In this document: positions 1 through 64,000 of the stretch, piece after piece
How the letters are laid out: the number at the start of each line of letters is the position of its first letter
Position numbering within the stretch: position 1 is the first letter of the stretch
Assembly (NCBI GenBank): GCA_002591745.1
Contig: PDLQ01000010.1
Coordinates: 1 to 64,000, forward strand
Direction: 5' to 3'
From: Lewinellaceae bacterium SD302
Lineage (GTDB): Bacteria > Bacteroidota > Bacteroidia > Chitinophagales > Saprospiraceae
Length of the DNA stretch: 64,000 bases
The notes under the pieces: generated by a model
The model's input: the letters and a program-made list of their open reading frames with translations, nothing else
Told to the model about the DNA's origin: nothing
Databases searched by the model: none
Position numbers and translations under genes: made by a program

Positions 1-87
1 AAGCTATCAACGCAATCAGAAACAAAATTTGCAGAGCGCTTTATGCTTGCATCAAAAATGATGTTATGTATGAAAAAAAACGGCAAG

Positions 88-95
88 TATCTTTG
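88..95 (+). promoter_or_regulatory. candidate -7 box of the metX-like gene
   Basis: TATCTTTG fits the Bacteroidota -7 consensus TAnnTTTG and lies about 70 bases before the first gene. No clear TTG was seen at the expected upstream distance. The leader that follows has no recognisable riboswitch. The 87 bases before the box contain no gene I can support. Confidence 0.35.
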
Positions 96-166
96 GTGAT
101 GACATAGCAATCCAAAAGGAGCTTGCGACGTCCACAAGCCGCAGGCGTCCATCCTAAACATTTAGA

Positions 167-1282
167 ATGAAATATTTATATATCAACCACCCCGTATTCC
201 TGGAGAACGGAGCTACCCTCCCCTCCCTCCGCCTGGCCTACCATACCTACGGTAAACTCAACGCGGCGCGGGATAACGTCATCTGGGTTTGTCACGCCCT
301 GACCGCCAATTCCGATGCCGAAGACTGGTGGCCGGGACTGGTCGGCAAAGGTTTTACCATCGATCCGGAACGGTATTTCATCGTTTGCGTGAATATGGTG
401 GGCAGTTGCTACGGTAGTACGGGACCTATGGATATTAATCCGGCAACCGGACAAGCTTATGGCCTTGACTTTCCACTGGTTACGACCCGGGACTTCGCGC
501 GCATTCTGAATTTGACGGCCAACTACCTGGGTTTGCAGAAAATCCGGCTACTGATTGGCGGCAGTATGGGCGGGCAGCACGCTCTGGAGTGGGCCAGTCT
601 GTATCCGGATCGCTTCGACCTGCTTTGTGTTCTGGCCACCAATGCCCGCCATAGTGCCTGGGGAATTGCCTTCAACGAGGCCCAGCGAATGGCGCTGCGA
701 GCCGACCCTACCCTGGGAACCGAAGCCCCCGAAGCCGGACGCGCCGGTCTCGAAGCCGCCCGGGCCGTGGCCATGCTCAGCTATCGCCACTACCGGACAT
801 ACGTCAATAGCCAAACCGGCAAAAACAGTGAAGAACCCGAGGATTTCCGCGCCAGCAGCTACCAGCGCTACCAGGGTAATAAGCTCTGGAAGCGCTTTGA
901 ACCAACCGCTTATTACGCCCTGGGGCGCGGGATGGACAGCCATGATCTCGGAAGGGACCAGAAAGGAGATAGCGACGAAGACCGTATCGCCAAAGCACTG
1001 GCCCGCATCACCGCTACCAGTCTGGTCATCGGAATCGATACCGACATCCTCTTTCCACTCGAAGAACAAGGGCTGATCAGCCGCCATCTGCCCAACAGTC
1101 GTTTTCAGGTCATCAACGCTGATTTCGGCCACGATGGTTTCCTGACCGAAGCCAAACAACTCGGCGACCTGCTGGCCGACTTCCTGCAAGACACCCTGGC
1201 CATCGACGGGCCAAACAAACACGCCTTCACCGAAGGGCTGACGGGGCGGAAATTTGCTTTGCCGGGAACGGAATCTGTTTAG
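167..1282 (+). CDS. metX: homoserine O-acyltransferase-like alpha/beta hydrolase (MetX family)
   Basis: The 371-residue protein has the MetX family layout: a CHALT segment at residues 42-46, the CYGSTGP signature near 81-87, the nucleophile elbow GGSMGG with Ser133, and the probable acid and base at Asp293 (TDILFP) and His322 (FGHDGF). MetX enzymes transfer an acetyl or succinyl group from CoA to homoserine, the first committed step of methionine synthesis in the cytoplasm. Acetyl versus succinyl specificity, or a related serine acyltransferase role, cannot be settled from sequence alone. The gene stands alone: an AraC regulator follows after a repeat-filled gap. The ATG at 167 is the first good start. 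Confidence 0.88.
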   Translation: MKYLYINHPVFLENGATLPSLRLAYHTYGKLNAARDNVIWVCHALTANSDAEDWWPGLVGKGFTIDPERYFIVCVNMVGSCYGSTGPMDINPATGQAYGLDFPLVTTRDFARILNLTANYLGLQKIRLLIGGSMGGQHALEWASLYPDRFDLLCVLATNARHSAWGIAFNEAQRMALRADPTLGTEAPEAGRAGLEAARAVAMLSYRHYRTYVNSQTGKNSEEPEDFRASSYQRYQGNKLWKRFEPTAYYALGRGMDSHDLGRDQKGDSDEDRIAKALARITATSLVIGIDTDILFPLEEQGLISRHLPNSRFQVINADFGHDGFLTEAKQLGDLLADFLQDTLAIDGPNKHAFTEGLTGRKFALPGTESV

Positions 1283-1290
1283 GGACAATT

Positions 1291-1410
1291 GGATGATTAG
1301 ATTTATGGGTAATCGGATGATTAGATTTATGGGTAATCGGATGAGGCACACTTGACGTGGGCACGTTAAAGCGGCCTATTCGATCCTCCCATCCGGTCAT
1401 CCAATCATCC
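1291..1410. repeat. intergenic palindrome with tandem 24-bp unit in its left arm
   Basis: A 24-bp unit beginning GGATGATTAG is present twice in tandem (1291-1314 and 1315-1338) and a third copy starts (GGATGA). The segment at 1381-1410 carries the inverted word, with CATCC and CCAATCATCC, so the gap can fold into a long imperfect hairpin. It lies between the metX-like gene and the AraC gene. The architecture recurs at other gaps in the window with different words. Confidence 0.7.
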
Positions 1411-1411
1411 C

Positions 1412-1419
1412 TAATTTTA
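1412..1419 (+). promoter_or_regulatory. candidate -7 box almost abutting the AraC start codon
   Basis: TAATTTTA, a degenerate TAnnTTTG, ends five bases before the ATG at 1425. A -7 box so close would place the transcription start near the start codon, that is, a leaderless mRNA. The box is weak in its last base. Confidence 0.3.
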
Positions 1420-1424
1420 CTCAC

Positions 1425-2279
1425 ATGATTCTCCTCCCTACCCGCCTTTTTCAGCAACCCACCGTCACGACCCTGCTCCGTAGCGGCAACAATTGCATCC
1501 TGGAAAAACGACTGGAGGAAAACACCGGACGCAGGGAAGGTTACCTGGCTACCCATGCCGTATCCATCGTACTGAGCGGGCGGCAGGTCATTGAATCTTA
1601 CGACGGAGACACTATTTCCATCCAACCAGGTGAGGCCATTTTGCTGAGACGCGGCTTGTATCACATTAGCGATTTCGTAACTGGCAATAATGGTTTCCAC
1701 AGCTTACTTTGCTACTTTGAAGACAACATAATCAACAAATTCCTGGCTGACCGACCAGCCGATTTCAGAAACTCCCGGGCTAGTGACTTCGTGCACCTTC
1801 CCTCCGCCGTGGAGTTGAATACTTTTGCCAGGTCTACGCTTGATCTTTATCGCCTGGGTAAGCCGAACAGACCGGCCGTTCTGCAACTCAAACAACTGGA
1901 ACTGTTACACCTTTCAAGCGATCTGCCTGGCCTGATGTCCACCCTGTGTCAATTCGTCATTCCTAAAAAACGCGGGATTCGGGACTTTATGGAAAGCAAC
2001 TACCACAAGCAACTCGGCGTCGAGGATTACGCCCGCCTCACCGGCCGCAGCACCAGTAGCTTCCGGCGAGATTTCAAAGCACACTTCGGTACAACGCCTC
2101 AGCGCTGGTTAAAGGGAAAAAGGATGGCCGCTGCCGTGGAAATTTCTCAACGAAATCAGATCAGTGTTAGTCGTCTGGCCCATCAGGTCGGATACGAGAA
2201 CGTCAGCTATTTCATCCGGGAATTCCGTGAACACACCGGCTATTCACCCAGGCAATTTATGCTACGTGAACACTCCTGA
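1425..2279 (+). CDS. AraC family transcriptional regulator
   Basis: The 284-residue protein has a C-terminal AraC/XylS double helix-turn-helix at about residues 185-282, with SFRRDFKAHFGTTPQRW in the first motif and the typical family end, VGYENVSYFIREFREHTGYSPRQF. The N-terminal half looks like the cupin-like sensor of AraC_N families (ILSGRQVIESYDGDTISI). It should bind DNA as an activator or repressor in response to an unknown ligand. One copy of the dispersed GCTACTTTG motif lies inside the gene at 1711-1719, where it encodes CYF. The downstream dehydrogenase is a possible target, only because of proximity. Confidence 0.92.
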   Translation: MILLPTRLFQQPTVTTLLRSGNNCILEKRLEENTGRREGYLATHAVSIVLSGRQVIESYDGDTISIQPGEAILLRRGLYHISDFVTGNNGFHSLLCYFEDNIINKFLADRPADFRNSRASDFVHLPSAVELNTFARSTLDLYRLGKPNRPAVLQLKQLELLHLSSDLPGLMSTLCQFVIPKKRGIRDFMESNYHKQLGVEDYARLTGRSTSSFRRDFKAHFGTTPQRWLKGKRMAAAVEISQRNQISVSRLAHQVGYENVSYFIREFREHTGYSPRQFMLREHS

Positions 2280-2357
2280 CGGCTCAGTAGCACCCCTGAC
2301 GCATTCGGACTATTTTTCGCCGCTCAGCCTTCCGACTTTTGTAGCAAAACAACAATT

Positions 2358-3233
2358 ATGTCTACAAAAATCACATTTGTCGGCCTGGGGATTATGGGCA
2401 GCCGCATGGCTAAGCACCTCATCACCGGAGGAGCCGAAGTCACCGTTTACAACCGCAGCGTTTCCGCTACCCGGCCTTTTCAGGATATGGACTGCAAAGT
2501 AGCCATGTCCGTGGATGCCGCCGTAAAAGAAGCTGATGTTGTCATCACGATGTTGGCCAATCCCGAAGCAGTAGAATCCGTCATGCTGGGAGAGAACGGC
2601 GGCCTGAAGCACATGCAAACAAATGCCCTTTGGATCGATTCTTCTACCGTCAATCCATCATTTGCGAGCCGTTCAGCAGCCGAGGCGAAGATGGCGGGCA
2701 TCCGCTTCCTGGACGCCCCCGTTGCCGGATCAAAACCCCAGGCGGAGAATAAAGAGTTGCTCTTCTTCGTAGGCGGTGAACCGGAGGAGGTAGAACAAGC
2801 CACTCCTTTCTTTAGTCTGATGGGCAAAAAGGTGCTCCACATCGGTGAAACCGGTAAAGGAGCTTCCTTCAAAATGCTGGTGAACATCATGTTGGCACAG
2901 AGTATGATCATCTTCTCCGAAGCCATTTTGCTTGGCGAAAAAATGGGCATCGACCGTGAGTTTATGCTCAACCTACTTCCCAATACCGTAGTGGCCGCTC
3001 CCTTCATAAAATTCAAAGCAGAAAGTATTCGTAAAGACGACTACGAGGTCATGTTCCCACTGGAACTCATGCACAAAGATCTCCACCTGGCCGGGCAAAC
3101 CGCTTACGAACTCGACCAACCGCTCTTTCTGGCCGGGCTGGCTGAGGACCTTTACGCCAGGGCCAAACAGGAAGGTTTGGGAAGGTTAGACTTTGCGGCG
3201 ATTCACCGTTCTCTCAAATCATCAAAACGCTAG
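2358..3233 (+). CDS. NAD(P)-dependent beta-hydroxyacid dehydrogenase, GLYR / 3-hydroxyisobutyrate dehydrogenase family
   Basis: The 291-residue protein starts with a Rossmann motif GLGIMG at residues 9-14, and NRS after the second strand (32-34) suggests NADP preference. The substrate loop DAPVAGS is at 119-125, and the catalytic Lys172 with Asn176 lies in GKGASFKMLVN. The family reduces or oxidises small beta-hydroxyacids or semialdehydes (glyoxylate, succinic semialdehyde, 3-hydroxyisobutyrate); the substrate is not decidable here. The length is normal. The gene follows the AraC gene in the same direction after 78 bases. Confidence 0.92.
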   Translation: MSTKITFVGLGIMGSRMAKHLITGGAEVTVYNRSVSATRPFQDMDCKVAMSVDAAVKEADVVITMLANPEAVESVMLGENGGLKHMQTNALWIDSSTVNPSFASRSAAEAKMAGIRFLDAPVAGSKPQAENKELLFFVGGEPEEVEQATPFFSLMGKKVLHIGETGKGASFKMLVNIMLAQSMIIFSEAILLGEKMGIDREFMLNLLPNTVVAAPFIKFKAESIRKDDYEVMFPLELMHKDLHLAGQTAYELDQPLFLAGLAEDLYARAKQEGLGRLDFAAIHRSLKSSKR

Positions 3234-3259
3234 ATCATCAGATCTAGCTGATCATTGCT

Positions 3260-4669
3260 TCACTGCCTGAGTCCCCGTGGAATCAAGCTGGTCGGAAAGA
3301 CCACCAAACTCTCGTGTCCCCGCTTACTCACACTGGCAACGCCAAAAAAGTAGTTGTCAACGACGATATTTTTTAAAGTGTGATCAACGGTTCCGGCCGG
3401 AATGAAAACGCTGTGCTCCCACTGGGGTGCCGTGGTTTCCCGCCAGTATATCTTGTAACCCGCCAGTTCATCGAGTTCATTTAGGTAATCATTTTTACCA
3501 GTTGCGGGTGCTTCCCAGCGCAATCGGGTAGAAGGCTCTACTGCTCCGCCGATCATGACGTTGGCTGGCGGCGGCGGGGCACTGGCTAGTCCGGCCAGGG
3601 CCAGCATATTTACGCCGGTGAGTTTGGCGCAGTAGTTAAAATTGACACCTTCGATCACATCACCGTAATCAATGCCATCCTCTGTCCGAAGATCCTGGTG
3701 CTGGCGAACGTAATTTTCGTGGGTTTCCATGATGCGTACACCGGGAAAGCCGGCATCATTGAAGGGCCGGTGATGACCACCACGACCGAAGCGATCCAGA
3801 CGGTAGATCATTTTTGCTTCCAGATTGGTACAGTACTGGTTGGTCAGTCGATGGATATAACGGGCCAGCTGACGGCTCGGGCCATCAACCTCACCACCGT
3901 AAAAGCGGCGCCAGATGCGGTCACGCTCGCCATCGTCGATGAAGGTCGGTTCGCTGAAGACGCGAAAAGTCGTGTTGTCGATCACCCCATCGATGCCGGT
4001 GATGTTACCGATCATATCGTTGTTGATAATGCCAATGACCTCCCAGCCCTCACTTTTCATTTTTTCAGCCAATCCCTTCCCTCCAAACAGTCCCTGTTCC
4101 TCGCCGGACAGGCCGACGTAAATAATGGAGACGGGAAATTTATATTTGCTCAATACCCGCGCCGCTTCGATGGTGCCGGCCATACCACTGGCATTATCAT
4201 TGGCACCGGGAGAGTCACTGGTACCGTCCAGCGGATCACTAACACGGCTATCAATGTCGCCGCTCATAATGATGTATCGTTCCGGATAGACTGTTCCCCG
4301 TTGAATGGCCATAACGTTGACCACCCAGGTATCTTCGGGAATACGGCGATTACCTTCGGCCGGCACCAGGTTACGCTGATAACTGACCTCTAAACAGTCA
4401 TCACAGCTACTGCTGGTGCTTTCGAACTCGGCGTGAATCCAGCGTCGGGCGGCGCCAATTCCTCTGGTTGTAGACAGAGTGTCGCTCAGCGTGTGGCGGG
4501 TTCCGAAATCAACCAGTTTCTGAATATCCGTTTCCAGACGGCCTGGGTCGGCGGCTTCCGCGATCTCATAGAAACGGAGATCGGCTGATGGCGGAGGCAA
4601 AGCTTGTTGAGCGTGAAGCGAGGAAATGCCACATAACAAACAAACAAGGGAAAAGAATCGGTATTTCAT
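3260..4669 (-). CDS. secreted M28-family metallopeptidase with C-terminal Fn3-like domain
   Basis: A Sec signal peptide (MKYRFFSLVCLLCGISSLHA) starts at the ATG at 4669; the open frame extends to a TTG at 4690 but that would precede the signal peptide. The M28 aminopeptidase core has GANDNASG (bridging Asp), LSGEEQG (catalytic Glu pair), NNDMIGN and a late METHEN His. The first zinc ligand, normally His in HxD, reads Asp in GDIDS. The last ~90 residues resemble a fibronectin type III domain. It is probably exported to degrade peptides. It is divergent from the DUF1028 gene across 73 bases. Confidence 0.88.
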   Translation of the reverse strand: MKYRFFSLVCLLCGISSLHAQQALPPPSADLRFYEIAEAADPGRLETDIQKLVDFGTRHTLSDTLSTTRGIGAARRWIHAEFESTSSSCDDCLEVSYQRNLVPAEGNRRIPEDTWVVNVMAIQRGTVYPERYIIMSGDIDSRVSDPLDGTSDSPGANDNASGMAGTIEAARVLSKYKFPVSIIYVGLSGEEQGLFGGKGLAEKMKSEGWEVIGIINNDMIGNITGIDGVIDNTTFRVFSEPTFIDDGERDRIWRRFYGGEVDGPSRQLARYIHRLTNQYCTNLEAKMIYRLDRFGRGGHHRPFNDAGFPGVRIMETHENYVRQHQDLRTEDGIDYGDVIEGVNFNYCAKLTGVNMLALAGLASAPPPPANVMIGGAVEPSTRLRWEAPATGKNDYLNELDELAGYKIYWRETTAPQWEHSVFIPAGTVDHTLKNIVVDNYFFGVASVSKRGHESLVVFPTSLIPRGLRQ

Positions 4670-4742
4670 TCTAGCGGGTTTTGCGAGCAAATTAAGGCTT
4701 ACGGTGCCAAATTGTTTATCTTGTCAAAAAGATTCCGGTACC

Positions 4743-5765
4743 ATGAGCAGCAAGCATCTTGCAATTTTATTCAGCCTTTCACTACTCAATTTTATCTCCG
4801 CCCAGGACACCTTTTCCATCGTAGCGGTCGACGAAGAAAGCGGTGAGATCGGCAGCGCCGGGGCTTCCTGCGTTGTTGGGGCAGTTGATCTCGGCGGAGT
4901 GATCATCATCAGTGAGATCATTCCCGGTCGTGGAGCCATCAACGGGCAGGCGACGATCTGCATACCTCACGTCAACCTGAACAATGGCATTGATCAAATG
5001 GAAGCGGGTCTTAGTCCCCAGGAAATTCTGGACTGGCTATTCAGCAACGACGGCTGCCAATTCGGCAATAACCAAACCCGTCAATACGGTATTGTAGATT
5101 TTGATGATGAAGGCAACGCCCGTTCGGCCTCCTTTACCGGCACCCAGGCACTTGACTACGCCGGGCAGCGGGTAGGCAACAATTACGCTATCCAGGGAAA
5201 TATCCTACTGGGTCCGGAAATTCTGGACTCGATGGAAGTGGCCTTTCTGAATACCGAAGGTACGCTGGCGGAAAAACTCATGGCCGCTATGCAGGGCGCT
5301 AACGTTCCGGGTGCAGATTCCCGTTGTCTCAACGACAGCACCAGTTCCACCTCCGCTTTTCTACAGGTATATCGACCGGATGACGAAGCAGATACGCCCT
5401 ACCTCCGCCTCAACGTGGAAGAAACTGCCACGGGCGTGGAGCCCATTGATTCGCTACAGGCATTATTCGATGAATTTCAATTGGCTACCTCTACCAATGA
5501 GTTTATCCAATCAGTAGACATCAATCTATATCCCAATCCCGCTGGCGATCATTTCAATCTGCTGATCTCACAACGGCCGGATGCCCCTTATTCATTAGAA
5601 ATACTGGACGGAAGCGGCAGGTTACTTTATCGGCAAAGAATCACGGAGTCCACGACGCGAGTCAATACTGCATTTGCCAAAGAAAATACTTTGCTCTTTT
5701 ACCGCTTGACCGACGAGGGTGGGCAGCTTATTCAAACGGGTAAATTGCTAAAAGGTAACTTATAA
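4743..5765 (+). CDS. DUF1028 domain protein with T9SS sorting domain
   Basis: A signal peptide (MSSKHLAILFSLSLLNFISA) is followed by a DUF1028 domain at about residues 22-245, recognisable from TFSIVAVDEESGEIGSAGAS and the later GNILLGPEIL. DUF1028 resembles Ntn-hydrolases; its activity is not established. The last ~75 residues (from about 265) form a T9SS type A sorting domain (INLYPNPAGDHF at its start), so the protein should be secreted or anchored on the surface. The start was moved from 4626 to the ATG at 4743 to place the signal peptide at the N-terminus. Confidence 0.85.
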   Translation: MSSKHLAILFSLSLLNFISAQDTFSIVAVDEESGEIGSAGASCVVGAVDLGGVIIISEIIPGRGAINGQATICIPHVNLNNGIDQMEAGLSPQEILDWLFSNDGCQFGNNQTRQYGIVDFDDEGNARSASFTGTQALDYAGQRVGNNYAIQGNILLGPEILDSMEVAFLNTEGTLAEKLMAAMQGANVPGADSRCLNDSTSSTSAFLQVYRPDDEADTPYLRLNVEETATGVEPIDSLQALFDEFQLATSTNEFIQSVDINLYPNPAGDHFNLLISQRPDAPYSLEILDGSGRLLYRQRITESTTRVNTAFAKENTLLFYRLTDEGGQLIQTGKLLKGNL

Positions 5766-5784
5766 CTTTCCGAACGATACGGAA

Positions 5785-5954
5785 CTAGTGGTCTGTCAAG
5801 CTTAGATTTTCAAGTAATCCGCGACATCTTTTGGCGATTTACTTCGTTAGAAAATTGGTCGCGTAGCTACGGCTATGCTCACAATTCTCCGCCTTGTCTA
5901 TCGCCAAAATATACCAGCGCCTAACCCGAAAATTAAACATTGACAGACCACTAG
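5785..5954. mobile_element. MITE-like palindromic element, ~170 bp
   Basis: Perfect 15-bp terminal inverted repeats, CTAGTGGTCTGTCAA at 5785-5799 and its complement at 5940-5954, bound the element. Inside, TTTTGGCGAT near 5829 and ATCGCCAAAA near 5900 add an inner inverted pair. There is no transposase gene, so it would be non-autonomous. TA at each edge could be the target duplication if the true ends are GTGGTC, as in Tc1/IS630-type elements; that is inference. Its right end supplies the stop codon of the small gene next to it. Confidence 0.72.
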
Positions 5955-6121
5955 ACCATTTTCAGGCTGTAGACCAGGTAAGTAAGCATAAACGGCATGG
6001 ATACCCAAAACCATTCGTTCACAAAAACGATCATGAAGGCGAATATCACAAAGGATACCAGAAAAAGCAGCCAGAAACGGCGATTCTGTTCGGGAGTTTG
6101 CTCGGGGGTCTGTGCAGCCAT
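5951..6121 (-). CDS. small two-TM membrane protein (56 aa)
   Basis: Reading leftward from the ATG at 6121 gives a 56-residue protein: a short polar, Pro/Gln-rich N-terminus, then two hydrophobic helices (about residues 16-34 and 37-54) separated by NEW, ending KMV. It looks like a genuine small inner-membrane protein. I do not recognise a family. The TAG stop lies within the inverted repeat of the MITE-like element, so the original C-terminus may have been replaced by the insertion. Confidence 0.55.
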   Translation of the reverse strand: MAAQTPEQTPEQNRRFWLLFLVSFVIFAFMIVFVNEWFWVSMPFMLTYLVYSLKMV

Positions 6122-6194
6122 GGCTTTTTAAATTTTTGCGAAGATACGTCGGTGATAACGGAAGTGGAAGTTTCAATGTTGAAAAATAAAGGTG

Positions 6195-6285
6195 AAGTTA
6201 TTAGTTGTTGAGTTGTTAGGTTATTAAGTTGTGCACGTTAGGACGGGCAATTAAATTCCCCGGCAACTCAGCAACCCAACAACTT
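6195..6285. repeat. intergenic palindrome of AGTTGTT-type words
   Basis: The left arm (6195-6233) repeats AGTTGTT/AGTTATT-like words; the right arm (6262-6285) has their complements (CAACTCAGCAACCCAACAACTT). Together they form an imperfect hairpin directly upstream of the beta-CASP gene. The spacer contains GCACGTTA, a word also seen in the spacer of the palindrome at 1.3 kb. Confidence 0.6.
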
Positions 6286-6293
6286 TTTTCTCC

Positions 6294-7694
6294 ATGCAAA
6301 TCAAATTCTGCGGCGCGGCCCGCGAAGTCACCGGCTCCTGCCACCTGATTACTCTCGACGACGGCTACAAAATCCTGCTGGATTGCGGATTGTACCAGGG
6401 GAGAAATGATGACATGAAGAATTTCAACGAAAAGTTCTTATTCAACCCCGCCGAAATCGACTGTCTCATCCTTTCACACGCTCACATCGACCACACCGGG
6501 CGGGTACCCAAACTGGTCAAGGACGGCTACAAGGGTCGCATCTACGCCACCCACGCTACCCGTAGTCTCTGCGCCATTATGCTCACCGATTCGGCCTACA
6601 TCCAGGAAAAGGACGCGGAGTGGTACAATAAAAAACGCCGTAAAGGCAACGAACCGGCACGCGTACCACTCTACGAGAGCAAGCACGTAAAACCAACGAT
6701 GGACCGTTTCGTCGGGCTTCATTACCGGGGGTGGACCCAAATCAAAGAGGGGGTAGAATTGCAGTTCCGCGATGCCGGCCACATCCTCGGATCGGCCAGT
6801 GTGGTACTGCGCATCAAACAAAAGGACGGAAATTATAAAACCATCGGCTTTACCGGCGATATTGGCCGCCCCAACCGCCCCATCCTAAGAGATCCTCAAC
6901 CCATGGTGGAGTGCGATCACATCATTTGTGAAAGCACTTACGGTGATAGACTTCACGAATTGCCACCCAATGAAATAGAGCGTTTCCTCAATATCATCCA
7001 GCACACTTGTGTGCATAAAAAAGGCAAACTGCTCATTCCAGCCTTCAGCGTTGGGCGCACCCAGGAGATCGTTTACATGCTCGACCAATTGGAAACCGCC
7101 GGCAAATTACCCCGGATCCCCGTTTTCGTAGACAGCCCATTGGCCGTGAACGCCACGACTGTCTTTGGCAGTCACCCCGAATGTTACGACAGTGACCTAC
7201 ACGAATACTTGCTGACGGATGACAATCCGTTCGGTTTCAGTGACCTCCAGTACGTTCGTAAGGCCGAAAAAAGCAAGTCCCTCAATCACCTCGACGGCCC
7301 CGCCATCATTATCTCCGCCAGCGGTATGATGAACGCCGGCCGTAGTAAACACCACTTGAGAAATACCATCGGCAATGGTAAAAACACCATATTCATCGTT
7401 GGCTATTGCGCGCCGAATACTCCCGGTGGAAAGCTCCGCGACGGAGCCGAAGGACTTAAGCTATTCGGTGAATACCACGAAGTGAAGGCCCAGGTCGTTA
7501 TCATGGACAGTTTCAGTGCCCACGGCGATTATAAAGAGATGATCGATTTTCTGGACGGTCAGCAACAAAACTGCCAGTCCATTCATCTTGTCCACGGTAC
7601 CATCGACCGGATGGAGACCTTCTCCGGCCACCTGAAGGAAGCTGGATTTAATAAAGTACACGTGCCCAAACTAGGTGAAAGTATTGACGTCTAA
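6294..7694 (+). CDS. MBL-fold beta-CASP RNA nuclease (CPSF73-like)
   Basis: The 466-residue protein begins with a metallo-beta-lactamase fold: HAHIDH at residues 62-67 binds the two zincs, followed by GHILGSAS near 163-170 and TGDIGR. The beta-CASP insertion occupies the middle, and the C-terminal SAHGDY plus a final His-containing strand fit the RMMBL segment. Relatives are RNA endo/exonucleases (CPSF73, bacterial YsgA-like); a role in RNA processing in the cytoplasm is likely, but the substrate is unknown. The next gene overlaps its last 20 bases. Confidence 0.92.
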   Translation: MQIKFCGAAREVTGSCHLITLDDGYKILLDCGLYQGRNDDMKNFNEKFLFNPAEIDCLILSHAHIDHTGRVPKLVKDGYKGRIYATHATRSLCAIMLTDSAYIQEKDAEWYNKKRRKGNEPARVPLYESKHVKPTMDRFVGLHYRGWTQIKEGVELQFRDAGHILGSASVVLRIKQKDGNYKTIGFTGDIGRPNRPILRDPQPMVECDHIICESTYGDRLHELPPNEIERFLNIIQHTCVHKKGKLLIPAFSVGRTQEIVYMLDQLETAGKLPRIPVFVDSPLAVNATTVFGSHPECYDSDLHEYLLTDDNPFGFSDLQYVRKAEKSKSLNHLDGPAIIISASGMMNAGRSKHHLRNTIGNGKNTIFIVGYCAPNTPGGKLRDGAEGLKLFGEYHEVKAQVVIMDSFSAHGDYKEMIDFLDGQQQNCQSIHLVHGTIDRMETFSGHLKEAGFNKVHVPKLGESIDV

Positions 7695-8847
7695 ACCTGA
7701 TCTCCTGGTCCGGAACTTACTTGCCAGCGCGAGACGAGTAAATGCAGCTATCATTAGCGGGGCAACAATAGTTTGTCTGCTAATCTTTTATGGCTGCGAA
7801 GCTCCTGATACACCAGATTATCAGACAGCAAGACCAACCGTTGGCTTCTACCACTGGCAACAAACCCTTCGTCCGGACAGCTTGCCCCTCCACCTGCTGG
7901 AAGAGCCGGAGCTTTTCGTCAAGTGCTTCGACGTCACCTGGTCCGGCGGCCGTCCCGAAGCTGTTGCTCAGCTGGAGATCGAGTACAAAGACGAGGGCGC
8001 GCCCTTACCCTTTCGTATCGTACCGGTGGTCTTCATTACGAACGAAGTGATGCGCCGCGTTTCGAATGATGGCAGTATGGAATTGGCTCAAAACATCCTG
8101 CTGTTACTGGATAATCTTCTGGGCTATCAAACCTGCCCGGCCTGCCCCCAAGGAGGACGGGGTAGCAGTGCCGGTGAATCCCCACAGTCCTCCAGCTACC
8201 GCGAATTACAAATCGACTGCGACTGGACCGCAGGTTCCCGCAAAAGCTATTTCAAATTTTTGAGTGACCTGAAAAGCCTGCTTCCGGAAGAAGTGACCCT
8301 GAGCGTGACCGTTCGCCTCCATCAGTTTCGGGACCGGAAAGCACAAGGTATTCCCCCTGCGGACCGTGGGAGCCTGATGGTCTACAACGTCGGTGACCTG
8401 AACCGCTGGGAAACGGAGAATAGCATCATCGACAGTAACATCACTACCAATTACCTCACCAATGCCGGCCAGGGTGAATATCCTTTAGCCTTGGACCTCG
8501 CCTTGCCACTGTACCAGTGGGGGGCCGTTTACCGCCAAGGAAAGCTGGCCTATTTAATCGATGAGTTGGGAGTGGACGATCTGTCCGATAGCCTTCGCTT
8601 TGAATCCCTCAATCAGCACCGCTACTTTGTTAGCCAAAAGACTTATCTGGACGGCTATTTGCTCTATTCCGGAGACAACATACGCCTGGAATCCAGCCCG
8701 TACGGAACGCTATCTGCCGTTGCAAAACAATTATCCATCGTCCCTTCATTTGAGGAGCAGCGCTTACTCTTTTACCGCATCGGCAGCGAGTTGTCGGAAA
8801 CTACCAGTGCCTCTAAACTGCGTAATTTAAGCCACTCGATCAGGTAG
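7675..8847 (+). CDS. putative lipoprotein of unknown function (TIM-barrel-like)
   Basis: The open frame starts at a GTG (7675) overlapping the end of the nuclease gene, so translation may be coupled; a TTG at 7684 is an alternative. Arg-rich residues precede a hydrophobic stretch ending in the lipobox FYGC (Cys41), giving an outer- or inner-membrane lipoprotein of about 350 residues. The segment LQIDCDWT followed by SLMVYNVGDLNRW hints at a glycosidase-like beta/alpha barrel of the DUF3142 type, by eye only. A GCTACTTTG motif with its full tail lies inside the gene at 8621-8640. Confidence 0.7.
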   Translation: MKVLTSKPDLLVRNLLASARRVNAAIISGATIVCLLIFYGCEAPDTPDYQTARPTVGFYHWQQTLRPDSLPLHLLEEPELFVKCFDVTWSGGRPEAVAQLEIEYKDEGAPLPFRIVPVVFITNEVMRRVSNDGSMELAQNILLLLDNLLGYQTCPACPQGGRGSSAGESPQSSSYRELQIDCDWTAGSRKSYFKFLSDLKSLLPEEVTLSVTVRLHQFRDRKAQGIPPADRGSLMVYNVGDLNRWETENSIIDSNITTNYLTNAGQGEYPLALDLALPLYQWGAVYRQGKLAYLIDELGVDDLSDSLRFESLNQHRYFVSQKTYLDGYLLYSGDNIRLESSPYGTLSAVAKQLSIVPSFEEQRLLFYRIGSELSETTSASKLRNLSHSIR

Positions 8848-8931
8848 AACGGCCCCTCCCCCTTACCATTCAGAACATATTCTATGCCATTCAGAACATT
8901 CTGACAGTTATAGCGGTGCTAAGCAAGGTAA

Positions 8932-8953
8932 GCGATGTAAATTTATACATCGC
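8932..8953. promoter_or_regulatory. perfect inverted repeat upstream of the 910-residue T9SS protein
   Basis: GCGATGTA is followed by a 6-base loop and TACATCGC. It ends 23 bases before the start codon at 8977, so it could be an operator or a 5'-UTR hairpin. Two copies of CCATTCAGAACAT occur just before it in the same gap. Confidence 0.45.
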
Positions 8954-8976
8954 TCAATATTCAAAACCCATTACCT

Positions 8977-11709
8977 ATGCAAAGAGGATTTACACTTTTG
9001 GCCCTGGCCGCACTTTTCACCGCCGCTTTTTCCGCCCCGCTGAAAGCCCAGACCCAACTGGCGGCCGGCGACCTCATGTTCACACTCCTGAACATGGAGG
9101 GAAATAACGATGACGCTTTTGGCTTCGTCCTGCTGACCGACGTGGAAGCTGGTACAGTAGTCCACGTCACTGATAAAGAATACGAAACGGGCGTCGGCTT
9201 CGAAGAATTCGAAGGTGTTCTGACCATTACTTTCGACGCCCCCTTCGGCTGTGGAAATGAGATCATGGTAACGGACCAAAATCCGGCAACGGCTGAATAC
9301 GATTTCGGTGCCAGTTTACCGGGCATCAGTGTTAACTCAAACGTAGACAACAGCTTCCAACTCTCTAGCGCCGGTGAAACCATGATTGCTTTTCGGGGAG
9401 ACAATTTGACTAACCCCTGCAACGATTGTTTCGTTACCGCTCTGGCCAATACCGGCGTCGGTTTCGGGGAGGATGCTACTGGCAGCGGCGATCTGCCGCC
9501 CGGCCTTACCGTTGGCGTTAATGCTATGGCGATGAGCGCCACCCCCGACGGCAGCGAGTGGGACAACATCAAATACGATTGTTCTACTACCCAGGCCGAT
9601 CCGGATGTACTGCGCACTGAGCTGACCGCAACAACGAACTGGATGACAGATGATGAAAGCCCCATTCCGGTGATTCCCTGCGAGCCGGCCTTTGGCTGTA
9701 GCTCGGTCTGTCTGCCTTCGGTTATTAACGGGATTACGGTCGTGGACTGCTCCAACGGGCCGGAAGGCTTTGTAACCCTTATGGTAGACGGAGAACTCAA
9801 CGGCGGTGGCCAATGGGAATGGGCCGGACTCGGGGATGATTGTGCATCCGCGCCGACAAACGTCATTGGCGAAACGGCGGAAATTCAGTTTGCCCAGCCA
9901 GACAATACTTTTTACGTCCGGGCCACCGGCGGCTGCCTGACGGAAATCGTCTGCTTACCCTATAATGCCACCCAATTGTTGGAAATAGCCTCGTTTACTG
10001 CCCCTACGCTGGATATCATCTGCAACAACAGTAGCTTAATCGAAGGCCTCAGTGGCGGCTTACCCAACGGCGGCGTTTACAGCGGTGAGGGTGTGATTGA
10101 TAACGGAGACGGGGTCACTTTCGACTTCGATCCTTCCCTGGCCAGCTTGGGAACGGTTACGGTAACCTATACGTCCGAGGGCGTTTGCATCAGCTCGGCC
10201 ACCGCCGAGATCGAAGTAGTGCAATCTCCCGTTATTTCTTTCATTCTGAATGAGGACGATATTTCCGTAGAAGCAGGATTACAAACCGGGCTGGGTGGTG
10301 CTACGCCAGAGGGCGGCATTTACAGCGGAGCAGGCGTAACCGACGATGGCAATGGCACGACCTTCTCTTTCGAACCCGCCATTGCCGGCATCGGCCAAAC
10401 GCAAGTGACCTATACTTTTACCGACGGCGACACGGGCTGCAGCAACGACGCATCCAGCAACCTGACCGTAATCGACGCTACAGTGGCGGGAGACGAGTGC
10501 GTTGACGCAACCGACCTAAACGACCTTTTCGGCCAAAGTGTAGATGAACCCCAAACGTCGGCACTCTTCAACAACGTAGATGCCACGACCGGAGATAACG
10601 ACCCCGTAGAAGGCTTCGAGTGTTTCGGTGAACCCGACGGTGGCGGGGCCAGCCCAGAATTGAACAACACCCTCTGGTTTACCTTCACTGGTGATGGCGA
10701 GGTCTACTTTATCACTACGGTGGAGTGTAGCGCCACGGATTTCATTGACGACGGAGACACCCAGATCGCCATCTACAGCGGAGCATGTGATGCATTGGTA
10801 GCGGTAGATTGCAACGAGGATGCCCCCGGCGTAGACCCAGCCGGCCCCTACCCCGCCGGGCTGGAATTTGCCACCGAAGTCGGCGTGGAATACCAAATGC
10901 TGATCGATGGCTTTTCCTTTGACGGGGCCGTATCCGACGGCGAGTTCTGTGTGGAGGTCACCCGGCTAATGCCCGAACCACCGGCCGGTAACGTCTGTAC
11001 GGACGGCACCGACATCAACGCACTTTTTGGCCAGGGAGTCGGCAACGCCCAGACTTCCGCCCTATTCAATAACGACGATGCCACAACCGAAGCGAGCGAT
11101 CCGGAATTTGGATTCGAATGTTTCGGTGAGCCCGACGGTGGTGGAGGTAGTCCTGAACTGAACCGTACGCTCTGGTACACCTTTACCGGGGACGGAGAAA
11201 CATACAGCATCAAGACCGTGGAGTGTAGCGCCACCGATTACATCGATGATGCCGATACCCAGATCGCACTTTACAGCGGCGACTGCGACAACCTCGAAGC
11301 CATACTTTGTAACGATGACTCTCCCGGTGCCACCCAGGGTGATTTCTTTTCCGAAATTACCGTGGAAACGGTAGCAGGGGTAGAGTACCGAATGATCGTG
11401 GACGGTTTCGGCGGCGATTTTCCGGCTGACGGCGAGTTCTGCCTGGAAGTAAACCAGCTGACCAATGTGGCCGTAACGGAAATCAGTAACTCCGGCATCG
11501 AGGTCTATCCGAACCCGACCAATGGCCAGATCAACATTTCCGGACTAGAGCCCGAGCGGGTAACGGTATTTGACCATACCGGTCGCCGGGTCATGGACCT
11601 GGAGCAAGGTGGAAACGTACTTGATCTTGACGGGCTGCCCGCCGGACTTTACCTGCTGAAAATGTACGCCGGGGAGGAGGTGTATTCGGCGAAAGTTGTG
11701 CGGGAATAA
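8977..11709 (+). CDS. large T9SS-secreted multidomain protein
   Basis: The 910-residue protein has a signal peptide (residues 1-24, ending PLKAQ). An N-terminal domain (27-230) is of the type beginning AGDLMFTLLN..DDAFGFVLLTDV. Ig-like repeats follow at about 340-505, with paired GGxPxGGxYSGxGV motifs. Two near-identical ~145-residue domains lie at about 507-660 and 672-830, both containing FECFGEPDGGG and VECSATD, and a T9SS sorting domain closes the protein (from about 835, EVYPNPTNG). The two domains are a recent internal duplication visible at DNA level. The function is unknown; it is probably an adhesin or surface protein. Confidence 0.85.
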   Translation: MQRGFTLLALAALFTAAFSAPLKAQTQLAAGDLMFTLLNMEGNNDDAFGFVLLTDVEAGTVVHVTDKEYETGVGFEEFEGVLTITFDAPFGCGNEIMVTDQNPATAEYDFGASLPGISVNSNVDNSFQLSSAGETMIAFRGDNLTNPCNDCFVTALANTGVGFGEDATGSGDLPPGLTVGVNAMAMSATPDGSEWDNIKYDCSTTQADPDVLRTELTATTNWMTDDESPIPVIPCEPAFGCSSVCLPSVINGITVVDCSNGPEGFVTLMVDGELNGGGQWEWAGLGDDCASAPTNVIGETAEIQFAQPDNTFYVRATGGCLTEIVCLPYNATQLLEIASFTAPTLDIICNNSSLIEGLSGGLPNGGVYSGEGVIDNGDGVTFDFDPSLASLGTVTVTYTSEGVCISSATAEIEVVQSPVISFILNEDDISVEAGLQTGLGGATPEGGIYSGAGVTDDGNGTTFSFEPAIAGIGQTQVTYTFTDGDTGCSNDASSNLTVIDATVAGDECVDATDLNDLFGQSVDEPQTSALFNNVDATTGDNDPVEGFECFGEPDGGGASPELNNTLWFTFTGDGEVYFITTVECSATDFIDDGDTQIAIYSGACDALVAVDCNEDAPGVDPAGPYPAGLEFATEVGVEYQMLIDGFSFDGAVSDGEFCVEVTRLMPEPPAGNVCTDGTDINALFGQGVGNAQTSALFNNDDATTEASDPEFGFECFGEPDGGGGSPELNRTLWYTFTGDGETYSIKTVECSATDYIDDADTQIALYSGDCDNLEAILCNDDSPGATQGDFFSEITVETVAGVEYRMIVDGFGGDFPADGEFCLEVNQLTNVAVTEISNSGIEVYPNPTNGQINISGLEPERVTVFDHTGRRVMDLEQGGNVLDLDGLPAGLYLLKMYAGEEVYSAKVVRE

Positions 11710-11727
11710 TCCTCGGCTTTACAACAG

Positions 11728-11886
11728 CATTGCTACTTTGTTAGTCAAAATACGCTGGATACCAGATCGCCTCGCTGTTAGACAATGGACTACAGATAAC
11801 TGAAGGTTAGCTGTCCGGACGAGGCACACGCTAGAGGAGCAGTCTAATAGCGAAGCGGTCTAGTTTTCCTGGCAAAGTAGCAATGC
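11728..11886. repeat. inverted-repeat element bounded by the CATTGCTACTTTG motif
   Basis: The left end carries CATTGCTACTTTG at 11728-11740 and continues with TTAGTCAAAATA; the right end carries the same 13-mer in inverse orientation (11873-11885). Inside, AGATCGCCTCGCTGTTAGAC at 11764-11783 pairs with 11842-11861 (17 of 20). The word AGACCGCTTCGCT shared with the element at 54.1 kb indicates one family. It fills most of the gap before the next gene. Confidence 0.7.
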
Positions 11887-11906
11887 CCACAAATACCCCA
11901 ATGCCG

Positions 11907-11914
11907 TATCTTTC
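11907..11914 (+). promoter_or_regulatory. candidate -7 box
   Basis: TATCTTTC, close to TAnnTTTG, sits 26 bases before the ATG at 11941 and just outside the inverted-repeat element. It is the best promoter candidate for the 765-residue protein gene. Confidence 0.35.
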
Positions 11915-11940
11915 GGGCGAACCCATCGTTTGCTTCCTCT

Positions 11941-14238
11941 ATGCGTCGAGTATTGATTAGTCTTTTTACGTTGGCCGTACTACCGCTGGCGCTCGTCGGT
12001 GATTGTGGCCTCCCACTGGAATATTACGGTTATGAGTTTCTGAATCCGGCCATTTCCCGCCTGGACAGTCGTTTCCTGCCCTACATCGGTGGTTTTGAAA
12101 CCCTGTACGATGAGCTGGACAACGAGGACTGGGAGCAAATGCAGCAAACCGACAACATCGACGAATGGTACGAGCGCTACTGCGAAGGTGTGGAAAAGCA
12201 GGATCTTGTGGCCCTGATCTACGGGGATAGTGAACGGAGGCTTCAGGCGCTTCGCCGGGCCATTGCCGATCCGGAAAGTCGCCTCTCCGATCTGGAGGCC
12301 AAATTGAGGACCAACAGTTTCGCCCGCCACCTGATGAAGTACCGCTGTGGCGAGGTGGTGGACTACCTGCTCTACGCCAAGAAAATAGAGCCACACGTAA
12401 CGGCTCCGCGCAATACTTTCGCAAAAAAACCACCCAGTGGTAACGCTATGAAACGCCTGGTGGAGGAAGGGCTGGCGATCTTCCCTACGGTAGAAAGTCA
12501 TTATCTGCGGTTGCGCTATGCTTACCAGTTGTTGCGCCTTTCCCATTACCGGGGCGACTATGCTCACGTACTCGAACTCCACGAATACCTGATGCCAAAG
12601 ATCGACGCTGACCCCAGCCTGATCTACTACTGGATAGACGGACATTACGCAGGTGCCTTACTTGGACTAGGCCGGCGTATTGAAGCAGCTTACCTCTATA
12701 GCCGCATTTTCATCAACTGCCCTAGCAAACGAGAATCGGCCTACCGCAGCTTTTCCATCCGTACCGACGACGAATGGAAAGAATTGCTTCTACTATGTAA
12801 AAGCGACCGGGAGAGGGCCGACCTTTACGTGTTGCGTGCTCAAAACGACCGAGCACTCTTGCTGGATGAAATGCGCGCCATCTACGCCCTTGACCCCGAT
12901 AACGAGGGTCTTGAAATGCTGACCGTCAGAGAGATCAAACAGCTGGAAATGGACTTTCTGGCCAATGACCTCAATCCCCGGCGGCGGGCAAATCTTTCAC
13001 TGGGGATTCCCCGTCCCGATGCCCGTCAGCGACTGATCGACCTTCAGCAATTCGTTCTTGAGGTGGCCGAGGCCGACCGGGGCAAAAGACCCGAATTCTG
13101 GGAATTGGCCCGGGGCTACCTTCATCTGCTGGCCGGTGATTTTCACTACGCCCGAAGGGCATTCTGGACCGTAGCCCCCGCCCTGGAAAACGATACTCTG
13201 CAGCAGCAACTCAACATAATGCGGCGGGTCCTGGACATTATGGCCATCACTGAGCTTAACGACTCACTGGAAAATGCCTACTTTAAAGTACTGGCTAATG
13301 AGGAATTACTGGAGAAATACCCCGACCTAGACAACCTAATCTACGATAAATTCCGTGACGTCTACCGCGACAACGGGGAGTACGGCAAAGCGTTTTTACT
13401 AACGCATAAGCTGCGCGATCTGCGCTACAACCTCGATATCGACCTCCTCCGGGAATTTCATGCCCTGGCCGTTGACACCAACGACAACAGTTTCGAAAGG
13501 CGACTGCTGCTGGAAAGAGGCGGCCCCAATGCCGTCAATGATCTGATCGACATGGAAGCGACCTACTATCTCCAACGGGGGCAACTAAGATTAGCCAACA
13601 AAGTCTTTCGGCAGATGCCCGAAGAAAACTGGAACGATTACGGGAATTATGCCCCCTTCAAGGCCTATTTCGATGACCGGGTAAACCGCCGCCTGCCCGA
13701 TACGCTACAGCTCTTCAATAAGGCGGAAATGTTCCAGCAGGTATTGGATCTGGAAGAACGAGCCGACCTGAGCCCGGAACCCAACGAAGCCGCACGACTC
13801 TATTACGGCGTTGGATTGGCCTATTACAATATGAGTTACTTCGGTTACAACTGGCGGGCAGCTGACTATTTCCGCAGTGGAGAAAATGCCAGGCGGGCAG
13901 CTAATGGTCAGGGTAATGACTTTGTCTTCACAACCCGCCAAACTGAACTGGACAACTACGAGCACATGAGTATGGAGCTGGCCCGCTATTACTTTGAACA
14001 GGCCCGTAAAAAGACGCTCGACCCCGAACGGGGTGCCCGCTACGCTTACTGGGCCGCGAAGACGGAGCGCAATCAATATTACGCCGATGGTATGCCCGGT
14101 GGCCAGCGGCCCTTCGGTTACTTCCAGCTGCTGACTGATTACTACGACGATACAGAGTACTACCGGAAAATCATCGAAGAATGTCGGACGTTCGCCTGGT
14201 TTACGGGAAATTTAAGCCTGGATGAATCGGATAATTAG
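11941..14238 (+). CDS. secreted helical repeat (TPR-like) protein of unknown function
   Basis: A signal peptide (MRRVLISLFTLAVLPLALVGD) is followed by about 740 residues that are almost all alpha-helical by composition, with repeated short helices rich in Tyr, Leu, Arg and Ala (for example RIEAAYLYSRIF and ADYFRSGENARRA), as in TPR/Sel1-like solenoids. No catalytic motif or sorting domain was recognised, so it is probably periplasmic. The MarR gene follows after 23 bases and may be cotranscribed. Confidence 0.75.
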   Translation: MRRVLISLFTLAVLPLALVGDCGLPLEYYGYEFLNPAISRLDSRFLPYIGGFETLYDELDNEDWEQMQQTDNIDEWYERYCEGVEKQDLVALIYGDSERRLQALRRAIADPESRLSDLEAKLRTNSFARHLMKYRCGEVVDYLLYAKKIEPHVTAPRNTFAKKPPSGNAMKRLVEEGLAIFPTVESHYLRLRYAYQLLRLSHYRGDYAHVLELHEYLMPKIDADPSLIYYWIDGHYAGALLGLGRRIEAAYLYSRIFINCPSKRESAYRSFSIRTDDEWKELLLLCKSDRERADLYVLRAQNDRALLLDEMRAIYALDPDNEGLEMLTVREIKQLEMDFLANDLNPRRRANLSLGIPRPDARQRLIDLQQFVLEVAEADRGKRPEFWELARGYLHLLAGDFHYARRAFWTVAPALENDTLQQQLNIMRRVLDIMAITELNDSLENAYFKVLANEELLEKYPDLDNLIYDKFRDVYRDNGEYGKAFLLTHKLRDLRYNLDIDLLREFHALAVDTNDNSFERRLLLERGGPNAVNDLIDMEATYYLQRGQLRLANKVFRQMPEENWNDYGNYAPFKAYFDDRVNRRLPDTLQLFNKAEMFQQVLDLEERADLSPEPNEAARLYYGVGLAYYNMSYFGYNWRAADYFRSGENARRAANGQGNDFVFTTRQTELDNYEHMSMELARYYFEQARKKTLDPERGARYAYWAAKTERNQYYADGMPGGQRPFGYFQLLTDYYDDTEYYRKIIEECRTFAWFTGNLSLDESDN

Positions 14239-14261
14239 GTCTTTTCCTACCTTAGCATTAT

Positions 14262-14702
14262 ATGCACACCCACGCCGACAAAAACGTAGGAACCTACCTG
14301 GACCGCACCCTTAAACTTGTCAAACAACATTACCTCCGCGTATTCCGTGAAAACGGAGCCGATATATCTACCGAACAGTGGGTGATCATCGACCAGTTGA
14401 AAGCAAACAACGGCATCAGCCAGACTGAGTTAGCCAACGGCAGTTATAAGAATGCCCCTACGGTCTCCCGCATCATTGACCTACTGGTCAAAAAAGGTTT
14501 GGTGGAGCGCCAGCGTTTTAAGAATGATCGCCGCCGCTATAAGATTTATCTCACTCAATCCGGCATAGATCTCCACGAACGTCTGCTGCCCAAGGTCTAC
14601 GAACTCAGGCAAACTTCCTGGGCCGGGCTTAATGAGCAGGACTGGGAGAATTTAAAGCGGATCATGGCAAAGGTGCAAGAGAATTTCGAGGCGGTGGAAT
14701 AA
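14262..14702 (+). CDS. MarR family winged-helix regulator
   Basis: The 146-residue protein has the MarR fold: a helical N-terminus, a recognition region around residues 60-85 (NAPTVSRIIDLLVKKGLVERQ) and the basic wing NDRRRYKIYLTQSG at about 88-101. Such proteins are dimeric repressors of efflux or stress genes. TACCTTAG, a degenerate -7 box, ends only six bases before the ATG, which hints at a leaderless transcript. The SDR gene lies convergently downstream. Confidence 0.93.
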   Translation: MHTHADKNVGTYLDRTLKLVKQHYLRVFRENGADISTEQWVIIDQLKANNGISQTELANGSYKNAPTVSRIIDLLVKKGLVERQRFKNDRRRYKIYLTQSGIDLHERLLPKVYELRQTSWAGLNEQDWENLKRIMAKVQENFEAVE

Positions 14703-14771
14703 GCTTGGATACACACCGATTCAACATCCGCCGAGGACTGTTAGGAGCAACAAGTGAGGGGCAAGTTCTTC

Positions 14772-15650
14772 CTACGCCCCACTTTTTACAAAAAAGTCCT
14801 TGATCCCCAACACATTACAACTCCACTCCCATAGCAATTTTGCTTCCGCCTCTTCGTAGCTGGAACTGTAAGAATCTTTGGGTTCGCAGTCGTCCCAGTA
14901 CTGTCCGGTGGCCTTGCTGACTTTGTCGTTGCTGGCCAGATATATACTGGTAGCGGCTCCTTCGGCGGGGGTCTTGTGACCACTCATTTGCCGACGCACG
15001 CGCCAAGCCAGGCGATGGAGCCAAGTGTTGCCCTTCAGGCCGATGTCCGTTTGTACCAGACCGGGTTGCACGGCGTAGGCACTGATTTGATCTTCACTCG
15101 GACTACGACGGGCAAATTCGTAGATAAACAGCACGTTGGCTAGTTTACTCTGGGCGTAAGAACGCAGGCCATGGTATTGATTAGTCAGGTTGAGGTCGTC
15201 CCAGAACATTCCTTTGATCTGCTTGTGTGAATCGCTGGCTACACAAACAATACGGCCACCGTTTTGGGCCCGCTGAAGGTTAGGGTACAGGAGATGACTG
15301 AGGTAAAAGTAGGCCAGGTGATTAACGGCCAAAGTCATCTCTACTCCCTCTTTACTGAGTTCCAGTTTAGAGTTCCAGACACCGGCGTTGTTGACCAGCA
15401 CATCCAGGCTGGGAGCAAGTTCGTTTACTTTAGCAGCTAAAGCCCTGATTTGCTCCAGTTCCCCCAGGTCGGCGGTTACGACTGCTACATCAGCCCCAGG
15501 TACCAATTCCTGAATACGTGCTTTAGCGGCCTGCCCCTTTGCGGCAGTCCGGCTATGGATGAGTACTTTGAAGCCCTGCTCCGCCAGCGCTTTCGCGGTT
15601 TCGAAGCCGATTCCGGCATTGGCACCGGTAACCAGTACGGTTTTGTTCAT
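14772..15650 (-). CDS. short-chain dehydrogenase/reductase (retinol-dehydrogenase-like)
   Basis: The 292-residue protein has the SDR cofactor motif TGANAGIG at residues 7-14, NNAG near 87-90, a catalytic Ser in CVASDSH and the YAQSK catalytic pair (Tyr-x3-Lys) near 165-169. The length and the C-terminal extension match the WW-oxidoreductase/retinol-dehydrogenase-like class. The substrate is unknown. It starts three bases after the xseB stop, so the two are probably cotranscribed. Confidence 0.92.
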   Translation of the reverse strand: MNKTVLVTGANAGIGFETAKALAEQGFKVLIHSRTAAKGQAAKARIQELVPGADVAVVTADLGELEQIRALAAKVNELAPSLDVLVNNAGVWNSKLELSKEGVEMTLAVNHLAYFYLSHLLYPNLQRAQNGGRIVCVASDSHKQIKGMFWDDLNLTNQYHGLRSYAQSKLANVLFIYEFARRSPSEDQISAYAVQPGLVQTDIGLKGNTWLHRLAWRVRRQMSGHKTPAEGAATSIYLASNDKVSKATGQYWDDCEPKDSYSSSYEEAEAKLLWEWSCNVLGIKDFFVKSGA

Positions 15651-15653
15651 GTT

Positions 15654-15851
15654 TTATAATAATTGACCGGGTTCAATTCCGGTGTCCAGACGGTCCGTTT
15701 TATCCGCTACTGTACGTAAGCGAGTGCGGCACCAGTCAATCAACTCCGCAGCCCGGGCAACGCTGGTTTCAAGCTCATCTACGCCAACTTGCTGATTGCG
15801 CAGGTCTTCCAGAATATTTTCCAATTCCTCAATGGCGGTGCGGTAGTCCAT
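15654..15851 (-). CDS. xseB: exodeoxyribonuclease VII small subunit
   Basis: The 65-residue protein (MDYRTAIEELENILEDL at its start) matches XseB: a short helical hairpin with the conserved IEELExIxxxL pattern followed by SVxRxxEL. It forms the small subunit of ExoVII, which degrades single-stranded DNA together with XseA. The ATG at 15851 gives the normal family length; the longer frame to 15896 would add a non-conserved tail. No xseA is visible nearby. Confidence 0.85.
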   Translation of the reverse strand: MDYRTAIEELENILEDLRNQQVGVDELETSVARAAELIDWCRTRLRTVADKTDRLDTGIEPGQLL

Positions 15852-15928
15852 GATAATGAGTGACTTACTGTTTTTTAGGCAAAATAGGGTCCACAAATGG
15901 CAATATTTTCAGATTAATAGCCATTTCA

Positions 15929-15961
15929 TTTGTATTTCTGCTGTAATTACATTTAAATTTG
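15929..15961 (+). promoter_or_regulatory. Bacteroidota-type promoter for a small RNA
   Basis: TTTG at 15929-15932 is followed by a 21-base spacer and a perfect -7 box TAAATTTG at 15954-15961. The tRNA-Gly promoter in this window has the same box and the same spacing. No plus-strand gene starts downstream; a hairpin with a T-run does. Confidence 0.65.
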
Positions 15962-15965
15962 CAAC

Positions 15966-16043
15966 AAGCCAAAAGGCTAAAGATTTTTAGAGAGAGCGCT
16001 TTTGTAGGGAGTCCCTGATCCAATCAGGACTCCCATTTTTTTT
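15966..16043 (+). ncRNA. candidate small RNA, ~75-80 nt
   Basis: A consensus promoter (ending 15961) and a strong intrinsic terminator lie on the plus strand between two minus-strand genes. The terminator is a 12-bp GGGAGTCC / GGACTCCC stem at 16007-16034 with one bulge, followed by eight T. The predicted RNA begins with a small AGCC-AAAA-GGCT hairpin, has an AU-rich middle and ends in the terminator. There is no open frame of useful length. I do not recognise an RNA family. Confidence 0.55.
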
Positions 16044-16055
16044 GCCTTTTTCCCT

Positions 16056-17069
16056 CTAGAATCGTACGTTCACCAAGCCGCAAAGGTCTTTCACTTCTTT
16101 GATTGTTTCCTGGGCTCGCTTACGAATTTCAAAGCTACTGGCCTTGATCTGATTCTTAACTGCCTTGCGATCCGACTTCAATTCGGCCAGGCGTTCGCGG
16201 ATGCCCGTGCTGATGTCTACCAGCCCTGTCGCCACTTCTTCTTTAAGGTCACTGTAACGCAGGCTGCCCTGCTCGTAATCCTGTAGAAGTGAAGTATAGG
16301 CTTCCTGTCGGCCGCTGGCTTCCAGCAACTTGAACAGATTCGTTACTCCGGGGCTCATTACACCGGCCACTTGCTCACCGGTATCGGTAACGGCGCTCCT
16401 GATCTGTTTACGGATCACTTTTTCGTCGGCGAACACGTCGATGTTGTGCTTGTCGCCCAGACTGGCACTCATCTTCCGCATTGGATCGGCGGTACTCATC
16501 ACCTTAGGGACTTTAGTATAAAGTGACTCAGGTAATTCAAAGTACTCTTTACCGGCAAAGTTATTGAAGCGCTGGGCAATGTTGCGGGTCAGTTCCAGGT
16601 GCTGTTCCTGATCTTTACCTACCGGTACCAGCGTAGCCTTGTAGATCAGAATGTCGGCTGCCTGCAAAGAAGGATAAGTAAGCAAACCGGAAGAAATGAA
16701 ACCTTGGTCCCCCATTTCATCATTCCGGCTACTCTTGTCTTTGAACTGGGTCATCCGGCTAAGTTGGCCGTAACTGGTAAAGCACCCCAGTATCCAGCCC
16801 AGTTCCGTATGCTCCGGCACCAGACTTTGGATAAAGATATTCTCTGGCTTTATTCCACAAGCTAACAAGTTGAAGACCAATTCCCATGAATTTTCCGCCA
16901 GCTTTTTAGCGGTAAACGGCATAGTCATAGCGTGGTAATTCACGACCATATACAGGCAGTCGTATTCTTCCTGCAAACGTTTCCAGTTTTCTACCGCCCC
17001 GAAATAACGTCCGAAATGCAGTTTCCCAGTGGGTTGAATTCCCGAAAGAATGGTCTTTTGTTGGCTCAT
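16056..17069 (-). CDS. trpS: tryptophanyl-tRNA synthetase
   Basis: The 337-residue class I synthetase has the HIGH-type motif PTGKLHFGRY at residues 13-22 and the KMSKS-type loop MRKMSAS at about 197-203. A Rossmann core and the C-terminal helical anticodon domain (DLKEEVATGLVDIST region) complete the family length. It charges tRNA-Trp in the cytoplasm. The candidate sRNA terminator lies just beyond its stop, in the opposite orientation. Confidence 0.96.
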   Translation of the reverse strand: MSQQKTILSGIQPTGKLHFGRYFGAVENWKRLQEEYDCLYMVVNYHAMTMPFTAKKLAENSWELVFNLLACGIKPENIFIQSLVPEHTELGWILGCFTSYGQLSRMTQFKDKSSRNDEMGDQGFISSGLLTYPSLQAADILIYKATLVPVGKDQEQHLELTRNIAQRFNNFAGKEYFELPESLYTKVPKVMSTADPMRKMSASLGDKHNIDVFADEKVIRKQIRSAVTDTGEQVAGVMSPGVTNLFKLLEASGRQEAYTSLLQDYEQGSLRYSDLKEEVATGLVDISTGIRERLAELKSDRKAVKNQIKASSFEIRKRAQETIKEVKDLCGLVNVRF

Positions 17070-17121
17070 GGCGCGAAGGTAATGAGAAGTTATTAGTTGA
17101 TGGTTCTTAGTTGATAGTTGA

Positions 17122-17169
17122 CCTTGCTACTTTGCTAGTCAAAATATTTATGGCTTCAACGTAGCAGGG
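17122..17169. repeat. short inverted pair of GCTACTTTG-type motifs
   Basis: CCTTGCTACTTTGCTAGTCAAAAT starts at about 17123 and is followed at 17152-17169 by the inverse copy GGCTTCAACGTAGCAGGG, which has one changed core base. The two can form a hairpin in the gap between trpS and the oxidoreductase. A tandem of TTAGTTGAT words lies just to the left (17091-17118). Confidence 0.6.
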
Positions 17170-17213
17170 TTCGTTGGGAGCTAAAGCGGTGTCAATGGCG
17201 AAAAGTTCCCTCC

Positions 17214-17261
17214 CGAACTCGTAGGCCGAAACGGACCGAAGGGCTTGGTTCGCCCGACGAG
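17214..17261. repeat. copy of a dispersed CTCGT...CGGACCGAAGG element
   Basis: The segment with ACTCGTAGGCCGAAACGGAC near its start and ACGAGCTC at its end is closely matched, in inverse orientation, by 48075-48124, including the shared CGGACCGAAGG. Its own ends are complementary (GAACTCGT / ACGAGCTC). It lies directly 3' of the Gfo/Idh/MocA gene. Confidence 0.6.
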
Positions 17262-17262
17262 C

Positions 17263-18240
17263 TCATTCCCCCGGATAACGAATCCCGGCCAACTCACGAA
17301 TCTTCGTTAGGGTTCTGTGCAAGATCAGGCTATCGTCCAGGCTCCAAAGCGCGTTTTCTGTACGTCCGGCGCGAACGTCGGCCATCACAGCTTTGGCTTC
17401 GTAGTTGTAGCCGTTAGCGTTGCGTTCGAAAAAATAATTTTCCGGAGAGTCGTCCTCCCGCAGAATGCTGAAGTTGCTCGGCTCGTGGAAGCGGGTATGC
17501 CAGTGCAGATCCGCTTTGGTCCCGTGGATGAGGGCTTCGGTTTTGGTACGGCCGTAGAGGGTGGAAAAGGCGTGGCCCAGTTTCCCTTCCCTATTCCGCA
17601 GGCTGACGTGAATTTCCCGGTCGATGCCATTCTCATCCAGTCTGGCGGACACGGTAATCTCTTCCGGCTCGCCCAAGAGTAACTGATTCAGCCAAATCGG
17701 GTAAATACCAATATCGAGCAAACTACCGCCCCCCAGGGCGGGATCGAAGAGCCTTTTGGCTGCGCCCGGCCCGGCCCGGAAACCGAAATCAGCCCTTAGC
17801 CCTTCGATCTCTCCGATCGTTCCGGCTTCGATCAACTCCAACACTTTTGCCGTAGTGGGGGTGAATCTGCTCCACAAGGCCTCCATTAAAAAGACTTGCT
17901 TTTCCCTCGCTAAACCGACCATCTCCTCTACCTGGGTATAATTCAGGCCCAACGGTTTTTCACAGAGTACAGCTACTCCATTTTCCAGGCACAGCTCTAC
18001 CAGTTCCAGGTGACTAACGTGGGGGGTTGCCACGTAGACGGCATCGACCCTGGGTCCATTGAATAATGCTTCATAGCTGCCCGCCGCATATTCAGTCCCA
18101 AAATCAGCGGCGAAAGCGGTGGCTCTTTCCTGGCTCCGGCTACCTACGGCCACCAGCTTGGCATCTTCAATTGTTTTTAAGTCTTCGGCGAATTTTCGGG
18201 CAATCTTGCCCAGGCCCAGGATACCCCAGTGGAAAATCAT
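17263..18240 (-). CDS. Gfo/Idh/MocA family oxidoreductase
   Basis: The 325-residue protein has an N-terminal NAD(P)-binding Rossmann domain (GILGLGKIARKFAED, residues 6-20), the CEKPLGLN motif at about 93-100 whose Lys is catalytic in the family, and a C-terminal alpha/beta domain with the typical SLLDIGIYP segment. Relatives oxidise sugars, inositols or trans-dihydrodiols; the closest look is the dihydrodiol-dehydrogenase-like group. The substrate is not known. Confidence 0.92.
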   Translation of the reverse strand: MIFHWGILGLGKIARKFAEDLKTIEDAKLVAVGSRSQERATAFAADFGTEYAAGSYEALFNGPRVDAVYVATPHVSHLELVELCLENGVAVLCEKPLGLNYTQVEEMVGLAREKQVFLMEALWSRFTPTTAKVLELIEAGTIGEIEGLRADFGFRAGPGAAKRLFDPALGGGSLLDIGIYPIWLNQLLLGEPEEITVSARLDENGIDREIHVSLRNREGKLGHAFSTLYGRTKTEALIHGTKADLHWHTRFHEPSNFSILREDDSPENYFFERNANGYNYEAKAVMADVRAGRTENALWSLDDSLILHRTLTKIRELAGIRYPGE

Positions 18241-18344
18241 ATTGAAGGATTGAAGTTTGAGGAAATTAAGTAAGAAGGATTGAAGGTAAACACTGCTACA
18301 TTGTTAGTCAAAATAATTAAAATTGTAAATCGCAAATTCAAATC

Positions 18345-18734
18345 ATGCTCTCTTACGAAACCCTCATGCACCTCCACCTTTGGACGGTAGCACCCTGTGT
18401 ACCACTCGGCCTGGCACTGTTCCTGATGAAAAAGGGAACAAAAATTCATCGGAAACTGGGTATGCTATACTTCGTGCTGATGTTCTTTACCGCCACCGTT
18501 GCACTGTTTCTACCCGCATTGGTGGGGCCCACCTTTCTGGGTCACTTTGGTTGGATTCACTCCTTTTGTTTACTGACCATTTTTGTGGTGCCACGCTCGC
18601 TTTACTTCGCCCGCACCCATCAGGTAAAGCGTCATAAGATCGGGATGATCCTGCTTTACGTCGGTGCTTTGCTCATTGCCGGAGCCTTTACGTTAACGCC
18701 CGGTCGTTATCTCCACGGTGTATTCTTTAGTTAG
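18345..18734 (+). CDS. DUF2306-like four-TM membrane protein
   Basis: The 129-residue protein has about four hydrophobic helices, conserved His residues near the helix starts (HLHLW, HRKLG, HFGWIHSF, RHKIG) and the KKGTKIHRKLGMLYF pattern typical of DUF2306 inner-membrane proteins. Its function is unknown. The stop overlaps the recO stop by three bases, since the genes are convergent. A variant motif GCTACATTG followed by TTAGTCAAAATAAT lies at 18295, upstream of the start. Confidence 0.8.
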   Translation: MLSYETLMHLHLWTVAPCVPLGLALFLMKKGTKIHRKLGMLYFVLMFFTATVALFLPALVGPTFLGHFGWIHSFCLLTIFVVPRSLYFARTHQVKRHKIGMILLYVGALLIAGAFTLTPGRYLHGVFFS

Positions 18735-19453
18735 CCCAATACCGTTCGCAACACCTCGAAACTCTTGATCTCCGCCATATTTTCCAGGTGGAGACTGTAG
18801 TATTCGAGTAAGTTACGCAATAGGGCCAGTCGGCGACTTTTTTCCACTTTGATTCTGTGGGCATCGCTACGATCGACCTGTAAAAAGCGAAAAACGAGAT
18901 AACTCTGCTCTTCTTCCAAATATTGACGATGATCTGGGATACTGCTGACAAACTGCCCTTCGCGTAAATCGAATAGCGGAGTTTCTTCACTCCACTCTCC
19001 GGAGGGCATGATCCCGAGATGGATGGACAATTCCAGCAAGAACTGGAGGTGAATATTGGCCAGCGACTCTCTGGTCTCATCCAGAAAAACGAAAGCATCA
19101 AAGAGAAAGTGGAAAAGCGGGCCGTTATCCTCTCGTTCCCGGATTGTTTTACGGGCCACTTCGGCCATAAATAAACCCAAGGTACCTCGTACCACGTCAA
19201 AAGGAATTTGCTGATAGGCGTATGCCAGGCGAATTTCCTTCATCCGGTTAATGTCGCGGTCATCGCGGTCGTAGGCGGTCAGTTCCACCAGATTCATCAC
19301 CTGCAACAGACTGGCCGGCGTACGTGCCTTAGCCTTACGAACACTGTTGATGATGTACTTCCGCAACCCCTTTTCTTCCGTGTAAGCATCCACGATCAGG
19401 CTACTGTCGCGATACTTGGTAGTGCGGAAGATGATGGCGCGGGTAGTGAGCAT
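18731..19453 (-). CDS. recO: DNA repair protein RecO
   Basis: The 240-residue protein has the RecO N-terminal OB fold (TTRAIIFRTTKYRDSSLIVDAYTEEKG) and a helical C-terminal domain. RecO loads RecA on SSB-coated DNA with RecR and anneals strands. The four-Cys zinc cluster of some RecO proteins is absent here. Immediately upstream is an array of four small hairpins that would lie in its 5' leader. Confidence 0.92.
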   Translation of the reverse strand: MLTTRAIIFRTTKYRDSSLIVDAYTEEKGLRKYIINSVRKAKARTPASLLQVMNLVELTAYDRDDRDINRMKEIRLAYAYQQIPFDVVRGTLGLFMAEVARKTIREREDNGPLFHFLFDAFVFLDETRESLANIHLQFLLELSIHLGIMPSGEWSEETPLFDLREGQFVSSIPDHRQYLEEEQSYLVFRFLQVDRSDAHRIKVEKSRRLALLRNLLEYYSLHLENMAEIKSFEVLRTVLG

Positions 19454-19459
19454 ATTAGA

Positions 19460-19541
19460 CGGGCGGAGCCCTTTTGGACGGCCTTCGGCCTTTTGGACGG
19501 GCTAAAGCCCTTTTGGATGATCGCTGAAGCGATCTTTTGGG
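19460..19541. repeat. tandem array of four small hairpins with differing stems
   Basis: Four units in a row each hold a hairpin followed by TTTTGG: GGGC-GGA-GCCC, GGCC-TTC-GGCC, GGGC-TAAA-GCCC and GATCGC-TGAA-GCGATC. The stems differ but pairing is kept in every unit. A further, inverted unit (AAAAGGCCTAAAGCCGTC) is at about 19614-19631. On the minus strand the array is in the leader of recO, directly before its ATG. Confidence 0.75.
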
Positions 19542-19628
19542 GACACTGAAATCGAAGACTAAACTTTCTGCCTTCGCTTGAAAACCACCCGAAAGCGAGG
19601 AACGAGTATCTAAAAGGCCTAAAGCCGT

Positions 19629-22160
19629 CTACTTAGCCTGATTTCCCAAGGAAATTAAGTTCACGAACAATCGATACGCCCCTGGCACCCCAGCCGGCAG
19701 TTCCCGGAAGAAGCTATAGCCGGTATATACGAACCAGCCTTCACCGTGTTGAGTAACCAACAGGCCACCGTCGCGGGCCGGTTCACCCGGGTCATTGCTG
19801 CTTAGTAGTGCCGTGTATTCATCGCTCCAGTTATTGGGAAAGTAAAGGCCGCGTTCCTGCACCCAGCCATCAAAGTCCCTGGTCGTAATCTTATTTGGGT
19901 AGTTGAGGGCGGGATGGTCTGGTGCCAATAGGCGAACCTCGGCTTCTTCTACCGTAACGCGGTCGCGGCTCAGTTGTAGCGGATAAGGCCCAAGTTCGGT
20001 CATATCAATTTTGAGGCGACGATTGGTATTGTACTGTACTACGACCGTACCACCTTCCTCAACGTACTTCATCAGTTTAGGCTGGTAATTCGCCATGTTA
20101 CTCTCGGTATTGTAAGCTCGGATGCCTACGACGATAGCGTTGTAGCGGCTCAGGTCACCGGCGGCGATGTCATTTCCGTCCAGTAGCGTGACCTCGTAGC
20201 CAACGTTACGCAAAGCTTCGGGGATGGCATCACCGGCCCCCATGATGTACCCAATACGGGAACCTGCGGTCTTGAGATCTAGTTTGGAAACAGGTACGCT
20301 AGCGTCCAGGCTGGCCAGTTGGGTGGGGATGTGATCGTGATTGATCGTGACCAACTTGCGGGTGTAACCCTCATCCTGACCTTTCAGTTTAACCAGCGGC
20401 ACGATCATGCCCTGGGCCTGGCCGGCGGGTGGCGTAAGTTCGAATACGTAGAATTTTTCTTCCCCCTTACGGTCCAGCTCAATATCGATCTTTGCGGGGG
20501 TAACGGTCCAGTCATTTGGCGTACAGAGCTCGATTGTTCCTTTCAGATCCGGGCGATTGGCCCTCACTTTTACGCTCACCGGCGTCGGTTTGCTTTCCGT
20601 GAACAGGTAGCTGCTTTCGCCCAATTCGGCGAAAACTGGCTCCAGAATTTCCAGGGGCTGATGCTGCTCGCCCTTTACCGGATCGGTGAACTGCTGGCGC
20701 ACCGGCCGTTGATAGATAAGGGTATAGGGTTCTCCCCGGTGCTCCAACTCGATGCCGAAACGTACGTACAGCGGATCTGGGCTCTCCCCAAGCCCGATCA
20801 AATGATCTTCGGAGGCCTCATACATTCCCAGAGTACCAGCTTTTTGCAACCAGTAAGGGCCGGAATTTTCGGCATCCTCACTAATAGCAATACCGATCTC
20901 TCGTTCAAATTTACCACCATTGGTCAGCTTCTCATTAGCTGCAAGGGGAGCTTGGTTTACTGCTCCATTTCCGTAAACACTCACCAGCGTCAACTTGGCG
21001 GGGAAGTCACTGCGCAGGGCGGCTTCCACCTCAATCTGCAGACTGTCGCCGGCAGCAACGGTCGCTTCATCCGTTCCGGCGGAAAGGTACAGGCCCAGAC
21101 ATGCACCGATAATTTCCTGAACTTGCTGTCCCTTACGTAGTCGCCAGTGAGCGGCAGATTCGGGTAACTCCTGGATCATTTTATACGCATCCAACAGATC
21201 CAGTACGCTCGCGGCGGGATTAGCCAAATCAAACTGTGATTCCACTCGTGACAGTGTCTCGCCGATCTTCCGGCCGCCTTCCACGCGGGTCCAGCTCAGG
21301 TCGATGCCGGCGAACGGATTGTCGTTTTCACCCTTATCCACCCCGGCCATTAGTTCCAGGTCTTCCAGAATCTCGCCGCGTTGCCCGCTACTACCGAAGC
21401 CCTGGCTCTTGTGCTGACTACGGCTACGGGCGGCAATCTCGGCGGTTCCCTCCCCCAGCACAGGCAGGAAATTACCGACGTTCACTTTAATCACCTCGTC
21501 CCAGTTGATGTGATCGGCCAGATCACGGCGCCAGGTGTAGGCATTCCAGTAGATGCGTTTGGTTTGCCAGGCGTCTCCCAGTTCGGGGCGGTAGGCCGGG
21601 TCGGCGGCTTTTTCAAAGGCTTCCATTCCTACAACGGCACTGGCCGTATGATGGCCGTGAGTAGAGCCAGGTTTGCGGGGATCGAAGCGCAGCACAATTA
21701 CGTCAGGCCGCCACTGGCGAATCACCTTTACGGCGTCGGCCATGACCTTATCTTTATCCCATATATTAAAGGTCTCGTCGGGGTGCTTGCTATAGCCAAA
21801 GTCGTTGGCCCGGCTGAAAAACTGGGTCCCCCCGTCCGTACGGCGAGCCGCCAGCAACTCCTGGGTTCGGGTGAGGCCCAGTAATTCACGGATGTCCGAA
21901 GCGATCAGGTTCTGGCCACCGTCTCCCCTCGTCAGGCTCAGGTAGGCGGTTTCCACCTTGTCCACGTTGGCAAAATGGGCAATCAGTCGGGTATTTTCGT
22001 CGTCCGGGTGGGCAGCCATGTACAGGGCAGAACCAAGCACCTGGGCTTTCTGAATTTCGTGAAATATTTCCCCGGAAGAAAGCTGGCGGGGGTTCTGAGC
22101 ATGATTTTCTTGGCTGACAAAGTAGCAAAGCAGGAATAGAACCAAATAGCTTAGGCGCAC
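19629..22160 (-). CDS. secreted PIG-L/LmbE-family hydrolase with C-terminal GATase-like domain
   Basis: The 843-residue protein has a signal peptide (1-21), then a PIG-L (LmbE) deacetylase domain at about 35-280 with AHPDDE as zinc/acid motif and HGHHTAS as the second zinc site. The middle is beta-rich. The C-terminal ~200 residues (IGYIMGAGDAIPEALRNVGY, then AIVVGIRAYNT) resemble a class I glutamine-amidotransferase or ThuA-like fold. PIG-L enzymes remove N-acetyl groups from sugars; the natural substrate here is probably a polysaccharide-derived sugar (inference). A GCTACTTTG motif overlaps the signal-peptide codons (22118-22126). Confidence 0.88.
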   Translation of the reverse strand: MRLSYLVLFLLCYFVSQENHAQNPRQLSSGEIFHEIQKAQVLGSALYMAAHPDDENTRLIAHFANVDKVETAYLSLTRGDGGQNLIASDIRELLGLTRTQELLAARRTDGGTQFFSRANDFGYSKHPDETFNIWDKDKVMADAVKVIRQWRPDVIVLRFDPRKPGSTHGHHTASAVVGMEAFEKAADPAYRPELGDAWQTKRIYWNAYTWRRDLADHINWDEVIKVNVGNFLPVLGEGTAEIAARSRSQHKSQGFGSSGQRGEILEDLELMAGVDKGENDNPFAGIDLSWTRVEGGRKIGETLSRVESQFDLANPAASVLDLLDAYKMIQELPESAAHWRLRKGQQVQEIIGACLGLYLSAGTDEATVAAGDSLQIEVEAALRSDFPAKLTLVSVYGNGAVNQAPLAANEKLTNGGKFEREIGIAISEDAENSGPYWLQKAGTLGMYEASEDHLIGLGESPDPLYVRFGIELEHRGEPYTLIYQRPVRQQFTDPVKGEQHQPLEILEPVFAELGESSYLFTESKPTPVSVKVRANRPDLKGTIELCTPNDWTVTPAKIDIELDRKGEEKFYVFELTPPAGQAQGMIVPLVKLKGQDEGYTRKLVTINHDHIPTQLASLDASVPVSKLDLKTAGSRIGYIMGAGDAIPEALRNVGYEVTLLDGNDIAAGDLSRYNAIVVGIRAYNTESNMANYQPKLMKYVEEGGTVVVQYNTNRRLKIDMTELGPYPLQLSRDRVTVEEAEVRLLAPDHPALNYPNKITTRDFDGWVQERGLYFPNNWSDEYTALLSSNDPGEPARDGGLLVTQHGEGWFVYTGYSFFRELPAGVPGAYRLFVNLISLGNQAK

Positions 22161-22353
22161 GGGATGATCGGTTTAAAGACGGGTGAATAGTTGCAGCAAC
22201 AAATGTACTTCATTCTTGGTTGAGTGAAATAACCGGCTAGTTATCCCGAAATCGGTACCTTTCCAAAAACAAACGGGAAGAATAGACTCGCCACTGGTCT
22301 AGCCTAAATCACCTTTAATCGAAAACCTTGCTACTTTGTTAGCCACCCTTACC

Positions 22354-22361
22354 TATATTCG
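22354..22361 (+). promoter_or_regulatory. candidate -7 box of the ABC exporter operon
   Basis: TATATTCG, close to TAnnTTTG, lies 23 bases before the ATG at 22385. A GCTACTTTG motif at 22330-22338 sits just upstream, in the same orientation. Confidence 0.4.
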
Positions 22362-22384
22362 GTTCACACACGAACACCAGACTA

Positions 22385-23131
22385 ATGAGTTATACCATAG
22401 AAGCCCGAGGCCTGCAAAAAAAATTCGGCGATTTCACGGCCGTACACGACGTCAGCTTCGGCCTGGAAAGCGGAGAAATATTTGGCCTACTGGGGCCCAA
22501 TGGAGCCGGTAAAACGACAACCCTCCGGATGCTGTCCGGTCTATTAAAACCAACAAGTGGAGAGGCCTTTGTTTCCGAAACCAGCGTCCAGCAAGAACCG
22601 ACCAAAGCCCTCGCTCACCTAGGTTTCCTGACGGGCGACATGGACCTTTATCGTCGTTTAAAACCCGAAGAATTACTCACTTTTTTCGGCGAACTCTACC
22701 AGACCCCGAAGGCAGAACTGAAAGCTCGCGTCAGTTACCTGATGAAGGCTTTCGACATCAACGACTTCGCCGACCGCCACTGCGAAAAACTCTCTACCGG
22801 CCAAAAACAAAGAGTCGGTATTGCCCGCACCCTCGTCCATGATCCGCAAGTCGTGGTACTGGACGAGCCGACCACCGGACTGGACATCATGGCCTCCGAA
22901 TTCGTTCTCCAGTTCATTCAGAAAGTGGCCAAACAAGACGGTAAAACCGTGCTTTTCAGCACCCATAACCTCACCGAGGTAGAACGACTCTGTGACCGGA
23001 TCGGTATCGTAGATCGGGGCCGTCTGGTCTACCTGGGCACCGTAGCTGACCTGCTGGCTCAGACTGGTCACCAGTCACTGGCCGAGAGTTTCTTTCACCT
23101 CGTCGGCGGATCGACCAAAGTGGAGATTTAA
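22385..23131 (+). CDS. ABC transporter ATP-binding protein (NatA-like)
   Basis: The 248-residue ATPase has Walker [10 protein letters not shown] at about 37-45, the signature LSTGQKQR near 137-144, Walker [12 protein letters not shown], and an H-loop (FSTHNL). With the ABC-2 permease gene that follows it should form an exporter like NatAB (Na+ efflux) or a related drug/polymer exporter; the substrate is unknown. A palindrome of ACTACCAT words separates the two genes. Confidence 0.93.
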
Positions 23132-23137
23132 TTAGTA

Positions 23138-23237
23138 TGATGGTAGTGGTAGTCAGAGGGTAGCCACTCCTAAGTGTACTACCATACTACCATTACTATA
23201 ATTACTTCCACTACTACTATTATTACCACTACCATCA
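23138..23237. repeat. intergenic palindrome of GATGGTAGT words
   Basis: The left arm TGATGGTAGTGGTAG at 23138-23152 pairs with the complementary right arm at 23223-23237. Between them ACTACCAT and CTACTA-type words are repeated many times. It sits between the two genes of the ABC exporter, so it could modulate the ratio of the two products. Confidence 0.65.
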
Positions 23238-23247
23238 CACTCACCAT

Positions 23248-24492
23248 ATGCGCTTCCCCATTATCAACTCTATCTACCGTAAAGAGATTCGCGAAGTCCT
23301 GAGGGACAAACGGATGCTCTACCTGGTTATCCTGATGCCCTTTTTCCTTTATCCGGTGTTGTTTACGCTGATGGGCAAGGTCGGTGCCAACTCGCGCGAC
23401 AAGATCAATACCGAGACCATCGACGTGGTGATCAATTCCGAAGCGGAGGGCAGTGAACTGGCCGGCATCCTTACCGAGGACAGTACTTTGAACATTACTT
23501 ATGCCACCCTCGAGAGTAACGAAAGAGATAGTTTAAGTGGCAAAAAATTGTACGTCAAGCTTCCGACGGCGGCAGAATTAGAGCGCCTGAACGCCGACAG
23601 TAATGCCGTCGTGGCCGTCGCGATCTACGGAGACGACGGGGAAGATATCGTTGGCAACCGCCGGCGCCGGATCACCGAAAAAATGGAAGCTTACGGCAAG
23701 CGGGTGACTTACGAGCGGCTAAGGGTCAGGGGCCTGGGGCCCGACTTCGTAAAGCCGGTCAATGTTTTCCAGCAGGATACGGCTAGCGAACGCTCCGTGG
23801 CGGGTCGGTTACTCGGCACAATGATTCCGGTAATGCTGCTCTTGTTCATCTTTATCGGCTGTATTTACATCGCCATCGATACCACGGCCGGCGAAAAAGA
23901 GAGACGAACCCTGCAAACGATTTACACCACTCCGGTCTCCACCAACGAGATCATTGCCGGCAAATTTCTGGCCGTGGCTACGGTGGGCCTGGTCAGCGCA
24001 TTCGCTAATCTGAGCAGCCTTTTGCTGAGTATGCGCCTGCAAGTGAGCATGATGAGCGACGGCAATGGCCCTTCACCATTTTCACTTTCTTTAGGGGGAG
24101 CCGACATCCTGTGGATCATTCTGCTGGTGATTCTGGCCACTATTTTCCTGGCGGCCTTAAGTATGGGCGTTGTCTTGCTGGCCAATAGCTATAAAGAAGC
24201 ACAGGGCTACGTTACTCCACTGATGATGATCGTACTGATCCCCGCCATCATTGCCGGAATGCCGGGTATGGAACTGACGATGAGCACGGCCATGATCCCG
24301 ATGTTCAACCTTTGTCTGGCCATGTCGGATATTTTCTCCGGTACTTACAGCATCTCGCTCATCGGTGTTACCGCTCTTTTCGCCCTCTTCTACGGTCTGT
24401 TCGGACTATGGATCGCCGGACGTACCTTCGGCAACGAGAGTGTGGTGACCGGAGAGAAAGTGGACTTTAAGAATTTGTTCTCCGGGCGTTAG
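23248..24492 (+). CDS. ABC-2 type permease (NatB-like)
   Basis: The 414-residue membrane protein has one TM helix near residues 22-42, a ~150-residue extracytoplasmic domain, and five to six TM helices in the C-terminal half (for example MIPVMLLLFIFIGCIYIAI). The motif EKERRTLQTIYTTPVS before the second helix is typical of NatB/ABC-2 permeases. It partners the ATPase encoded just upstream. The ATG at 23248 follows the palindrome directly. Confidence 0.92.
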   Translation: MRFPIINSIYRKEIREVLRDKRMLYLVILMPFFLYPVLFTLMGKVGANSRDKINTETIDVVINSEAEGSELAGILTEDSTLNITYATLESNERDSLSGKKLYVKLPTAAELERLNADSNAVVAVAIYGDDGEDIVGNRRRRITEKMEAYGKRVTYERLRVRGLGPDFVKPVNVFQQDTASERSVAGRLLGTMIPVMLLLFIFIGCIYIAIDTTAGEKERRTLQTIYTTPVSTNEIIAGKFLAVATVGLVSAFANLSSLLLSMRLQVSMMSDGNGPSPFSLSLGGADILWIILLVILATIFLAALSMGVVLLANSYKEAQGYVTPLMMIVLIPAIIAGMPGMELTMSTAMIPMFNLCLAMSDIFSGTYSISLIGVTALFALFYGLFGLWIAGRTFGNESVVTGEKVDFKNLFSGR

Positions 24493-24496
24493 AAAG

Positions 24497-24585
24497 AACC
24501 ACAAGCGCATCAAGGAACACGAGCAGACACAAGTTTTGGTATTATTATCTTGTGGCAACTTGTGTATCTTGCTACACTTGTGGTT
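24497..24585. repeat. 37-bp-arm palindrome built of 9-bp words
   Basis: The arms are 24497-24533 and 24549-24585, each exactly 37 bases, with about 27 of 37 positions complementary and AACCACAAG perfect at the outer ends. Within each arm a 9-base word of the form ACxxCAAGx recurs four times. It lies between the permease stop and the CHAT gene and could act as a terminator or processing site. Confidence 0.7.
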
Positions 24586-24603
24586 CAACCTAAACTTACA
24601 TCT

Positions 24604-25524
24604 TTGGATTCTATCAACAAAACCCACGTCGACAACATTCTTTTGCAGGGCCAGACTGGCGAAGCCATCAAGATGCTGTTGGCACTTTATCAAGCCAACA
24701 GCCCTACTGAATACGATAATATCGTCCTGCAATCTGCCCGCTGGCACGGTTTGCAAAGAGATCGGCAGAGTGGCGTCATCAGTTTTGACAATGCACAGAT
24801 GATGACGGCTCAGATCAATTCGGTCCTCCGGCATTTCGCCAGCAAGATCGAGCGGGACTGGACGGCGGAGTATGATTTGCAGTCAATACCGCAAACTCCT
24901 TCGCCTACGCCCGTTAAACCTGAACCTGAACCTGAACCTGAACCGATAGCCAAGAAAAAAGTCATTCTCTGCCTAAGTGCCAACCCGACGAATTCAGATC
25001 GTTTGGCTACAGATATTGAGATTCGGGAGATCAAGGACAGCGTGCGCAACTCTAAAGGAAGAGATAATTTTGAGGTCATTTACGAATCTGCCATTACGAT
25101 CAAAGCATTTAGGCGGGCGGTTTTAGACAACGAACCACACATCATTCATTTCTCCGGTCATGGCACCGCCGAAGGTGAGATCATTCTGCACAACAATGCT
25201 AATAAGGGCCAGAAAGTTAGCGTACAAGCACTGGCTGATTTCTTCGAATTAATTTCGGATGTCGCCCCTTTGGAATGTGTTATCCTGAATGCTTGCTATT
25301 CAGAAGTTCAAGCTAAGGCCATTGCCAAATCTGTGGACTACGTAATGGGGATGAATAATGCGGTACCGGACAAAGTAGCTATTGGCTTCGCCCATACAGT
25401 TTACCAGGTACTTGCTAATGGTCGTGACTATGAAACGGCTTACAAATTCGCGCGTAATAATATTGCCATGGAAGGACACTCTGGACAGGACCTACCCATC
25501 TTAATCAAGCGGGAAAGTATTTAA
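24604..25524 (+). CDS. EAD-like / CHAT-domain cysteine protease
   Basis: With the TTG start at 24604 the protein has 306 residues; the open frame continues to a TTG at 24550 inside the palindrome, and no ATG is available. The N-terminal ~85 residues (INKTHVDNILLQGQTGEAI to LRHFASKIERDW) resemble a small effector-associated domain of the EAD11 type. A Pro-Glu repeat linker follows, encoded by a tandem CCTGAA hexamer. The C-terminal CHAT (caspase-like) domain has the catalytic His186 in FSGHG and Cys231 in LNACYS. CHAT proteases act in bacterial conflict and death systems. It is tail-to-tail with a caspase-lipase gene, their stops overlapping. A GCTACTTTG motif lies inside at 25371-25379. Confidence 0.85.
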   Translation: MDSINKTHVDNILLQGQTGEAIKMLLALYQANSPTEYDNIVLQSARWHGLQRDRQSGVISFDNAQMMTAQINSVLRHFASKIERDWTAEYDLQSIPQTPSPTPVKPEPEPEPEPIAKKKVILCLSANPTNSDRLATDIEIREIKDSVRNSKGRDNFEVIYESAITIKAFRRAVLDNEPHIIHFSGHGTAEGEIILHNNANKGQKVSVQALADFFELISDVAPLECVILNACYSEVQAKAIAKSVDYVMGMNNAVPDKVAIGFAHTVYQVLANGRDYETAYKFARNNIAMEGHSGQDLPILIKRESI

Positions 25525-28500
25525 TCACGCGTCAACTCCTCCACCAATTCAATACAGAACGGATTATTGAAATAACTCAGGTGATCACAAGCGATCGGCT
25601 CGGGTTTAGTGACCAGATCGCCCTTCACCAGTTGTTGACTCTTCAGACTCACGGCAATATCGTTTGGCTCGCGAAACATCCCGGCGTCCAGTAAAGCGTA
25701 ATGTGGATGGTGGCGGAAACGATAAATCAGCCGTTCAATGAAGCCGCGTAATTTTTCCTCGGCTTCGGTCTTCACAAGTTGGGTGTTGCCGGCCACCAGT
25801 ACGTAGGGGATCGGTGCTGTTGAGTTGTCATTGAGGCGCTTGATGAAGGCACCATCCGGCCCCATTTCCACCAGGGTAGTCTGTGATTTTTTCCAGAGCC
25901 TTTCAAAGCCCAGCAGGGCCAGCATCCAGGGTTGGGCGAGGCTGGCACCACTGATCCCGTAAGTGATCGCCGAAGTTAACAAGCCGAACACATTGGACCA
26001 GGGCGATCCGCCGTGGGGCGTCCCGAAGGTCAGCAGGCGGTCAACCAACTTATTTCCCTCCTCCTTTTCGATCATCCAGCGGCTCACCAGTCCACCCATA
26101 CTGTGGGCAAAAAGATGGAGTTCGGGGGCAGCGGACTGGCCAAAACCAAGCTTCGTCAGTTTTTCCAGCAGGTCGCGACCGGTCTGGTCAATGTTGGTGC
26201 CCAGGTTTTCATAATCGAAGGTCAGAACCACTTGGAAACGATCATCGAATTGCTCTCCGGTTTGTTTGGCTACGTGCTGCAATATGGCCGTGGAGCTTTC
26301 CGTATCGCCAATGATCCCGTGCACGAACAAGGCAACTTTTTTGGGCTTCAAAGTAGCAATGCTGGTGGCGATACCATCGAGGTCTTCACTGGCGTATACA
26401 AGCGTTCCGCCCGGCGTTTCTTCAACCACTCGTCGCAGTAATGGGTATTCCGATTTCACCCCGAGCCATTTACCCACTACTTTCTGAAAAAATATCTTTA
26501 CTGAGCCCCCGAAACTGCGCTCGTCCACCACTTCGGAAGGAATGTCCTGGATCAGCAGTTCGCCGGCCTCGTTCAAATAGCCTAAGGGGTAGTAAGCGCC
26601 ACTCTCCGGATCGTATCCGAAGGGGATGATACTTTCGTTCTCAGCGAAGTGCTGCCCGGTAGTGATTTTTAGCGGACTGGTGGCTGATACAGCATCCGGA
26701 TTTTTGATGTCGGTCAACTCCAGTGCGTTGAGCCCGTCACTCAGGTCACGCTCACCGGTGATAGCGTTCAGGTTGAGTAACTCGCCTCCGGAAAAAATAT
26801 TCGGTAACGCCCGTTGTACGGAACGGCTCCCCGTTTCCAGGCTACTCAATTTCGCCTTGGCAGAGAAGCCACCAGATACTCCTTCAATGGTCATACCACC
26901 CAGTTCCTGTTCGTAACCGCCAATGTTAACGGCGTCGAGTGGGCGTACGATTTTAAAACTGATGTTTTTCACCGTCCAGTCACGGTCGTCAATGCGTTTG
27001 CGGGCCGGTTTAAAACCCCTATCCTGACGCTCCCCCCGTAAGTTTTCACGATTGTCTAATTCCAGGCCTTCCCGATTGAAGACTGAAGTGTCGATTTCGT
27101 CATTGGCACTGATCAAAATTTTGAGGTGATCGGTGATTTCCGTCACTCCCCAACCGTGGTAACTGTCGTCAAAGGAGGGGGAAAACTCAGTGATTGCATC
27201 GCCGAAATCATCCCGTACCGAAAGGTAAAAATCTGCGCCGGGGCTCAGTTCCTGCCAGGGAGCCAATTCGTTGCTGATCGCAAAATCACTGCTGCTGTAC
27301 AAAACGGAAAGGAAGAAGGTACGATTCGCTTCATTACGAATTTTCACCTGGTAGGTCGGTTCCACTTCTTGCCCCGCTTCGTCCCGGCGATAGTGTATAC
27401 TTACCGGCTCTCCGAAGTCTCTAATTTCACGGGTAGAGCTACCGTATTCCTTTACCGTCACTTCTACAGAGATCGCCCGCTCCGGAATCTGCGTGCGTGG
27501 GTTGCTCAAACTGCGTAAACCTTCCCAGGTCGCCACTTGAGCAACCTGATTTAAAAACTCCCGAACCTGATCGGGGCGCTCTTCGTCATCGTAAAGGCTT
27601 ACTCTTTTAAAAAGCGGCGTCCCCTGTTCCGGCCGAACCAGTATAACTGAACTCTGGTATTTATCCACGCGGTAGCCGGCGCCTTCGCACTCATCGGTTA
27701 TTAATTTCAGTTCCGGATATTCAGCAGCCAGGTCGAGGAATACTTGTTGCCAATCCTGTGGGAGATTTGGGTGCAGTAGCACGTTCAGCTTTTCCAGTCC
27801 ATTCGTTTTCAGGTTGGCGGCGAAGATCTCATTACGGTTTGGGGTACTGCCATCTACTCTCGCCACTACACTGCGGTGTGCCTCTACCCTATTGACCCGC
27901 CACTGACCACCGTCGCTTTCTTCCAATATCGTCGGATGCTCGTCACTACCGACTTGGATATTCTGTACACTGCCCGCATCCAGGTACCAGTCACCATCCC
28001 GAAAGTGGATACGGTAAACTGGTCCGCCGAAGCCGGCAGCAGCTTGCACATCTTCGTTGCCGGTAGAAAACAAAGATCGGCGGTGGCGATCAGTGCCTTC
28101 GTTATCCAGGTAAGGAAATTGTTTGGGGTTTACTGTATTAGCCCGGATGTTAACCCGGCGCATCAATTCCTCTACACTTACGCCGGGGCCGGACTGAGAA
28201 AGCTCCCTACTCAGGCAGTAAGTAAAAACTCCCTGAGAGACACCATCGATGGGCCGTTCCTGAGCGCGTTCATCGGGCCGGCAAGCAGCCAGGTGCAGGG
28301 CCGGATAATGCGGGGGTAGTTTCTTACCATCCTTTTCCAGATAATCATCGAACCCGAGGTATTGCTCAATCGGAACTGAACCAGCTGCACTGGTCTGACG
28401 GTCCCGGATCTCTTCCTCACCGGTTTCGTGCAGGCTGCGGAAATTATTACCACTGTGGCAGCAGTCCAGGATGCTGGTGAATTTTGGTTTTCCAGCATTC

Positions 28501-28892
28501 ATCGCCCGGTGTGCCAGGTAAGCGAGTTCTTTATCCATTAAATCGCGCCCGCCCGGCGTCCGGCTGTCGTGACAAACCAAGCTTTCGTTACGGCCGGAGC
28601 TATCGTTAAAAAAGGAGAATGGAACCGGAGCAAACGAACCGTGGCCACTATAATAAAACACACAATGGTCTTCCGCTCCGGCGCTACTAAAGTGATCGAA
28701 GCCATCGATCACGTTCTGTCGGGTAGCTTCGTGGTCCTTGAGTCGTTTTTTGCTGTATTCCAGCCCGTTTAACTCAGCCTGACGCTCTAGTAAGCGGTCC
28801 ATTGTTTCGATATCGGCGGCGCATCCCTTTAGGTTATGACGAGGATCAGCGTATTGGCCTACGGCGACGAGGAGGGCATAGAGTTTGGGCAT
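25521..28892 (-). CDS. caspase-like protease fused to an alpha/beta-hydrolase (lipase-like)
   Basis: The 1123-residue protein has an N-terminal caspase/metacaspase domain (1-280): LYALLVAVGQY, the catalytic His84 in YYSGHG and Cys145 in LDCCHSG. The middle ~550 residues are beta-rich with no motif I recognise. The C-terminal ~270 residues form an alpha/beta hydrolase: FVHGIIGD (oxyanion loop) and the nucleophile Ser931 in AHSMGG, with His1104 in CDHLSYF a candidate base. The fusion suggests a protease-gated lipase effector; that is inference. No signal peptide, so cytoplasmic. A GCTACTTTG motif lies inside at 26349-26357. Confidence 0.85.
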   Translation of the reverse strand: MPKLYALLVAVGQYADPRHNLKGCAADIETMDRLLERQAELNGLEYSKKRLKDHEATRQNVIDGFDHFSSAGAEDHCVFYYSGHGSFAPVPFSFFNDSSGRNESLVCHDSRTPGGRDLMDKELAYLAHRAMNAGKPKFTSILDCCHSGNNFRSLHETGEEEIRDRQTSAAGSVPIEQYLGFDDYLEKDGKKLPPHYPALHLAACRPDERAQERPIDGVSQGVFTYCLSRELSQSGPGVSVEELMRRVNIRANTVNPKQFPYLDNEGTDRHRRSLFSTGNEDVQAAAGFGGPVYRIHFRDGDWYLDAGSVQNIQVGSDEHPTILEESDGGQWRVNRVEAHRSVVARVDGSTPNRNEIFAANLKTNGLEKLNVLLHPNLPQDWQQVFLDLAAEYPELKLITDECEGAGYRVDKYQSSVILVRPEQGTPLFKRVSLYDDEERPDQVREFLNQVAQVATWEGLRSLSNPRTQIPERAISVEVTVKEYGSSTREIRDFGEPVSIHYRRDEAGQEVEPTYQVKIRNEANRTFFLSVLYSSSDFAISNELAPWQELSPGADFYLSVRDDFGDAITEFSPSFDDSYHGWGVTEITDHLKILISANDEIDTSVFNREGLELDNRENLRGERQDRGFKPARKRIDDRDWTVKNISFKIVRPLDAVNIGGYEQELGGMTIEGVSGGFSAKAKLSSLETGSRSVQRALPNIFSGGELLNLNAITGERDLSDGLNALELTDIKNPDAVSATSPLKITTGQHFAENESIIPFGYDPESGAYYPLGYLNEAGELLIQDIPSEVVDERSFGGSVKIFFQKVVGKWLGVKSEYPLLRRVVEETPGGTLVYASEDLDGIATSIATLKPKKVALFVHGIIGDTESSTAILQHVAKQTGEQFDDRFQVVLTFDYENLGTNIDQTGRDLLEKLTKLGFGQSAAPELHLFAHSMGGLVSRWMIEKEEGNKLVDRLLTFGTPHGGSPWSNVFGLLTSAITYGISGASLAQPWMLALLGFERLWKKSQTTLVEMGPDGAFIKRLNDNSTAPIPYVLVAGNTQLVKTEAEEKLRGFIERLIYRFRHHPHYALLDAGMFREPNDIAVSLKSQQLVKGDLVTKPEPIACDHLSYFNNPFCIELVEELTRD

Positions 28893-29046
28893 GATGGTGT
28901 GGGTTGTGGTGGTGTCGGGCTATTTTGAAAGATGTAAAATAGGGAATTATGAAATAATAGTGGTGTTTGCACGCCGATCTTGCATGCCGACGGCAGCTTC
29001 CTTTTTCATTGCCCTGGAAAGCCATAAAGTCGCCGATCGCTCATTC

Positions 29047-29149
29047 TGGAATACGTGCTCTCCGAGCGGCTACAACCAAATCACCTGCCGGTCGTTTCAG
29101 AGCGGCCTTAAATTGCGATTTCAAACCGCTCGGAGAGCGGCGTACTCCA
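29047..29149. repeat. palindromic element with ~24-bp arms
   Basis: The left arm starting TGGAATACGTGCTCTCCGAG (29047-29069) is matched by the complementary right arm (29126-29149), with CTCTCCGAGCGG perfect. The spacer has a second smaller pair around GGTCGTTTCAGAGCGGCC. It lies between the caspase-lipase and the first 2TM gene. Low similarity to neighbours suggests a mobile or terminator-derived element. Confidence 0.6.
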
Positions 29150-29162
29150 AATACAAAAAATA

Positions 29163-29498
29163 TTAAATCAAATCCTCTTCCCGATACCCCCGTGGCTCCG
29201 CCGGAGCCTCCCTGGTCGGTAATTCACGATCCGGCCGGTTCTGATCCAGATCGAAGAAGCCCTCGTCATCTTCGGGATATTCGTCTTCGCGGTCACGAAA
29301 CGGGCCGTAGACGGAAAGACCTTCCATAGCCACGCCGATGCCCCACCCCATGATGGGCCAAATGGCCCAGAAGGAATGGGGGCTGGTCACTAGATTAAGA
29401 ACAACAAAAAAGACACTCATCACCAGATACGTCCGGAAATGCTTGATGAAGTTCCGTTTCTTTTCGGCGGGAGATTTAAAGGATTTTTTGCGTGACAA
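29163..29498 (-). CDS. 2TM domain protein (111 aa)
   Basis: A basic N-terminus (KKSFKSPAEKKRNFIKHFRTY) leads into two TM helices (about 28-45 and 52-70) connected by a short HSFWAIWPIMGWGIG stretch, the classic 2TM domain. The acidic C-terminal tail (DREDEYPEDDEGFF) is cytoplasmic. The function of stand-alone 2TM proteins is unknown; the domain is common in Bacteroidota, often near sensor kinases. Its paralogue is encoded 52 bases upstream in the same direction. Confidence 0.8.
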   Translation of the reverse strand: MSRKKSFKSPAEKKRNFIKHFRTYLVMSVFFVVLNLVTSPHSFWAIWPIMGWGIGVAMEGLSVYGPFRDREDEYPEDDEGFFDLDQNRPDRELPTREAPAEPRGYREEDLI

Positions 29499-29550
29499 GG
29501 AGAGAAATATTTGTTAATGATATACAAGTTAAGGCTTTGCCGCGCAAATC

Positions 29551-29958
29551 TTATACCAAATCCTTGTCTTTCCAGAGTGGATCGTAATCTTCCCCCGGCT
29601 CACTACCGTTACCACGCTGATCGTTGCCGGGCAGAATGCTGTCTTCCACCGGGTGACGGTTGAGTATCCAGTCGAACCAGTCGTCGCTCAGCCAACCTTT
29701 ACCACCGGGAAGACCGCGGAGTTTGATGTATTTGACGGCCAGGAAAATGCCCCACCAGAAACCAACCATCCGGAAGATTTCAAAGAAATCATTGTCCAAT
29801 AAAACACCGGCACTGAAAAGTACTAGTAAAGAGATCAGGTAAGCGCGAAGACTTTTATAAAACTTAGCCTTCGGGGAGATGATACGCTCACAACGGAAAC
29901 GTCGCCGGCCATTGCGGCGTCGGCGGCGAGATGAGGCATTGCTACTTTGATAGTCCAT
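29551..29958 (-). CDS. 2TM domain protein (135 aa)
   Basis: It has the same layout as its neighbour: basic start (SSRRRRRNGRRRF), KAKFYKSLRAY before helix one (about 37-55) and MVGFWWGIFLAVKYIKLRG as helix two (about 68-85), then a polar tail. The two genes look like a tandem duplication that has diverged. The ATG at 29958 lies inside an inverse copy of the GCTACTTTG motif, so the motif codes for residues 4-6 (QSS). Confidence 0.78.
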   Translation of the reverse strand: MDYQSSNASSRRRRRNGRRRFRCERIISPKAKFYKSLRAYLISLLVLFSAGVLLDNDFFEIFRMVGFWWGIFLAVKYIKLRGLPGGKGWLSDDWFDWILNRHPVEDSILPGNDQRGNGSEPGEDYDPLWKDKDLV

Positions 29959-30004
29959 ATCTGAATAATAATTTCAACCAAAGTAGTCCGGCAGGAATCA
30001 CAAT

Positions 30005-31387
30005 TCAACTTCCTTCGATCAATCCAGGGAGAAAGTCGATCAATAAGTAGGACCCGGCAAGTAATAACGAGTAGCCTACTAACCAGGGCCAGGCGCAGTA
30101 ATCGTTCAAGCGTATACCTTCTTTGTGGTAAACATAAATTCCGGCCAGTACCTTATCCAGCATATACACGATCACCGTGGCCCATACGATGCCGGCCATG
30201 CCCATAATACTGACCAACCAGAAGCTAAGCGCTGCGTTGATGAGCAGTTCCAGGAAAGCAAGCCCGGGTAGAACCTTACTGTGGCCAGTGCCCATGATAA
30301 TGACCACCGGCATGATAAACCTGCTGATGCCGCTGAGCAGAAAAATTTGAAATAGCGGTAGGCTGGCGGCGAACTGTTCCGTAAAAAGCGGCTCCCACCA
30401 CCAGGGGCTGGAGAGCATCAGGATAAACATAAGTGGAAAAAAGAGATGCATGAGCCGCAGCGAACTCTTGCGTAGTTGTACCAGCCCGGCCGAGCGGTCC
30501 TCACCGATCAGGGGGAGTAAAGTGGAGCCAATTCCGTTGGCGATGGCCGCCACCAGTGGCAATTCCCGGGTCCCGTAGCGAAAGATGACAAACTGACTTT
30601 CATCGCCGTCGTACCAGAAGTTGACCAGCCAGGGATCAAAGCTGACGACCAGTGAACCCATGATGGCGTAGAGGATCAGCGGGAATGCTGTGCGGAATAG
30701 TTTGTTACCCTCGTGGATTGGGAGTTCGAACGTAGCGGTCTTACGGCGCACGCCAGTTTGCAAACGCCAAGCTTTGGGGTCGATAATCAAGAGGGTCTTG
30801 ACCAGGGCCACCACCGCGAGGAACTGAATACTGACCGACCAGCCGTAGCCGAGCAGCAAAGGCAATATCAGGGCCATCAGTAAAGCCAGGTTACTGAATA
30901 CCGAAAACCAGATTAGCCGGCGGGCGCGGGACTGGGCCAGCAATACCTGCTCGTACATCAGGGCGGGCCAGTGGGAAGCCAGAAAGATGAGGTAGAAAGA
31001 CCAGCCGGGCAACTCGTCGTCGCTGGTCAGCAAAGCGAGCAGGGGCTTTTGCAGAATGAAAGCGAACAGACAGATACCCAGACTGAAACCCAGCGTGATG
31101 CGAAGCAGTTGGGTCGTCAGTCGATCCGCCGCCGCTTTTTCGAGGGTGCGTACGCGCGTCAGGTAAGCCTGCCCCGTACCCGCCAGCCAGGCAAAACCCA
31201 GTAAATAACCCAGGTATTGCATCTGCTCCCAGCGACCGATCTCCGCGTTGGAAACCATTAGACGGGGCAGCAACAGGGCTACTGAAATCAGGACGATTTG
31301 CCGTAGCAACTGGGCCAACTGGCCGGCTCGCACCAGGGTGTTTCCGGTGCGCCAGTAATGCCGGACGCGGTCAGTAAGCCAGTGCAA
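30005..31387 (-). CDS. polysaccharide flippase-like membrane protein (MOP/Wzx superfamily)
   Basis: The 460-residue protein has about twelve TM helices and conserved membrane-embedded Arg/Gln/Tyr positions typical of lipid-linked oligosaccharide flippases (for example REIxxWxxxxYLGYLLGFAW region, residues 45-65). It should move a lipid-linked glycan across the inner membrane. The start is a TTG at 31387, six bases after the upstream gene, and no ATG is available nearby, so translation may be coupled to that gene. Confidence 0.85.
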   Translation of the reverse strand: MHWLTDRVRHYWRTGNTLVRAGQLAQLLRQIVLISVALLLPRLMVSNAEIGRWEQMQYLGYLLGFAWLAGTGQAYLTRVRTLEKAAADRLTTQLLRITLGFSLGICLFAFILQKPLLALLTSDDELPGWSFYLIFLASHWPALMYEQVLLAQSRARRLIWFSVFSNLALLMALILPLLLGYGWSVSIQFLAVVALVKTLLIIDPKAWRLQTGVRRKTATFELPIHEGNKLFRTAFPLILYAIMGSLVVSFDPWLVNFWYDGDESQFVIFRYGTRELPLVAAIANGIGSTLLPLIGEDRSAGLVQLRKSSLRLMHLFFPLMFILMLSSPWWWEPLFTEQFAASLPLFQIFLLSGISRFIMPVVIIMGTGHSKVLPGLAFLELLINAALSFWLVSIMGMAGIVWATVIVYMLDKVLAGIYVYHKEGIRLNDYCAWPWLVGYSLLLAGSYLLIDFLPGLIEGS

Positions 31388-31393
31388 TAGTGT

Positions 31394-32731
31394 TTATTTG
31401 TTCAGCTTCACGGTCTTGTCGGTAAATTCCATTCCATATTCGCGTAGTTCTTCCAGAACCGGCTCGTAGACTTCCTTCATCGTAGGAATGTGGACGCCCG
31501 TGGCCCTGATCTTGTCCTGGCTGATCAGCCGAACGAAAATACCCATCGGCAGGCCGACCGTGCGGGCCATGGCGGTATCTTCTTCATCTTCACCCTTCAT
31601 AATCAGATTGGAAGTTTCCTTGTATTTCTGACCGTCCAGAAGGTACTCGATCTCGTGCTGCATCACGATCATATCGCGGTCGTCCTTTTCGAGTTTCCAT
31701 TTATTCAACAGCAATTCCTCCAGGATCAGGGCCGGAGTGGCGTCGGGCAGATTGATCTTCTTCTTACGGAAAAGGCCCAACCATTCGAGCTTCTGCATCA
31801 CCTCTCCTCCCGGATTGATTTCCAATAGCTGAGCAATGCGGTCCTTAACGGAGCCATTGCCCCGTGGAGCCAGGGCTTCCATCAGTTCGTGGTAAGTGAT
31901 TTTGGCACTGTCCAGGATAGGAAATCCGGCATCGGTCAATCCGATCTGAATCAGGGCATCCCAGGCCTTGCAATAACCGGGATAACGCAGGGTACCACGC
32001 AGGATGGTGGGAATTTCATCCAGTCCGTACTGACTGCGGTAGAGTAAACTGTCGCGGTTGGCGTAGGCTTCCATAGGGCCGAGGCCTTCCACTTTGATCT
32101 TCCAGGGGTTGCCGAAAAGTCGCTGGTAAGGGATAAATTTGAGCTTACGGTCCTTCAGGTATTGGGCCGTTCCCTGGCCTGCCAGTACGACGTTACGGGG
32201 GTTCCAGGTAAACTTATAGTGCCAGGGATTATTGTCACTTTCCGGAGCGATGAGTCCACCGGTGAAAGAGCGAAAAGCCGTGATCTGACCTCCTTTTTCA
32301 CGGATGCCGTCCAGCCGCTGCATAGCACTCATGTGGTCAATGCCGGGGTCCAGGCCCATTTCACCCATAAAAATGAGTTCGCGATTGCGGGCCTCGTCGC
32401 CCAGCCGGTACAGCTCCTGACTAACGTAGCTGGCGGTTACGAGGTGCTTGTTCAGGCTGATACAGTCTTGGGCCACGTCGATGTGCAGGTGAGCCGGCAG
32501 CAGAGACACCACGATGTCGGCCCGGCCGATAAGTTCGCGGCGATCGTTGACTTTGGTGACGTCCAGCCAGGTGGCTTGCCCGCGGGGATGACCATTGATT
32601 TTGGCTTCTGCGGCGGCAGGATTGGCATCGGCCACGGTGACCAGCCAGCCTAATTCAATGGACTTATTGAGTACATAATTGATCAGCGCGCTGGAAGAAC
32701 GGCCGGCACCGATAATCAAAATTCTTTGCAT
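31394..32731 (-). CDS. saccharopine dehydrogenase family protein
   Basis: The 445-residue protein has an N-terminal Rossmann fold (RILIIGAGRSSSALINYVL at residues 3-21), the LPAHLHIDVAQDCISLNKHLVTASY segment and the family signature GEMGLDPGIDHMSAM near 138-152, then the saccharopine dehydrogenase C-terminal domain. Relatives catalyse NAD(P)-dependent steps of lysine degradation or synthesis. Which step applies here cannot be told. A -7 box (TATATTTG, 32759-32766 on the minus strand) lies 28 bases upstream, with a GCTACTTTG motif beyond it. Confidence 0.9.
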   Translation of the reverse strand: MQRILIIGAGRSSSALINYVLNKSIELGWLVTVADANPAAAEAKINGHPRGQATWLDVTKVNDRRELIGRADIVVSLLPAHLHIDVAQDCISLNKHLVTASYVSQELYRLGDEARNRELIFMGEMGLDPGIDHMSAMQRLDGIREKGGQITAFRSFTGGLIAPESDNNPWHYKFTWNPRNVVLAGQGTAQYLKDRKLKFIPYQRLFGNPWKIKVEGLGPMEAYANRDSLLYRSQYGLDEIPTILRGTLRYPGYCKAWDALIQIGLTDAGFPILDSAKITYHELMEALAPRGNGSVKDRIAQLLEINPGGEVMQKLEWLGLFRKKKINLPDATPALILEELLLNKWKLEKDDRDMIVMQHEIEYLLDGQKYKETSNLIMKGEDEEDTAMARTVGLPMGIFVRLISQDKIRATGVHIPTMKEVYEPVLEELREYGMEFTDKTVKLNK

Positions 32732-32758
32732 GGGAGGGGATGGTTAAACATACTGTCG

Positions 32759-32766
32759 CAAATATA
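32759..32766 (-). promoter_or_regulatory. candidate -7 box of the saccharopine-dehydrogenase-like gene
   Basis: On the minus strand the sequence reads TATATTTG, matching TAnnTTTG exactly, 28 bases before the ATG at 32731. The TTTG of a GCTACTTTG motif (32792-32800) is 25 bases further upstream, somewhat far for a -33 element. Confidence 0.45.
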
Positions 32767-32872
32767 AACGCGGGCTTCTTAGTATGGTTATCAAAGTAGC
32801 ATTGTTTGAAATAATCAGGGAAATTCCTGCCGTACCCTGACCAAGTGCTGGTGAAATTAAGGGGCCACTACT

Positions 32873-33652
32873 CTACTTCGGCAAAAAACTCAAGCTCCGT
32901 CCGTTCACTTTCAACCAGCCGTGCTGTTCCTCGTAATCCGGCATAGCGTCGTGCACCAACTTCCAGAAACGATCGGAATGATTCATCTCAATGCGGTGAG
33001 CCAATTCGTGGACGATCACTGCGTCCATTACCTTTTTCGGCGCCAGCAATAGTCGGCTGCTGAGGTTAATTTTACCCTTGTTAGAGCAGGATCCCCACTG
33101 GCTTTTGGTCAGTTTCAAGGTTACCCCACTAACCGGCTGGCGAAAATGAGCGGCATTGAGCTGCGCTACCCGTTGACTGACTTTCGGCAAAAACAACTGC
33201 CCCATCAATCTGCTGACCAGCGTTTCCACGATCGGTCCCAGGCGATCCGGCCCGACCATTCCAGCCAACTCCACGAAAACCATGCGATCATCTTCTTCGG
33301 CCAGAGTAGCAAAGTGGCTCTTGCGACCGTTACCCTCACCAACTTTCACCCTGAATTCAGTTTCCATAACCGTAATCACTCCCATTGCCGGAACGGACTG
33401 AGGTAGCAAGTGCTCGAAATGGCCGGGGTCTTTACTATAAGTCTCCCTGGCCCACCTGCCCAATTCTAACAAAAATTTACTGCGATCCGCTTCCCGGAGT
33501 CCGCGCGGCAAGCGGAAGATCAACTGCTTTTTCCCGATACTGGCGCGGTAGCCATTACGATTTTCCTGATAGACCCGCAGTGGTACGAAAGCCCCGGGAA
33601 AGAGCTCAAACCGACGATCATCGTAAGTGCTGTTCTTGCTGCGGCGTAACAT
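32873..33652 (-). CDS. YgjP-like metal-dependent hydrolase (M48/SprT superfamily)
   Basis: The 259-residue protein ends with the zincin motif HELAHRIEMNHSDRFW (HExxH plus a downstream His) and WGSCSNKGKINLS, as in YgjP/DUF45 proteins. The family is thought to be cytoplasmic metallopeptidases or chaperone-like proteins; specificity is unknown. It precedes nadK on the minus strand with a 20-base gap, so the two may share a transcript. Confidence 0.85.
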   Translation of the reverse strand: MLRRSKNSTYDDRRFELFPGAFVPLRVYQENRNGYRASIGKKQLIFRLPRGLREADRSKFLLELGRWARETYSKDPGHFEHLLPQSVPAMGVITVMETEFRVKVGEGNGRKSHFATLAEEDDRMVFVELAGMVGPDRLGPIVETLVSRLMGQLFLPKVSQRVAQLNAAHFRQPVSGVTLKLTKSQWGSCSNKGKINLSSRLLLAPKKVMDAVIVHELAHRIEMNHSDRFWKLVHDAMPDYEEQHGWLKVNGRSLSFLPK

Positions 33653-33672
33653 AATAGGGTGTTTAGAGCGTA

Positions 33673-34557
33673 CTAGTGATTACGCCGATCCTCCCCCCAG
33701 TTGAGTTTTCCCCGTAGCGTATCCATAAAACTGATATTCGTCAATTTAACAAGCTGAATCGGAAAATCGTTTTTACGTACTGCCAGCTGATAACCGGAAT
33801 CAATGGTTTCAAAGCGGCTGTCCAGGGTGCAAAGGAAGTTTTCCGCCCGCCCTTCTACCTCGAAGGTAACGATGCTGTCGTCGCTGATCACGATGGGGCG
33901 TACGTTCAGGTTGTGGGGGGCTACGGGGGTGATTACGAAGTTGCCGCTGCCGGGAAAAATGATCGGTCCTCCACAGCTTAGGCTATAGCCAGTACTGCCG
34001 GTGGGCGTGGATACGATAATGCCGTCTGCCCAATAAGAGTTCAGGTAGGCCCCGTTGATGTAAGTATGGATAGTGATCATACTACTGGTGTCCCGCTTCA
34101 ATAAGGTGCAATCGTTGAGGGCGTAGGGCAATTGATCGAACAGTGGCTTATTACTCTCCAGGTAAAGCATACTGCGGGCTTCCAGTTCGTAGCGGCCCCG
34201 CTTAAGCTCGCCCACCGTTTTTTCAACCAGGCTTTTTTCCACCCTGGCTAAGAACCCCAACCGCCCCAGGTTGATCCCTAAAATCGGGATACCACGATCA
34301 CGCACCAGAGTGATCACCTTGAGGATGGTCCCGTCTCCCCCCAGGGTGAAGATCATATCAAATTTTTTGATCCCGAAATCGTGGTAACTCGAAACAATGC
34401 CTACTTCCCGGGGAAACCGGATGTGGGGACGTAACATCTCCAGGTAGGGCTCGTAGACGTAGGTACTGAAACCAGCTTCGGCCAGAACGTCGAACAGGTG
34501 TTGGACGGTAGGAATGTCCTTTTCTTTGAGTTTTTGGCTGTATATGACTACTTGCAT
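33673..34557 (-). CDS. nadK: NAD kinase
   Basis: The 294-residue kinase has the ATP/NAD-binding motif GGDGT at residues 73-77, the conserved NDCTLLKRD segment, and the second motif SPTGSTGYSLSCGGP at about 184-198. It phosphorylates NAD+ to NADP+ in the cytoplasm. The length is standard and the BamA-like gene follows on the same strand. Confidence 0.95.
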   Translation of the reverse strand: MQVVIYSQKLKEKDIPTVQHLFDVLAEAGFSTYVYEPYLEMLRPHIRFPREVGIVSSYHDFGIKKFDMIFTLGGDGTILKVITLVRDRGIPILGINLGRLGFLARVEKSLVEKTVGELKRGRYELEARSMLYLESNKPLFDQLPYALNDCTLLKRDTSSMITIHTYINGAYLNSYWADGIIVSTPTGSTGYSLSCGGPIIFPGSGNFVITPVAPHNLNVRPIVISDDSIVTFEVEGRAENFLCTLDSRFETIDSGYQLAVRKNDFPIQLVKLTNISFMDTLRGKLNWGEDRRNH

Positions 34558-34582
34558 CGGGTGTAATATACGCTGTATGCGT

Positions 34583-36022
34583 TTAAAGACTGAAGTCCAG
34601 TTTTAGTAAGAATACATCTTCTCCCAACTGATTACGGTGGTATTGCAGACCAAAAACCATGTCGTAATACAGGACCAGATCCAGGCCGGCACTACCACCA
34701 ACCAGCCATTTATTGGCCAGTGGGTTACGGCCTTCATTATAGGGTCCTCCGGCCCAACCCTGATCGATCTGAGTAGAAACCAGAATCCGGAAAGGAATAC
34801 TCCGGAAAGCATCTAAAAAGACAATTTTGGGTAAAGTGAGCTTGCTACGGATAAGCTCCCGTCGTAGCCCGGTTCGCAGGATCAGCATATCCAGCCCATC
34901 CACCACGTAGAACTGGTAGCCGACCAGCCCGTCGCTGCCAAAGCCGATGGCCCGGTTCTCCAAAAAGGGCTGGCGGCTGCGAATGGGACTGTACTTGACG
35001 GCGATACTGGTATTCAGGCTCGTTTTCTTACCCAGCGGCGTGAATTTCCGGTAGTCGCCCCTGAGCGTCATACCGTCGCGTTCTTTAAAAATACCCAGTC
35101 CTTCTTTGGTGAAGCGAAAACGGAGGTAGGAACCATCCCAGGGGTATTTACGTATGTCGCGGCGATCGTTCGTCCATTCGTATTCCAGTTTAAAGTAGCG
35201 CTGTGAGCGGCGGCCTTCCCGAAAGAAAAAGGGATTCAGAATGGCGATGCTGTCCACTACCCGGTCGCGGCGTACTTCCAGCCGGAGCCTTTGGGTAAGA
35301 AACAACTTGCGGCGGTAAGAGAGGCTACCGAAGGCATTCCAGCTGCGGTAGACGAAATTATCGCGGTCTTCGTAAAAGAGCTGCTGATTATCGACCGTCT
35401 GGTAATTCTGCTCGCGCTGACTGGAGATGCCAAAGCCCAGTCCGACACCGAAATTCTTCTTTTTCCCCAAGTAGGGATAACGATAACTTCCGCCATATTT
35501 GCGGGTATAGCCATACTGGAAAGTAGCCCGCAGTTTATCCCGTCGTCCACTGAAGTTGTAGTGGGTAAACTTCGCGCCGATGTTCACCCGGTCCAGGTCT
35601 CGGTTCTGGTCACGCCACCATACGTTGAAGTTACGGTCGGCCAGCCGGAAAATCGGAACCGGATAGATGTACCAGGTCTCCTTCATCTCTACCCGGAAGG
35701 TAACGCGGTTACCCGGTGACTGCCAGTCCTCATACTTGATCTTGGCATCCACAAAAAGGCCGGTATTCATCAGGTTGGCCCGGGTTTCCGCCACTTTCTC
35801 TTCCAGGTCTTTGATGGCGATATAGTCACCCCGTCCAAAACCCATTTCACGATAGATCACCCCGGGCTTCGTCCTTTTGTGGCCGATCAGCAACACCTCC
35901 TCGACGTAGATAGAATCCGCACTCGACTGGGCTAGTATAATTGCCGGCACCGACAACAGCAGCCCCAGGGCTAGTCGAAAGTAGAGTTTACTAAATTGAA
36001 AAAATGGAGGCATGCAAATCAT
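34583..36022 (-). CDS. BamA/TamA-family outer-membrane protein
   Basis: A signal peptide (about residues 1-30) is followed by a POTRA-like domain (VEEVLLIGHKRTKPGVIYREMGFGRGD at about 41-67) and then a beta-barrel of the Omp85 surface-antigen type, with alternating aromatic strands and the conserved late GGSAGLDLVL region. One POTRA and 479 residues is shorter than BamA, so this is a smaller Omp85-type porter or assembly factor. The ATG at 36022 or the next at 36013 may be used. Confidence 0.82.
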   Translation of the reverse strand: MICMPPFFQFSKLYFRLALGLLLSVPAIILAQSSADSIYVEEVLLIGHKRTKPGVIYREMGFGRGDYIAIKDLEEKVAETRANLMNTGLFVDAKIKYEDWQSPGNRVTFRVEMKETWYIYPVPIFRLADRNFNVWWRDQNRDLDRVNIGAKFTHYNFSGRRDKLRATFQYGYTRKYGGSYRYPYLGKKKNFGVGLGFGISSQREQNYQTVDNQQLFYEDRDNFVYRSWNAFGSLSYRRKLFLTQRLRLEVRRDRVVDSIAILNPFFFREGRRSQRYFKLEYEWTNDRRDIRKYPWDGSYLRFRFTKEGLGIFKERDGMTLRGDYRKFTPLGKKTSLNTSIAVKYSPIRSRQPFLENRAIGFGSDGLVGYQFYVVDGLDMLILRTGLRRELIRSKLTLPKIVFLDAFRSIPFRILVSTQIDQGWAGGPYNEGRNPLANKWLVGGSAGLDLVLYYDMVFGLQYHRNQLGEDVFLLKLDFSL

Positions 36023-36058
36023 TCAGGCGGGTCGGTGAAGATAGGGCTTGAAACAGAA

Positions 36059-36181
36059 CATTGCTACTTTGAAGTCTAAAAGGACGCGTGGCATCAGGTT
36101 CAGGGTACCGCGCACTCACTCAAGGTACCCGGCCCTTCATTCTTTGTAACTGTTTTTACTTATGACTTCAAAATAGCAGTG
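36059..36181. repeat. inverted pair of GCTACTTTG-type motifs
   Basis: CATTGCTACTTTGAAGTC at 36059-36076 is followed by the inverse copy GACTTCAAAATAGCAGTG at 36165-36182, complementary at 16 of 18 positions. Inside lies a second pair, GGGTACC and GGTACCC near 36103 and 36123. The element sits between two minus-strand genes. Confidence 0.65.
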
Positions 36182-36226
36182 GCCCGAAAAGCTCGAGGCA
36201 AACAGCTAACGGACAAACCGATACAA

Positions 36227-37117
36227 TCATTTCCCCTTGCTCAAATACACTCCGCTCAGGATGAGAACGAAAGCCAGAATTTGCCCGACACCGATGGTTT
36301 CCTGATCGGCCAGGCCCCAGAGAAGGGCAACAACGGGAACCAGATAACTGACGGTGCTGCTGAAGACAGCGCTGGTACGCTGCACCAATTTGAAAAAGAC
36401 GATACTGGCCAGAACAGTACTGAATAAGGCTAGAAAAGTAACGTAACCCAGTCCCCACCAGCCATCTGGCTGATTGATTATGGTGTCTATAATTTGCCCG
36501 TCGGCCAGCGACCAAATGAGTGCAGGCAAGCCCACCAGGAAAAAGCTAACGACCGTGATGGTAAGCGCCGGCGTATCCTGGAAATGAGCTTTCACGACGT
36601 TAGAGCTGACGGCGTAGCACATGGTAGCTAAGGCGATGAGACCAGCGTACCACATATTGCTGCCCTCTCCTCCATCGAGTCCGCCACTGGTAAGCACCAA
36701 AAGGATGGCACCGCCCAGCCCCACGGCAATACCCACCGCCTGTAAAGCCCTCACTTTTAGCCCGAAAGCCAGCCAGGCCAGAATGAACGTAAATAAAGGT
36801 GTTAGGCTGCTGAGGATACCTGCTACCGAGCTGGAAACATGAGTCTGGGCCGCCGGATATAGAAAGGAGGGTAAGCCCGTACCAGTGAGGCCCACCAGAA
36901 TCAGCAGAGGAATGTCCTTACGTCTAACTTTCCGTAAATGATGGACAATGAGTGGCACGAAGGCCAAGGCCGAGATCCCCAGTCGCAGCGCCGCCACCTG
37001 ATAGGGCGTAAAGAACAGCAAGCTTTTCTTGATCAGGATGTAACTCGTCCCCCAAATGATGCTGAGTACGATGAGGGTAAGGTAGGCTTTGCCGTCGGGC
37101 GCCGTAGAATTTAACAT
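36227..37117 (-). CDS. EamA/DMT-family transporter
   Basis: About ten TM helices in two EamA repeats make a drug/metabolite exporter of 296 residues (start at 37117; the ATG at 37138 lies inside a palindrome arm). Conserved features are SIIWGTSYILIKKSL in helix one and the duplicated Gly/Pro-rich helix ends. It probably exports an amino acid or metabolite. The promoter lies in the palindrome-containing gap. Confidence 0.88.
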   Translation of the reverse strand: MLNSTAPDGKAYLTLIVLSIIWGTSYILIKKSLLFFTPYQVAALRLGISALAFVPLIVHHLRKVRRKDIPLLILVGLTGTGLPSFLYPAAQTHVSSSVAGILSSLTPLFTFILAWLAFGLKVRALQAVGIAVGLGGAILLVLTSGGLDGGEGSNMWYAGLIALATMCYAVSSNVVKAHFQDTPALTITVVSFFLVGLPALIWSLADGQIIDTIINQPDGWWGLGYVTFLALFSTVLASIVFFKLVQRTSAVFSSTVSYLVPVVALLWGLADQETIGVGQILAFVLILSGVYLSKGK

Positions 37118-37119
37118 GT

Positions 37120-37237
37120 AAGGTTCAACATTGAGCACTCAACACTTTGCCGCTCCACCGTACCCAGCACAACGGATACGCAGCGAGTGAGTACGTTAGA
37201 AGGGTAAATCATTCAACATTGAATGTTGAACTTTAAG
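37120..37237. repeat. palindrome of GTTCAACATTGA words
   Basis: AGGTTCAACATTGAGCACTC near 37121 is matched by TTCAACATTGAATGTTGAAC near 37212 in inverse orientation. The right arm is itself nearly palindromic. It fills the gap between the DMT transporter and the downstream lipoprotein gene, and the transporter's longer open frame starts inside it. Confidence 0.55.
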
Positions 37238-37279
37238 GACATCAGGGCGATCAGCGAAGCTAATCGCAACTATTAAATG

Positions 37280-37903
37280 TTATTGTCCAAACTGGGCTCG
37301 AGTGGGCATATCGAACAACTCGATTACTTTGGCCTGAAGTGTACGAGGAGTACGTGGCCCGAAGTCACCGGAACGGACCCACCCCATAGCATCGCGTTCG
37401 CCGCTGATTTTTTGCATATCCCACTTGGCATCCTGGCGGTCGACGTTACTGTCCAGTGTGAGGTAACGGTGATCGTCTTCGAAGACCAGGTACCAGGCAC
37501 CGGCGTGGGTCTGGCGATCCCAGTGCCCGCCGGTGAAAGTGCCGTCGGGGTTGAAATGGAACCATTGTCCCTGACCTTCCAGTCGCTGCTGGGGGCTTCC
37601 GTAGCTGTCGTGGTAAAATTCCATCACCCAGTAAGGACGTCCGGTAAGGAGTTGCGCTTCCATGCGGTCCATGGGGGGAGGTAAAATTTTTCCGTATCCC
37701 CCAAGGGCGGTATTCTCGGCGTTGAGTTCATCCGGTGACAACAAAGGGTGTACGTATAACGGCTGGTAACGGGCAGTGTCAGCTACCGTCATCTCCCCGT
37801 CGGAGAGTGGCGTGGGATTTTTACCGGCAGTGGTTTTATCATCACCGCAACCAGTCAACAACAGACCGAGCACCAGTGCAATAAAAGTGAATTGGTAGTT
37901 CAT
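37280..37903 (-). CDS. lipoprotein of unknown function
   Basis: The ATG at 37903 gives a 207-residue protein with lipobox LLLTGC and mature Cys at residue 19. A charged linker follows, and a domain containing YWVMEFYHDSYG and HFNPDGTFTGGHW suggests a beta-barrel or lipocalin-like fold, by eye. I do not recognise a family. TATATTTG at 37936-37943 (minus strand) is a good -7 box upstream. Confidence 0.75.
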   Translation of the reverse strand: MNYQFTFIALVLGLLLTGCGDDKTTAGKNPTPLSDGEMTVADTARYQPLYVHPLLSPDELNAENTALGGYGKILPPPMDRMEAQLLTGRPYWVMEFYHDSYGSPQQRLEGQGQWFHFNPDGTFTGGHWDRQTHAGAWYLVFEDDHRYLTLDSNVDRQDAKWDMQKISGERDAMGWVRSGDFGPRTPRTLQAKVIELFDMPTRAQFGQ

Positions 37904-38083
37904 GGGAAATTGTAAAAGTGTCATAAAAAGTCGCGCAAATATACGTAAGCCGGTGAGCTAAATTTTGTGAATCGTTAGTTAAGAATCTCAATCAAAGGGG
38001 GCCGGACGATGAATTCCCCCCCGGAAGTAGTTAAACCTTTTATTTCCAGCTTAGTCAGATAATTGCAGAAACTCAACTTTACC

Positions 38084-39697
38084 ATGGGAAAACACCAATA
38101 CTCCACTATAGTTACCGGCTTACCCGCTTATTCCGGCGAATGGTCCTACGCCCAGGCCGCCCACCTACTACGGCGTACAACTTTCGGGCCGACAAAGACC
38201 GCAATTTTAGCCGCCGCCGGTCAAGGTATGGCTGCCAGTGTGGCCGCCTTATTAGCCAACCAGCTGCCACCAGAACCACCGCTGAACCCGGGCGTTACCG
38301 AAGACCCCTTCGTAGCCGTTGGAGAAAGTTGGGTGGATGCACCAGTAGACGAGCAGGGTACACTCAATAACTACCGCGTGCAAAGCTTCCGCAGCTGGAT
38401 CTTTCAGCAGGCGATGACGGACGAGACGATCAAGGAAAAGATGGTGCTGTTCTGGCAAAATCACTTCGGGCTCACCTTTAATGGAAACGCCAGGGTTCGA
38501 TATATGTGGAACAGCCTACTGCGGGAATTCGCCACCGGAAATTTTCGGGAACTCGTTAAACAGGTGACTGTTCATCCGGCAATGCTGGTTTTCTTAAATG
38601 GCACCCAGAGTTCGGCTAATTCGCCCAATGAGAATTACGGCCGTGAATTACTGGAACTCTATACTATCGGCAAAGGCCCGCAGATTGCAGAGGGAGATTA
38701 CAGCAACTACACCGAAGATGACGTACGTGCCCTCACCCGTGCCCTCACCGGCTGGCGCATCGAGAATATCAACCCCCAGGCGCCGGGTCTGACGCCAGGC
38801 AGTTTCTTTCAGTCGAATCGTCACGATACCGGTGATAAAGTGCTTAGCTATCACTTCAACAACCAGGTGATTCAGGATGCTCAGGAAGACGAGTACAAAA
38901 ATGTAGTCGATATCCTGCTCAATGAGCTGGAAACGGCCCGCTATATGGTCCGGGAGTTTTATCGCTACTTTGTTTACTACGACATTTCCGATCAGGAAGA
39001 AACCGAGGTGATCGAGCCGCTGGCCCAGTTTTTCTACGACAGTGACTACGACGTAGCTGCCACCCTGGAAAACCTGTTCAGCAGTCAGCATTTTTACGAC
39101 ATACTGAACCGTGGGCCCCTCATCAAGGACCCCATGAACTACATCATGAGTATTGTACGTCCCTTTGGTTTCGACCACGTTACGGACGCTACCCTGGCAA
39201 GCGATTATCTATTCTATCAACGGCTATACGCCAGAGTCCTGGATGCCGGTATGGACTACCTTTCTCCTCCCACGGTCTCCGGCTGGGAAGCCTGGTACCA
39301 GGCACCATCCTACCACCGCAACTGGATCAATGCCTCTACCCTGCAGCAGCGAACCCGTAACACCGATCAGTTCACCGACATCGGGCTTAACGGCGGCGGC
39401 GGCGTGCGCTACAGTATCGACTTTGTCGGTTGGATCGCCAATCTGGAAAACCCTTTCGATCCGAACACGCTGATTGAAGAGATCACCAGGATTCTGCTTC
39501 CTCAACCATTGGTACAGGAGCAACTGGACGCACTAAAGGACTTTCTGATCCCCGGTCTCCCCGATTTTGAGTGGACCGACGAGTACGGTGCCTACCTCTC
39601 CGACCCGACCAATAATATGCTGTTCACCAGCGTCGAAAACAAACTCAAAGACCTCTTCCGCGCCATCTTCGGCCTGGCCGAATTTCATTTATCCTAA
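38084..39697 (+). CDS. DUF1800 domain protein
   Basis: From the ATG at 38084 the protein has 537 residues and the DUF1800 signature AAHLLRRTTFGP at about 20-31. It has HWQNHFGLTF-like and WWYNHF-like positions (LFWQNHF near 121-127) and NYGRELLELYTIG. DUF1800 proteins are almost always paired with a DUF1501 protein, as here, 12 bases downstream. The pair is thought to act on the cell surface or in the periplasm; the activity is unknown. A GCTACTTTG match at 38964 encodes RYF and may be coincidental. Confidence 0.88.
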   Translation: MGKHQYSTIVTGLPAYSGEWSYAQAAHLLRRTTFGPTKTAILAAAGQGMAASVAALLANQLPPEPPLNPGVTEDPFVAVGESWVDAPVDEQGTLNNYRVQSFRSWIFQQAMTDETIKEKMVLFWQNHFGLTFNGNARVRYMWNSLLREFATGNFRELVKQVTVHPAMLVFLNGTQSSANSPNENYGRELLELYTIGKGPQIAEGDYSNYTEDDVRALTRALTGWRIENINPQAPGLTPGSFFQSNRHDTGDKVLSYHFNNQVIQDAQEDEYKNVVDILLNELETARYMVREFYRYFVYYDISDQEETEVIEPLAQFFYDSDYDVAATLENLFSSQHFYDILNRGPLIKDPMNYIMSIVRPFGFDHVTDATLASDYLFYQRLYARVLDAGMDYLSPPTVSGWEAWYQAPSYHRNWINASTLQQRTRNTDQFTDIGLNGGGGVRYSIDFVGWIANLENPFDPNTLIEEITRILLPQPLVQEQLDALKDFLIPGLPDFEWTDEYGAYLSDPTNNMLFTSVENKLKDLFRAIFGLAEFHLS

Positions 39698-39708
39698 AAA
39701 AGCCCATT

Positions 39709-41259
39709 ATGAATCGCAGAAATTTCCTACGCAAAGCCGGTCTTTTGGGTATTCCGCTGGCCGCCGCTCCGCTCAACGTAAGCTTCACCCGTGCGCTCTC
39801 CACCCTGGTCGACCCGGACGACGATAAAGTGCTCGTACTCATCCAGCTATCCGGCGGCAACGATGGCCTGAATACGCTGATCCCCCTGGATCAGTACGTC
39901 AACCTTAATGCCAACCGGGCCGCACTCATGCTTCCCGAAAACAGCCTCATTAACCTCACTGACAATCAGGCCTTCCATCCCAACATGACGGGGATGGCCG
40001 ATCTTTTCAACGACGGCAAACTGGGAGCGATACAGGGCGTTGGCTATCCCAACCAAAACCGTTCCCATTTCCGCAGCACGGATATCTGGACCAGCGCTTC
40101 CGATGCCGAAGAAGTGGTCACAACCGGTTGGCTGGGTCGCAATTTCGCCAGTGATCACCCCACCTACCCGGAGAATTTCCCCAACGAAGATTACCCCGAC
40201 CCCTTCGCCATCGCCATGGGGAGTCAGGTATCCCAAACTTGCCAGGGTACAGGTGTCAATTTTAGTATGGCACTGAATGATCCCTTCAACGTTACCTCTC
40301 TGGCCGTTGGCGGGGATACACCACTGCCCGACACTCCTTACGGTGAGGAACTGGGCTTCTTACGCACCTCCATCGGCCAGGCCAATGCCTACGGTGCCGT
40401 CGTTCAGGAACGGGCCGAAGCCGGCAACAGCCTGGTTGATTACCCGGATAATGGTTTTGCCAATGCCTTAAAGAACGTCGCTTACCTGGTCAGCGGTGGT
40501 CTACAGAGCAAGGTTTACGTGGTCAATCTGGGTGGATTCGACACCCACGCCAGTCAGGTCGTAGCCGGTAATCCTCAGGCGGGAGAACACGCCGAACTAC
40601 TCCAGACCCTCAGTGACGGTATGGCGGCTTTCCATGCCGATCTCGCAGCACTGGGATTAGAAGAACGGGTTATTAGCATGACCTTCAGCGAATTCGGCCG
40701 CCGGATTGCCGCTAACGACAGCCTGGGTACCGACCACGGTTCAGCGGCTCCGCTCTTCCTCATGGGCAGCTGTGTTGCACCCGGCTTCCTGGGCAGCAGC
40801 CCCGAGATTCCGGAAGTAGCTGATGTGAACGAAGGCGTTGCTATGCAGTACGATTTTCGCGATATCTACGGCTCAGTTCTCCAGGACTGGTTCAATTTAG
40901 ATCCCGCTGACGTCTCTGCGGTCTTGGGTCATGATTTCGTACACCTACCCGTTTTATCGCTTTGCGACGTGGTCAATTCCACCGAGACCGATACGCAAAC
41001 GGAGGAGCTTACCGCCTCGGTTTATCCTAACCCATTTGCTAGTCGTATCAACGTCAGCCTGGTCAGCGACGGCTCCCAAGCCGAGTTATCCATATTTGAC
41101 GTTACCGGTAAAAGGATCGAGCTGGTCTTCAGCAAAAGACTGGCTGCCGGGCGGCACCGTTTCTTTGTCGACCTGGAAAACCAGCCCGCAGGCGCCTACT
41201 TCGTGCGCTTGCAAATGGGAACCAGAACGCTGAGTAAGCGGATCGTTAAGAGTAAGTAG
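39709..41259 (+). CDS. DUF1501 protein with Tat-like signal and T9SS sorting domain
   Basis: The 516-residue protein starts with a twin-Arg signal (RRNFLRKAG) and is a sulfatase-like DUF1501 protein: QLSGGNDGLNTLIP, GLQSKVYVVNLGGFDTH and a late TDHGSAAPLFLMG zinc-type motif. The C-terminal ~75 residues (SVYPNPFASRI to the end) are a T9SS sorting domain, so it is exported to the surface. It follows the DUF1800 gene closely and forms an operon with it. Confidence 0.9.
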   Translation: MNRRNFLRKAGLLGIPLAAAPLNVSFTRALSTLVDPDDDKVLVLIQLSGGNDGLNTLIPLDQYVNLNANRAALMLPENSLINLTDNQAFHPNMTGMADLFNDGKLGAIQGVGYPNQNRSHFRSTDIWTSASDAEEVVTTGWLGRNFASDHPTYPENFPNEDYPDPFAIAMGSQVSQTCQGTGVNFSMALNDPFNVTSLAVGGDTPLPDTPYGEELGFLRTSIGQANAYGAVVQERAEAGNSLVDYPDNGFANALKNVAYLVSGGLQSKVYVVNLGGFDTHASQVVAGNPQAGEHAELLQTLSDGMAAFHADLAALGLEERVISMTFSEFGRRIAANDSLGTDHGSAAPLFLMGSCVAPGFLGSSPEIPEVADVNEGVAMQYDFRDIYGSVLQDWFNLDPADVSAVLGHDFVHLPVLSLCDVVNSTETDTQTEELTASVYPNPFASRINVSLVSDGSQAELSIFDVTGKRIELVFSKRLAAGRHRFFVDLENQPAGAYFVRLQMGTRTLSKRIVKSK

Positions 41260-41339
41260 GGATCGCTCTGATTTAGACTGCTGCCCTTGTGTATATGCCA
41301 AGGCAGCAGTCTATACTTTATATTCCCTTTTGCTACTAG

Positions 41340-41348
41340 CAAAGTAGC
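41340..41348 (-). promoter_or_regulatory. GCTACTTTG motif copy within a local palindrome
   Basis: On the minus strand CACTGCTACTTTGCTAGTAGCA forms a perfect 7-bp hairpin (TGCTACT / AGTAGCA). The copy lies between the DUF1501 stop and the HAD gene, and it is the clearest self-pairing copy of the dispersed motif. Confidence 0.5.
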
Positions 41349-41436
41349 AGTGCATTTGATGCAGGTTCGGGATATGTAAATAAATTGTCGTCCCGAGTGA
41401 GCTGCGACTGGTAAAACTTGCTTGTATCTTCGTCGA

Positions 41437-42093
41437 ATGAAAGGAATAATCTTCGACCTCGACGGCACCCTGATCGACAATATGATGGTTCACCACCGGG
41501 CCTGGCAGCGTAAGCTCAGAGAACTGGGGCTGGACTATAGTCTTGAACGGGTGAAAGAAGAAATCCACGGTGTCAACCTGGAAATTCTAGCGCGGCTTTT
41601 CGGAGAAAAGTATAGTTTGGAAGAACGCAAACAGATCGCCTGGGATAAGGAAGCCGCCTACCGGGAAATTTTCGCCCCGGAGATTACCCCCCTGCCGGGC
41701 TTGATGGAATTTCTGGATCGTACCAGCGCCGCAAATATTCCCATGGCCATCGCTACGGCCGGGCCGCCGGAAAACTGCTTCTTCGCCCTGGACGCTTTGG
41801 GCATCCGGGACTATTTCGGACACGTCGTTCACTCCGCCATGGTGAGTAAGGGCAAACCGCACCCGGAAGCTTTTCAGCAGGCAGCCGACGGTATCGGTGT
41901 TAAACTCAGTGATTGCCTAGTCTTCGAAGATAGTATTACCGGGGCCCAGGCAGCTGCTAACGGAGGCTGCCCGGCCATCATCATCACGACCACCCACGCC
42001 GAATTGGAATTTTCGGAATTCGATCATATTCTCGAATTCAGGCAGGATTATCAGGGACTGAACATTGAAAAATACTTCAGTAAGGAGCAATAA
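41437..42093 (+). CDS. HAD-superfamily phosphatase (beta-phosphoglucomutase-like)
   Basis: The ATG at 41437 gives 218 residues. The HAD motifs are FDLDGTLID at residues 5-13 (nucleophile Asp6 and Asp8), the cap domain, ATAG for motif two, GKPHPEAF for motif three and VFEDSITGAQAA for motif four. The closest group is beta-phosphoglucomutase/phosphatase of sugar phosphates. TATCTTCG, a good -7 box, is only five bases before the ATG, so the mRNA may be leaderless. Confidence 0.92.
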   Translation: MKGIIFDLDGTLIDNMMVHHRAWQRKLRELGLDYSLERVKEEIHGVNLEILARLFGEKYSLEERKQIAWDKEAAYREIFAPEITPLPGLMEFLDRTSAANIPMAIATAGPPENCFFALDALGIRDYFGHVVHSAMVSKGKPHPEAFQQAADGIGVKLSDCLVFEDSITGAQAAANGGCPAIIITTTHAELEFSEFDHILEFRQDYQGLNIEKYFSKEQ

Positions 42094-42104
42094 AAATGCG
42101 CAGT

Positions 42105-42911
42105 CTACCGCAAATACTCTCTCAGCAATTCTTCTAATCGCTCTTCGGAAATCCTTCTTTCCAGTACGCCTTCTTTGGCGAAGGATATGTAACCATTTTC
42201 CTCGGACACAATAAAGCAGACCACTTCGGTTTTTTCGGTAATGCCAACGGCAGCCCGGTGACGCAAACCGACGCTTTTTGGCAGCGCGGCATTTTCCGAA
42301 ACAGGAAGTATTGTGCTGGCTCGCAGGATCCGTCGGTGACGGATAGTGATGGCCCCGTCGTGTAGAGGGCTTCCTTTTTGAAAAATACTGAGCAACAAGC
42401 CTTCGGTAATCGTTGAATCCAGGGCCGTTCCTCCGGTGATAAACGCATTTTCCTCCACGTCGCCCAGACAAACGATGAGTGCACCGGTCCGGGTTTTTGA
42501 CATGCGCAATAGAGCTCTCTTCGTTTCCTTGACCTGAGGGTAGACCGGCAAATTACTCTCATCGGATGCCCGGCCCAATACGCGGTCGATCATGGCCCGG
42601 CGCTGTTTCATGGTACTATTGCCCAACAAAAGCAGAAAGCGACGAATCTCCGGTTGAAAAATGACGACCACTCCGACAAAACCTGCTTCGATGATGCGGC
42701 GAAATATCTCTGCCAGCAGTGTCATTCCCAGCAATTTGAACAACTGAGAAGCCAGCAACAGCAGGCCGATACCCACGAATATCTTTACGGCAAAACTACC
42801 CTTCAATAGCTGGTACAACTGATACAGTAACCAACCGACCACCAGAATATCCAGGAAGTCCAGCCAACCGAAAGTGAGAAAACCGACCTTGATGAGATAT
42901 AGGTTTGGCAT
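42105..42911 (-). CDS. cdaA: diadenylate cyclase CdaA
   Basis: The 268-residue protein has three TM helices in the first ~95 residues and a DAC domain with the two catalytic signatures: LHDGA (185-187 for DGA) and GLRHRAA (RHR at 217-219). It makes c-di-AMP from two ATP at the inner membrane, a second messenger for osmotic and wall homeostasis. It faces the coiled-coil gene divergently across a large palindrome. Confidence 0.95.
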   Translation of the reverse strand: MPNLYLIKVGFLTFGWLDFLDILVVGWLLYQLYQLLKGSFAVKIFVGIGLLLLASQLFKLLGMTLLAEIFRRIIEAGFVGVVVIFQPEIRRFLLLLGNSTMKQRRAMIDRVLGRASDESNLPVYPQVKETKRALLRMSKTRTGALIVCLGDVEENAFITGGTALDSTITEGLLLSIFQKGSPLHDGAITIRHRRILRASTILPVSENAALPKSVGLRHRAAVGITEKTEVVCFIVSEENGYISFAKEGVLERRISEERLEELLREYLR

Positions 42912-42933
42912 TAGGGGGGCAAGGTAAAGAATT

Positions 42934-43096
42934 CAGTCGGGAGTCAGTTAGTCAGTCAGTCAGGAGTCGGGAGTCAGTCAGTCGGGAGTCGGGAGTCAGT
43001 CGGGATATTTCGATTGAAGGCTTCTCCCCGACTCCCGACTCCCGACTCCCGACTCCCGACTCCCGACTCCCGACTCCCGACTCCCGACTCCCGACT
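42934..43096. repeat. large palindrome of 7-bp CCCGACT tandem repeats
   Basis: The right arm (43027-43096) is exactly ten copies of CCCGACT. The left arm (42934-43014) is made of complementary AGTCGGG and AGTC units in irregular order, separated by a ~12-base spacer (ATATTTCGATTG). The result is a potential ~160-base hairpin between cdaA and the next gene. Tandem 7-mers should expand or contract readily. A plus-strand open frame running through it is an artefact. Confidence 0.85.
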
Positions 43097-43155
43097 AATT
43101 CACTCCTGAATAAAATTCCCTAATTTTACCGCTACCCCATAAATGATCGTCGCGT

Positions 43156-44304
43156 ATGCAAAAGTTGCTCCTGTTTCTCTGCCTGCTTTGCTACTTTGAA
43201 GCCACCCTGATCGCCCAAGTGGTGAGAACGCATACCGATGGTTCAAAGATCATCGTTTACCCCGACGGATCGGCCGTCTACTTTAATGACAAAAAGCCCG
43301 TGCCGGATTACCAGCAGGGCGACTACCCCATCCTGGCCGTAAAGATCGAGCCACTTTCCTCAGCAGTAAATGTGACGGAAACAGACCTCAAGCAAATTGC
43401 CGACCGGAAACTCCAATTGGCCAGAGAAGCAGCTACATTGGCAACCGAAAGGGCCGCAGCTGCCCGAGAAAACCGACAACGACTTGAACAACGCCTGGTA
43501 AACGCTAAATCCGGCATCGGCAGCCAGAATGCGGGCAACCTGCAACGGCAGGTCCACCTGGCCCGGCGGATTGAAACTGAAAGCCTGGAAGAAAGCCGTA
43601 AGGCTAATGTGCAAATGCAGCAAGCCGAGAACGTGATCCGCCAGAATCGCTACGTAGAGGCCTATAATGAGTCGCGGCGCCAACGAAGGGCCAGTTCCGT
43701 GCGCGGGGCGGAAAGACGGGAAAGCCTCCCTCAGGCAAGACGCCTATTCAGTGCCTACAATGCCAGTTTTACGGGTTACGGTGCACCGGTTACCCAAGGT
43801 AAACAACTGCCGAGCAGTCCCTGTACCCTGGCGCACGAAGGCAAAGACCCCAAGACGGGGCAGTACATACGTGCCTCGAAATCCGAATTATTTTTCACTC
43901 ATACTGACGAGAGCCTGCGCCCCTACCTGGAGGGTAAGGAGTACCTCACTGCCGAGGCTTTCGTACACAGCCGAGCCGGCTATCGTTACCTGACGATAAA
44001 GCTGACCTTCGCCAATCCGAACGCGATGCAGACCTACGGTTACCTGCCCGAAGGCAGCATCCTGAGTATGCACCTGCTGGACGGTAACTTTCTGAACTTG
44101 CGTTCTGCTCAGGACGCCAACGGCAGTTGGGACGACAGTAAAAAGGAACTGAGCTATACGGTCACCTACCCCATCGACCGCTCCATGATCGGGACCTTAC
44201 GACAAAGTGAGTTGAACTACGTCCAGCTATTTTGGTCAAGCGGCTTCGAGGAGTACGACATCTACCAGGTAGATGTGTTGCAGCGGTTGTTTGATTGTTT
44301 GTAA
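43156..44304 (+). CDS. secreted coiled-coil protein of unknown function
   Basis: A signal peptide (about 1-20) overlaps a GCTACTTTG motif that encodes CYF. Residues about 25-45 are a YPDGSAVYF-type segment, residues 80-185 are Ala/Arg/Glu/Gln-rich and predicted coiled coil, and the C-terminal ~170 residues are mixed alpha/beta (GYRYLTIKLTF, GSILSMHLLDG). No sorting domain or family was recognised. TAATTTTA near 43121 is a weak -7 box. Confidence 0.75.
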   Translation: MQKLLLFLCLLCYFEATLIAQVVRTHTDGSKIIVYPDGSAVYFNDKKPVPDYQQGDYPILAVKIEPLSSAVNVTETDLKQIADRKLQLAREAATLATERAAAARENRQRLEQRLVNAKSGIGSQNAGNLQRQVHLARRIETESLEESRKANVQMQQAENVIRQNRYVEAYNESRRQRRASSVRGAERRESLPQARRLFSAYNASFTGYGAPVTQGKQLPSSPCTLAHEGKDPKTGQYIRASKSELFFTHTDESLRPYLEGKEYLTAEAFVHSRAGYRYLTIKLTFANPNAMQTYGYLPEGSILSMHLLDGNFLNLRSAQDANGSWDDSKKELSYTVTYPIDRSMIGTLRQSELNYVQLFWSSGFEEYDIYQVDVLQRLFDCL

Positions 44305-44315
44305 AGCAATTTCAG

Positions 44316-45191
44316 ATGCGTTATACGCCAATTTTTCTGCTCCTACTAAGCTGCACCAACATGTCTACCTCTATCGACTACCAAGGCCACCGCGGTGCCC
44401 GTGGCCTCTATCCCGAAAACACCATCCCGGCTTTCTTGCACGCCCTGGAATACCCGGCTATCTCCACCCTCGAAATGGACGTTGTGCTGACCAAAGACGG
44501 CACGGTACTCGTTAGTCACGATCCCTGGCTGGTTGCAGAACTTTGTACTACGGCCGGTGGCAATAGACTGGACCCGGCGGACTCCGCCCGTATCTCCATT
44601 CTGAGTTTACGCATCGACGAGGCGCAAAGCTATGATTGTGGCAACCTTCCCCACCCCCGCTTCCCCGAACAACGTAAAATGTTCGGTAAAAAACCAAGGC
44701 TGGCCCAAGTTTTCGAGGCCGTAGAAAGTTACTGTCGGGAAAACGACCGCGAGCTGCCCCGCTATAACATTGAGATCAAGTATCTCCCGGAGTGGGAAGC
44801 CCAGGGATTCGTAGCGAGTATGCGGACTAACATAGAAGCAGTGCTGGCGGTAGTCAACAAAGCCGAACTCGCCGATCGAACGACCATTCAGTGCTTCCAT
44901 CCTCCGGTACTACAACTGATTCACGAGCAGCAACCCGATCTGCACCTCGCTTACCTGGATGAGTTTCCGGAGAAAGGAGAACTAGCCGCAAAAATGGATG
45001 CTTTGGGTTTCATTCCTCCGGCCTACAGCCCCTGGCACGAACCCCTCTCCCAGTCAGTCATCGACCAGGCCCACGAACTCGGCATGACCGTAGTGCCCTG
45101 GACGGTAAATGAAACCGCACGGATGGAAGAACTGGTAGAGATGGGCGTAGATGGGGTGATTACGGATTATCCGAATCGGGTACCGGAGTAG
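44316..45191 (+). CDS. glycerophosphodiester phosphodiesterase (lipoprotein)
   Basis: The ATG at 44316 gives 291 residues with a lipobox LLLLSC. The GDPD core is clear: GHRGARGLYPENTIPAF, then EMDVVLTKDG and SHDPWL, with the metal-binding Glu/Asp and catalytic His. The late PWTVNETARMEELVEMGVDGVITDYPN fits the family end. It hydrolyses glycerophosphodiesters to glycerol-3-phosphate, probably at the periplasmic face. Confidence 0.93.
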   Translation: MRYTPIFLLLLSCTNMSTSIDYQGHRGARGLYPENTIPAFLHALEYPAISTLEMDVVLTKDGTVLVSHDPWLVAELCTTAGGNRLDPADSARISILSLRIDEAQSYDCGNLPHPRFPEQRKMFGKKPRLAQVFEAVESYCRENDRELPRYNIEIKYLPEWEAQGFVASMRTNIEAVLAVVNKAELADRTTIQCFHPPVLQLIHEQQPDLHLAYLDEFPEKGELAAKMDALGFIPPAYSPWHEPLSQSVIDQAHELGMTVVPWTVNETARMEELVEMGVDGVITDYPNRVPE

Positions 45192-45227
45192 ACAGGTGAA
45201 TAGTTCTGCGCGCAATTTCTTTAAGGG

Positions 45228-45322
45228 CAATGGGTCGAGTGTCGCGTTGATTTACCCGACCTGACGCAGTTGGACGTGGCCGCTGACACGAGTACCTCGG
45301 ACCGGAGGTCCTCGACCCATTG
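45228..45322. terminator. palindromic stretch between convergent genes
   Basis: CAATGGGTCGAG (45228-45239) pairs perfectly with CTCGACCCATTG (45311-45322). The loop has a smaller CCTCGG/CCGAGG-type pair. Its place between the convergent GDPD and metalloprotease genes suits a bidirectional terminator, although the T-tract is weak. Confidence 0.45.
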
Positions 45323-45355
45323 TTCCTACGCTATTCTGGTATCGAACTCATCAAG

Positions 45356-47848
45356 CTAGTGCATACAGCCAATGTGCGCATCTTCACTCAATTGCAGAGA
45401 ACTTGACTTTTCCAGAAGCGAAGTAATACCTTCCAGTTCCCGGTCAATCATTTCCCGTAACTCCACCCGGTGGGCCGCCAGCAGTGAGCTTTGGGCCTGG
45501 GCGTTGGCGTAACGATTTTTGATCTTGGTCAGGTTTAACCGGGTGGCCGCTTTGGCGTCTGCGGCCAGATCCTCATTGCGTAAGAGTGCACCGGCGCTTT
45601 GCACGAACTTGCGTTGCAACTCCCGGCGATAGGCCGAATTCTCCCCTCTGGAGGCGAAGATGTGGTCGCTCACTTGGTTCATCAGGTCCAGTACACCATA
45701 CTGCTCTTCTCCGTAAACGGCCCGTTGTTCAACGAGGCGGTTCAGGCGGTTCACCTGAAACAGATTTCCCAGGGCATGGTCATGAAGTCCTTCGATCCGT
45801 TTGGCTACGCCACTGGGCGAAATCCGTTGCAATATCTCCAGGTCGAGCAACCATTCCGGGGTATCAAAAATCTCTTCGTTGATAAATTTAACCGCTGCTC
45901 GTTGGCGCTCACTGGCTACCGGCTGGTAAACCAATTCTTTCTCATCGGCGCTGCGCTGCCATTCATAGACCCCACCGACATTGCTGGATACGTGGCCGGA
46001 GTAGCGGTTGAGTTGACCGATCACATTACTGTAAAGCTCATTGAGGTCACCGAAAAATTTAGTGTCCTCACTACTCCATTCGATGAGTTGCGGTACAATC
46101 CTTTGCAGGTTCTTGATCCCGAGTTGACTGGCGTAAACCGGGTCATCACCAATATCTTCGGTCTGTGCGCTGGGGTCGTGGCCCCGGAAGCGCTGGGCAC
46201 CGTAGCGGTAGATCGGGTCACCAGCCTTTTCGCGGATCATGGCGTTGAGAACCGGACGCTCCGCCTCCCAGGAGCCGGCCTCGGGGATGGGCAGGTAACC
46301 GAATTTAATGGAATAGTAGTCATAAGGACCGATGCCCGGGTGAATACCGGCTCCTTTGTCTTCTGGCTGAGCCACGTAATTGAAGCGGGCATAATCCATG
46401 ATACTCGGGGCCGTACCCATGCGCTGCACAAAGCCGGGGCTCCGCAGACTGTCTACCTTATAAGCAGGGCTGGAGCCCATATTATGCGGCAAGCCGAGGG
46501 TATGGCCGACTTCGTGGGCGGAAACGAAGCGAATCAGTTCACCCATTACCTTTTCTTCGAATTTAACTCCTCGGGCAGCAGGATTCACCGCAGCGGTCTG
46601 AATCAGGTACCAGTTGCGGAGCAGATTCATTACATTATGGTACCAGATGATGTCACTTTCCAGTATCTCGCCGCTACGGGGGTCGTGTACGTGTGGCCCC
46701 ATGGCGTTCTGAATGTCGGTAGTCACGTAGCGGATCACGCTGTAACGCACGTCTTCGGGGCTCCAGTCGGGATCTTCTTCCTTGGTTGGAGGCAATTTGG
46801 CCATGATGGCATTTTTCAGGCCGATGGCCTCGAAGGTCTTTTGCCAGTCATTGACACCCTGCATAATGGGCTGACGCCATTGCTCGGGGGTGGCGGGATC
46901 GATGTAGTAGACGATGGGCTTTTTCACGTCCACCAGTTCGCCGCGTTTCCAGGCTTCCATATCTACCGGTTCGAGTCGCCAGCGGGTGATAAATCGTTGG
47001 GTTTCGGCACGCTGGGCGTCTCGCCCGTAATCTATCTGACGCATGCTGAAGTAGCCGACGCGGGGGTCGTATAGCCTTGGTTGCATTACGTCTTCGGGCA
47101 GTTCGATGAAACTCTGGTTCATTTCCACGCTCAGGGCACCGGTGTATTGGTTATCGGGTAATTTTTCCGCGCCTTTGTAGGTCAGGATGTGCCGTACTTC
47201 CACGTTCTGGGGAAATGCTTTGACCTTGGTCACCAGACTACGGGCTTTATCGAGCCCCTTCAGGCCAAAGCGCTTGCCATCGCTGAACCCGGTTGCACCG
47301 ATCATCGGTACATCGGTAGTAAATAGCGGCGTAGCGTCGATAACGGAAGAGGTACTGTCTGCTCCCCGGTTCTCAATCTTGAAACTCATCACCACCGGTT
47401 CGAAGTTGTTGTTCTTTACCGACTGGTAAACCGGCAGGTTGGGGTCGGCCACTGCGTCGTAGCTCACGCTGCGGAGCAGGATCTGATCACCCATTTTCTG
47501 CCAGCGGATCACCTGTTGAGGGCGGCTGCGCATCCCGGCACCGCCAAAGTTGAGCCCCTTTACGTGGCCACTGATGCGGCTGACGACGAGCAGTTCACGC
47601 TCCAGAACGTCATCGTCCAGTTCAAAGTAGGTTTTACCTTTTTTGGTAATGACGCGGAACAATCCATCCTGGATGTCGGCCTCCTCGATCAGTTCCTCGT
47701 AGGGTTTTTTCTTTTCCTCTTTTTTCTCCGGCTTTTCAGCCATTTCGGTTTTCTCGGCTTCAGCGTCTTTCTTACGCTTTTTGCGTTGGCCGTATACGGG
47801 GAAAGTCAGACTGCCGATGAGCAGTGTAAGTAACAGATAGCGTAGCAT
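45356..47848 (-). CDS. secreted zinc metalloprotease with DUF5118/DUF5117 domains
   Basis: The 830-residue protein has a signal peptide (about 1-20), a Lys/Glu-rich linker (25-50), a DUF5118/DUF5117-type region (about 50-390) and a DUF4953-type metalloprotease core with HEVGHTLGLPHN (HExxHxxGxxH). The family is found in Bacteroidota and is regarded as secreted proteases. A T9SS sorting domain is not visible. A GCTACTTTG motif (minus orientation) lies about 70 bases upstream of the ATG. Confidence 0.9.
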   Translation of the reverse strand: MLRYLLLTLLIGSLTFPVYGQRKKRKKDAEAEKTEMAEKPEKKEEKKKPYEELIEEADIQDGLFRVITKKGKTYFELDDDVLERELLVVSRISGHVKGLNFGGAGMRSRPQQVIRWQKMGDQILLRSVSYDAVADPNLPVYQSVKNNNFEPVVMSFKIENRGADSTSSVIDATPLFTTDVPMIGATGFSDGKRFGLKGLDKARSLVTKVKAFPQNVEVRHILTYKGAEKLPDNQYTGALSVEMNQSFIELPEDVMQPRLYDPRVGYFSMRQIDYGRDAQRAETQRFITRWRLEPVDMEAWKRGELVDVKKPIVYYIDPATPEQWRQPIMQGVNDWQKTFEAIGLKNAIMAKLPPTKEEDPDWSPEDVRYSVIRYVTTDIQNAMGPHVHDPRSGEILESDIIWYHNVMNLLRNWYLIQTAAVNPAARGVKFEEKVMGELIRFVSAHEVGHTLGLPHNMGSSPAYKVDSLRSPGFVQRMGTAPSIMDYARFNYVAQPEDKGAGIHPGIGPYDYYSIKFGYLPIPEAGSWEAERPVLNAMIREKAGDPIYRYGAQRFRGHDPSAQTEDIGDDPVYASQLGIKNLQRIVPQLIEWSSEDTKFFGDLNELYSNVIGQLNRYSGHVSSNVGGVYEWQRSADEKELVYQPVASERQRAAVKFINEEIFDTPEWLLDLEILQRISPSGVAKRIEGLHDHALGNLFQVNRLNRLVEQRAVYGEEQYGVLDLMNQVSDHIFASRGENSAYRRELQRKFVQSAGALLRNEDLAADAKAATRLNLTKIKNRYANAQAQSSLLAAHRVELREMIDRELEGITSLLEKSSSLQLSEDAHIGCMH

Positions 47849-47918
47849 GAATGGGCTTTATTCTAAAAATCAGATTCGTTGGCAGGAAGATAAGGAACTG
47901 TCTTCAGGATTTTGGCTT

Positions 47919-48124
47919 CAAAGTAGCAATATCCTCAGCTCGTCGGCCGAGGCGGACGTTTATGGCTTGACTTGTCCGCCGAGCAAAGCTCTCTTCAATT
48001 AGATCCTCGTAACGAAACCATTGCCGCTGTATTCTTTGGAAGCATTCATCCCTATAATTGAATCGGAAAAAGTCCGCTCGGCCGACGAGTCATGTCCTTC
48101 GGTCCGCCTCGGCGGACGAGCTCG
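47919..48124. repeat. repeat-rich gap: GCTACTTTG copy plus CTCGT...CGGAC elements
   Basis: After the motif copy at 47919-47927 come two stretches of the CTCGT-GGCCGAGGCGGAC family (47938-47960 and, inverted, 48072-48124). The second matches 17214-17261. Together they can pair into long hairpins. No gene is visible between the metalloprotease promoter region and the tRNA. Confidence 0.6.
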
Positions 48125-48224
48125 CAAGTTTGCTTCATTAGCTGTCGCTGATGACCTTCGGTGATCGTCGCAAGCTCCTCAGAGTTGTCGTTCCTCTTCG
48201 GGGTTGAAGCTATAAACTACGAAT

Positions 48225-48250
48225 CCCCGAGCCAAATGAATGACTCGGGG
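48225..48250 (-). terminator. hairpin downstream of the tRNA
   Basis: CCCCGAG and CTCGGGG flank a 12-base loop ten bases past the tRNA CCA end. No T-run follows, so it may act as a 3' processing or pausing hairpin rather than a classic terminator. Confidence 0.45.
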
Positions 48251-48260
48251 ACCATAGTGT

Positions 48261-48336
48261 TGGAGCGGATGACCAGGTTCGAACCGGCGACCTCAACCTT
48301 GGCAAGGTTGCGCTCTACCAACTGAGCTACATCCGC
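48261..48336 (-). tRNA. tRNA-Gly (anticodon GCC)
   Basis: On the minus strand the gene folds as a standard cloverleaf: acceptor GCGGATG/CATCCGC, D arm GCTC-AGTTGGTA-GAGC, anticodon loop TTGCCAA (anticodon GCC), T loop TTCGAAC. U is the discriminator and the CCA end is encoded. It reads GGC and GGU glycine codons. Confidence 0.95.
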
Positions 48337-48377
48337 GTCTGCTGGCTGCTCAGCCATACTTCCTTTCGAAAGCGATG

Positions 48378-48409
48378 CAAATTTACACCCATTGCCATGG
48401 ATTTTGCAA
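48378..48409 (-). promoter_or_regulatory. promoter of tRNA-Gly
   Basis: On the minus strand TTG (48409-48407), a 21-base spacer and the perfect -7 box TAAATTTG (48385-48378) precede the tRNA by about 41 bases. The geometry is the same as for the candidate sRNA promoter at 15.9 kb. Confidence 0.7.
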
Positions 48410-48596
48410 GTCTTGGAGACTATTTTTCATAATTCTTTTCACTGACAGCCTATAAGAAGTTGATTGCGTTGGGGTTACAAAGGAAAATTATTTCACCGCC
48501 ACTTCCGCTTTCTAAGAGCTAAAGTCTCCGGCGGAGAAGTGGCTGACGATACGATAGGCGTAGACCGCAGCCGCTTTCAAGCTCCGCTCTCGAAAA

Positions 48597-48727
48597 GGTA
48601 GTATTTCCCACTGGCGATCGGAGTGATGCGAGATTTCCCAAGTCCTGATTACGCATTGGGGGATGCGGACCACGGTTTTCGCTGCGCAGGACCTGAGAAA
48701 TAGCAAGGTTACCAGTGGGAAGTATTA
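48597..48727. repeat. ~130-bp palindromic element
   Basis: TAGTATTTCCCACTGG at the left end pairs with CCAGTGGGAAGTATTA at the right end (two mismatches that would be G-T pairs). An inner pair, AGTCCTG at about 48641 and CAGGACCT near 48688, follows. There is no open frame in it. It lies between the tRNA and the multicopper oxidase gene, where no other feature was found apart from a weakly structured stretch at 48430-48560. Confidence 0.6.
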
Positions 48728-48895
48728 TTAGAAATCGATTAACCCTAGATATTCAAAGGAATATTCCACGTATTAGTACTTACTGAGAGTAGGTAATACT
48801 ACCCGTATCCGATTGTTTTGTTGCTCTGCAATTCGTGCTGCCAGTCTGAATCCATATTTTGTTTTGCTATCAACTTTTCACCAAATGCATCCTTT

Positions 48896-50752
48896 ATGCC
48901 TGCTATCTACCGCAAACCGCTTTATTCCAGCATGGCTACTTTGCTAGGAATAGCCTTTCTTTTTACCAGTGGATCACTTTACGCACAGGAATTTGTCAAC
49001 CCGCTGATCGTTCCACCGCTCATCGAAGCTGATAATACCGATTATCACATTATCGCCAGGGAAACTTTCCACAACTTCAATCCACTCGGCTCGGATTCAC
49101 TCAATACTGAAGTACCGGCCTTTGCTTTCGTGGATGCCGACAACCCGACGGCCAACACGATTTTGGGTCCTACGATCTCCTGGGATTACTTATCGGAACT
49201 GACCCCTACGGTAACAAATGACCTTAATGAGAGAACGACCTGTCACTGGCATGGTGCCCACGTACCACAGTACGCCGATGGTGGTCCTCATCAGATCATC
49301 GAAGCTGGTGAAGATTGGAATATTTCCTTTCCGGTACTGGACAAATCCGCAACCATGTGGTACCATCCTCACGCTATGGGGCTGACCTACGAACACGTGC
49401 AGATGGGGCTTTCCGGCATGCTTTACGTTGAAGACCCCACTGATGATCCCGTATTATCGTTTATCCACGACATTTTGCCCAATGAATACGGTGTGGATGA
49501 CATTCCACTGATCGTGCAAACAAAAAAATTCATGCGGGATAGTGGCCAGATCGTTATCCAAGCCGAAAAGGGATTTAAAGACCACTATTACTACATGGTT
49601 AATGGCCACGTCGATCCTGTACTCCAGGTTCCGGCCGATATGGTACGATTACGCGTGCTGAACGGGGATGGCAAGTTCTCTTTCAACTTCGGCCTGTCCT
49701 CCGATCCTCAAGGTCAACAGCCAAACGACTATCAACTTATTGCTACCGATGCCGGTTACACAACCCGGTCTTTCACCATGGAAACACTATTGATGGCTCC
49801 GGGTGAACGGACCGAATGGCTCGTGGACCTGCGCGGCCGGGAGGGTGATGTGCTTTACCTTTACAATTATGTTTCCAATATTCCCGATGGTGTCATCGGC
49901 AATTCTTCCACTACTGGTGGTTACGCCCAAAATCGGCCCCTGCTGAAAATTGAGATCGGCCCCAGTACCCAACCGCCCAGCCCGATCATTGCTTTCCCGA
50001 TCAATCTATACAACGACCCCGACCGCCCGACTCTGGACCAGGTGAGCAATACTCGTACAAAAGAATTTCGCCAGGATACTTTTATCATGGACGGCGATAC
50101 GATGAACCTCTTCAACATCGATAGTACGCTGATGAATATGATGGTCGTCAACGACGTAGTTATGCTAGACAGCACCGAAATCTGGACCATCAACAACACT
50201 ACCGGCATTGCCCACCCCTGGCACATTCACGACATCCATTTCTGGGTGACCGAAATTCTGGAAAACGGGGCCCCGTTGAGTCCCTCCGCTTACCCTGAGA
50301 TATTCGGCGGCCCGAAAGACAATGTTCTGGTGCGGCCGGGTTGGGAACTCAGCTATATCGCCACCTTCGATGATTACGGCACCGATATACAGTTTAACAA
50401 CAGCTACATGTACCACTGTCATATCCTTCCCCATGAGGACCGGGGCATGATGGGGCAATTCGTTGTATGGGATGGTGAAAACCCCTCCTCCAACGAAGAG
50501 CCGGGTGAAATCAGTCGCGACATGACTCTTTACCCCAACCCGACCAGCGGTGACGTGTATCTGGAAGGAGCAAGTACCGAAACCAGTACCATTCAGGTTT
50601 TTAATGCCAATGGCAGTCTGATCCGTTTATTGCAGCTCCCCCCTTTTGAGGGAGTAATGCAGCTTGAATTATCCGGCCTGCAAAAAGGCATCCTCATCCT
50701 GGATTGGCGCAGTGCCGAGGGCAGGGCCGTCAAACGAGTAGTTACTCAATAG
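48896..50752 (+). CDS. multicopper oxidase with T9SS sorting domain
   Basis: The ATG at 48896 gives 618 residues; the open frame continues further upstream without a plausible start. A signal peptide precedes the mature part. Copper-binding motifs are CHWHGAHVPQ, WYHPHAMG, HPWHIHDIHFW and the late YHCHILPHEDRGMMG, which provide type 1 and type 2/3 sites as in CotA-like laccases and bilirubin oxidases. The last ~75 residues (LYPNPTSGDVY onward) are a T9SS sorting domain. A GCTACTTTG motif overlaps the signal peptide (48935-48943). Confidence 0.93.
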   Translation: MPAIYRKPLYSSMATLLGIAFLFTSGSLYAQEFVNPLIVPPLIEADNTDYHIIARETFHNFNPLGSDSLNTEVPAFAFVDADNPTANTILGPTISWDYLSELTPTVTNDLNERTTCHWHGAHVPQYADGGPHQIIEAGEDWNISFPVLDKSATMWYHPHAMGLTYEHVQMGLSGMLYVEDPTDDPVLSFIHDILPNEYGVDDIPLIVQTKKFMRDSGQIVIQAEKGFKDHYYYMVNGHVDPVLQVPADMVRLRVLNGDGKFSFNFGLSSDPQGQQPNDYQLIATDAGYTTRSFTMETLLMAPGERTEWLVDLRGREGDVLYLYNYVSNIPDGVIGNSSTTGGYAQNRPLLKIEIGPSTQPPSPIIAFPINLYNDPDRPTLDQVSNTRTKEFRQDTFIMDGDTMNLFNIDSTLMNMMVVNDVVMLDSTEIWTINNTTGIAHPWHIHDIHFWVTEILENGAPLSPSAYPEIFGGPKDNVLVRPGWELSYIATFDDYGTDIQFNNSYMYHCHILPHEDRGMMGQFVVWDGENPSSNEEPGEISRDMTLYPNPTSGDVYLEGASTETSTIQVFNANGSLIRLLQLPPFEGVMQLELSGLQKGILILDWRSAEGRAVKRVVTQ

Positions 50753-50801
50753 GAAGTTGGATCAGACTGATTCTGGTTTGCTTTAATTATTGTCATACGC
50801 A

Positions 50802-50839
50802 AGAAGCGCCCTTCCGACGATTGTCGGAAGGGCGCTTCT
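50802..50839. terminator. strong bidirectional hairpin between convergent genes
   Basis: AGAAGCGCCCTTCCGAC, a four-base loop and the perfect complement make a 17-bp stem. It lies between the multicopper oxidase stop and the subtilase stop and should terminate both. The flanks are moderately T/A rich. Confidence 0.8.
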
Positions 50840-50890
50840 ATTTGGTAGAATCAATGTCTGCCCCCGGAAAGAGGAGTAGACTACATCACT

Positions 50891-53884
50891 TTAAAACTTC
50901 ACAACTTTACGCACGCGGCTGCTTCCTTGCTCTGTTTCCAGGCGCAGGTAGTAAACCCCGGCGGGCAGATCGTTCAGTTCCACGTTCACCGTACCGCTGG
51001 CCGTAGGCGTCAGTGAACGATAACTCAATTCGCGACCAAACTGGCTAAACAAACGCACACCCATTTCACGGGGGCTTTCGTTGAAATCGAAGCGAACCAC
51101 CAGATCGCCACGGGTCGGATTAGGCGCTACTGACCAGTCATTCAGGCCGATATCGAAGGAACGAACATTACTGATACAGGCCGTACTGAAGAACAGGCTT
51201 TCGGAAAATCCGCTATCGTTACCCACGCCACAGTCACTGCGCACCTGAGCTTCATAGTTTGCGCAACTATCCAATCCAATGAGGGTGACCTCAGTGGTTT
51301 GCGCTTCCATTTCGGTCCATTCCACGACACTTTCCAGGCGGTAGCGCAGCATATAGCTTTCAGCGGCAACGGCAGCTTCCCAATTCAGGGTGGCAGTTGA
51401 ATCGTTGCCCGGTTCGTCGACGTGACTCAGGCCGGCGGGTGGGATACATTCTGGCTCCATCCCAGTCATTAGCGAAACGCAGTAGTCTTCGTACTCACCG
51501 TAAATGCTGTTAGCAGAGCAAGCATCGGGGTAGTCAGAAAAATTCATACCCACGCGCATGCGGGTGTACACATTTGGCACGTTGAAGGGCAGAGTAAAGC
51601 TACCGGAGACGGAGTTCTCAATTTCGTCACCAGGGCTTTGCCAAACGCGTTCGCCGGCGTCGTCGAAGTTGCCGTTGGCATTGAGGTCGATGAAGATGGC
51701 CCAGCCTTCGCCGTAAACGGTTGCCGCGTATCCGGTAGTGAGGGTGAACTCAACCTCTATACCGCCGGTGATGGTCGTCGTTTGGCCGCTGACGGTAAAG
51801 TCAGTGTAACCGCCTTCACCGGCTCCACTACTGTTATCAATATCACCGAGGCTAACGTTTGCAATCCACTCGTCAACTACGCTGATTTCATTGGTTGCGC
51901 AGTAGGTAAGGTCTACGCAGGCACCACAGCCAGCAGTCGTAATGGTTTGAATATTGGTATAATCTGCCTGGGTCGTGTCCGAACAGATGACGCGGAAGCG
52001 GTACTCCAGTTCGGTACAAGGCTCCAGGCCATCAATGGTAATACTGGTATCCATCGTACTATTGACGTTCCAGTCCATAGTACCCGCCGGGCGGGTTTCC
52101 AGCTCGTAGCTGACGGCGGCATAAACGGATGACCAGGCGAAATCGATGCTGAAAGAATCTACGCTTACCAGCGCAAAATCTTCAGGGTTCTCGCAACACC
52201 CGAGGGTAGAAAATTCGAAACTGCGGCTATACTCCGAGTTTGTCGTATCACAGAAGGCCTGAAACTGGAACTCATAGTCCGTACAACCCAGCAGATCGTT
52301 CAGGGTGAAGGGAGACATTACGTCTTCGAAGAGCGTCCATTCGTCCGTTCCGATAATACGGAAACGCAGGTCCATTTGGTTGACGGTAGTGTCATTCAGC
52401 AAGGTGTAAGTGATCACAGCCTGGCTGTCACTTTCAACGGTAGCCTCGGCGTTCAGTGGAGGCAAGCAACCACCACACTGCCCCAGCACATTCTGTACGG
52501 CATTGTTCAGGTTAAGGCGACCACCCGTGGCGGTGATGCCCTGGAGGGAAGCATTCTCGTCGAGGCCATCAAAAATAGCCTGTTTCATCAGGAGAGCTGC
52601 AGCGCCGGGATCGGTTTTCGCCAGGGTGATAATATCCGGGCAGGGCAATGAGTACAGCAAAGCGATTGTACCCGTTACGTGGGGTGTGGCACCGGAAGTA
52701 CCACCGAAGCCGCCGAAGCCGCCACCCGCCTGTGGCGTCCAGGTCCCCTGACCGAAAGCGCCCATATCAATGGTTTCCACCCCAAATCCGGCACCAGTAA
52801 CTTTCACATCGTCATCGTTCATATTGGTGACGGAGATCAGGTAGTCACTGGGGCAGGCCGTGGGCAGATCACCCACCACGTCTACGTTCTGATTGCCGTT
52901 GATCGTAGCACCGCAATTCAGAATACCATGAACACCCAAAGTGTCATAAAAAGCACACCAGAGCGGAGAATCATCGGGCTGGCCGAAATCGACGCCCCAG
53001 GATGCGTTAGTGGAAACGACAAAAGCACCTTTACCACCGGCGGAGGCATTATAAGCCATCCGAGCATCCAGCGGGTAACCGTAGGCTTCCAGCACTTCGC
53101 TTTCCACGCCGGTGCCGCCCTGGACAATCATCAACTTGACGTTCCAGTTGACGCCCGCTGCTCCAAATCCATCATTTCCGCGGGCACCCACAATACCTGC
53201 TACGGGCGTGCCGTGGCCACCACCGTCGTAAACTGCATCGCTGTTGCTACCGGTATCCCAGCCACGGTAGTCGTCTACGTAACCGTTGCTGTCATCGTCA
53301 ATTCCGTTGTTTGGGATCTCTGCGTAGTTGATCCAGAGGTTAGGAGCCATATCCGGGTGATCGGCGTCAATTCCATCGTCGATGATACAGGCTACAATGG
53401 TGTCGCCATCGGCCGTGATACCACCGGTAGTAACGTCCCAGGCAAGGTCAGCATCGATGTCTGCACCCACGGTACCACCACTCTGGCCGACGTTGAGGTA
53501 TTGCCACTGGTTGGGAAATTCGGGATCGTTGGGTTCTGCTCTGGTTTTGACGAAGTGGTCGAACTGAGCATTCTGCACTTGTTGGTGGCTGCGCAAGTGG
53601 GTCAGCACCAGGTTCTCGTCGGTCAGGTCATGATCGAAGCTGACCATATAGATCCGCGAGTGACGGTGGATGACGTGCTCGAACTTCAGGCCCAGTGATT
53701 TACCGGCGGCATCGGTCTGGGCAGCAAACCAGCTTTTGGCGGTCTGCTCAGCGGGTAAATGATCCAACTGAACGAGTACGCGGCCTTGGACGTGGTTCAA
53801 CAATTGAGCCGATGCAGCAAAGCCAAAACTCAGCAGCAATAGAGAGATGGTTACTACTCGAAGTAGATAGTGTTTCAATAACAT
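50891..53884 (-). CDS. secreted subtilisin-like serine protease (S8) with T9SS domain
   Basis: The 997-residue protein has a signal peptide (1-26), a propeptide-like region, and an S8 catalytic domain (about 125-470) with Asp169 (IIDDGID), His224 (GGGHGTPVAG) and the catalytic Ser in GGTSGATPHVTG. Two or more Fn3-like domains follow with the GEVED domain (VEFTLTTGYAATVYGEGWAI region near 700), and a T9SS sorting domain (SVAPNPTRGDL) ends the protein. It should be exported for protein degradation. Confidence 0.94.
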   Translation of the reverse strand: MLLKHYLLRVVTISLLLLSFGFAASAQLLNHVQGRVLVQLDHLPAEQTAKSWFAAQTDAAGKSLGLKFEHVIHRHSRIYMVSFDHDLTDENLVLTHLRSHQQVQNAQFDHFVKTRAEPNDPEFPNQWQYLNVGQSGGTVGADIDADLAWDVTTGGITADGDTIVACIIDDGIDADHPDMAPNLWINYAEIPNNGIDDDSNGYVDDYRGWDTGSNSDAVYDGGGHGTPVAGIVGARGNDGFGAAGVNWNVKLMIVQGGTGVESEVLEAYGYPLDARMAYNASAGGKGAFVVSTNASWGVDFGQPDDSPLWCAFYDTLGVHGILNCGATINGNQNVDVVGDLPTACPSDYLISVTNMNDDDVKVTGAGFGVETIDMGAFGQGTWTPQAGGGFGGFGGTSGATPHVTGTIALLYSLPCPDIITLAKTDPGAAALLMKQAIFDGLDENASLQGITATGGRLNLNNAVQNVLGQCGGCLPPLNAEATVESDSQAVITYTLLNDTTVNQMDLRFRIIGTDEWTLFEDVMSPFTLNDLLGCTDYEFQFQAFCDTTNSEYSRSFEFSTLGCCENPEDFALVSVDSFSIDFAWSSVYAAVSYELETRPAGTMDWNVNSTMDTSITIDGLEPCTELEYRFRVICSDTTQADYTNIQTITTAGCGACVDLTYCATNEISVVDEWIANVSLGDIDNSSGAGEGGYTDFTVSGQTTTITGGIEVEFTLTTGYAATVYGEGWAIFIDLNANGNFDDAGERVWQSPGDEIENSVSGSFTLPFNVPNVYTRMRVGMNFSDYPDACSANSIYGEYEDYCVSLMTGMEPECIPPAGLSHVDEPGNDSTATLNWEAAVAAESYMLRYRLESVVEWTEMEAQTTEVTLIGLDSCANYEAQVRSDCGVGNDSGFSESLFFSTACISNVRSFDIGLNDWSVAPNPTRGDLVVRFDFNESPREMGVRLFSQFGRELSYRSLTPTASGTVNVELNDLPAGVYYLRLETEQGSSRVRKVVKF

Positions 53885-54097
53885 TAGTATGGTTCTATGG
53901 CCCGGAAGCGCTTAAGTAATGAAGCTGGAGTCGGGAGAGTAGTTGGTAATTGTAGGAGTAATTACTGTCCGGCGCCGATGAAAAGTTGGTCGAAGATAAG
54001 CAAGTCCTTAAATACTGCCAAGGTTAGCAGTTGTGGCAAGTTTGTCTTAAGTAGACATTTTGCTGGTCACGGGTAAAAAATCTTGCGGTTCCCGAGA

Positions 54098-54317
54098 ACA
54101 TTGCTACTTTGCCAGTCAAAATTAAGACCGCTCCTGTCGTCGCTGTTAGAAAATAGACGCTAGACCGCTTCGCTGTTAGGCTGCCGGTTTGGTGCGCCCG
54201 GCGTCCAGCATCTAATATCCACCGCCTGGTATCTAGTGTCTAGCTTCTAGCGTCTGGTTTCCATCGATCAAACAGCGACGACAGGAGCGGTCTCTCATGA
54301 CTAACAAAGTAGCAATG
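54098..54317. repeat. ~220-bp inverted-repeat element bounded by CATTGCTACTTTG motifs
   Basis: Left end: ACATTGCTACTTTGCCAGTC at 54099. Right end: the inverse motif at 54305-54317. Inside, GACCGCTCCTGTCGTCGCTG (54126 on) continues as a 22-bp perfect pair with 54271-54292. The centre carries TCTAGTGTCTAGC-type tandem words and AGACCGCTTCGCTGTTAG, shared with the element at 11.7 kb. The kdsA start overlaps its right end. Confidence 0.8.
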
Positions 54318-54320
54318 CCC

Positions 54321-55139
54321 ATGAATACACTCTCCCGAATCCCCCGGATCAAACATACCGAGACCAACAATTTCTTCCTCATTGCCGGGCCCTGCGCCAT
54401 TGAGGGGGAGGAAATCGCTATGGAGATCGCCGAAAAAGTGAGTGCCATTTGCGACCGGCTGAAGATCCCCTATATCTTCAAAGGCAGCTACCGCAAAGCC
54501 AACCGCAGTCGGCTGGACAGTTTCACCGGTATCGGCGACGAGAAGGCCCTGAAAATCTTGCGTAAGGTTGGAGAAACCTTTGACCTGCCTACGACCACCG
54601 ACATTCACGCCGTAGCCGAAGCCGCCCTGGCCGCCGAGTACGTGGACGTACTACAAATTCCCGCGTTTTTGTGTCGCCAGACCGATTTACTAGTAGCCGC
54701 CGCCAAAACCGGAAAAGTGGTCAACGTCAAAAAGGGACAGTTTCTGAGCCCCAGTTCCATGGCATTCGCCCGCCAAAAGGTGATCGACAGCGGCAACGAT
54801 CAGGTTTGGCTCACCGAACGCGGCACCACTTTCGGCTATACGGATCTGGTAGTGGACTTCCGCGGCCTGGCCACCATGCGTGAACTGGGCAGCCCGGTGG
54901 TGATGGACTGCACCCACAGTCTCCAACAGCCCAACCAGAACAGCGGCGTCACAGGTGGCCGCCCCGCCCTGATCGAAACCATTGCCAAAGCGGCCATCGC
55001 CGTGGGGGCGGACGGGCTCTTCATGGAGACCCATCCTAATCCCAGCGTAGCGAAGAGTGATGCGGCGAATATGCTGCCTTTGGATCAACTGGAGGGCTTG
55101 CTGGAGCGGCTGTTGAGGGTTCGGGAGGCGGTGGTTTAA
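54321..55139 (+). CDS. kdsA: 3-deoxy-8-phosphooctulonate (Kdo-8-P) synthase
   Basis: The 272-residue protein from the ATG at 54321 has the KdsA core: NNFFLIAGPCAIEGEE, FKGSYRKANRSRLDSFTG and the late DCTHSLQQPN with HPNPSVAKSD. It condenses arabinose-5-phosphate with PEP to make Kdo-8-P for LPS. An ATG at 54297 is also in frame, but its codons lie in the inverted-repeat end, and the shorter start matches the family length. Confidence 0.95.
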   Translation: MNTLSRIPRIKHTETNNFFLIAGPCAIEGEEIAMEIAEKVSAICDRLKIPYIFKGSYRKANRSRLDSFTGIGDEKALKILRKVGETFDLPTTTDIHAVAEAALAAEYVDVLQIPAFLCRQTDLLVAAAKTGKVVNVKKGQFLSPSSMAFARQKVIDSGNDQVWLTERGTTFGYTDLVVDFRGLATMRELGSPVVMDCTHSLQQPNQNSGVTGGRPALIETIAKAAIAVGADGLFMETHPNPSVAKSDAANMLPLDQLEGLLERLLRVREAVV

Positions 55140-55184
55140 ATCCGGCATTTTAAAAATCCAATGACTGATTCTCTCGCCCCTTTG

Positions 55185-55192
55185 TATCTTCG
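55185..55192 (+). promoter_or_regulatory. candidate -7 box of the cytochrome gene
   Basis: TATCTTCG lies 14 bases before the GTG start at 55207. The same TTGTATCTTCG word precedes the HAD gene at 41.4 kb. Confidence 0.35.
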
Positions 55193-55206
55193 CAAAAATC
55201 TCACCC

Positions 55207-56229
55207 GTGCAAAGATATCTGCCATACCTCCTCGCCCTCGCCACACTTGGCTACCTCACTTTGGCCACCAGTCCTGCCCCGGAAGGTCACCTTACCGTAG
55301 CTGATGAGCAAGCCCTGCTACAGCAGGTCTTTCAATCCCTCGGTCAACCCCAACGAGGCGACAACGTGGCCCGCCCCGTAGACGGTGCCTCTGCCGAATT
55401 GGGCGAAAAAATCATCTTGGAAGGATTAGGCATCAACGGCAAACGCCAGAGCAAGCATTTCGTCTGTACCAGCTGCCATAATGTGGTGAAGGAAGACCCC
55501 AACCTTCTGAAAGCCGACCCTGAGGCCCGGCTCGATTATGCCATAAAAAACGACCTTCCCTTTCTGGCTGGCACTACGCTTTACGGGGCGGTGAACCGGA
55601 CGAGTTATTACAACGGAGACTACGAAAAAAAATACGGTGATCTGGTTAAACCCGCCCGTAAAGACCTACGCGCCGCTATCCAACTCTGCGCCACGGAGTG
55701 CGCCCAGGGTGAACCACTTAGCGCTGCGGAAATGGAAAGTGTGGTCGGCTATTTACAGCAAATCGGCCTCAAGATGGGGGACCTCGACCTGTCCGATGAC
55801 GAATTTACGCGCGTTAACGATGCTCTCGCAGAAGGAGATAAGGACCAGTCAGTAATCAACCTGCTGAAAGGCAAGTTTCTCCCCTACTCTCCCGCCACCT
55901 TCGTATTGCCGCCGGAAGACCGCAAAACCGGTTACCCCGTAAAGGGGGATGCCGCCATCGGAGCCGAACTTTACGATCGCAGCTGCCTCCACTGCCACGA
56001 AAACCAACGCTACAGCTTCTATAATCTGAACCATAACCCGGACAGCTACGAGCATCTGCTCAAGCATTTTTCCCGCTACACCCGCTACTCTACCTATCAG
56101 GTTAGTCGCTACGGTACTAGTCCCATTCCCGGTAAGAAAGCTTATATGCCTCACTACACTGAGGAGCGAATGAGCAACCGCCAGATCGAAAGTTTGCGGG
56201 ATTTCCTGAACGAAGCATTAAGTAAATGA
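55207..56229 (+). CDS. diheme c-type cytochrome
   Basis: The start is a GTG at 55207. A hydrophobic N-terminus (residues 5-22) should direct export. Two heme attachment sites are present, CTSCH at 87-91 and CLHCH at 260-264, so the two domains are each a cytochrome c. A Cys-rich bit in between (LCATEC) does not fit CxxCH. The protein could donate electrons to an oxidase or a sulphur-oxidation-type enzyme; the partner is unknown. Confidence 0.88.
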   Translation: MQRYLPYLLALATLGYLTLATSPAPEGHLTVADEQALLQQVFQSLGQPQRGDNVARPVDGASAELGEKIILEGLGINGKRQSKHFVCTSCHNVVKEDPNLLKADPEARLDYAIKNDLPFLAGTTLYGAVNRTSYYNGDYEKKYGDLVKPARKDLRAAIQLCATECAQGEPLSAAEMESVVGYLQQIGLKMGDLDLSDDEFTRVNDALAEGDKDQSVINLLKGKFLPYSPATFVLPPEDRKTGYPVKGDAAIGAELYDRSCLHCHENQRYSFYNLNHNPDSYEHLLKHFSRYTRYSTYQVSRYGTSPIPGKKAYMPHYTEERMSNRQIESLRDFLNEALSK

Positions 56230-56305
56230 TCTATTGAGTTAATGATTGAATGATCCAATATTGCCCATTCTACCATTAAATCACTGCCTCGTTAAATCAT
56301 TATTT
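56226..56305. repeat. palindrome of AATGAT words
   Basis: The left arm (about 56226-56259) carries AATGATC and AATGATTG words, the right arm (about 56271-56305) the complements (TTAAATCACTG, TTAAATCATTATT). It fills the gap before the 481-residue protein. The next gene's ATG directly follows a GCTACTTTG motif in inverse orientation (56313-56321). Confidence 0.55.
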
Positions 56306-56322
56306 GGACTAACAAAGTAGCC

Positions 56323-57768
56323 ATGCTGGATAGCAAAGTAGTCAGGCAAATCCTCAAAATGGACGGTCGGGAACGCGAGCGGCTCCGTCAGTTCGTGGAT
56401 AGCCCCTACTTTAATCAGCACCAGCGAACGGTAAAATTCCTGGCGCTGGTCCTCGGGGAACTGGATAGTAAACGCCCCGCGCTAAGCAAGGAAAGGGTCT
56501 TCAAAAAGATTTTTCCCGACGAGACTTTTCGGGAACAACCACTGGCCGATCTGATGTCGGGACTCATGAAACTGGTCAGCCGGTTCCTTGCCGTGGAACA
56601 GCTCACCGAAGACCCCTACGCCGAAGACATCTTCGCCCTCGAACGCGCCCAGGATAAAGCCCGTTTCGACCTGCTGAAAAGCCGTGAGAAGAAACTGAGT
56701 AAAAAGCTAAAGAAAGCGCCCCGTCAAAGTAAGGATTACTACTGGGCCAACTACCGTCTGCACGCCGTTTACGGTTACTACCGTAATAAGTATGAAGTGC
56801 GTAATGATGCCCAGCCTCTGCAAAATATGCTGCACGCGCTGGACCGCTTTTACATCGTCGAAAAACTCCGTCACGCCTGCCATCTGACGGCCAACAGCAT
56901 GTTGATGAATACCACTTTTGAGTTCGGTTTTCTCGACGACATTCTGGCTTATATCACTTCCCCCGCCGGTAATGAATTACTGGAAAAGGACGTCTCCATC
57001 AGCTGCTACTACCACATCCTGATGAGCCTGCGGGAGCCGGAAGAAAAACTTCATTACGAAAAGATTCGCCACTACTTTGGCAAGGAACTCGATTCCTTTC
57101 CCGAACAGGAGCAGGAAAACATATTCGGTTTCGCCACCAATTACTGTATCGCCCGCATCAACGCCGGAGACGGCTCCTATTTGCGTGAACTCTTTGAACT
57201 TTACCGCCGGGCCATTTCCACCGGTGTCCTTTACGAGCACGGCATCATTAGTGAGTGGAATTACAAAAACATTGTCACCATTGGCTGCGGCGTCAAAGAA
57301 TATGACTGGACGGAATCGTTCATGGAGAGCCACTACTCCCGTTTACCGGAGAAGCGCCGCGAGAATGCCTATGCAATGAACAAGGCTCAATACTACTATA
57401 GCCGCGGTCTTTACGACGAGGCCGGCAATTATCTCCGGGAGGTGGAAGACGCCGACGTTAAGTACCACCTGGCCCGGGTACTATTGGAAGTTCGGATCGC
57501 CTATGACCGCCAGGAAACCAATTTCTTACTCAGCCAGCTTGAAAGCCTACGCCTCTACGTACGCCGCAACCAAAAAATGAGTGTCAAGGAGAAGCGGAAT
57601 TACCAAAATTACATCCGCTTTACCAAGCAGCTGGCGACGCTGAAGCACCAGCAGGAATTCATGGGGAGGGAGCAGTTTCGGCAAAAATTAGAGAGTCTGC
57701 ACGGGAAGATTATGGGTACGGAGCAGCTGGTAGCGCGGGGGTGGTTGGTGGAGGAGAGTGGGAGTTAG
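56323..57768 (+). CDS. conserved protein of unknown function (helical)
   Basis: The 481-residue protein is helical and rich in charged residues (VRQILKMDGRERERLRQFV at residues 7-25, then SREKKLSKKLKKAPRQSKDYYW). No signal peptide or TM helix is visible, so it is probably cytoplasmic. Members of this type seem to be restricted to Saprospiria and relatives (recollection, not verified). No catalytic motif was recognised. The ATG follows the inverse GCTACTTTG motif. Confidence 0.75.
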   Translation: MLDSKVVRQILKMDGRERERLRQFVDSPYFNQHQRTVKFLALVLGELDSKRPALSKERVFKKIFPDETFREQPLADLMSGLMKLVSRFLAVEQLTEDPYAEDIFALERAQDKARFDLLKSREKKLSKKLKKAPRQSKDYYWANYRLHAVYGYYRNKYEVRNDAQPLQNMLHALDRFYIVEKLRHACHLTANSMLMNTTFEFGFLDDILAYITSPAGNELLEKDVSISCYYHILMSLREPEEKLHYEKIRHYFGKELDSFPEQEQENIFGFATNYCIARINAGDGSYLRELFELYRRAISTGVLYEHGIISEWNYKNIVTIGCGVKEYDWTESFMESHYSRLPEKRRENAYAMNKAQYYYSRGLYDEAGNYLREVEDADVKYHLARVLLEVRIAYDRQETNFLLSQLESLRLYVRRNQKMSVKEKRNYQNYIRFTKQLATLKHQQEFMGREQFRQKLESLHGKIMGTEQLVARGWLVEESGS

Positions 57769-58298
57769 GGATAATTATCGGCTTGGATAATATTCACGAA
57801 TTGATACTTCCTACGTTCATCGAACGAAATTTGCATTGAACTACAGTGTTCAAATATTCTTCCTATATCACCATCGCAATAAGGGCAATTAGGGCCCAGA
57901 TTAAAGCGATAAGTCATTACTCCTACTCGGTTAATATCATAAGCCGGTCCTACTATTTCTTGGAATTTCGCCGGTCCCATATTGTACACACAGTCACTAC
58001 TATTAAGTAGTCTTTTTAAAAACGATTTAAACTCTAAGGCCTTTTGCGCCACTTCGCTATATGGCAATCCTTTTGCGTTCAAATCTAAAATAGACATTCT
58101 TTTGTATTTCTCAATTGAGAAAAAGTCCAAATCCACTTCGTAAACGCCGAACCTCAAGTGTCTGGTGACTTGAACGAAGGTATCTAGCTGATTCTGGCAA
58201 GGGTAAGCAGTAATTTGGCCTTTGTCGTTAGAAATCACCCTACTGGCACAGGTGGTCAACAATAGGATTACTGTTAAGAACGAAGTAACTTTGATCAT
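57765..58298 (-). CDS. lipoprotein of unknown function (177 aa)
   Basis: A lipobox (LLTTC) gives a lipoprotein of about 160 mature residues. The mature part has several Cys (QNQLD preceded by Cys, CVYNMG, CPYC) and a CPYCDGD stretch that resembles a thiol-binding loop but is not a thioredoxin motif in a known fold. The stop overlaps the end of the preceding plus-strand gene by four bases. Base composition is AT-rich, unlike the flanks. Confidence 0.65.
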   Translation of the reverse strand: MIKVTSFLTVILLLTTCASRVISNDKGQITAYPCQNQLDTFVQVTRHLRFGVYEVDLDFFSIEKYKRMSILDLNAKGLPYSEVAQKALEFKSFLKRLLNSSDCVYNMGPAKFQEIVGPAYDINRVGVMTYRFNLGPNCPYCDGDIGRIFEHCSSMQISFDERRKYQFVNIIQADNYP

Positions 58299-60445
58299 TG
58301 GATGATTACTTTTTTGACTATCGTTGCATCATATTGGTAAATTTTCAATACGTAAAGTCCGGGCGAAGGCTTGGTGACCATTTCAAATGTATTTATCCCT
58401 CTTCTATAAATAGGAAATACCTCACCAGCTATGTTAGATATTGAAGCTTGAGCATCTCGCTCTAGTTCTGCACCATTCACTTTCAGGTTCAACCGCGTAC
58501 CTGAAATGGGGTTAGGATATATCTCGATTTTTGAACTCTCATGTTGATAAATAGTAGTGTTATTAGGATCTTCACAGATTAGATTACAATTGTCGGATGG
58601 TTCTATCGGTGTTCCACCGCAATTTGTGTTTACAATGTCTGAACTTGTTTGATAAATTAAATTCGCGCCTTCTTCGTCAACTGGTTTTATCGATACAAAC
58701 TGACCTCCTTGAGCTGTAGCCGTATGTGACCAATATACAATTGGTTGAAAAGGTACAGAACCTGCATCAAGGTCAACGGAATGATTAATCATTTGCACAT
58801 GGCCTATTTCGTGTTTTAATTTATTCCTCATATCTATTTCATCCGCAGAACTAGGCATAGAACCTATGAGCGATGGGCTTATAACGATATCAATATCCGT
58901 CATTACACGTCCATTATTACATCCATCTCCATCGGTTCTTCCTGCGAACAAAACAGCTGCTCCAGCGTGTACTTCTAAATCATTTTCAATTGTAACCGAA
59001 TTTATCCCATCATTGAAAGCTGCTCCATTAATCTCTACTTCTTCTTGTTTCACAGACAATGGAATCTCCGTTTTATTGCACCACTCACTAATAGCATTAG
59101 CGAATTCTATTTTTACCCATGCGGGTACATCGTTTCCTTCAAGGTTTCCATAGGTAAAGCAAATACCGTTTTCATTCAAGTTACTTAATCCAATTTTCAC
59201 CGGTTCGCCACTTGTTGATGACGACTTAACATTTGTAATCGCAAATGGAATGTTCAACTCATCTTCTGAATTATCTTCTCCACAAGCATTTTCAACCCTT
59301 ACAAACCCGGAGGCAGCAGGTTTAGTAATGAGACTATTGGCGCCTACCGAAGGTACCCGTACTTTGATCTCGTCGTCAGACCATTGAATTATTCCGTTTT
59401 CAGTAATAGAACTTCGTGGCGCAGTCATCCAAGAGGAGCCTCCATCATCACCATTTCTGAACATTACTTTCGAGTCCGTAAATGAATAGGTGCCGAAATC
59501 AGTTCCTGTAATGACTAACACTTCACCATTCCCAGCATTTATAGATAAATCAGATAACATCGTAATTTCAGGATCTTCACAATCACATATTTTACCGGAT
59601 AAGTCATCATCTGCTTTTACCGGGTCGTATAATTCATAAGGAACCGGCATCACTCCGGTATAATGCGTGTGATCGCTGACTTCTGTTTCTGAATTAAATT
59701 TAATTTCTTTCTCCTGATCACAGGATGAAATCGGGAAAGTAAAAGTTCCAACCTTTTTAGGAGTCGTTGATAAAATAGTCAACTGATTAGGGTCGGGAGC
59801 TCCTCCCGAAAATATTATAAACTGCAAAGTGTTTTCATCGAAATCAAATGGGAAAGTCTCGTATAAATTCCCGCCTTCAAGCAATAAATCTCCGGGTATG
59901 AATGAAAGCTCGCTGGCGATATTTGGTTGAAATCCTAACTCATTATAGTCGATATAGATGAAAGCATCTGAGAACTTAGATTCTGCCGTAGCAGCAGCAA
60001 ACACTTCAAAAATATAATTATTGTTGTTAATAAGTTCATTACCAAAAGTGTATGTTATACCTATCTCATTACCCGGCTGGCTTTGAATAGCTCCGATGGG
60101 TCCATCATAGATTACTTCATCGAAATCTACGTATTGATTGCGGCACCAATATTTCATGTTACTTGCAATTGTAAGGTCATCAAATGAAATATCTCCGACA
60201 TTTGCAATACTAGTAATTGCTAATTTCACGTGCAGTAAGGTGTCATAACCAGAAGAGAACACGTGAAGATTGTTGGAATAAGGATCACTTAGATCAATAT
60301 TTGGCGGTGCATCACATGTAAGGATAAAGTAGATTGGCATCAAATTGATCGTATATGACGAATGACCTGTAGTTACTGATGTTTCAGTACTTTTAGATGG
60401 AGAATACCGAAAATAGTCTATCCTTACATGTGATGCACCGCCCAA
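58295..60445 (-). CDS. C-terminal part of a frameshifted T9SS metzincin
   Basis: The open frame starts at a TTG (60445) and has no signal peptide, which a T9SS cargo needs. Residues 290-400 look like a TIG/IPT domain (VITGTDFG, VMFRNGDDGGSSW, WSDDEIKVRVPS), residues 430-620 a metzincin with HEIGHVQMINH at 545-555, and the end (from about 635) a sorting domain. The 288-residue frame upstream would supply the missing N-terminus after a one-base shift. Also AT-rich. Confidence 0.7.
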   Translation of the reverse strand: MGGASHVRIDYFRYSPSKSTETSVTTGHSSYTINLMPIYFILTCDAPPNIDLSDPYSNNLHVFSSGYDTLLHVKLAITSIANVGDISFDDLTIASNMKYWCRNQYVDFDEVIYDGPIGAIQSQPGNEIGITYTFGNELINNNNYIFEVFAAATAESKFSDAFIYIDYNELGFQPNIASELSFIPGDLLLEGGNLYETFPFDFDENTLQFIIFSGGAPDPNQLTILSTTPKKVGTFTFPISSCDQEKEIKFNSETEVSDHTHYTGVMPVPYELYDPVKADDDLSGKICDCEDPEITMLSDLSINAGNGEVLVITGTDFGTYSFTDSKVMFRNGDDGGSSWMTAPRSSITENGIIQWSDDEIKVRVPSVGANSLITKPAASGFVRVENACGEDNSEDELNIPFAITNVKSSSTSGEPVKIGLSNLNENGICFTYGNLEGNDVPAWVKIEFANAISEWCNKTEIPLSVKQEEVEINGAAFNDGINSVTIENDLEVHAGAAVLFAGRTDGDGCNNGRVMTDIDIVISPSLIGSMPSSADEIDMRNKLKHEIGHVQMINHSVDLDAGSVPFQPIVYWSHTATAQGGQFVSIKPVDEEGANLIYQTSSDIVNTNCGGTPIEPSDNCNLICEDPNNTTIYQHESSKIEIYPNPISGTRLNLKVNGAELERDAQASISNIAGEVFPIYRRGINTFEMVTKPSPGLYVLKIYQYDATIVKKVIIQ

Positions 60446-60449
60446 TATT
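60296..60449. repeat. inverted repeat at the frame break, 31-bp arms
   Basis: Arms at 60296-60326 and 60419-60449 are complementary over 31 bases with one mismatch; 24 bases starting GGCGGTGCATCACATGTAAG are perfect. The spacer is 92 bases. The right arm lies in the overlap of the two frames of the metzincin gene. Inverting the spacer on paper puts stops in both frames, so it is not an obvious phase switch. Confidence 0.75.
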
Positions 60450-61259
60450 TAGTGCCAAATTCTGCTGCCCTACATCACTATAGCTCAAAGCATAAACGGT
60501 ATCTTGAATAACTTCGCTTTTGCTTATATCAGCAGTCCCGTTTTGAACTACACTAGTACCGAATTCTGTGGAATAATTTAAGAATATATTACCCTTGCCG
60601 AATTGAATTCCTGGCATACTTGATTTGGCAAATATATCAAACTCCAAAAAGCTGAGGTCACTCGATATGGTTACGTTATCGAATTTAAGTTCTAAGGTAA
60701 CAGCACCTTCCGAAGTATTGGAGCAACTGTATTCAGTTAGCCCTAAACCAGAAGTACGGTATCTGACGTTCTCCGCAAATGTTTGTGGCCTTTGTTTAGT
60801 GGAACTAATGATTGCACGATCGAACTGAACGGGCCTTAATACTTCACCATCTATGATTAGATTCCCCTCAGTTTCATAGCTAACTTCGTAAAAGCTTTCT
60901 GTGTGGTATAGCTCATATACATTGCTATCGGGTATTTTTCTTAAGAATGCATATCCGAATTGTCCTGGGTGCAACTCGACCGTGTGAGTCATAAATTGAA
61001 ACAAATCGTCCACTTCTCCCCCGATTGTACGTATTGAGACAATAGCATCATCGACAAAGCCTTTGTAAATATGGTCAATCTGGATTTGGTGGGTGGTATA
61101 TATCCTTGTTCTCTCTATATTCCAAGATGCTGCACTACTAATAACCTCCCCAGTAATAATCACATCTGATTGTTCGGCCAAATTATCTAATTGCCCAACA
61201 ACCCGGTTATTACAAGCTAAGAAGCTAAGAATGGTAAAAAGGAATGGTAAAAGTTTCAT
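60393..61259 (-). CDS. N-terminal part of the T9SS metzincin (signal peptide and N-domain)
   Basis: The 288-residue frame starts with a signal peptide (MKLLPFLFTILSFLACNNRV, though the Cys could make it a lipoprotein) and continues with the domain found at the N-terminus of many Bacteroidota T9SS metalloproteases (SDVIITGEVISSAASWN..IYTTHQIQIDHIYKG). It ends where the downstream frame starts, with a 53-base overlap. Removing one G in the GGG run near 60441-60443 would make one reading frame of about 1000 residues. Confidence 0.7.
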   Translation of the reverse strand: MKLLPFLFTILSFLACNNRVVGQLDNLAEQSDVIITGEVISSAASWNIERTRIYTTHQIQIDHIYKGFVDDAIVSIRTIGGEVDDLFQFMTHTVELHPGQFGYAFLRKIPDSNVYELYHTESFYEVSYETEGNLIIDGEVLRPVQFDRAIISSTKQRPQTFAENVRYRTSGLGLTEYSCSNTSEGAVTLELKFDNVTISSDLSFLEFDIFAKSSMPGIQFGKGNIFLNYSTEFGTSVVQNGTADISKSEVIQDTVYALSYSDVGQQNLALNIGRCITCKDRLFSVFSI

Positions 61260-61538
61260 GTGGTAGGGTTTATATTTACTTTAAAATAGGGGATAAGATT
61301 TACACTTGCAAATATGAACTGAAATTAATGGCATTTATTGAGATTAATTGCCATGCTCAAACTCTTGCAAAAACATGCGCTTATGTACACTCTAGGCCGA
61401 ATGTAAGTATTAACAGCCTACTTGCGCAGATCAGTCTCAATAGTCAAATAACAGTAATCCTCGCCAAAAAAATGGTCCTTATCGGTCATAATCGCAGACT
61501 TACTTGCAACATAGCGAATAATCTGCAATCTTCGTTCC

Positions 61539-62300
61539 ATGTCCAACGACCACCGCAACAAGAAATCCAAAGACCTCATCTACGGTCGCCACCCCGTCCT
61601 CGAAGCCCTGCAATCCGACCAACCGGTAGACAAAGTGTATCTGCAGCAAGGTACCCGGGGCGAATTTGAAAAAGAGGTCCGTAACCTGTGCAAGCAGCAG
61701 GAAGTCCCCATGACCATCATTCCTCAGGCTAAACTTCAACGGATGGTCGCCAGGGGGCAGAATCATCAGGGCGTGGTGGCCCAGATCGCCGCGGCGGCTT
61801 ATCAGAAGATCGAGGACGTTTTGCCCTTCATTTACGAGCAGGGGGAAACGCCGCTGCTCCTGCTTCTCGACGGCGTTACCGACGTCCGTAACCTCGGTGC
61901 CATCGCCCGCTCGGCCGAAGTATGTGGTGCCCAGGCCATCATCATTCCCCGTAAGAACAGCGCCGGTCTCACCGCAGACGCCGTCAAAAGTTCCGCCGGA
62001 GCACTTAGTCGTTTACCCGTTTGCCGCGAAAAGAGTCTGATTAACACTATTGAGTTTTTACAACAGTCCGGCGTCCAGGTACTGGCAAGCGATCTCAAAG
62101 CCGAAAAATTCCTCCATGAACTGGAACTGGATCAACCACTCTGCCTAGTCCTCGGAGCCGAAGGTGAAGGTATCAGCGAAGGCGTAGCAAGGGCGGCCAA
62201 CGTGACTTTTAAAATACCACAAGCCGGACAGTTGAACAGCTTCAACGTTTCGGTAGCGGCGGGGATACTGTTGTACGAGGCTATGCGGAGTCGGCAGTAA
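61539..62300 (+). CDS. rlmB: 23S rRNA 2'-O-methyltransferase (SpoU/RlmB family)
   Basis: The 253-residue protein has an N-terminal RNA-binding domain (YGRHPVLEALQS at residues 15-26) and a C-terminal SPOUT knot domain. Motif 1 is VRNLGAIARSA, motif 2 LVLGAEGEGI and motif 3 IPQAGQLNSFNVSVAAGILLYE. It matches RlmB, which methylates G2251 of 23S rRNA; related TrmH-like activity cannot be excluded. It sits at the right edge of the AT-rich segment, but its own composition is like the rest of the window. Confidence 0.93.
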   Translation: MSNDHRNKKSKDLIYGRHPVLEALQSDQPVDKVYLQQGTRGEFEKEVRNLCKQQEVPMTIIPQAKLQRMVARGQNHQGVVAQIAAAAYQKIEDVLPFIYEQGETPLLLLLDGVTDVRNLGAIARSAEVCGAQAIIIPRKNSAGLTADAVKSSAGALSRLPVCREKSLINTIEFLQQSGVQVLASDLKAEKFLHELELDQPLCLVLGAEGEGISEGVARAANVTFKIPQAGQLNSFNVSVAAGILLYEAMRSRQ

Positions 62301-62504
62301 TTCCAATTCACTTTCTCAAATTTCATGCAGAGGCTCTGCGGAAGAGCAGAAGAATACTTCATCTTCGTTAGGCCGTGCCGAAGGGCACTACTTCAAATGA
62401 ATAAATTCTCCACCCGTAACATCCGATATAATTTCACGCTAAATTAATATTCCCTTTTTTGGTGCCATTTTGCACCCTTGGTGGTTCACTCCCATCTTCT
62501 CCAA

Positions 62505-62541
62505 ATCAAAAACCCCCGCCACGATCACTCGCGCCGGGGGT
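62505..62541 (-). terminator. intrinsic terminator on the minus strand
   Basis: ACCCCCG and CGGGGGT form a 7-bp stem, and on the minus strand a run of T (TTTTTG) follows. It lies 190 bases beyond the repressor stop. The stretch between it and the repressor holds several other inverted words but no gene. Confidence 0.5.
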
Positions 62542-62649
62542 AAACAAAAAACAGCAGGATAAATCCTTGCGACCGCACCCGAAGGCAACGATCTCGATCA
62601 TCCGGCTTGACAATTGTGGATTTTGGTTCCGATTGTCCGGATCGGCTAA

Positions 62650-62683
62650 AAAAATAGCGACCCATTGCTGAATCGCTATTTTT
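62650..62683 (-). terminator. intrinsic terminator of the S24 repressor gene
   Basis: AAAAATAGCGA and TCGCTATTTTT make an 11-bp stem with a 12-base loop; on the minus strand it is followed by TT. It is 50 bases past the repressor stop at 62733. Confidence 0.6.
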
Positions 62684-62732
62684 CGTAGGTACAATCCTTC
62701 AATCAAGAAAGATTGTAAGTCTTAAAACTCGT

Positions 62733-63467
62733 TTAGAGATCGCTGATACGACGAACCACCTCGTAAAGGCGGGTATATTCGTTCACCTCCTCTACCCAGG
62801 GGTCATGCTCAAGGAAGTTGGCGGAAATAAGGCGCAAGGCGGTGGTACGCCCCCGGCTATCGGGCACTTTCTGTACGTACTTGACCCAAATGGACCCTTT
62901 GCTTTTCACAGCGTAGATCTTATTGTCCTTGATTTCGTGAGCACCGGCAATCTGACGACAGATGATGGTATCTCCGTCGTTAATCACGGGTTCCATACTG
63001 TTACCGTTGATCGGGAAAGCTACGTAGCCATCGCCATTGATACCGGGCAGCGTGAAAAAGTCAGCTGATTCCCGGAGGAACGAATCACTGTCCACGCTGG
63101 CACCGGCAAAGGCTTCGGCATTGGTGAAAAGGATATTCAGGGAAGGAATATCTTCTGCGCCGAGTTCCGTGGCTTTTGGCAGGTCCATACCAAAAGGGGT
63201 ACCGATGCCTTCCAGCAGATAGGACATGTTAACGTTATACTCGTTGCAGATTCGGCGAGCCTGCTCGTAGTTGATACAACGTTTGTCGTTGTCGTTAAGG
63301 TAGGCACGGATAATATGGCCATAGGAGCGGTTGCCTAAAATACGCTTCGCAAAGTCGCCCAGTCCCCGACCTCCGCGGTCGTTCTTGACGATCTCTCCCC
63401 GGTCTTCCAGGATAGCGAAGACTTTTTTAAAGCGCTCGTTGAGTTGCCGGCGGTCTTCAGTGATCAT
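62733..63467 (-). CDS. LexA/CI-like transcriptional repressor with S24 peptidase domain
   Basis: The 244-residue protein has an N-terminal DNA-binding region (LGDFAKRILGNRSYGHIIRAYLND and IRRICNEYNVNMSYLLEG-like helix-turn-helix at about 35-90) and a C-terminal S24 peptidase domain: catalytic Ser in NGNSMEPVINDGD and catalytic Lys in YAVKSKGSIWVKYV. Autocleavage would occur before the peptidase domain, but the exact site is not clear. It could control an SOS-like or prophage-like response. Inverted repeats upstream (63536-63551) might be its operator. Confidence 0.85.
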   Translation of the reverse strand: MITEDRRQLNERFKKVFAILEDRGEIVKNDRGGRGLGDFAKRILGNRSYGHIIRAYLNDNDKRCINYEQARRICNEYNVNMSYLLEGIGTPFGMDLPKATELGAEDIPSLNILFTNAEAFAGASVDSDSFLRESADFFTLPGINGDGYVAFPINGNSMEPVINDGDTIICRQIAGAHEIKDNKIYAVKSKGSIWVKYVQKVPDSRGRTTALRLISANFLEHDPWVEEVNEYTRLYEVVRRISDL

Positions 63468-63535
63468 AATTCGGTAGCAGTTAAGTAAAAATGAAGACCA
63501 TTATCGGCCTTCGGTGCTACAAATTAAAACAAAAC

Positions 63536-63551
63536 CTTGCATAGTCGCAAG
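63536..63551. promoter_or_regulatory. candidate operator upstream of the S24 repressor
   Basis: CTTGC, six bases, GCAAG is a near-perfect dyad. A second pair (AAACAACT and AGTTGTTT) lies at 63557 and 63590. Both are in the gap upstream of the repressor gene and could allow autoregulation. Confidence 0.3.
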
Positions 63552-63630
63552 AAAAACAACTACATTTCTTCAATTTTTTGTGTTTATCGCAGTTGTTTCA
63601 AACTTTCAATGGCCGTTTTCTGGTAAATTC

Positions 63631-63999
63631 TTACACCCGTGTCGTCGCAAAAATTTTCTTGATCGCGTAGCGCCCGCTGGTATGGGTAGCCGTAATCAGC
63701 AAGCCACCGGTAATGGCCAGGTTCTTGGTAAACAGGATAGATTGCAGACGTCGTTGTTCCTCCGGGTCGTTCCAGAAAGAATGGACCACATAAGTCATTG
63801 GCAACCAGTAAAGCAATAAAAGAATGGATCCGAACCGCATTCGGTAACCGGTCAGCAACATCAGCGCTCCCAGCACGAGCAGGGTGATCGCTCCGTACAA
63901 TAGCAGGTCTTGGTTCCAGGTCAAACCGTAAGCCGTCATCGCCGCTTTGTTGGATTTTGCGTAAGCGATGTAATCATAAGCTTCAAAAATGAATATCAT
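63631..63999 (-). CDS. DoxX-like membrane protein, 5'-partial
   Basis: The frame runs to the window edge; the first Met (63999) is probably internal, because DoxX proteins have a further N-terminal helix. Three TM helices are visible (for example LLLYGAITLLVLGALMLLTG), and the segment FWNDPEEQRRLQSILFTKNLAITGGLL is typical of DoxX-family proteins. Such proteins are membrane subunits tied to oxidative stress or thiol chemistry; the role here is unknown. Confidence 0.7.
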   Translation of the reverse strand: MIFIFEAYDYIAYAKSNKAAMTAYGLTWNQDLLLYGAITLLVLGALMLLTGYRMRFGSILLLLYWLPMTYVVHSFWNDPEEQRRLQSILFTKNLAITGGLLITATHTSGRYAIKKIFATTRV

Positions 64000-64000
64000 C

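Follow-up and report, generated by a model that had tools for sequence, protein, structure and literature searches.

Two proteobacterial families, both of them users of type IV pili, are known to employ genome-wide words by which cells recognize their own DNA, and the known uptake-sequence systems depend on these pili. The DUS of Neisseriaceae occur in hundreds to thousands of copies within and between genes, form dialects of one core that follow the species (Frye 2013, PMC3630211) and measure up to ~13 bp (PMC12616744). The USS of Pasteurellaceae combine a 9-bp core with an A/T-rich 3′ tail (eHin-USS; PMC12616744), form inverted pairs and are also present in a temperate phage (HP1). Uptake of USS by Haemophilus influenzae is reported to be independent of orientation (PMC1939737), and their even spacing was reported by one study but doubted by the paper citing it (PMC1939737). 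In 109 pairs of USS the two members are no more than 14 bp apart; such pairs are described as terminators in most cases (PMC7811141). The motif described here shares the high copy number, the location inside and between genes and the species-following dialects of DUS, as well as the 9-bp core, tail, inverted pairs and phage copies of USS, but it comes from a different phylum.

The stretch analysed (the window) comprises 64,000 nt of the genome of Lewinellaceae bacterium SD302 (G000; other G-numbers denote genomes of relatives), a marine bacterium of the genus Neolewinella. It contains 21 exact copies of GCTACTTTG, 11 on the plus and 10 on the minus strand, against a shuffle expectation of 0.42 and a maximum of two in 100 shuffles. 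A preliminary description had listed about 20 copies with a strand ratio of 11:9; all 20 coordinates are correct and the near balance stands, but a minus-strand copy at 2495 was missed. The whole genome contains 1,533 copies, i.e. one per 3.6 kb, compared with 80 (43 forward and 37 reverse) for the reversed control word; a count near expectation, the first outcome that the preliminary description had named as fatal to its idea, is thus not what is observed. The 770 forward and 763 reverse copies of the over-represented exact core are as evenly divided as one would expect of an uptake sequence. In 1.264 Mb of the genome, 367 copies face 11.7 expected under an order-2 Markov model. The core is strict, with one-mismatch variants showing just a mild excess (363 observed versus ~288 expected), i.e. 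fewer variants than drive combined with ordinary decay might leave. An alignment of 135 copies from 464 kb bears out the previously noticed conserved tail, with the consensus n-n-R-G-Y-C-A-A-A-A and a variant one base shorter, and further reveals a conserved C-A-Y-T upstream of the core. The full motif, A-R-C-A-Y-T-GCTACTTTG-n-n-R-G-Y-C-A-A-A-A, thus extends over ~24 bp and is longer than DUS. Its core is non-palindromic, and the information declines gradually outward without any sharp element boundary.

Gene calls made with a simple caller of our own place 10 of the 21 window copies between genes. Three inverted pairs between or at genes, as had been proposed, are indeed present: 11732-11740 (+) with 11873-11881 (-), both intergenic; 22118-22126 (-), situated 24 nt into the called gene 19629-22145 (-), with the intergenic 22330-22338 (+); and the intergenic 54103-54111 (+) with 54305-54313 (-), the latter lying antisense 12 nt into a DAHP synthase-like gene, 54297-55139 (+). 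The other copies between genes are 17126-17134 (+), flanked by genes 16056-17069 (-) and 17263-18240 (-), 32792-32800 (-), 36063-36071 (+) and 47919-47927 (-), both with the short-spacer tail (AAGYC), 41340-41348 (-), and 56313-56321 (-), between genes 55261-56229 (+) and 56323-57768 (+). Inside genes, sense copies are found at 1711-1719 (+) in gene 1425-2279 (+), at 26349-26357 (-) in gene 25521-28892 (-), and near the starts of genes 43156-44304 (+) and 48896-50752 (+), at 43190-43198 (+) and 48935-48943 (+), respectively. Antisense copies occupy 2495-2503 (-), the one absent from the earlier list, within gene 2394-3233 (+), 25371-25379 (-) within gene 24604-25524 (+), and 29941-29949 (+) near the start of gene 29551-29958 (-). 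Two further in-gene copies can be aligned without gaps to homologues in relatives: 8621-8629 (+) in gene 7882-8847 (+), where the G016 homologue (44% identity) has RYRV in place of RYFV, and 38964-38972 (+) in gene 38084-39697 (+), where RYFV is shared with the G012 homologue (41% identity). The CATT extension, giving CATTGCTACTTTG, is present in seven copies, the number stated in the preliminary description, namely those starting at 11732, 11873, 26349, 29941, 36063, 54103 and 54305.

The claim that it is the DNA and not the protein that is subject to selection or drive holds at a larger scale: coding sequence contains 173 copies, whereas 60 synonymous-codon shuffles yield a mean of 20.3 and a maximum of 28. 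The other 194 of the 367 copies lie between genes, a space enriched for the motif. A mobile short repeat (a MITE, or REP with a RAYT transposase) would account for the between-gene enrichment as well as for the high copy number, the species-specific sequence and the frequent inverted pairs, the last three being features in which the motif recalls REP/REPIN elements, and gaps of either kind are indeed more frequent near in-gene copies than expected (7 of 25 versus 3.7). However, in 18 of the 25 in-gene copies that can be aligned to a homologue the nearest 6 residues are free of gaps, and in four the relative has the gap, as an insertion in G000 would produce, against 2.4 expected. Moreover, the dialect letters described below change in place, and the core, unlike REP/REPIN, is not palindromic and fades out gradually instead of ending as an insertion would. 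The alignments, in which protein identity is 35% at the motif and 52% overall, indicate that the in-gene copies probably arose by substitution and not by insertion; transposon ends as their source, which the preliminary description had named as a possible undoing of its idea, thus find no support, and the mobile-repeat explanation appears very improbable. We also considered and rejected terminator hairpins, since 49 of the 58 pairs closer than 400 bp are separated by at least 50 bp, unlike the close pairs of USS, and convergent regions contain just 17 of the 194 between-gene copies.

A promoter element deserves mention, as the Bacteroidota -7 box is TAnnTTTG and the motif contains the similar TACTTTG. 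In the 150 bp preceding gene starts, copies pointing the same way as the gene indeed prevail (80:42), a lean that DNA uptake does not predict and that counts against it. Between tandem genes, however, co- and anti-oriented copies are nearly even (63:52), 173 of the 367 copies lie inside genes, and the word GCACCTGCG of sister dialects does not resemble a -7 box; a role in promoters is hardly credible as the primary function and would at most be a secondary co-option.

None of the 119 related genomes among the 120 searched is enriched for GCTACTTTG comparably to G000, yet species of the same genus bear other dialects of the same word, as expected for a clade-wide signal. TGCACCTGCG occurs 1,193 times in G005, 1,134 times in G014 and 1,098 times in G002 (controls 4, 2 and 7, respectively); GCACCCGCG with its tail occurs 480 times in G019 (control 3), and GCTCCCGCG with its tail 191 times in G004 (control 0), 48 times in G017 and no more than 8 times in any of the remaining 19 genomes. 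G009, which matches Neolewinella maritima, carries TGCACCTGCG 252 times and GCACCCGCG with its tail 124 times. The dialects of four species were read from k-mers in 115-138 kb and those of another four in 120-140 kb; for G001, k-mers from 140 kb are the sole source. In the sister dialects the tail is G+C-rich, unlike that of USS. GCTACTTTG and TGCACCTGCG, the two words searched in other genera, are not enriched there. Orthologous in-gene sites carry GCTCCCGCG and GCACCCGCG in G004 and G016, and GCACCTGCG and GCACCCGCG in G017 and G012, respectively, and at both sites the core differs by the dialect letter alone; judging from such alignments, dialects appear to have changed in place at two to three sites overall. 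There is turnover of sites as well: for at least two of those bearing a tail, the partner species in the alignment shows no corresponding site.

The spacing of the motif sets it apart from known uptake sequences. Copies in G000 are evenly spread (in 126 windows of 10 kb, the variance/mean is 0.46), with a per-strand coefficient of variation of gaps of 0.57-0.58, and pairs closer than 3 kb are predominantly inverted, with a ratio of same to opposite orientation of 47:170 in G000 and 10:59 in relatives with two other dialects, pooled. Same-orientation copies thus exclude each other, while the two strands look independent; the copies at 25371 and 26349 in the window, equally oriented and 978 bp apart, are an exception. 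At 10-20 kb the ratio is 481:490 in G000, i.e. there is no local strand bias. The shape of the exclusion is roughly reproduced by a toy model in which saturation is strand-specific and fragments measure 4-6 kb, although this model underexcludes at 0.5-1 kb (0.19-0.33 versus 0.14 observed), whereas an orientation-blind model does not reproduce it. The spacing suggests polarity of reading, and the reading would be strand-selective, with a length of roughly 4 kb. Here the proposed uptake-like behaviour needs amending, as the exclusion acts over ~3 kb among same-orientation copies and not among opposite ones, a pattern by which the motif departs from DUS, and from USS as well, the uptake of which ignores orientation according to the literature cited above. 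No earlier description of such a strand-wise footprint was found in the passages of the literature consulted. One-directional packaging or uptake starting from the motif, as by a capsid, was rejected, since it predicts unequal numbers of -+ and +- neighbours and these are about even (85:68) among G000 neighbour pairs closer than 3 kb. In relatives, pairs closer than 1 kb show a weak residual asymmetry (22:7).

Polar reading is also what a Chi-like site or self-marker would entail, where a polar helicase-nuclease, either AddAB/RecBCD-like or part of a defence system, would digest DNA up to the first motif on the strand being read, and each strand would therefore need one copy every few kilobases. 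The motif matches the Chi of RecBCD/AddAB in being non-palindromic and frequent and, to judge by its spacing, probably in being polar, and the loss of redundant copies on each strand, compatible with recognition in one polarity, the density of one copy per few kilobases and the strict core all fit. Known Chi sites, however, are strand-skewed and 5-8 bp long, whereas the present motif shows no local strand skew and covers ~24 bp, including a tail, with a spacer that varies by 1 nt; AddAB is widespread, yet the known words show enrichment in just one genus and differ between sister species; and copies are enriched between genes. We consider this explanation rather unlikely, though it is the main rival of the reading proposed below.

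Phages bear on the question as well. Phage contigs carry the GCACCTGCG dialect, and in one phage alignment 18 nt are intact within 326 columns at 67% identity. Of 32 stretches considered for phage density, eight were dropped by eye (L274, L276, L282, L283, L293, L300, L302 and L305), and the remaining 24 are redundant and were each chosen for holding a copy, so the density is biased upward. Occurrences of the GCTACTTTG dialect in 12 viral stretches were set aside as mostly chance matches, 11 of them having a G+C content of 0.35-0.41. The phage copies speak for an uptake signal, with the USS of phage HP1 as a parallel, but their presence and strict conservation would also suit a Chi-like site, which phages would bear as protection. 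Phage HP1, the sole H. influenzae control for strand-wise exclusion, contains 17 USS against 3 controls, and its USS pairs within 1 kb (four in the same and one in opposite orientation) do not follow the G000 pattern. If the motif were instead bound by a nucleoid or condensin-like protein that organizes the chromosome, directional assembly would cause the same-orientation exclusion, and the very even, chromosome-wide spacing and the between-gene enrichment would be explained. Such a function is nevertheless improbable, considering that the same sites occur in phages, that fast dialect change at up to ~1,200 sites would be hard without drive and that the two words searched in other genera are not enriched there.

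We searched the Neolewinella genomes for the machinery on which known uptake sequences depend. Profile searches with the secretin family PF00263 gave no match in any of the 21 genomes, and those with the ATPase family PF00437 gave matches of only ~20-25 bits in 20 genomes and none in the remaining one. The best match in G000, at the cut-off of 24.9 bits, covers positions 139-221 of 370 in a frame of 946 residues and is read as probably belonging to another P-loop ATPase, not to a convincing pilus or secretion ATPase. The type IV pilus/type II secretion machinery (ATPase plus secretin) was thus not found in these 21 genomes, in contrast to the bearers of DUS, and uptake through type IV pili was rejected. 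A minor-pilin receptor of the ComP type is unlikely because a convincing assembly ATPase is missing, and no candidate receptor for the motif was found. ComEC is encoded in G000 and all 20 other members of the genus, as well as in 16 of 19 genomes outside it, and being so widespread it explains nothing specific. In the search for a genus-specific partner, the ten proteins inspected at this locus, ComEC included, are housekeeping-like where they match Pfam, and two have no match. The route would be pilus-independent, perhaps via ComEC.

Weighing all this, we give a chance of about one in two to the reading that GCTACTTTG is the species dialect of a genus-wide, pilus-free signal for uptake or recombination of self DNA, read strand by strand. 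The motif with its flanks would favour the exchange of homologous DNA within the species, much as uptake sequences do in Neisseriaceae and Pasteurellaceae. Conspecific fragments of a few kilobases may be taken up or retained when the read strand has the motif in the right polarity; on recombination, motif-bearing donor alleles would spread and motif-less ones lose. The benefit would saturate at one copy per strand within a fragment, so that redundant same-strand copies would decay while those on the two strands remain independent. Drift in the specificity of the reader, followed by the full set of sites, would give rise to dialects. We infer DNA uptake or transfer as the underlying process. 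The analogy with uptake sequences drawn in the preliminary description is hence the best-supported reading, but identity with DUS or USS is not established, and one of their defining features, the pilus or secretion machinery, was not found in the 21 genomes. No data on uptake or transformation in Neolewinella were met among the titles and abstract openings surveyed.

We tentatively suggest, with somewhat less confidence than in that reading itself, a new mechanistic type: a sequence-specific, strand-selective and pilus-independent system, with signals evenly spaced at ~4 kb on each strand, phages included, and with rapid drift of the reader having split the genus into genetic dialects. As far as the literature searches show, Bacteroidota would thereby gain their first known example. 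If true, it would be a third independent case of such words, in a lineage without recognizable pilus machinery, and would show that they have evolved more than once and by another route. The strand-wise spacing offers a quantitative clue (polarity, ~4 kb) to the reading machine and can be searched for in any genome, and the several dialects within one genus provide a natural test of molecular drive versus selection.

The core 9-mer GCTACTTTG occurs 21 times in the window (11 copies on the plus strand and 10 on the minus), against a mean of 0.42 and a maximum of 2 in 100 dinucleotide shuffles; the 20 copies counted by eye in the preliminary description were all correctly located, and a single one, at 2495 on the minus strand, had been overlooked. 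The over-representation, which a whole-genome count had been proposed to check, indeed extends to the entire SD302 assembly (5,478,864 bases, 147 contigs), with 770 forward and 763 reverse copies as compared with 43 and 37 for the same pattern read backwards, employed here as a control. A 1.264 Mb sample of the genome, window included, contains 367 copies where an order-2 Markov model predicts 11.7, and 173 of them fall in coding sequence (mean 20.3, maximum 28 in 60 synonymous-codon shuffles). The 27 one-mismatch variants of the core are mildly in excess in the same sample (363 in total versus a summed Markov expectation of about 288, the biggest excess of any variant being 24 versus 5.8), so the core is strictly kept. 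The logo built from 135 copies in 464 kb reads A-R-C-A-Y-T-GCTACTTTG-n-n-R-G-Y-C-A-A-A-A, with a second form of the tail shorter by one base; positions near -14 and -20 are weakly T-rich, and the motif is non-palindromic and lacks sharp element ends.

Enrichment of GCTACTTTG comparable to that in SD302 (19 times the control) was found in none of 20 other genomes of the same genus, Neolewinella (class Saprospiria), and 99 genomes of the family or order. Modest excesses over the reversed control occur outside the genus in G037 (228:118, the highest count outside SD302), G092 (127:27), G050 (114:27) and G102 (50:6, the highest ratio). Counting k-mers de novo in stretches from the same genus revealed a second dispersed word, TGCACCTGCG, with whole-genome counts of 1,193 in G005 (control 4), 1,134 in G014 (2) and 1,098 in G002 (7). 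It reaches at least 3.6 times the control in 19 of the 20 species, being modest in G004 (61 versus 15) and G016 (84 versus 23); the counts are 28 versus 15 in G001 and 11 versus 11 in SD302, and the top count outside the genus is 43 versus 0 (G065). The logo of this sister dialect is Y-C-Y-Y-T-GCACCTGCG-g-C-C-g-C-G-C-C-c, again with spacing variants of the tail. K-mers from four more species hinted at further dialects, two of which were then counted in the whole genomes of the genus: GCACCCGCGnCCnCGCC is found 480 times in G019 (control 3), 204 times in G011 and 181 times in G016, among others, and GCTCCCGCGnCCnCGCC 191 times in G004, 48 times in G017 and at most eight times in each of the other 19 genomes (controls 0–2). 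Several species harbour more than one word form, and the dialects share the skeleton GC-n-n-C-Y-n-n-G plus tail. That dialect letters can change in place follows from orthologous sites: GCTCCCGCG in G004 corresponds, ungapped, to GCACCCGCG in G016 in a coding sequence, a single core letter differing, and GCACCTGCG in G017 corresponds to GCACCCGCG in G012. A third site (L127 3589 / L130 1122) exhibits the G004/G016 letter change with a gap adjacent. Sites also turn over, as at least two tail-bearing ones (L127 2750, L129 379) lack a counterpart in the partner species.

Homologue alignments with at least 35% identity covered the motif site for 25 of the 173 in-gene copies. Eighteen of these have no gap within six residues of the motif; a gap in the relative, a sign of insertion in SD302, accompanies four (2.4 expected from control positions), and gaps of either kind seven (3.7 expected). 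As the alignments are mostly ungapped and protein identity is lowered at the motif (35% versus 52% overall), substitution seems to be the main source of copies, with the protein apparently bearing some cost.

Gene positions were derived from our own simple gene caller (872 genes in 1.264 Mb). Intergenic copies make up 194 of the 367, though DNA between genes represents only about 13% of bases; 62 lie in divergent and 17 in convergent regions, and gaps between tandem genes contain 63 co-oriented and 52 anti-oriented copies. Copies lying at most 150 bp upstream of a called start are co-oriented in 80 cases and anti-oriented in 42. Copies are evenly spread (mean 2.90, variance 1.33 per 10 kb in 126 windows), independently of G+C content. 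The longest motif-free stretch in the 1.264 Mb is C60:29234-54846 (L097-L098; 25.6 kb), with mostly co-directional genes. Another copy-free stretch, of 8.5 kb and 45% G+C, takes up the end of the window (56313-64000) and runs on to contig position 64,833. It includes a gene of the S24-peptidase/repressor-like kind as well as several open frames that match no Pfam family, and it may be recently acquired DNA. At 42935-43096 the window also has a heptamer array that could form a large hairpin immediately upstream of the gene at 43156: repeats of AGTCGGG come first, and then the reverse complement CCCGACT, perfectly repeated ten times (43027-43096).

Copies of the word exclude each other strand-wise. 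Pairs less than 3 kb apart in SD302 comprise 47 in the same and 170 in opposite orientation (p ~1e-17). Those in the same orientation fall to 0.07 of expectation at 0-0.5 kb, 0.14 at 0.5-1 kb, 0.29 at 1-2 kb and 0.45 at 2-3 kb, and recover to about 0.7-0.9 beyond 3 kb. Opposite pairs stay near expectation throughout but are in excess below 500 bp, which fits clustering of copies between genes. Gaps on one strand are regular (CV 0.57-0.58; 0.65-1.00 in the smaller samples from relatives). The same pattern emerges in relatives with other dialects, with ten same versus 59 opposite pairs below 3 kb when 100 places from G014, 50 from G005 and 70 from G019 are pooled among the matches listed, and in an additional set of 116 copies from other contigs (545 kb, five species), with 14:48 below 4 kb and 74:61 at 4-10 kb. 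Inverted pairs below 1 kb in G019, G014 and G005 show a weak arrangement bias: among the matches listed, pooled over the three, 22 run minus-then-plus and seven plus-then-minus. The exclusion implies that a copy loses its benefit to a same-strand copy within a few kilobases but keeps it beside one on the opposite strand. A birth-death toy model, where a copy brings no benefit if its fragment bears another on the same strand, roughly reproduces the shape of the pair spacing with fragments of about 4-6 kb, the exclusion at 0.5-1 kb being weaker than observed, and an orientation-blind version excludes both kinds of pairs; this agreement is a consistency check, not proof. A polar nuclease requiring the word, as with Chi, would give identical strand-wise spacing, yet we regard this main rival explanation as the less likely one given the length of the motif, the existence of dialects and the lack of any local strand bias of the chromosome, manifested by 481 same and 490 opposite pairs at 10-20 kb in SD302.

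Phage contigs also carry a dialect of the word. Searching viral contigs for TGCACCTGCGnCCGCGCCC gave 32 stretches, several of which, of middle G+C content, are mutually related; proteins of tailed phages are encoded by L280 (terminase and head protease) and L290 (tape measure). L280, L275, L288, L290 and their relatives are tailed-phage contigs with the GCACCTGCG dialect, some 94-100% alike across samples, and they likely represent phages of Neolewinella-type hosts. At two L280 sites the motif is retained in contigs 88-100% alike, and L288 preserves all 18 nt of it within a 326-column alignment at 67% identity. Such copies would also be compatible with a Chi-like nuclease. Phage HP1 of Haemophilus influenzae, with 17 USS versus three reversed words, offers a parallel for a phage bearing the word of its competent host; unlike the exclusion described here, its USS pairs within 1 kb are four same and one opposite, a very small sample.

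As for uptake machinery, ComEC (PF03772) is encoded by SD302 and all 20 other Neolewinella genomes, and by 16 of 19 outside the genus; genes neighbouring comEC, where examined, gave no lead. Secretin (PF00263) was detected in none of the 21 Neolewinella genomes and in two of the 19 others searched, with matches in G077 and G082 (G035 was outside this search). Matches to PF00437 (the PilB/PilT/GspE/VirB11 family) reach only about 20-25 bits in Neolewinella, the sole strong PilB/GspE-type ATPase matches in 73 genomes, above 400 bits, being those in G035, G077 and G082. The best SD302 match, in a 946-residue frame, attains the family's 24.9-bit cut-off; as it spans only positions 139-221 of 370, we read it as another P-loop ATPase. 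One motif copy (C60:200424) lies within a gene (C60:199581-200801) whose protein resembles ComEA by eye: it has a hydrophobic segment at its N-terminus and several repeats of the helix-hairpin-helix-like kind.

The literature searched (titles and abstract openings, with subscription journals and preprints mostly outside its range) mentions no such motif in Neolewinella or Bacteroidota. The nearest case in the latter is Riemerella columbina, for which the part of the report consulted describes a preference for own DNA and, as putative uptake words, A- and T-rich k-mers only (PMC7965970). The word is genus-wide, strict and non-inserted, and it shifts with species; a drifting reader that drags its sites along would account best for this. 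In our opinion the best explanation is a bias towards self DNA in uptake or recombination, as with DUS and USS, with a probability of roughly 0.5. The specificity of the reader would then drift with the motif sites following it, and import or processing, judging from the strand-wise exclusion, may be strand-selective and act on fragments of about 4 kb.
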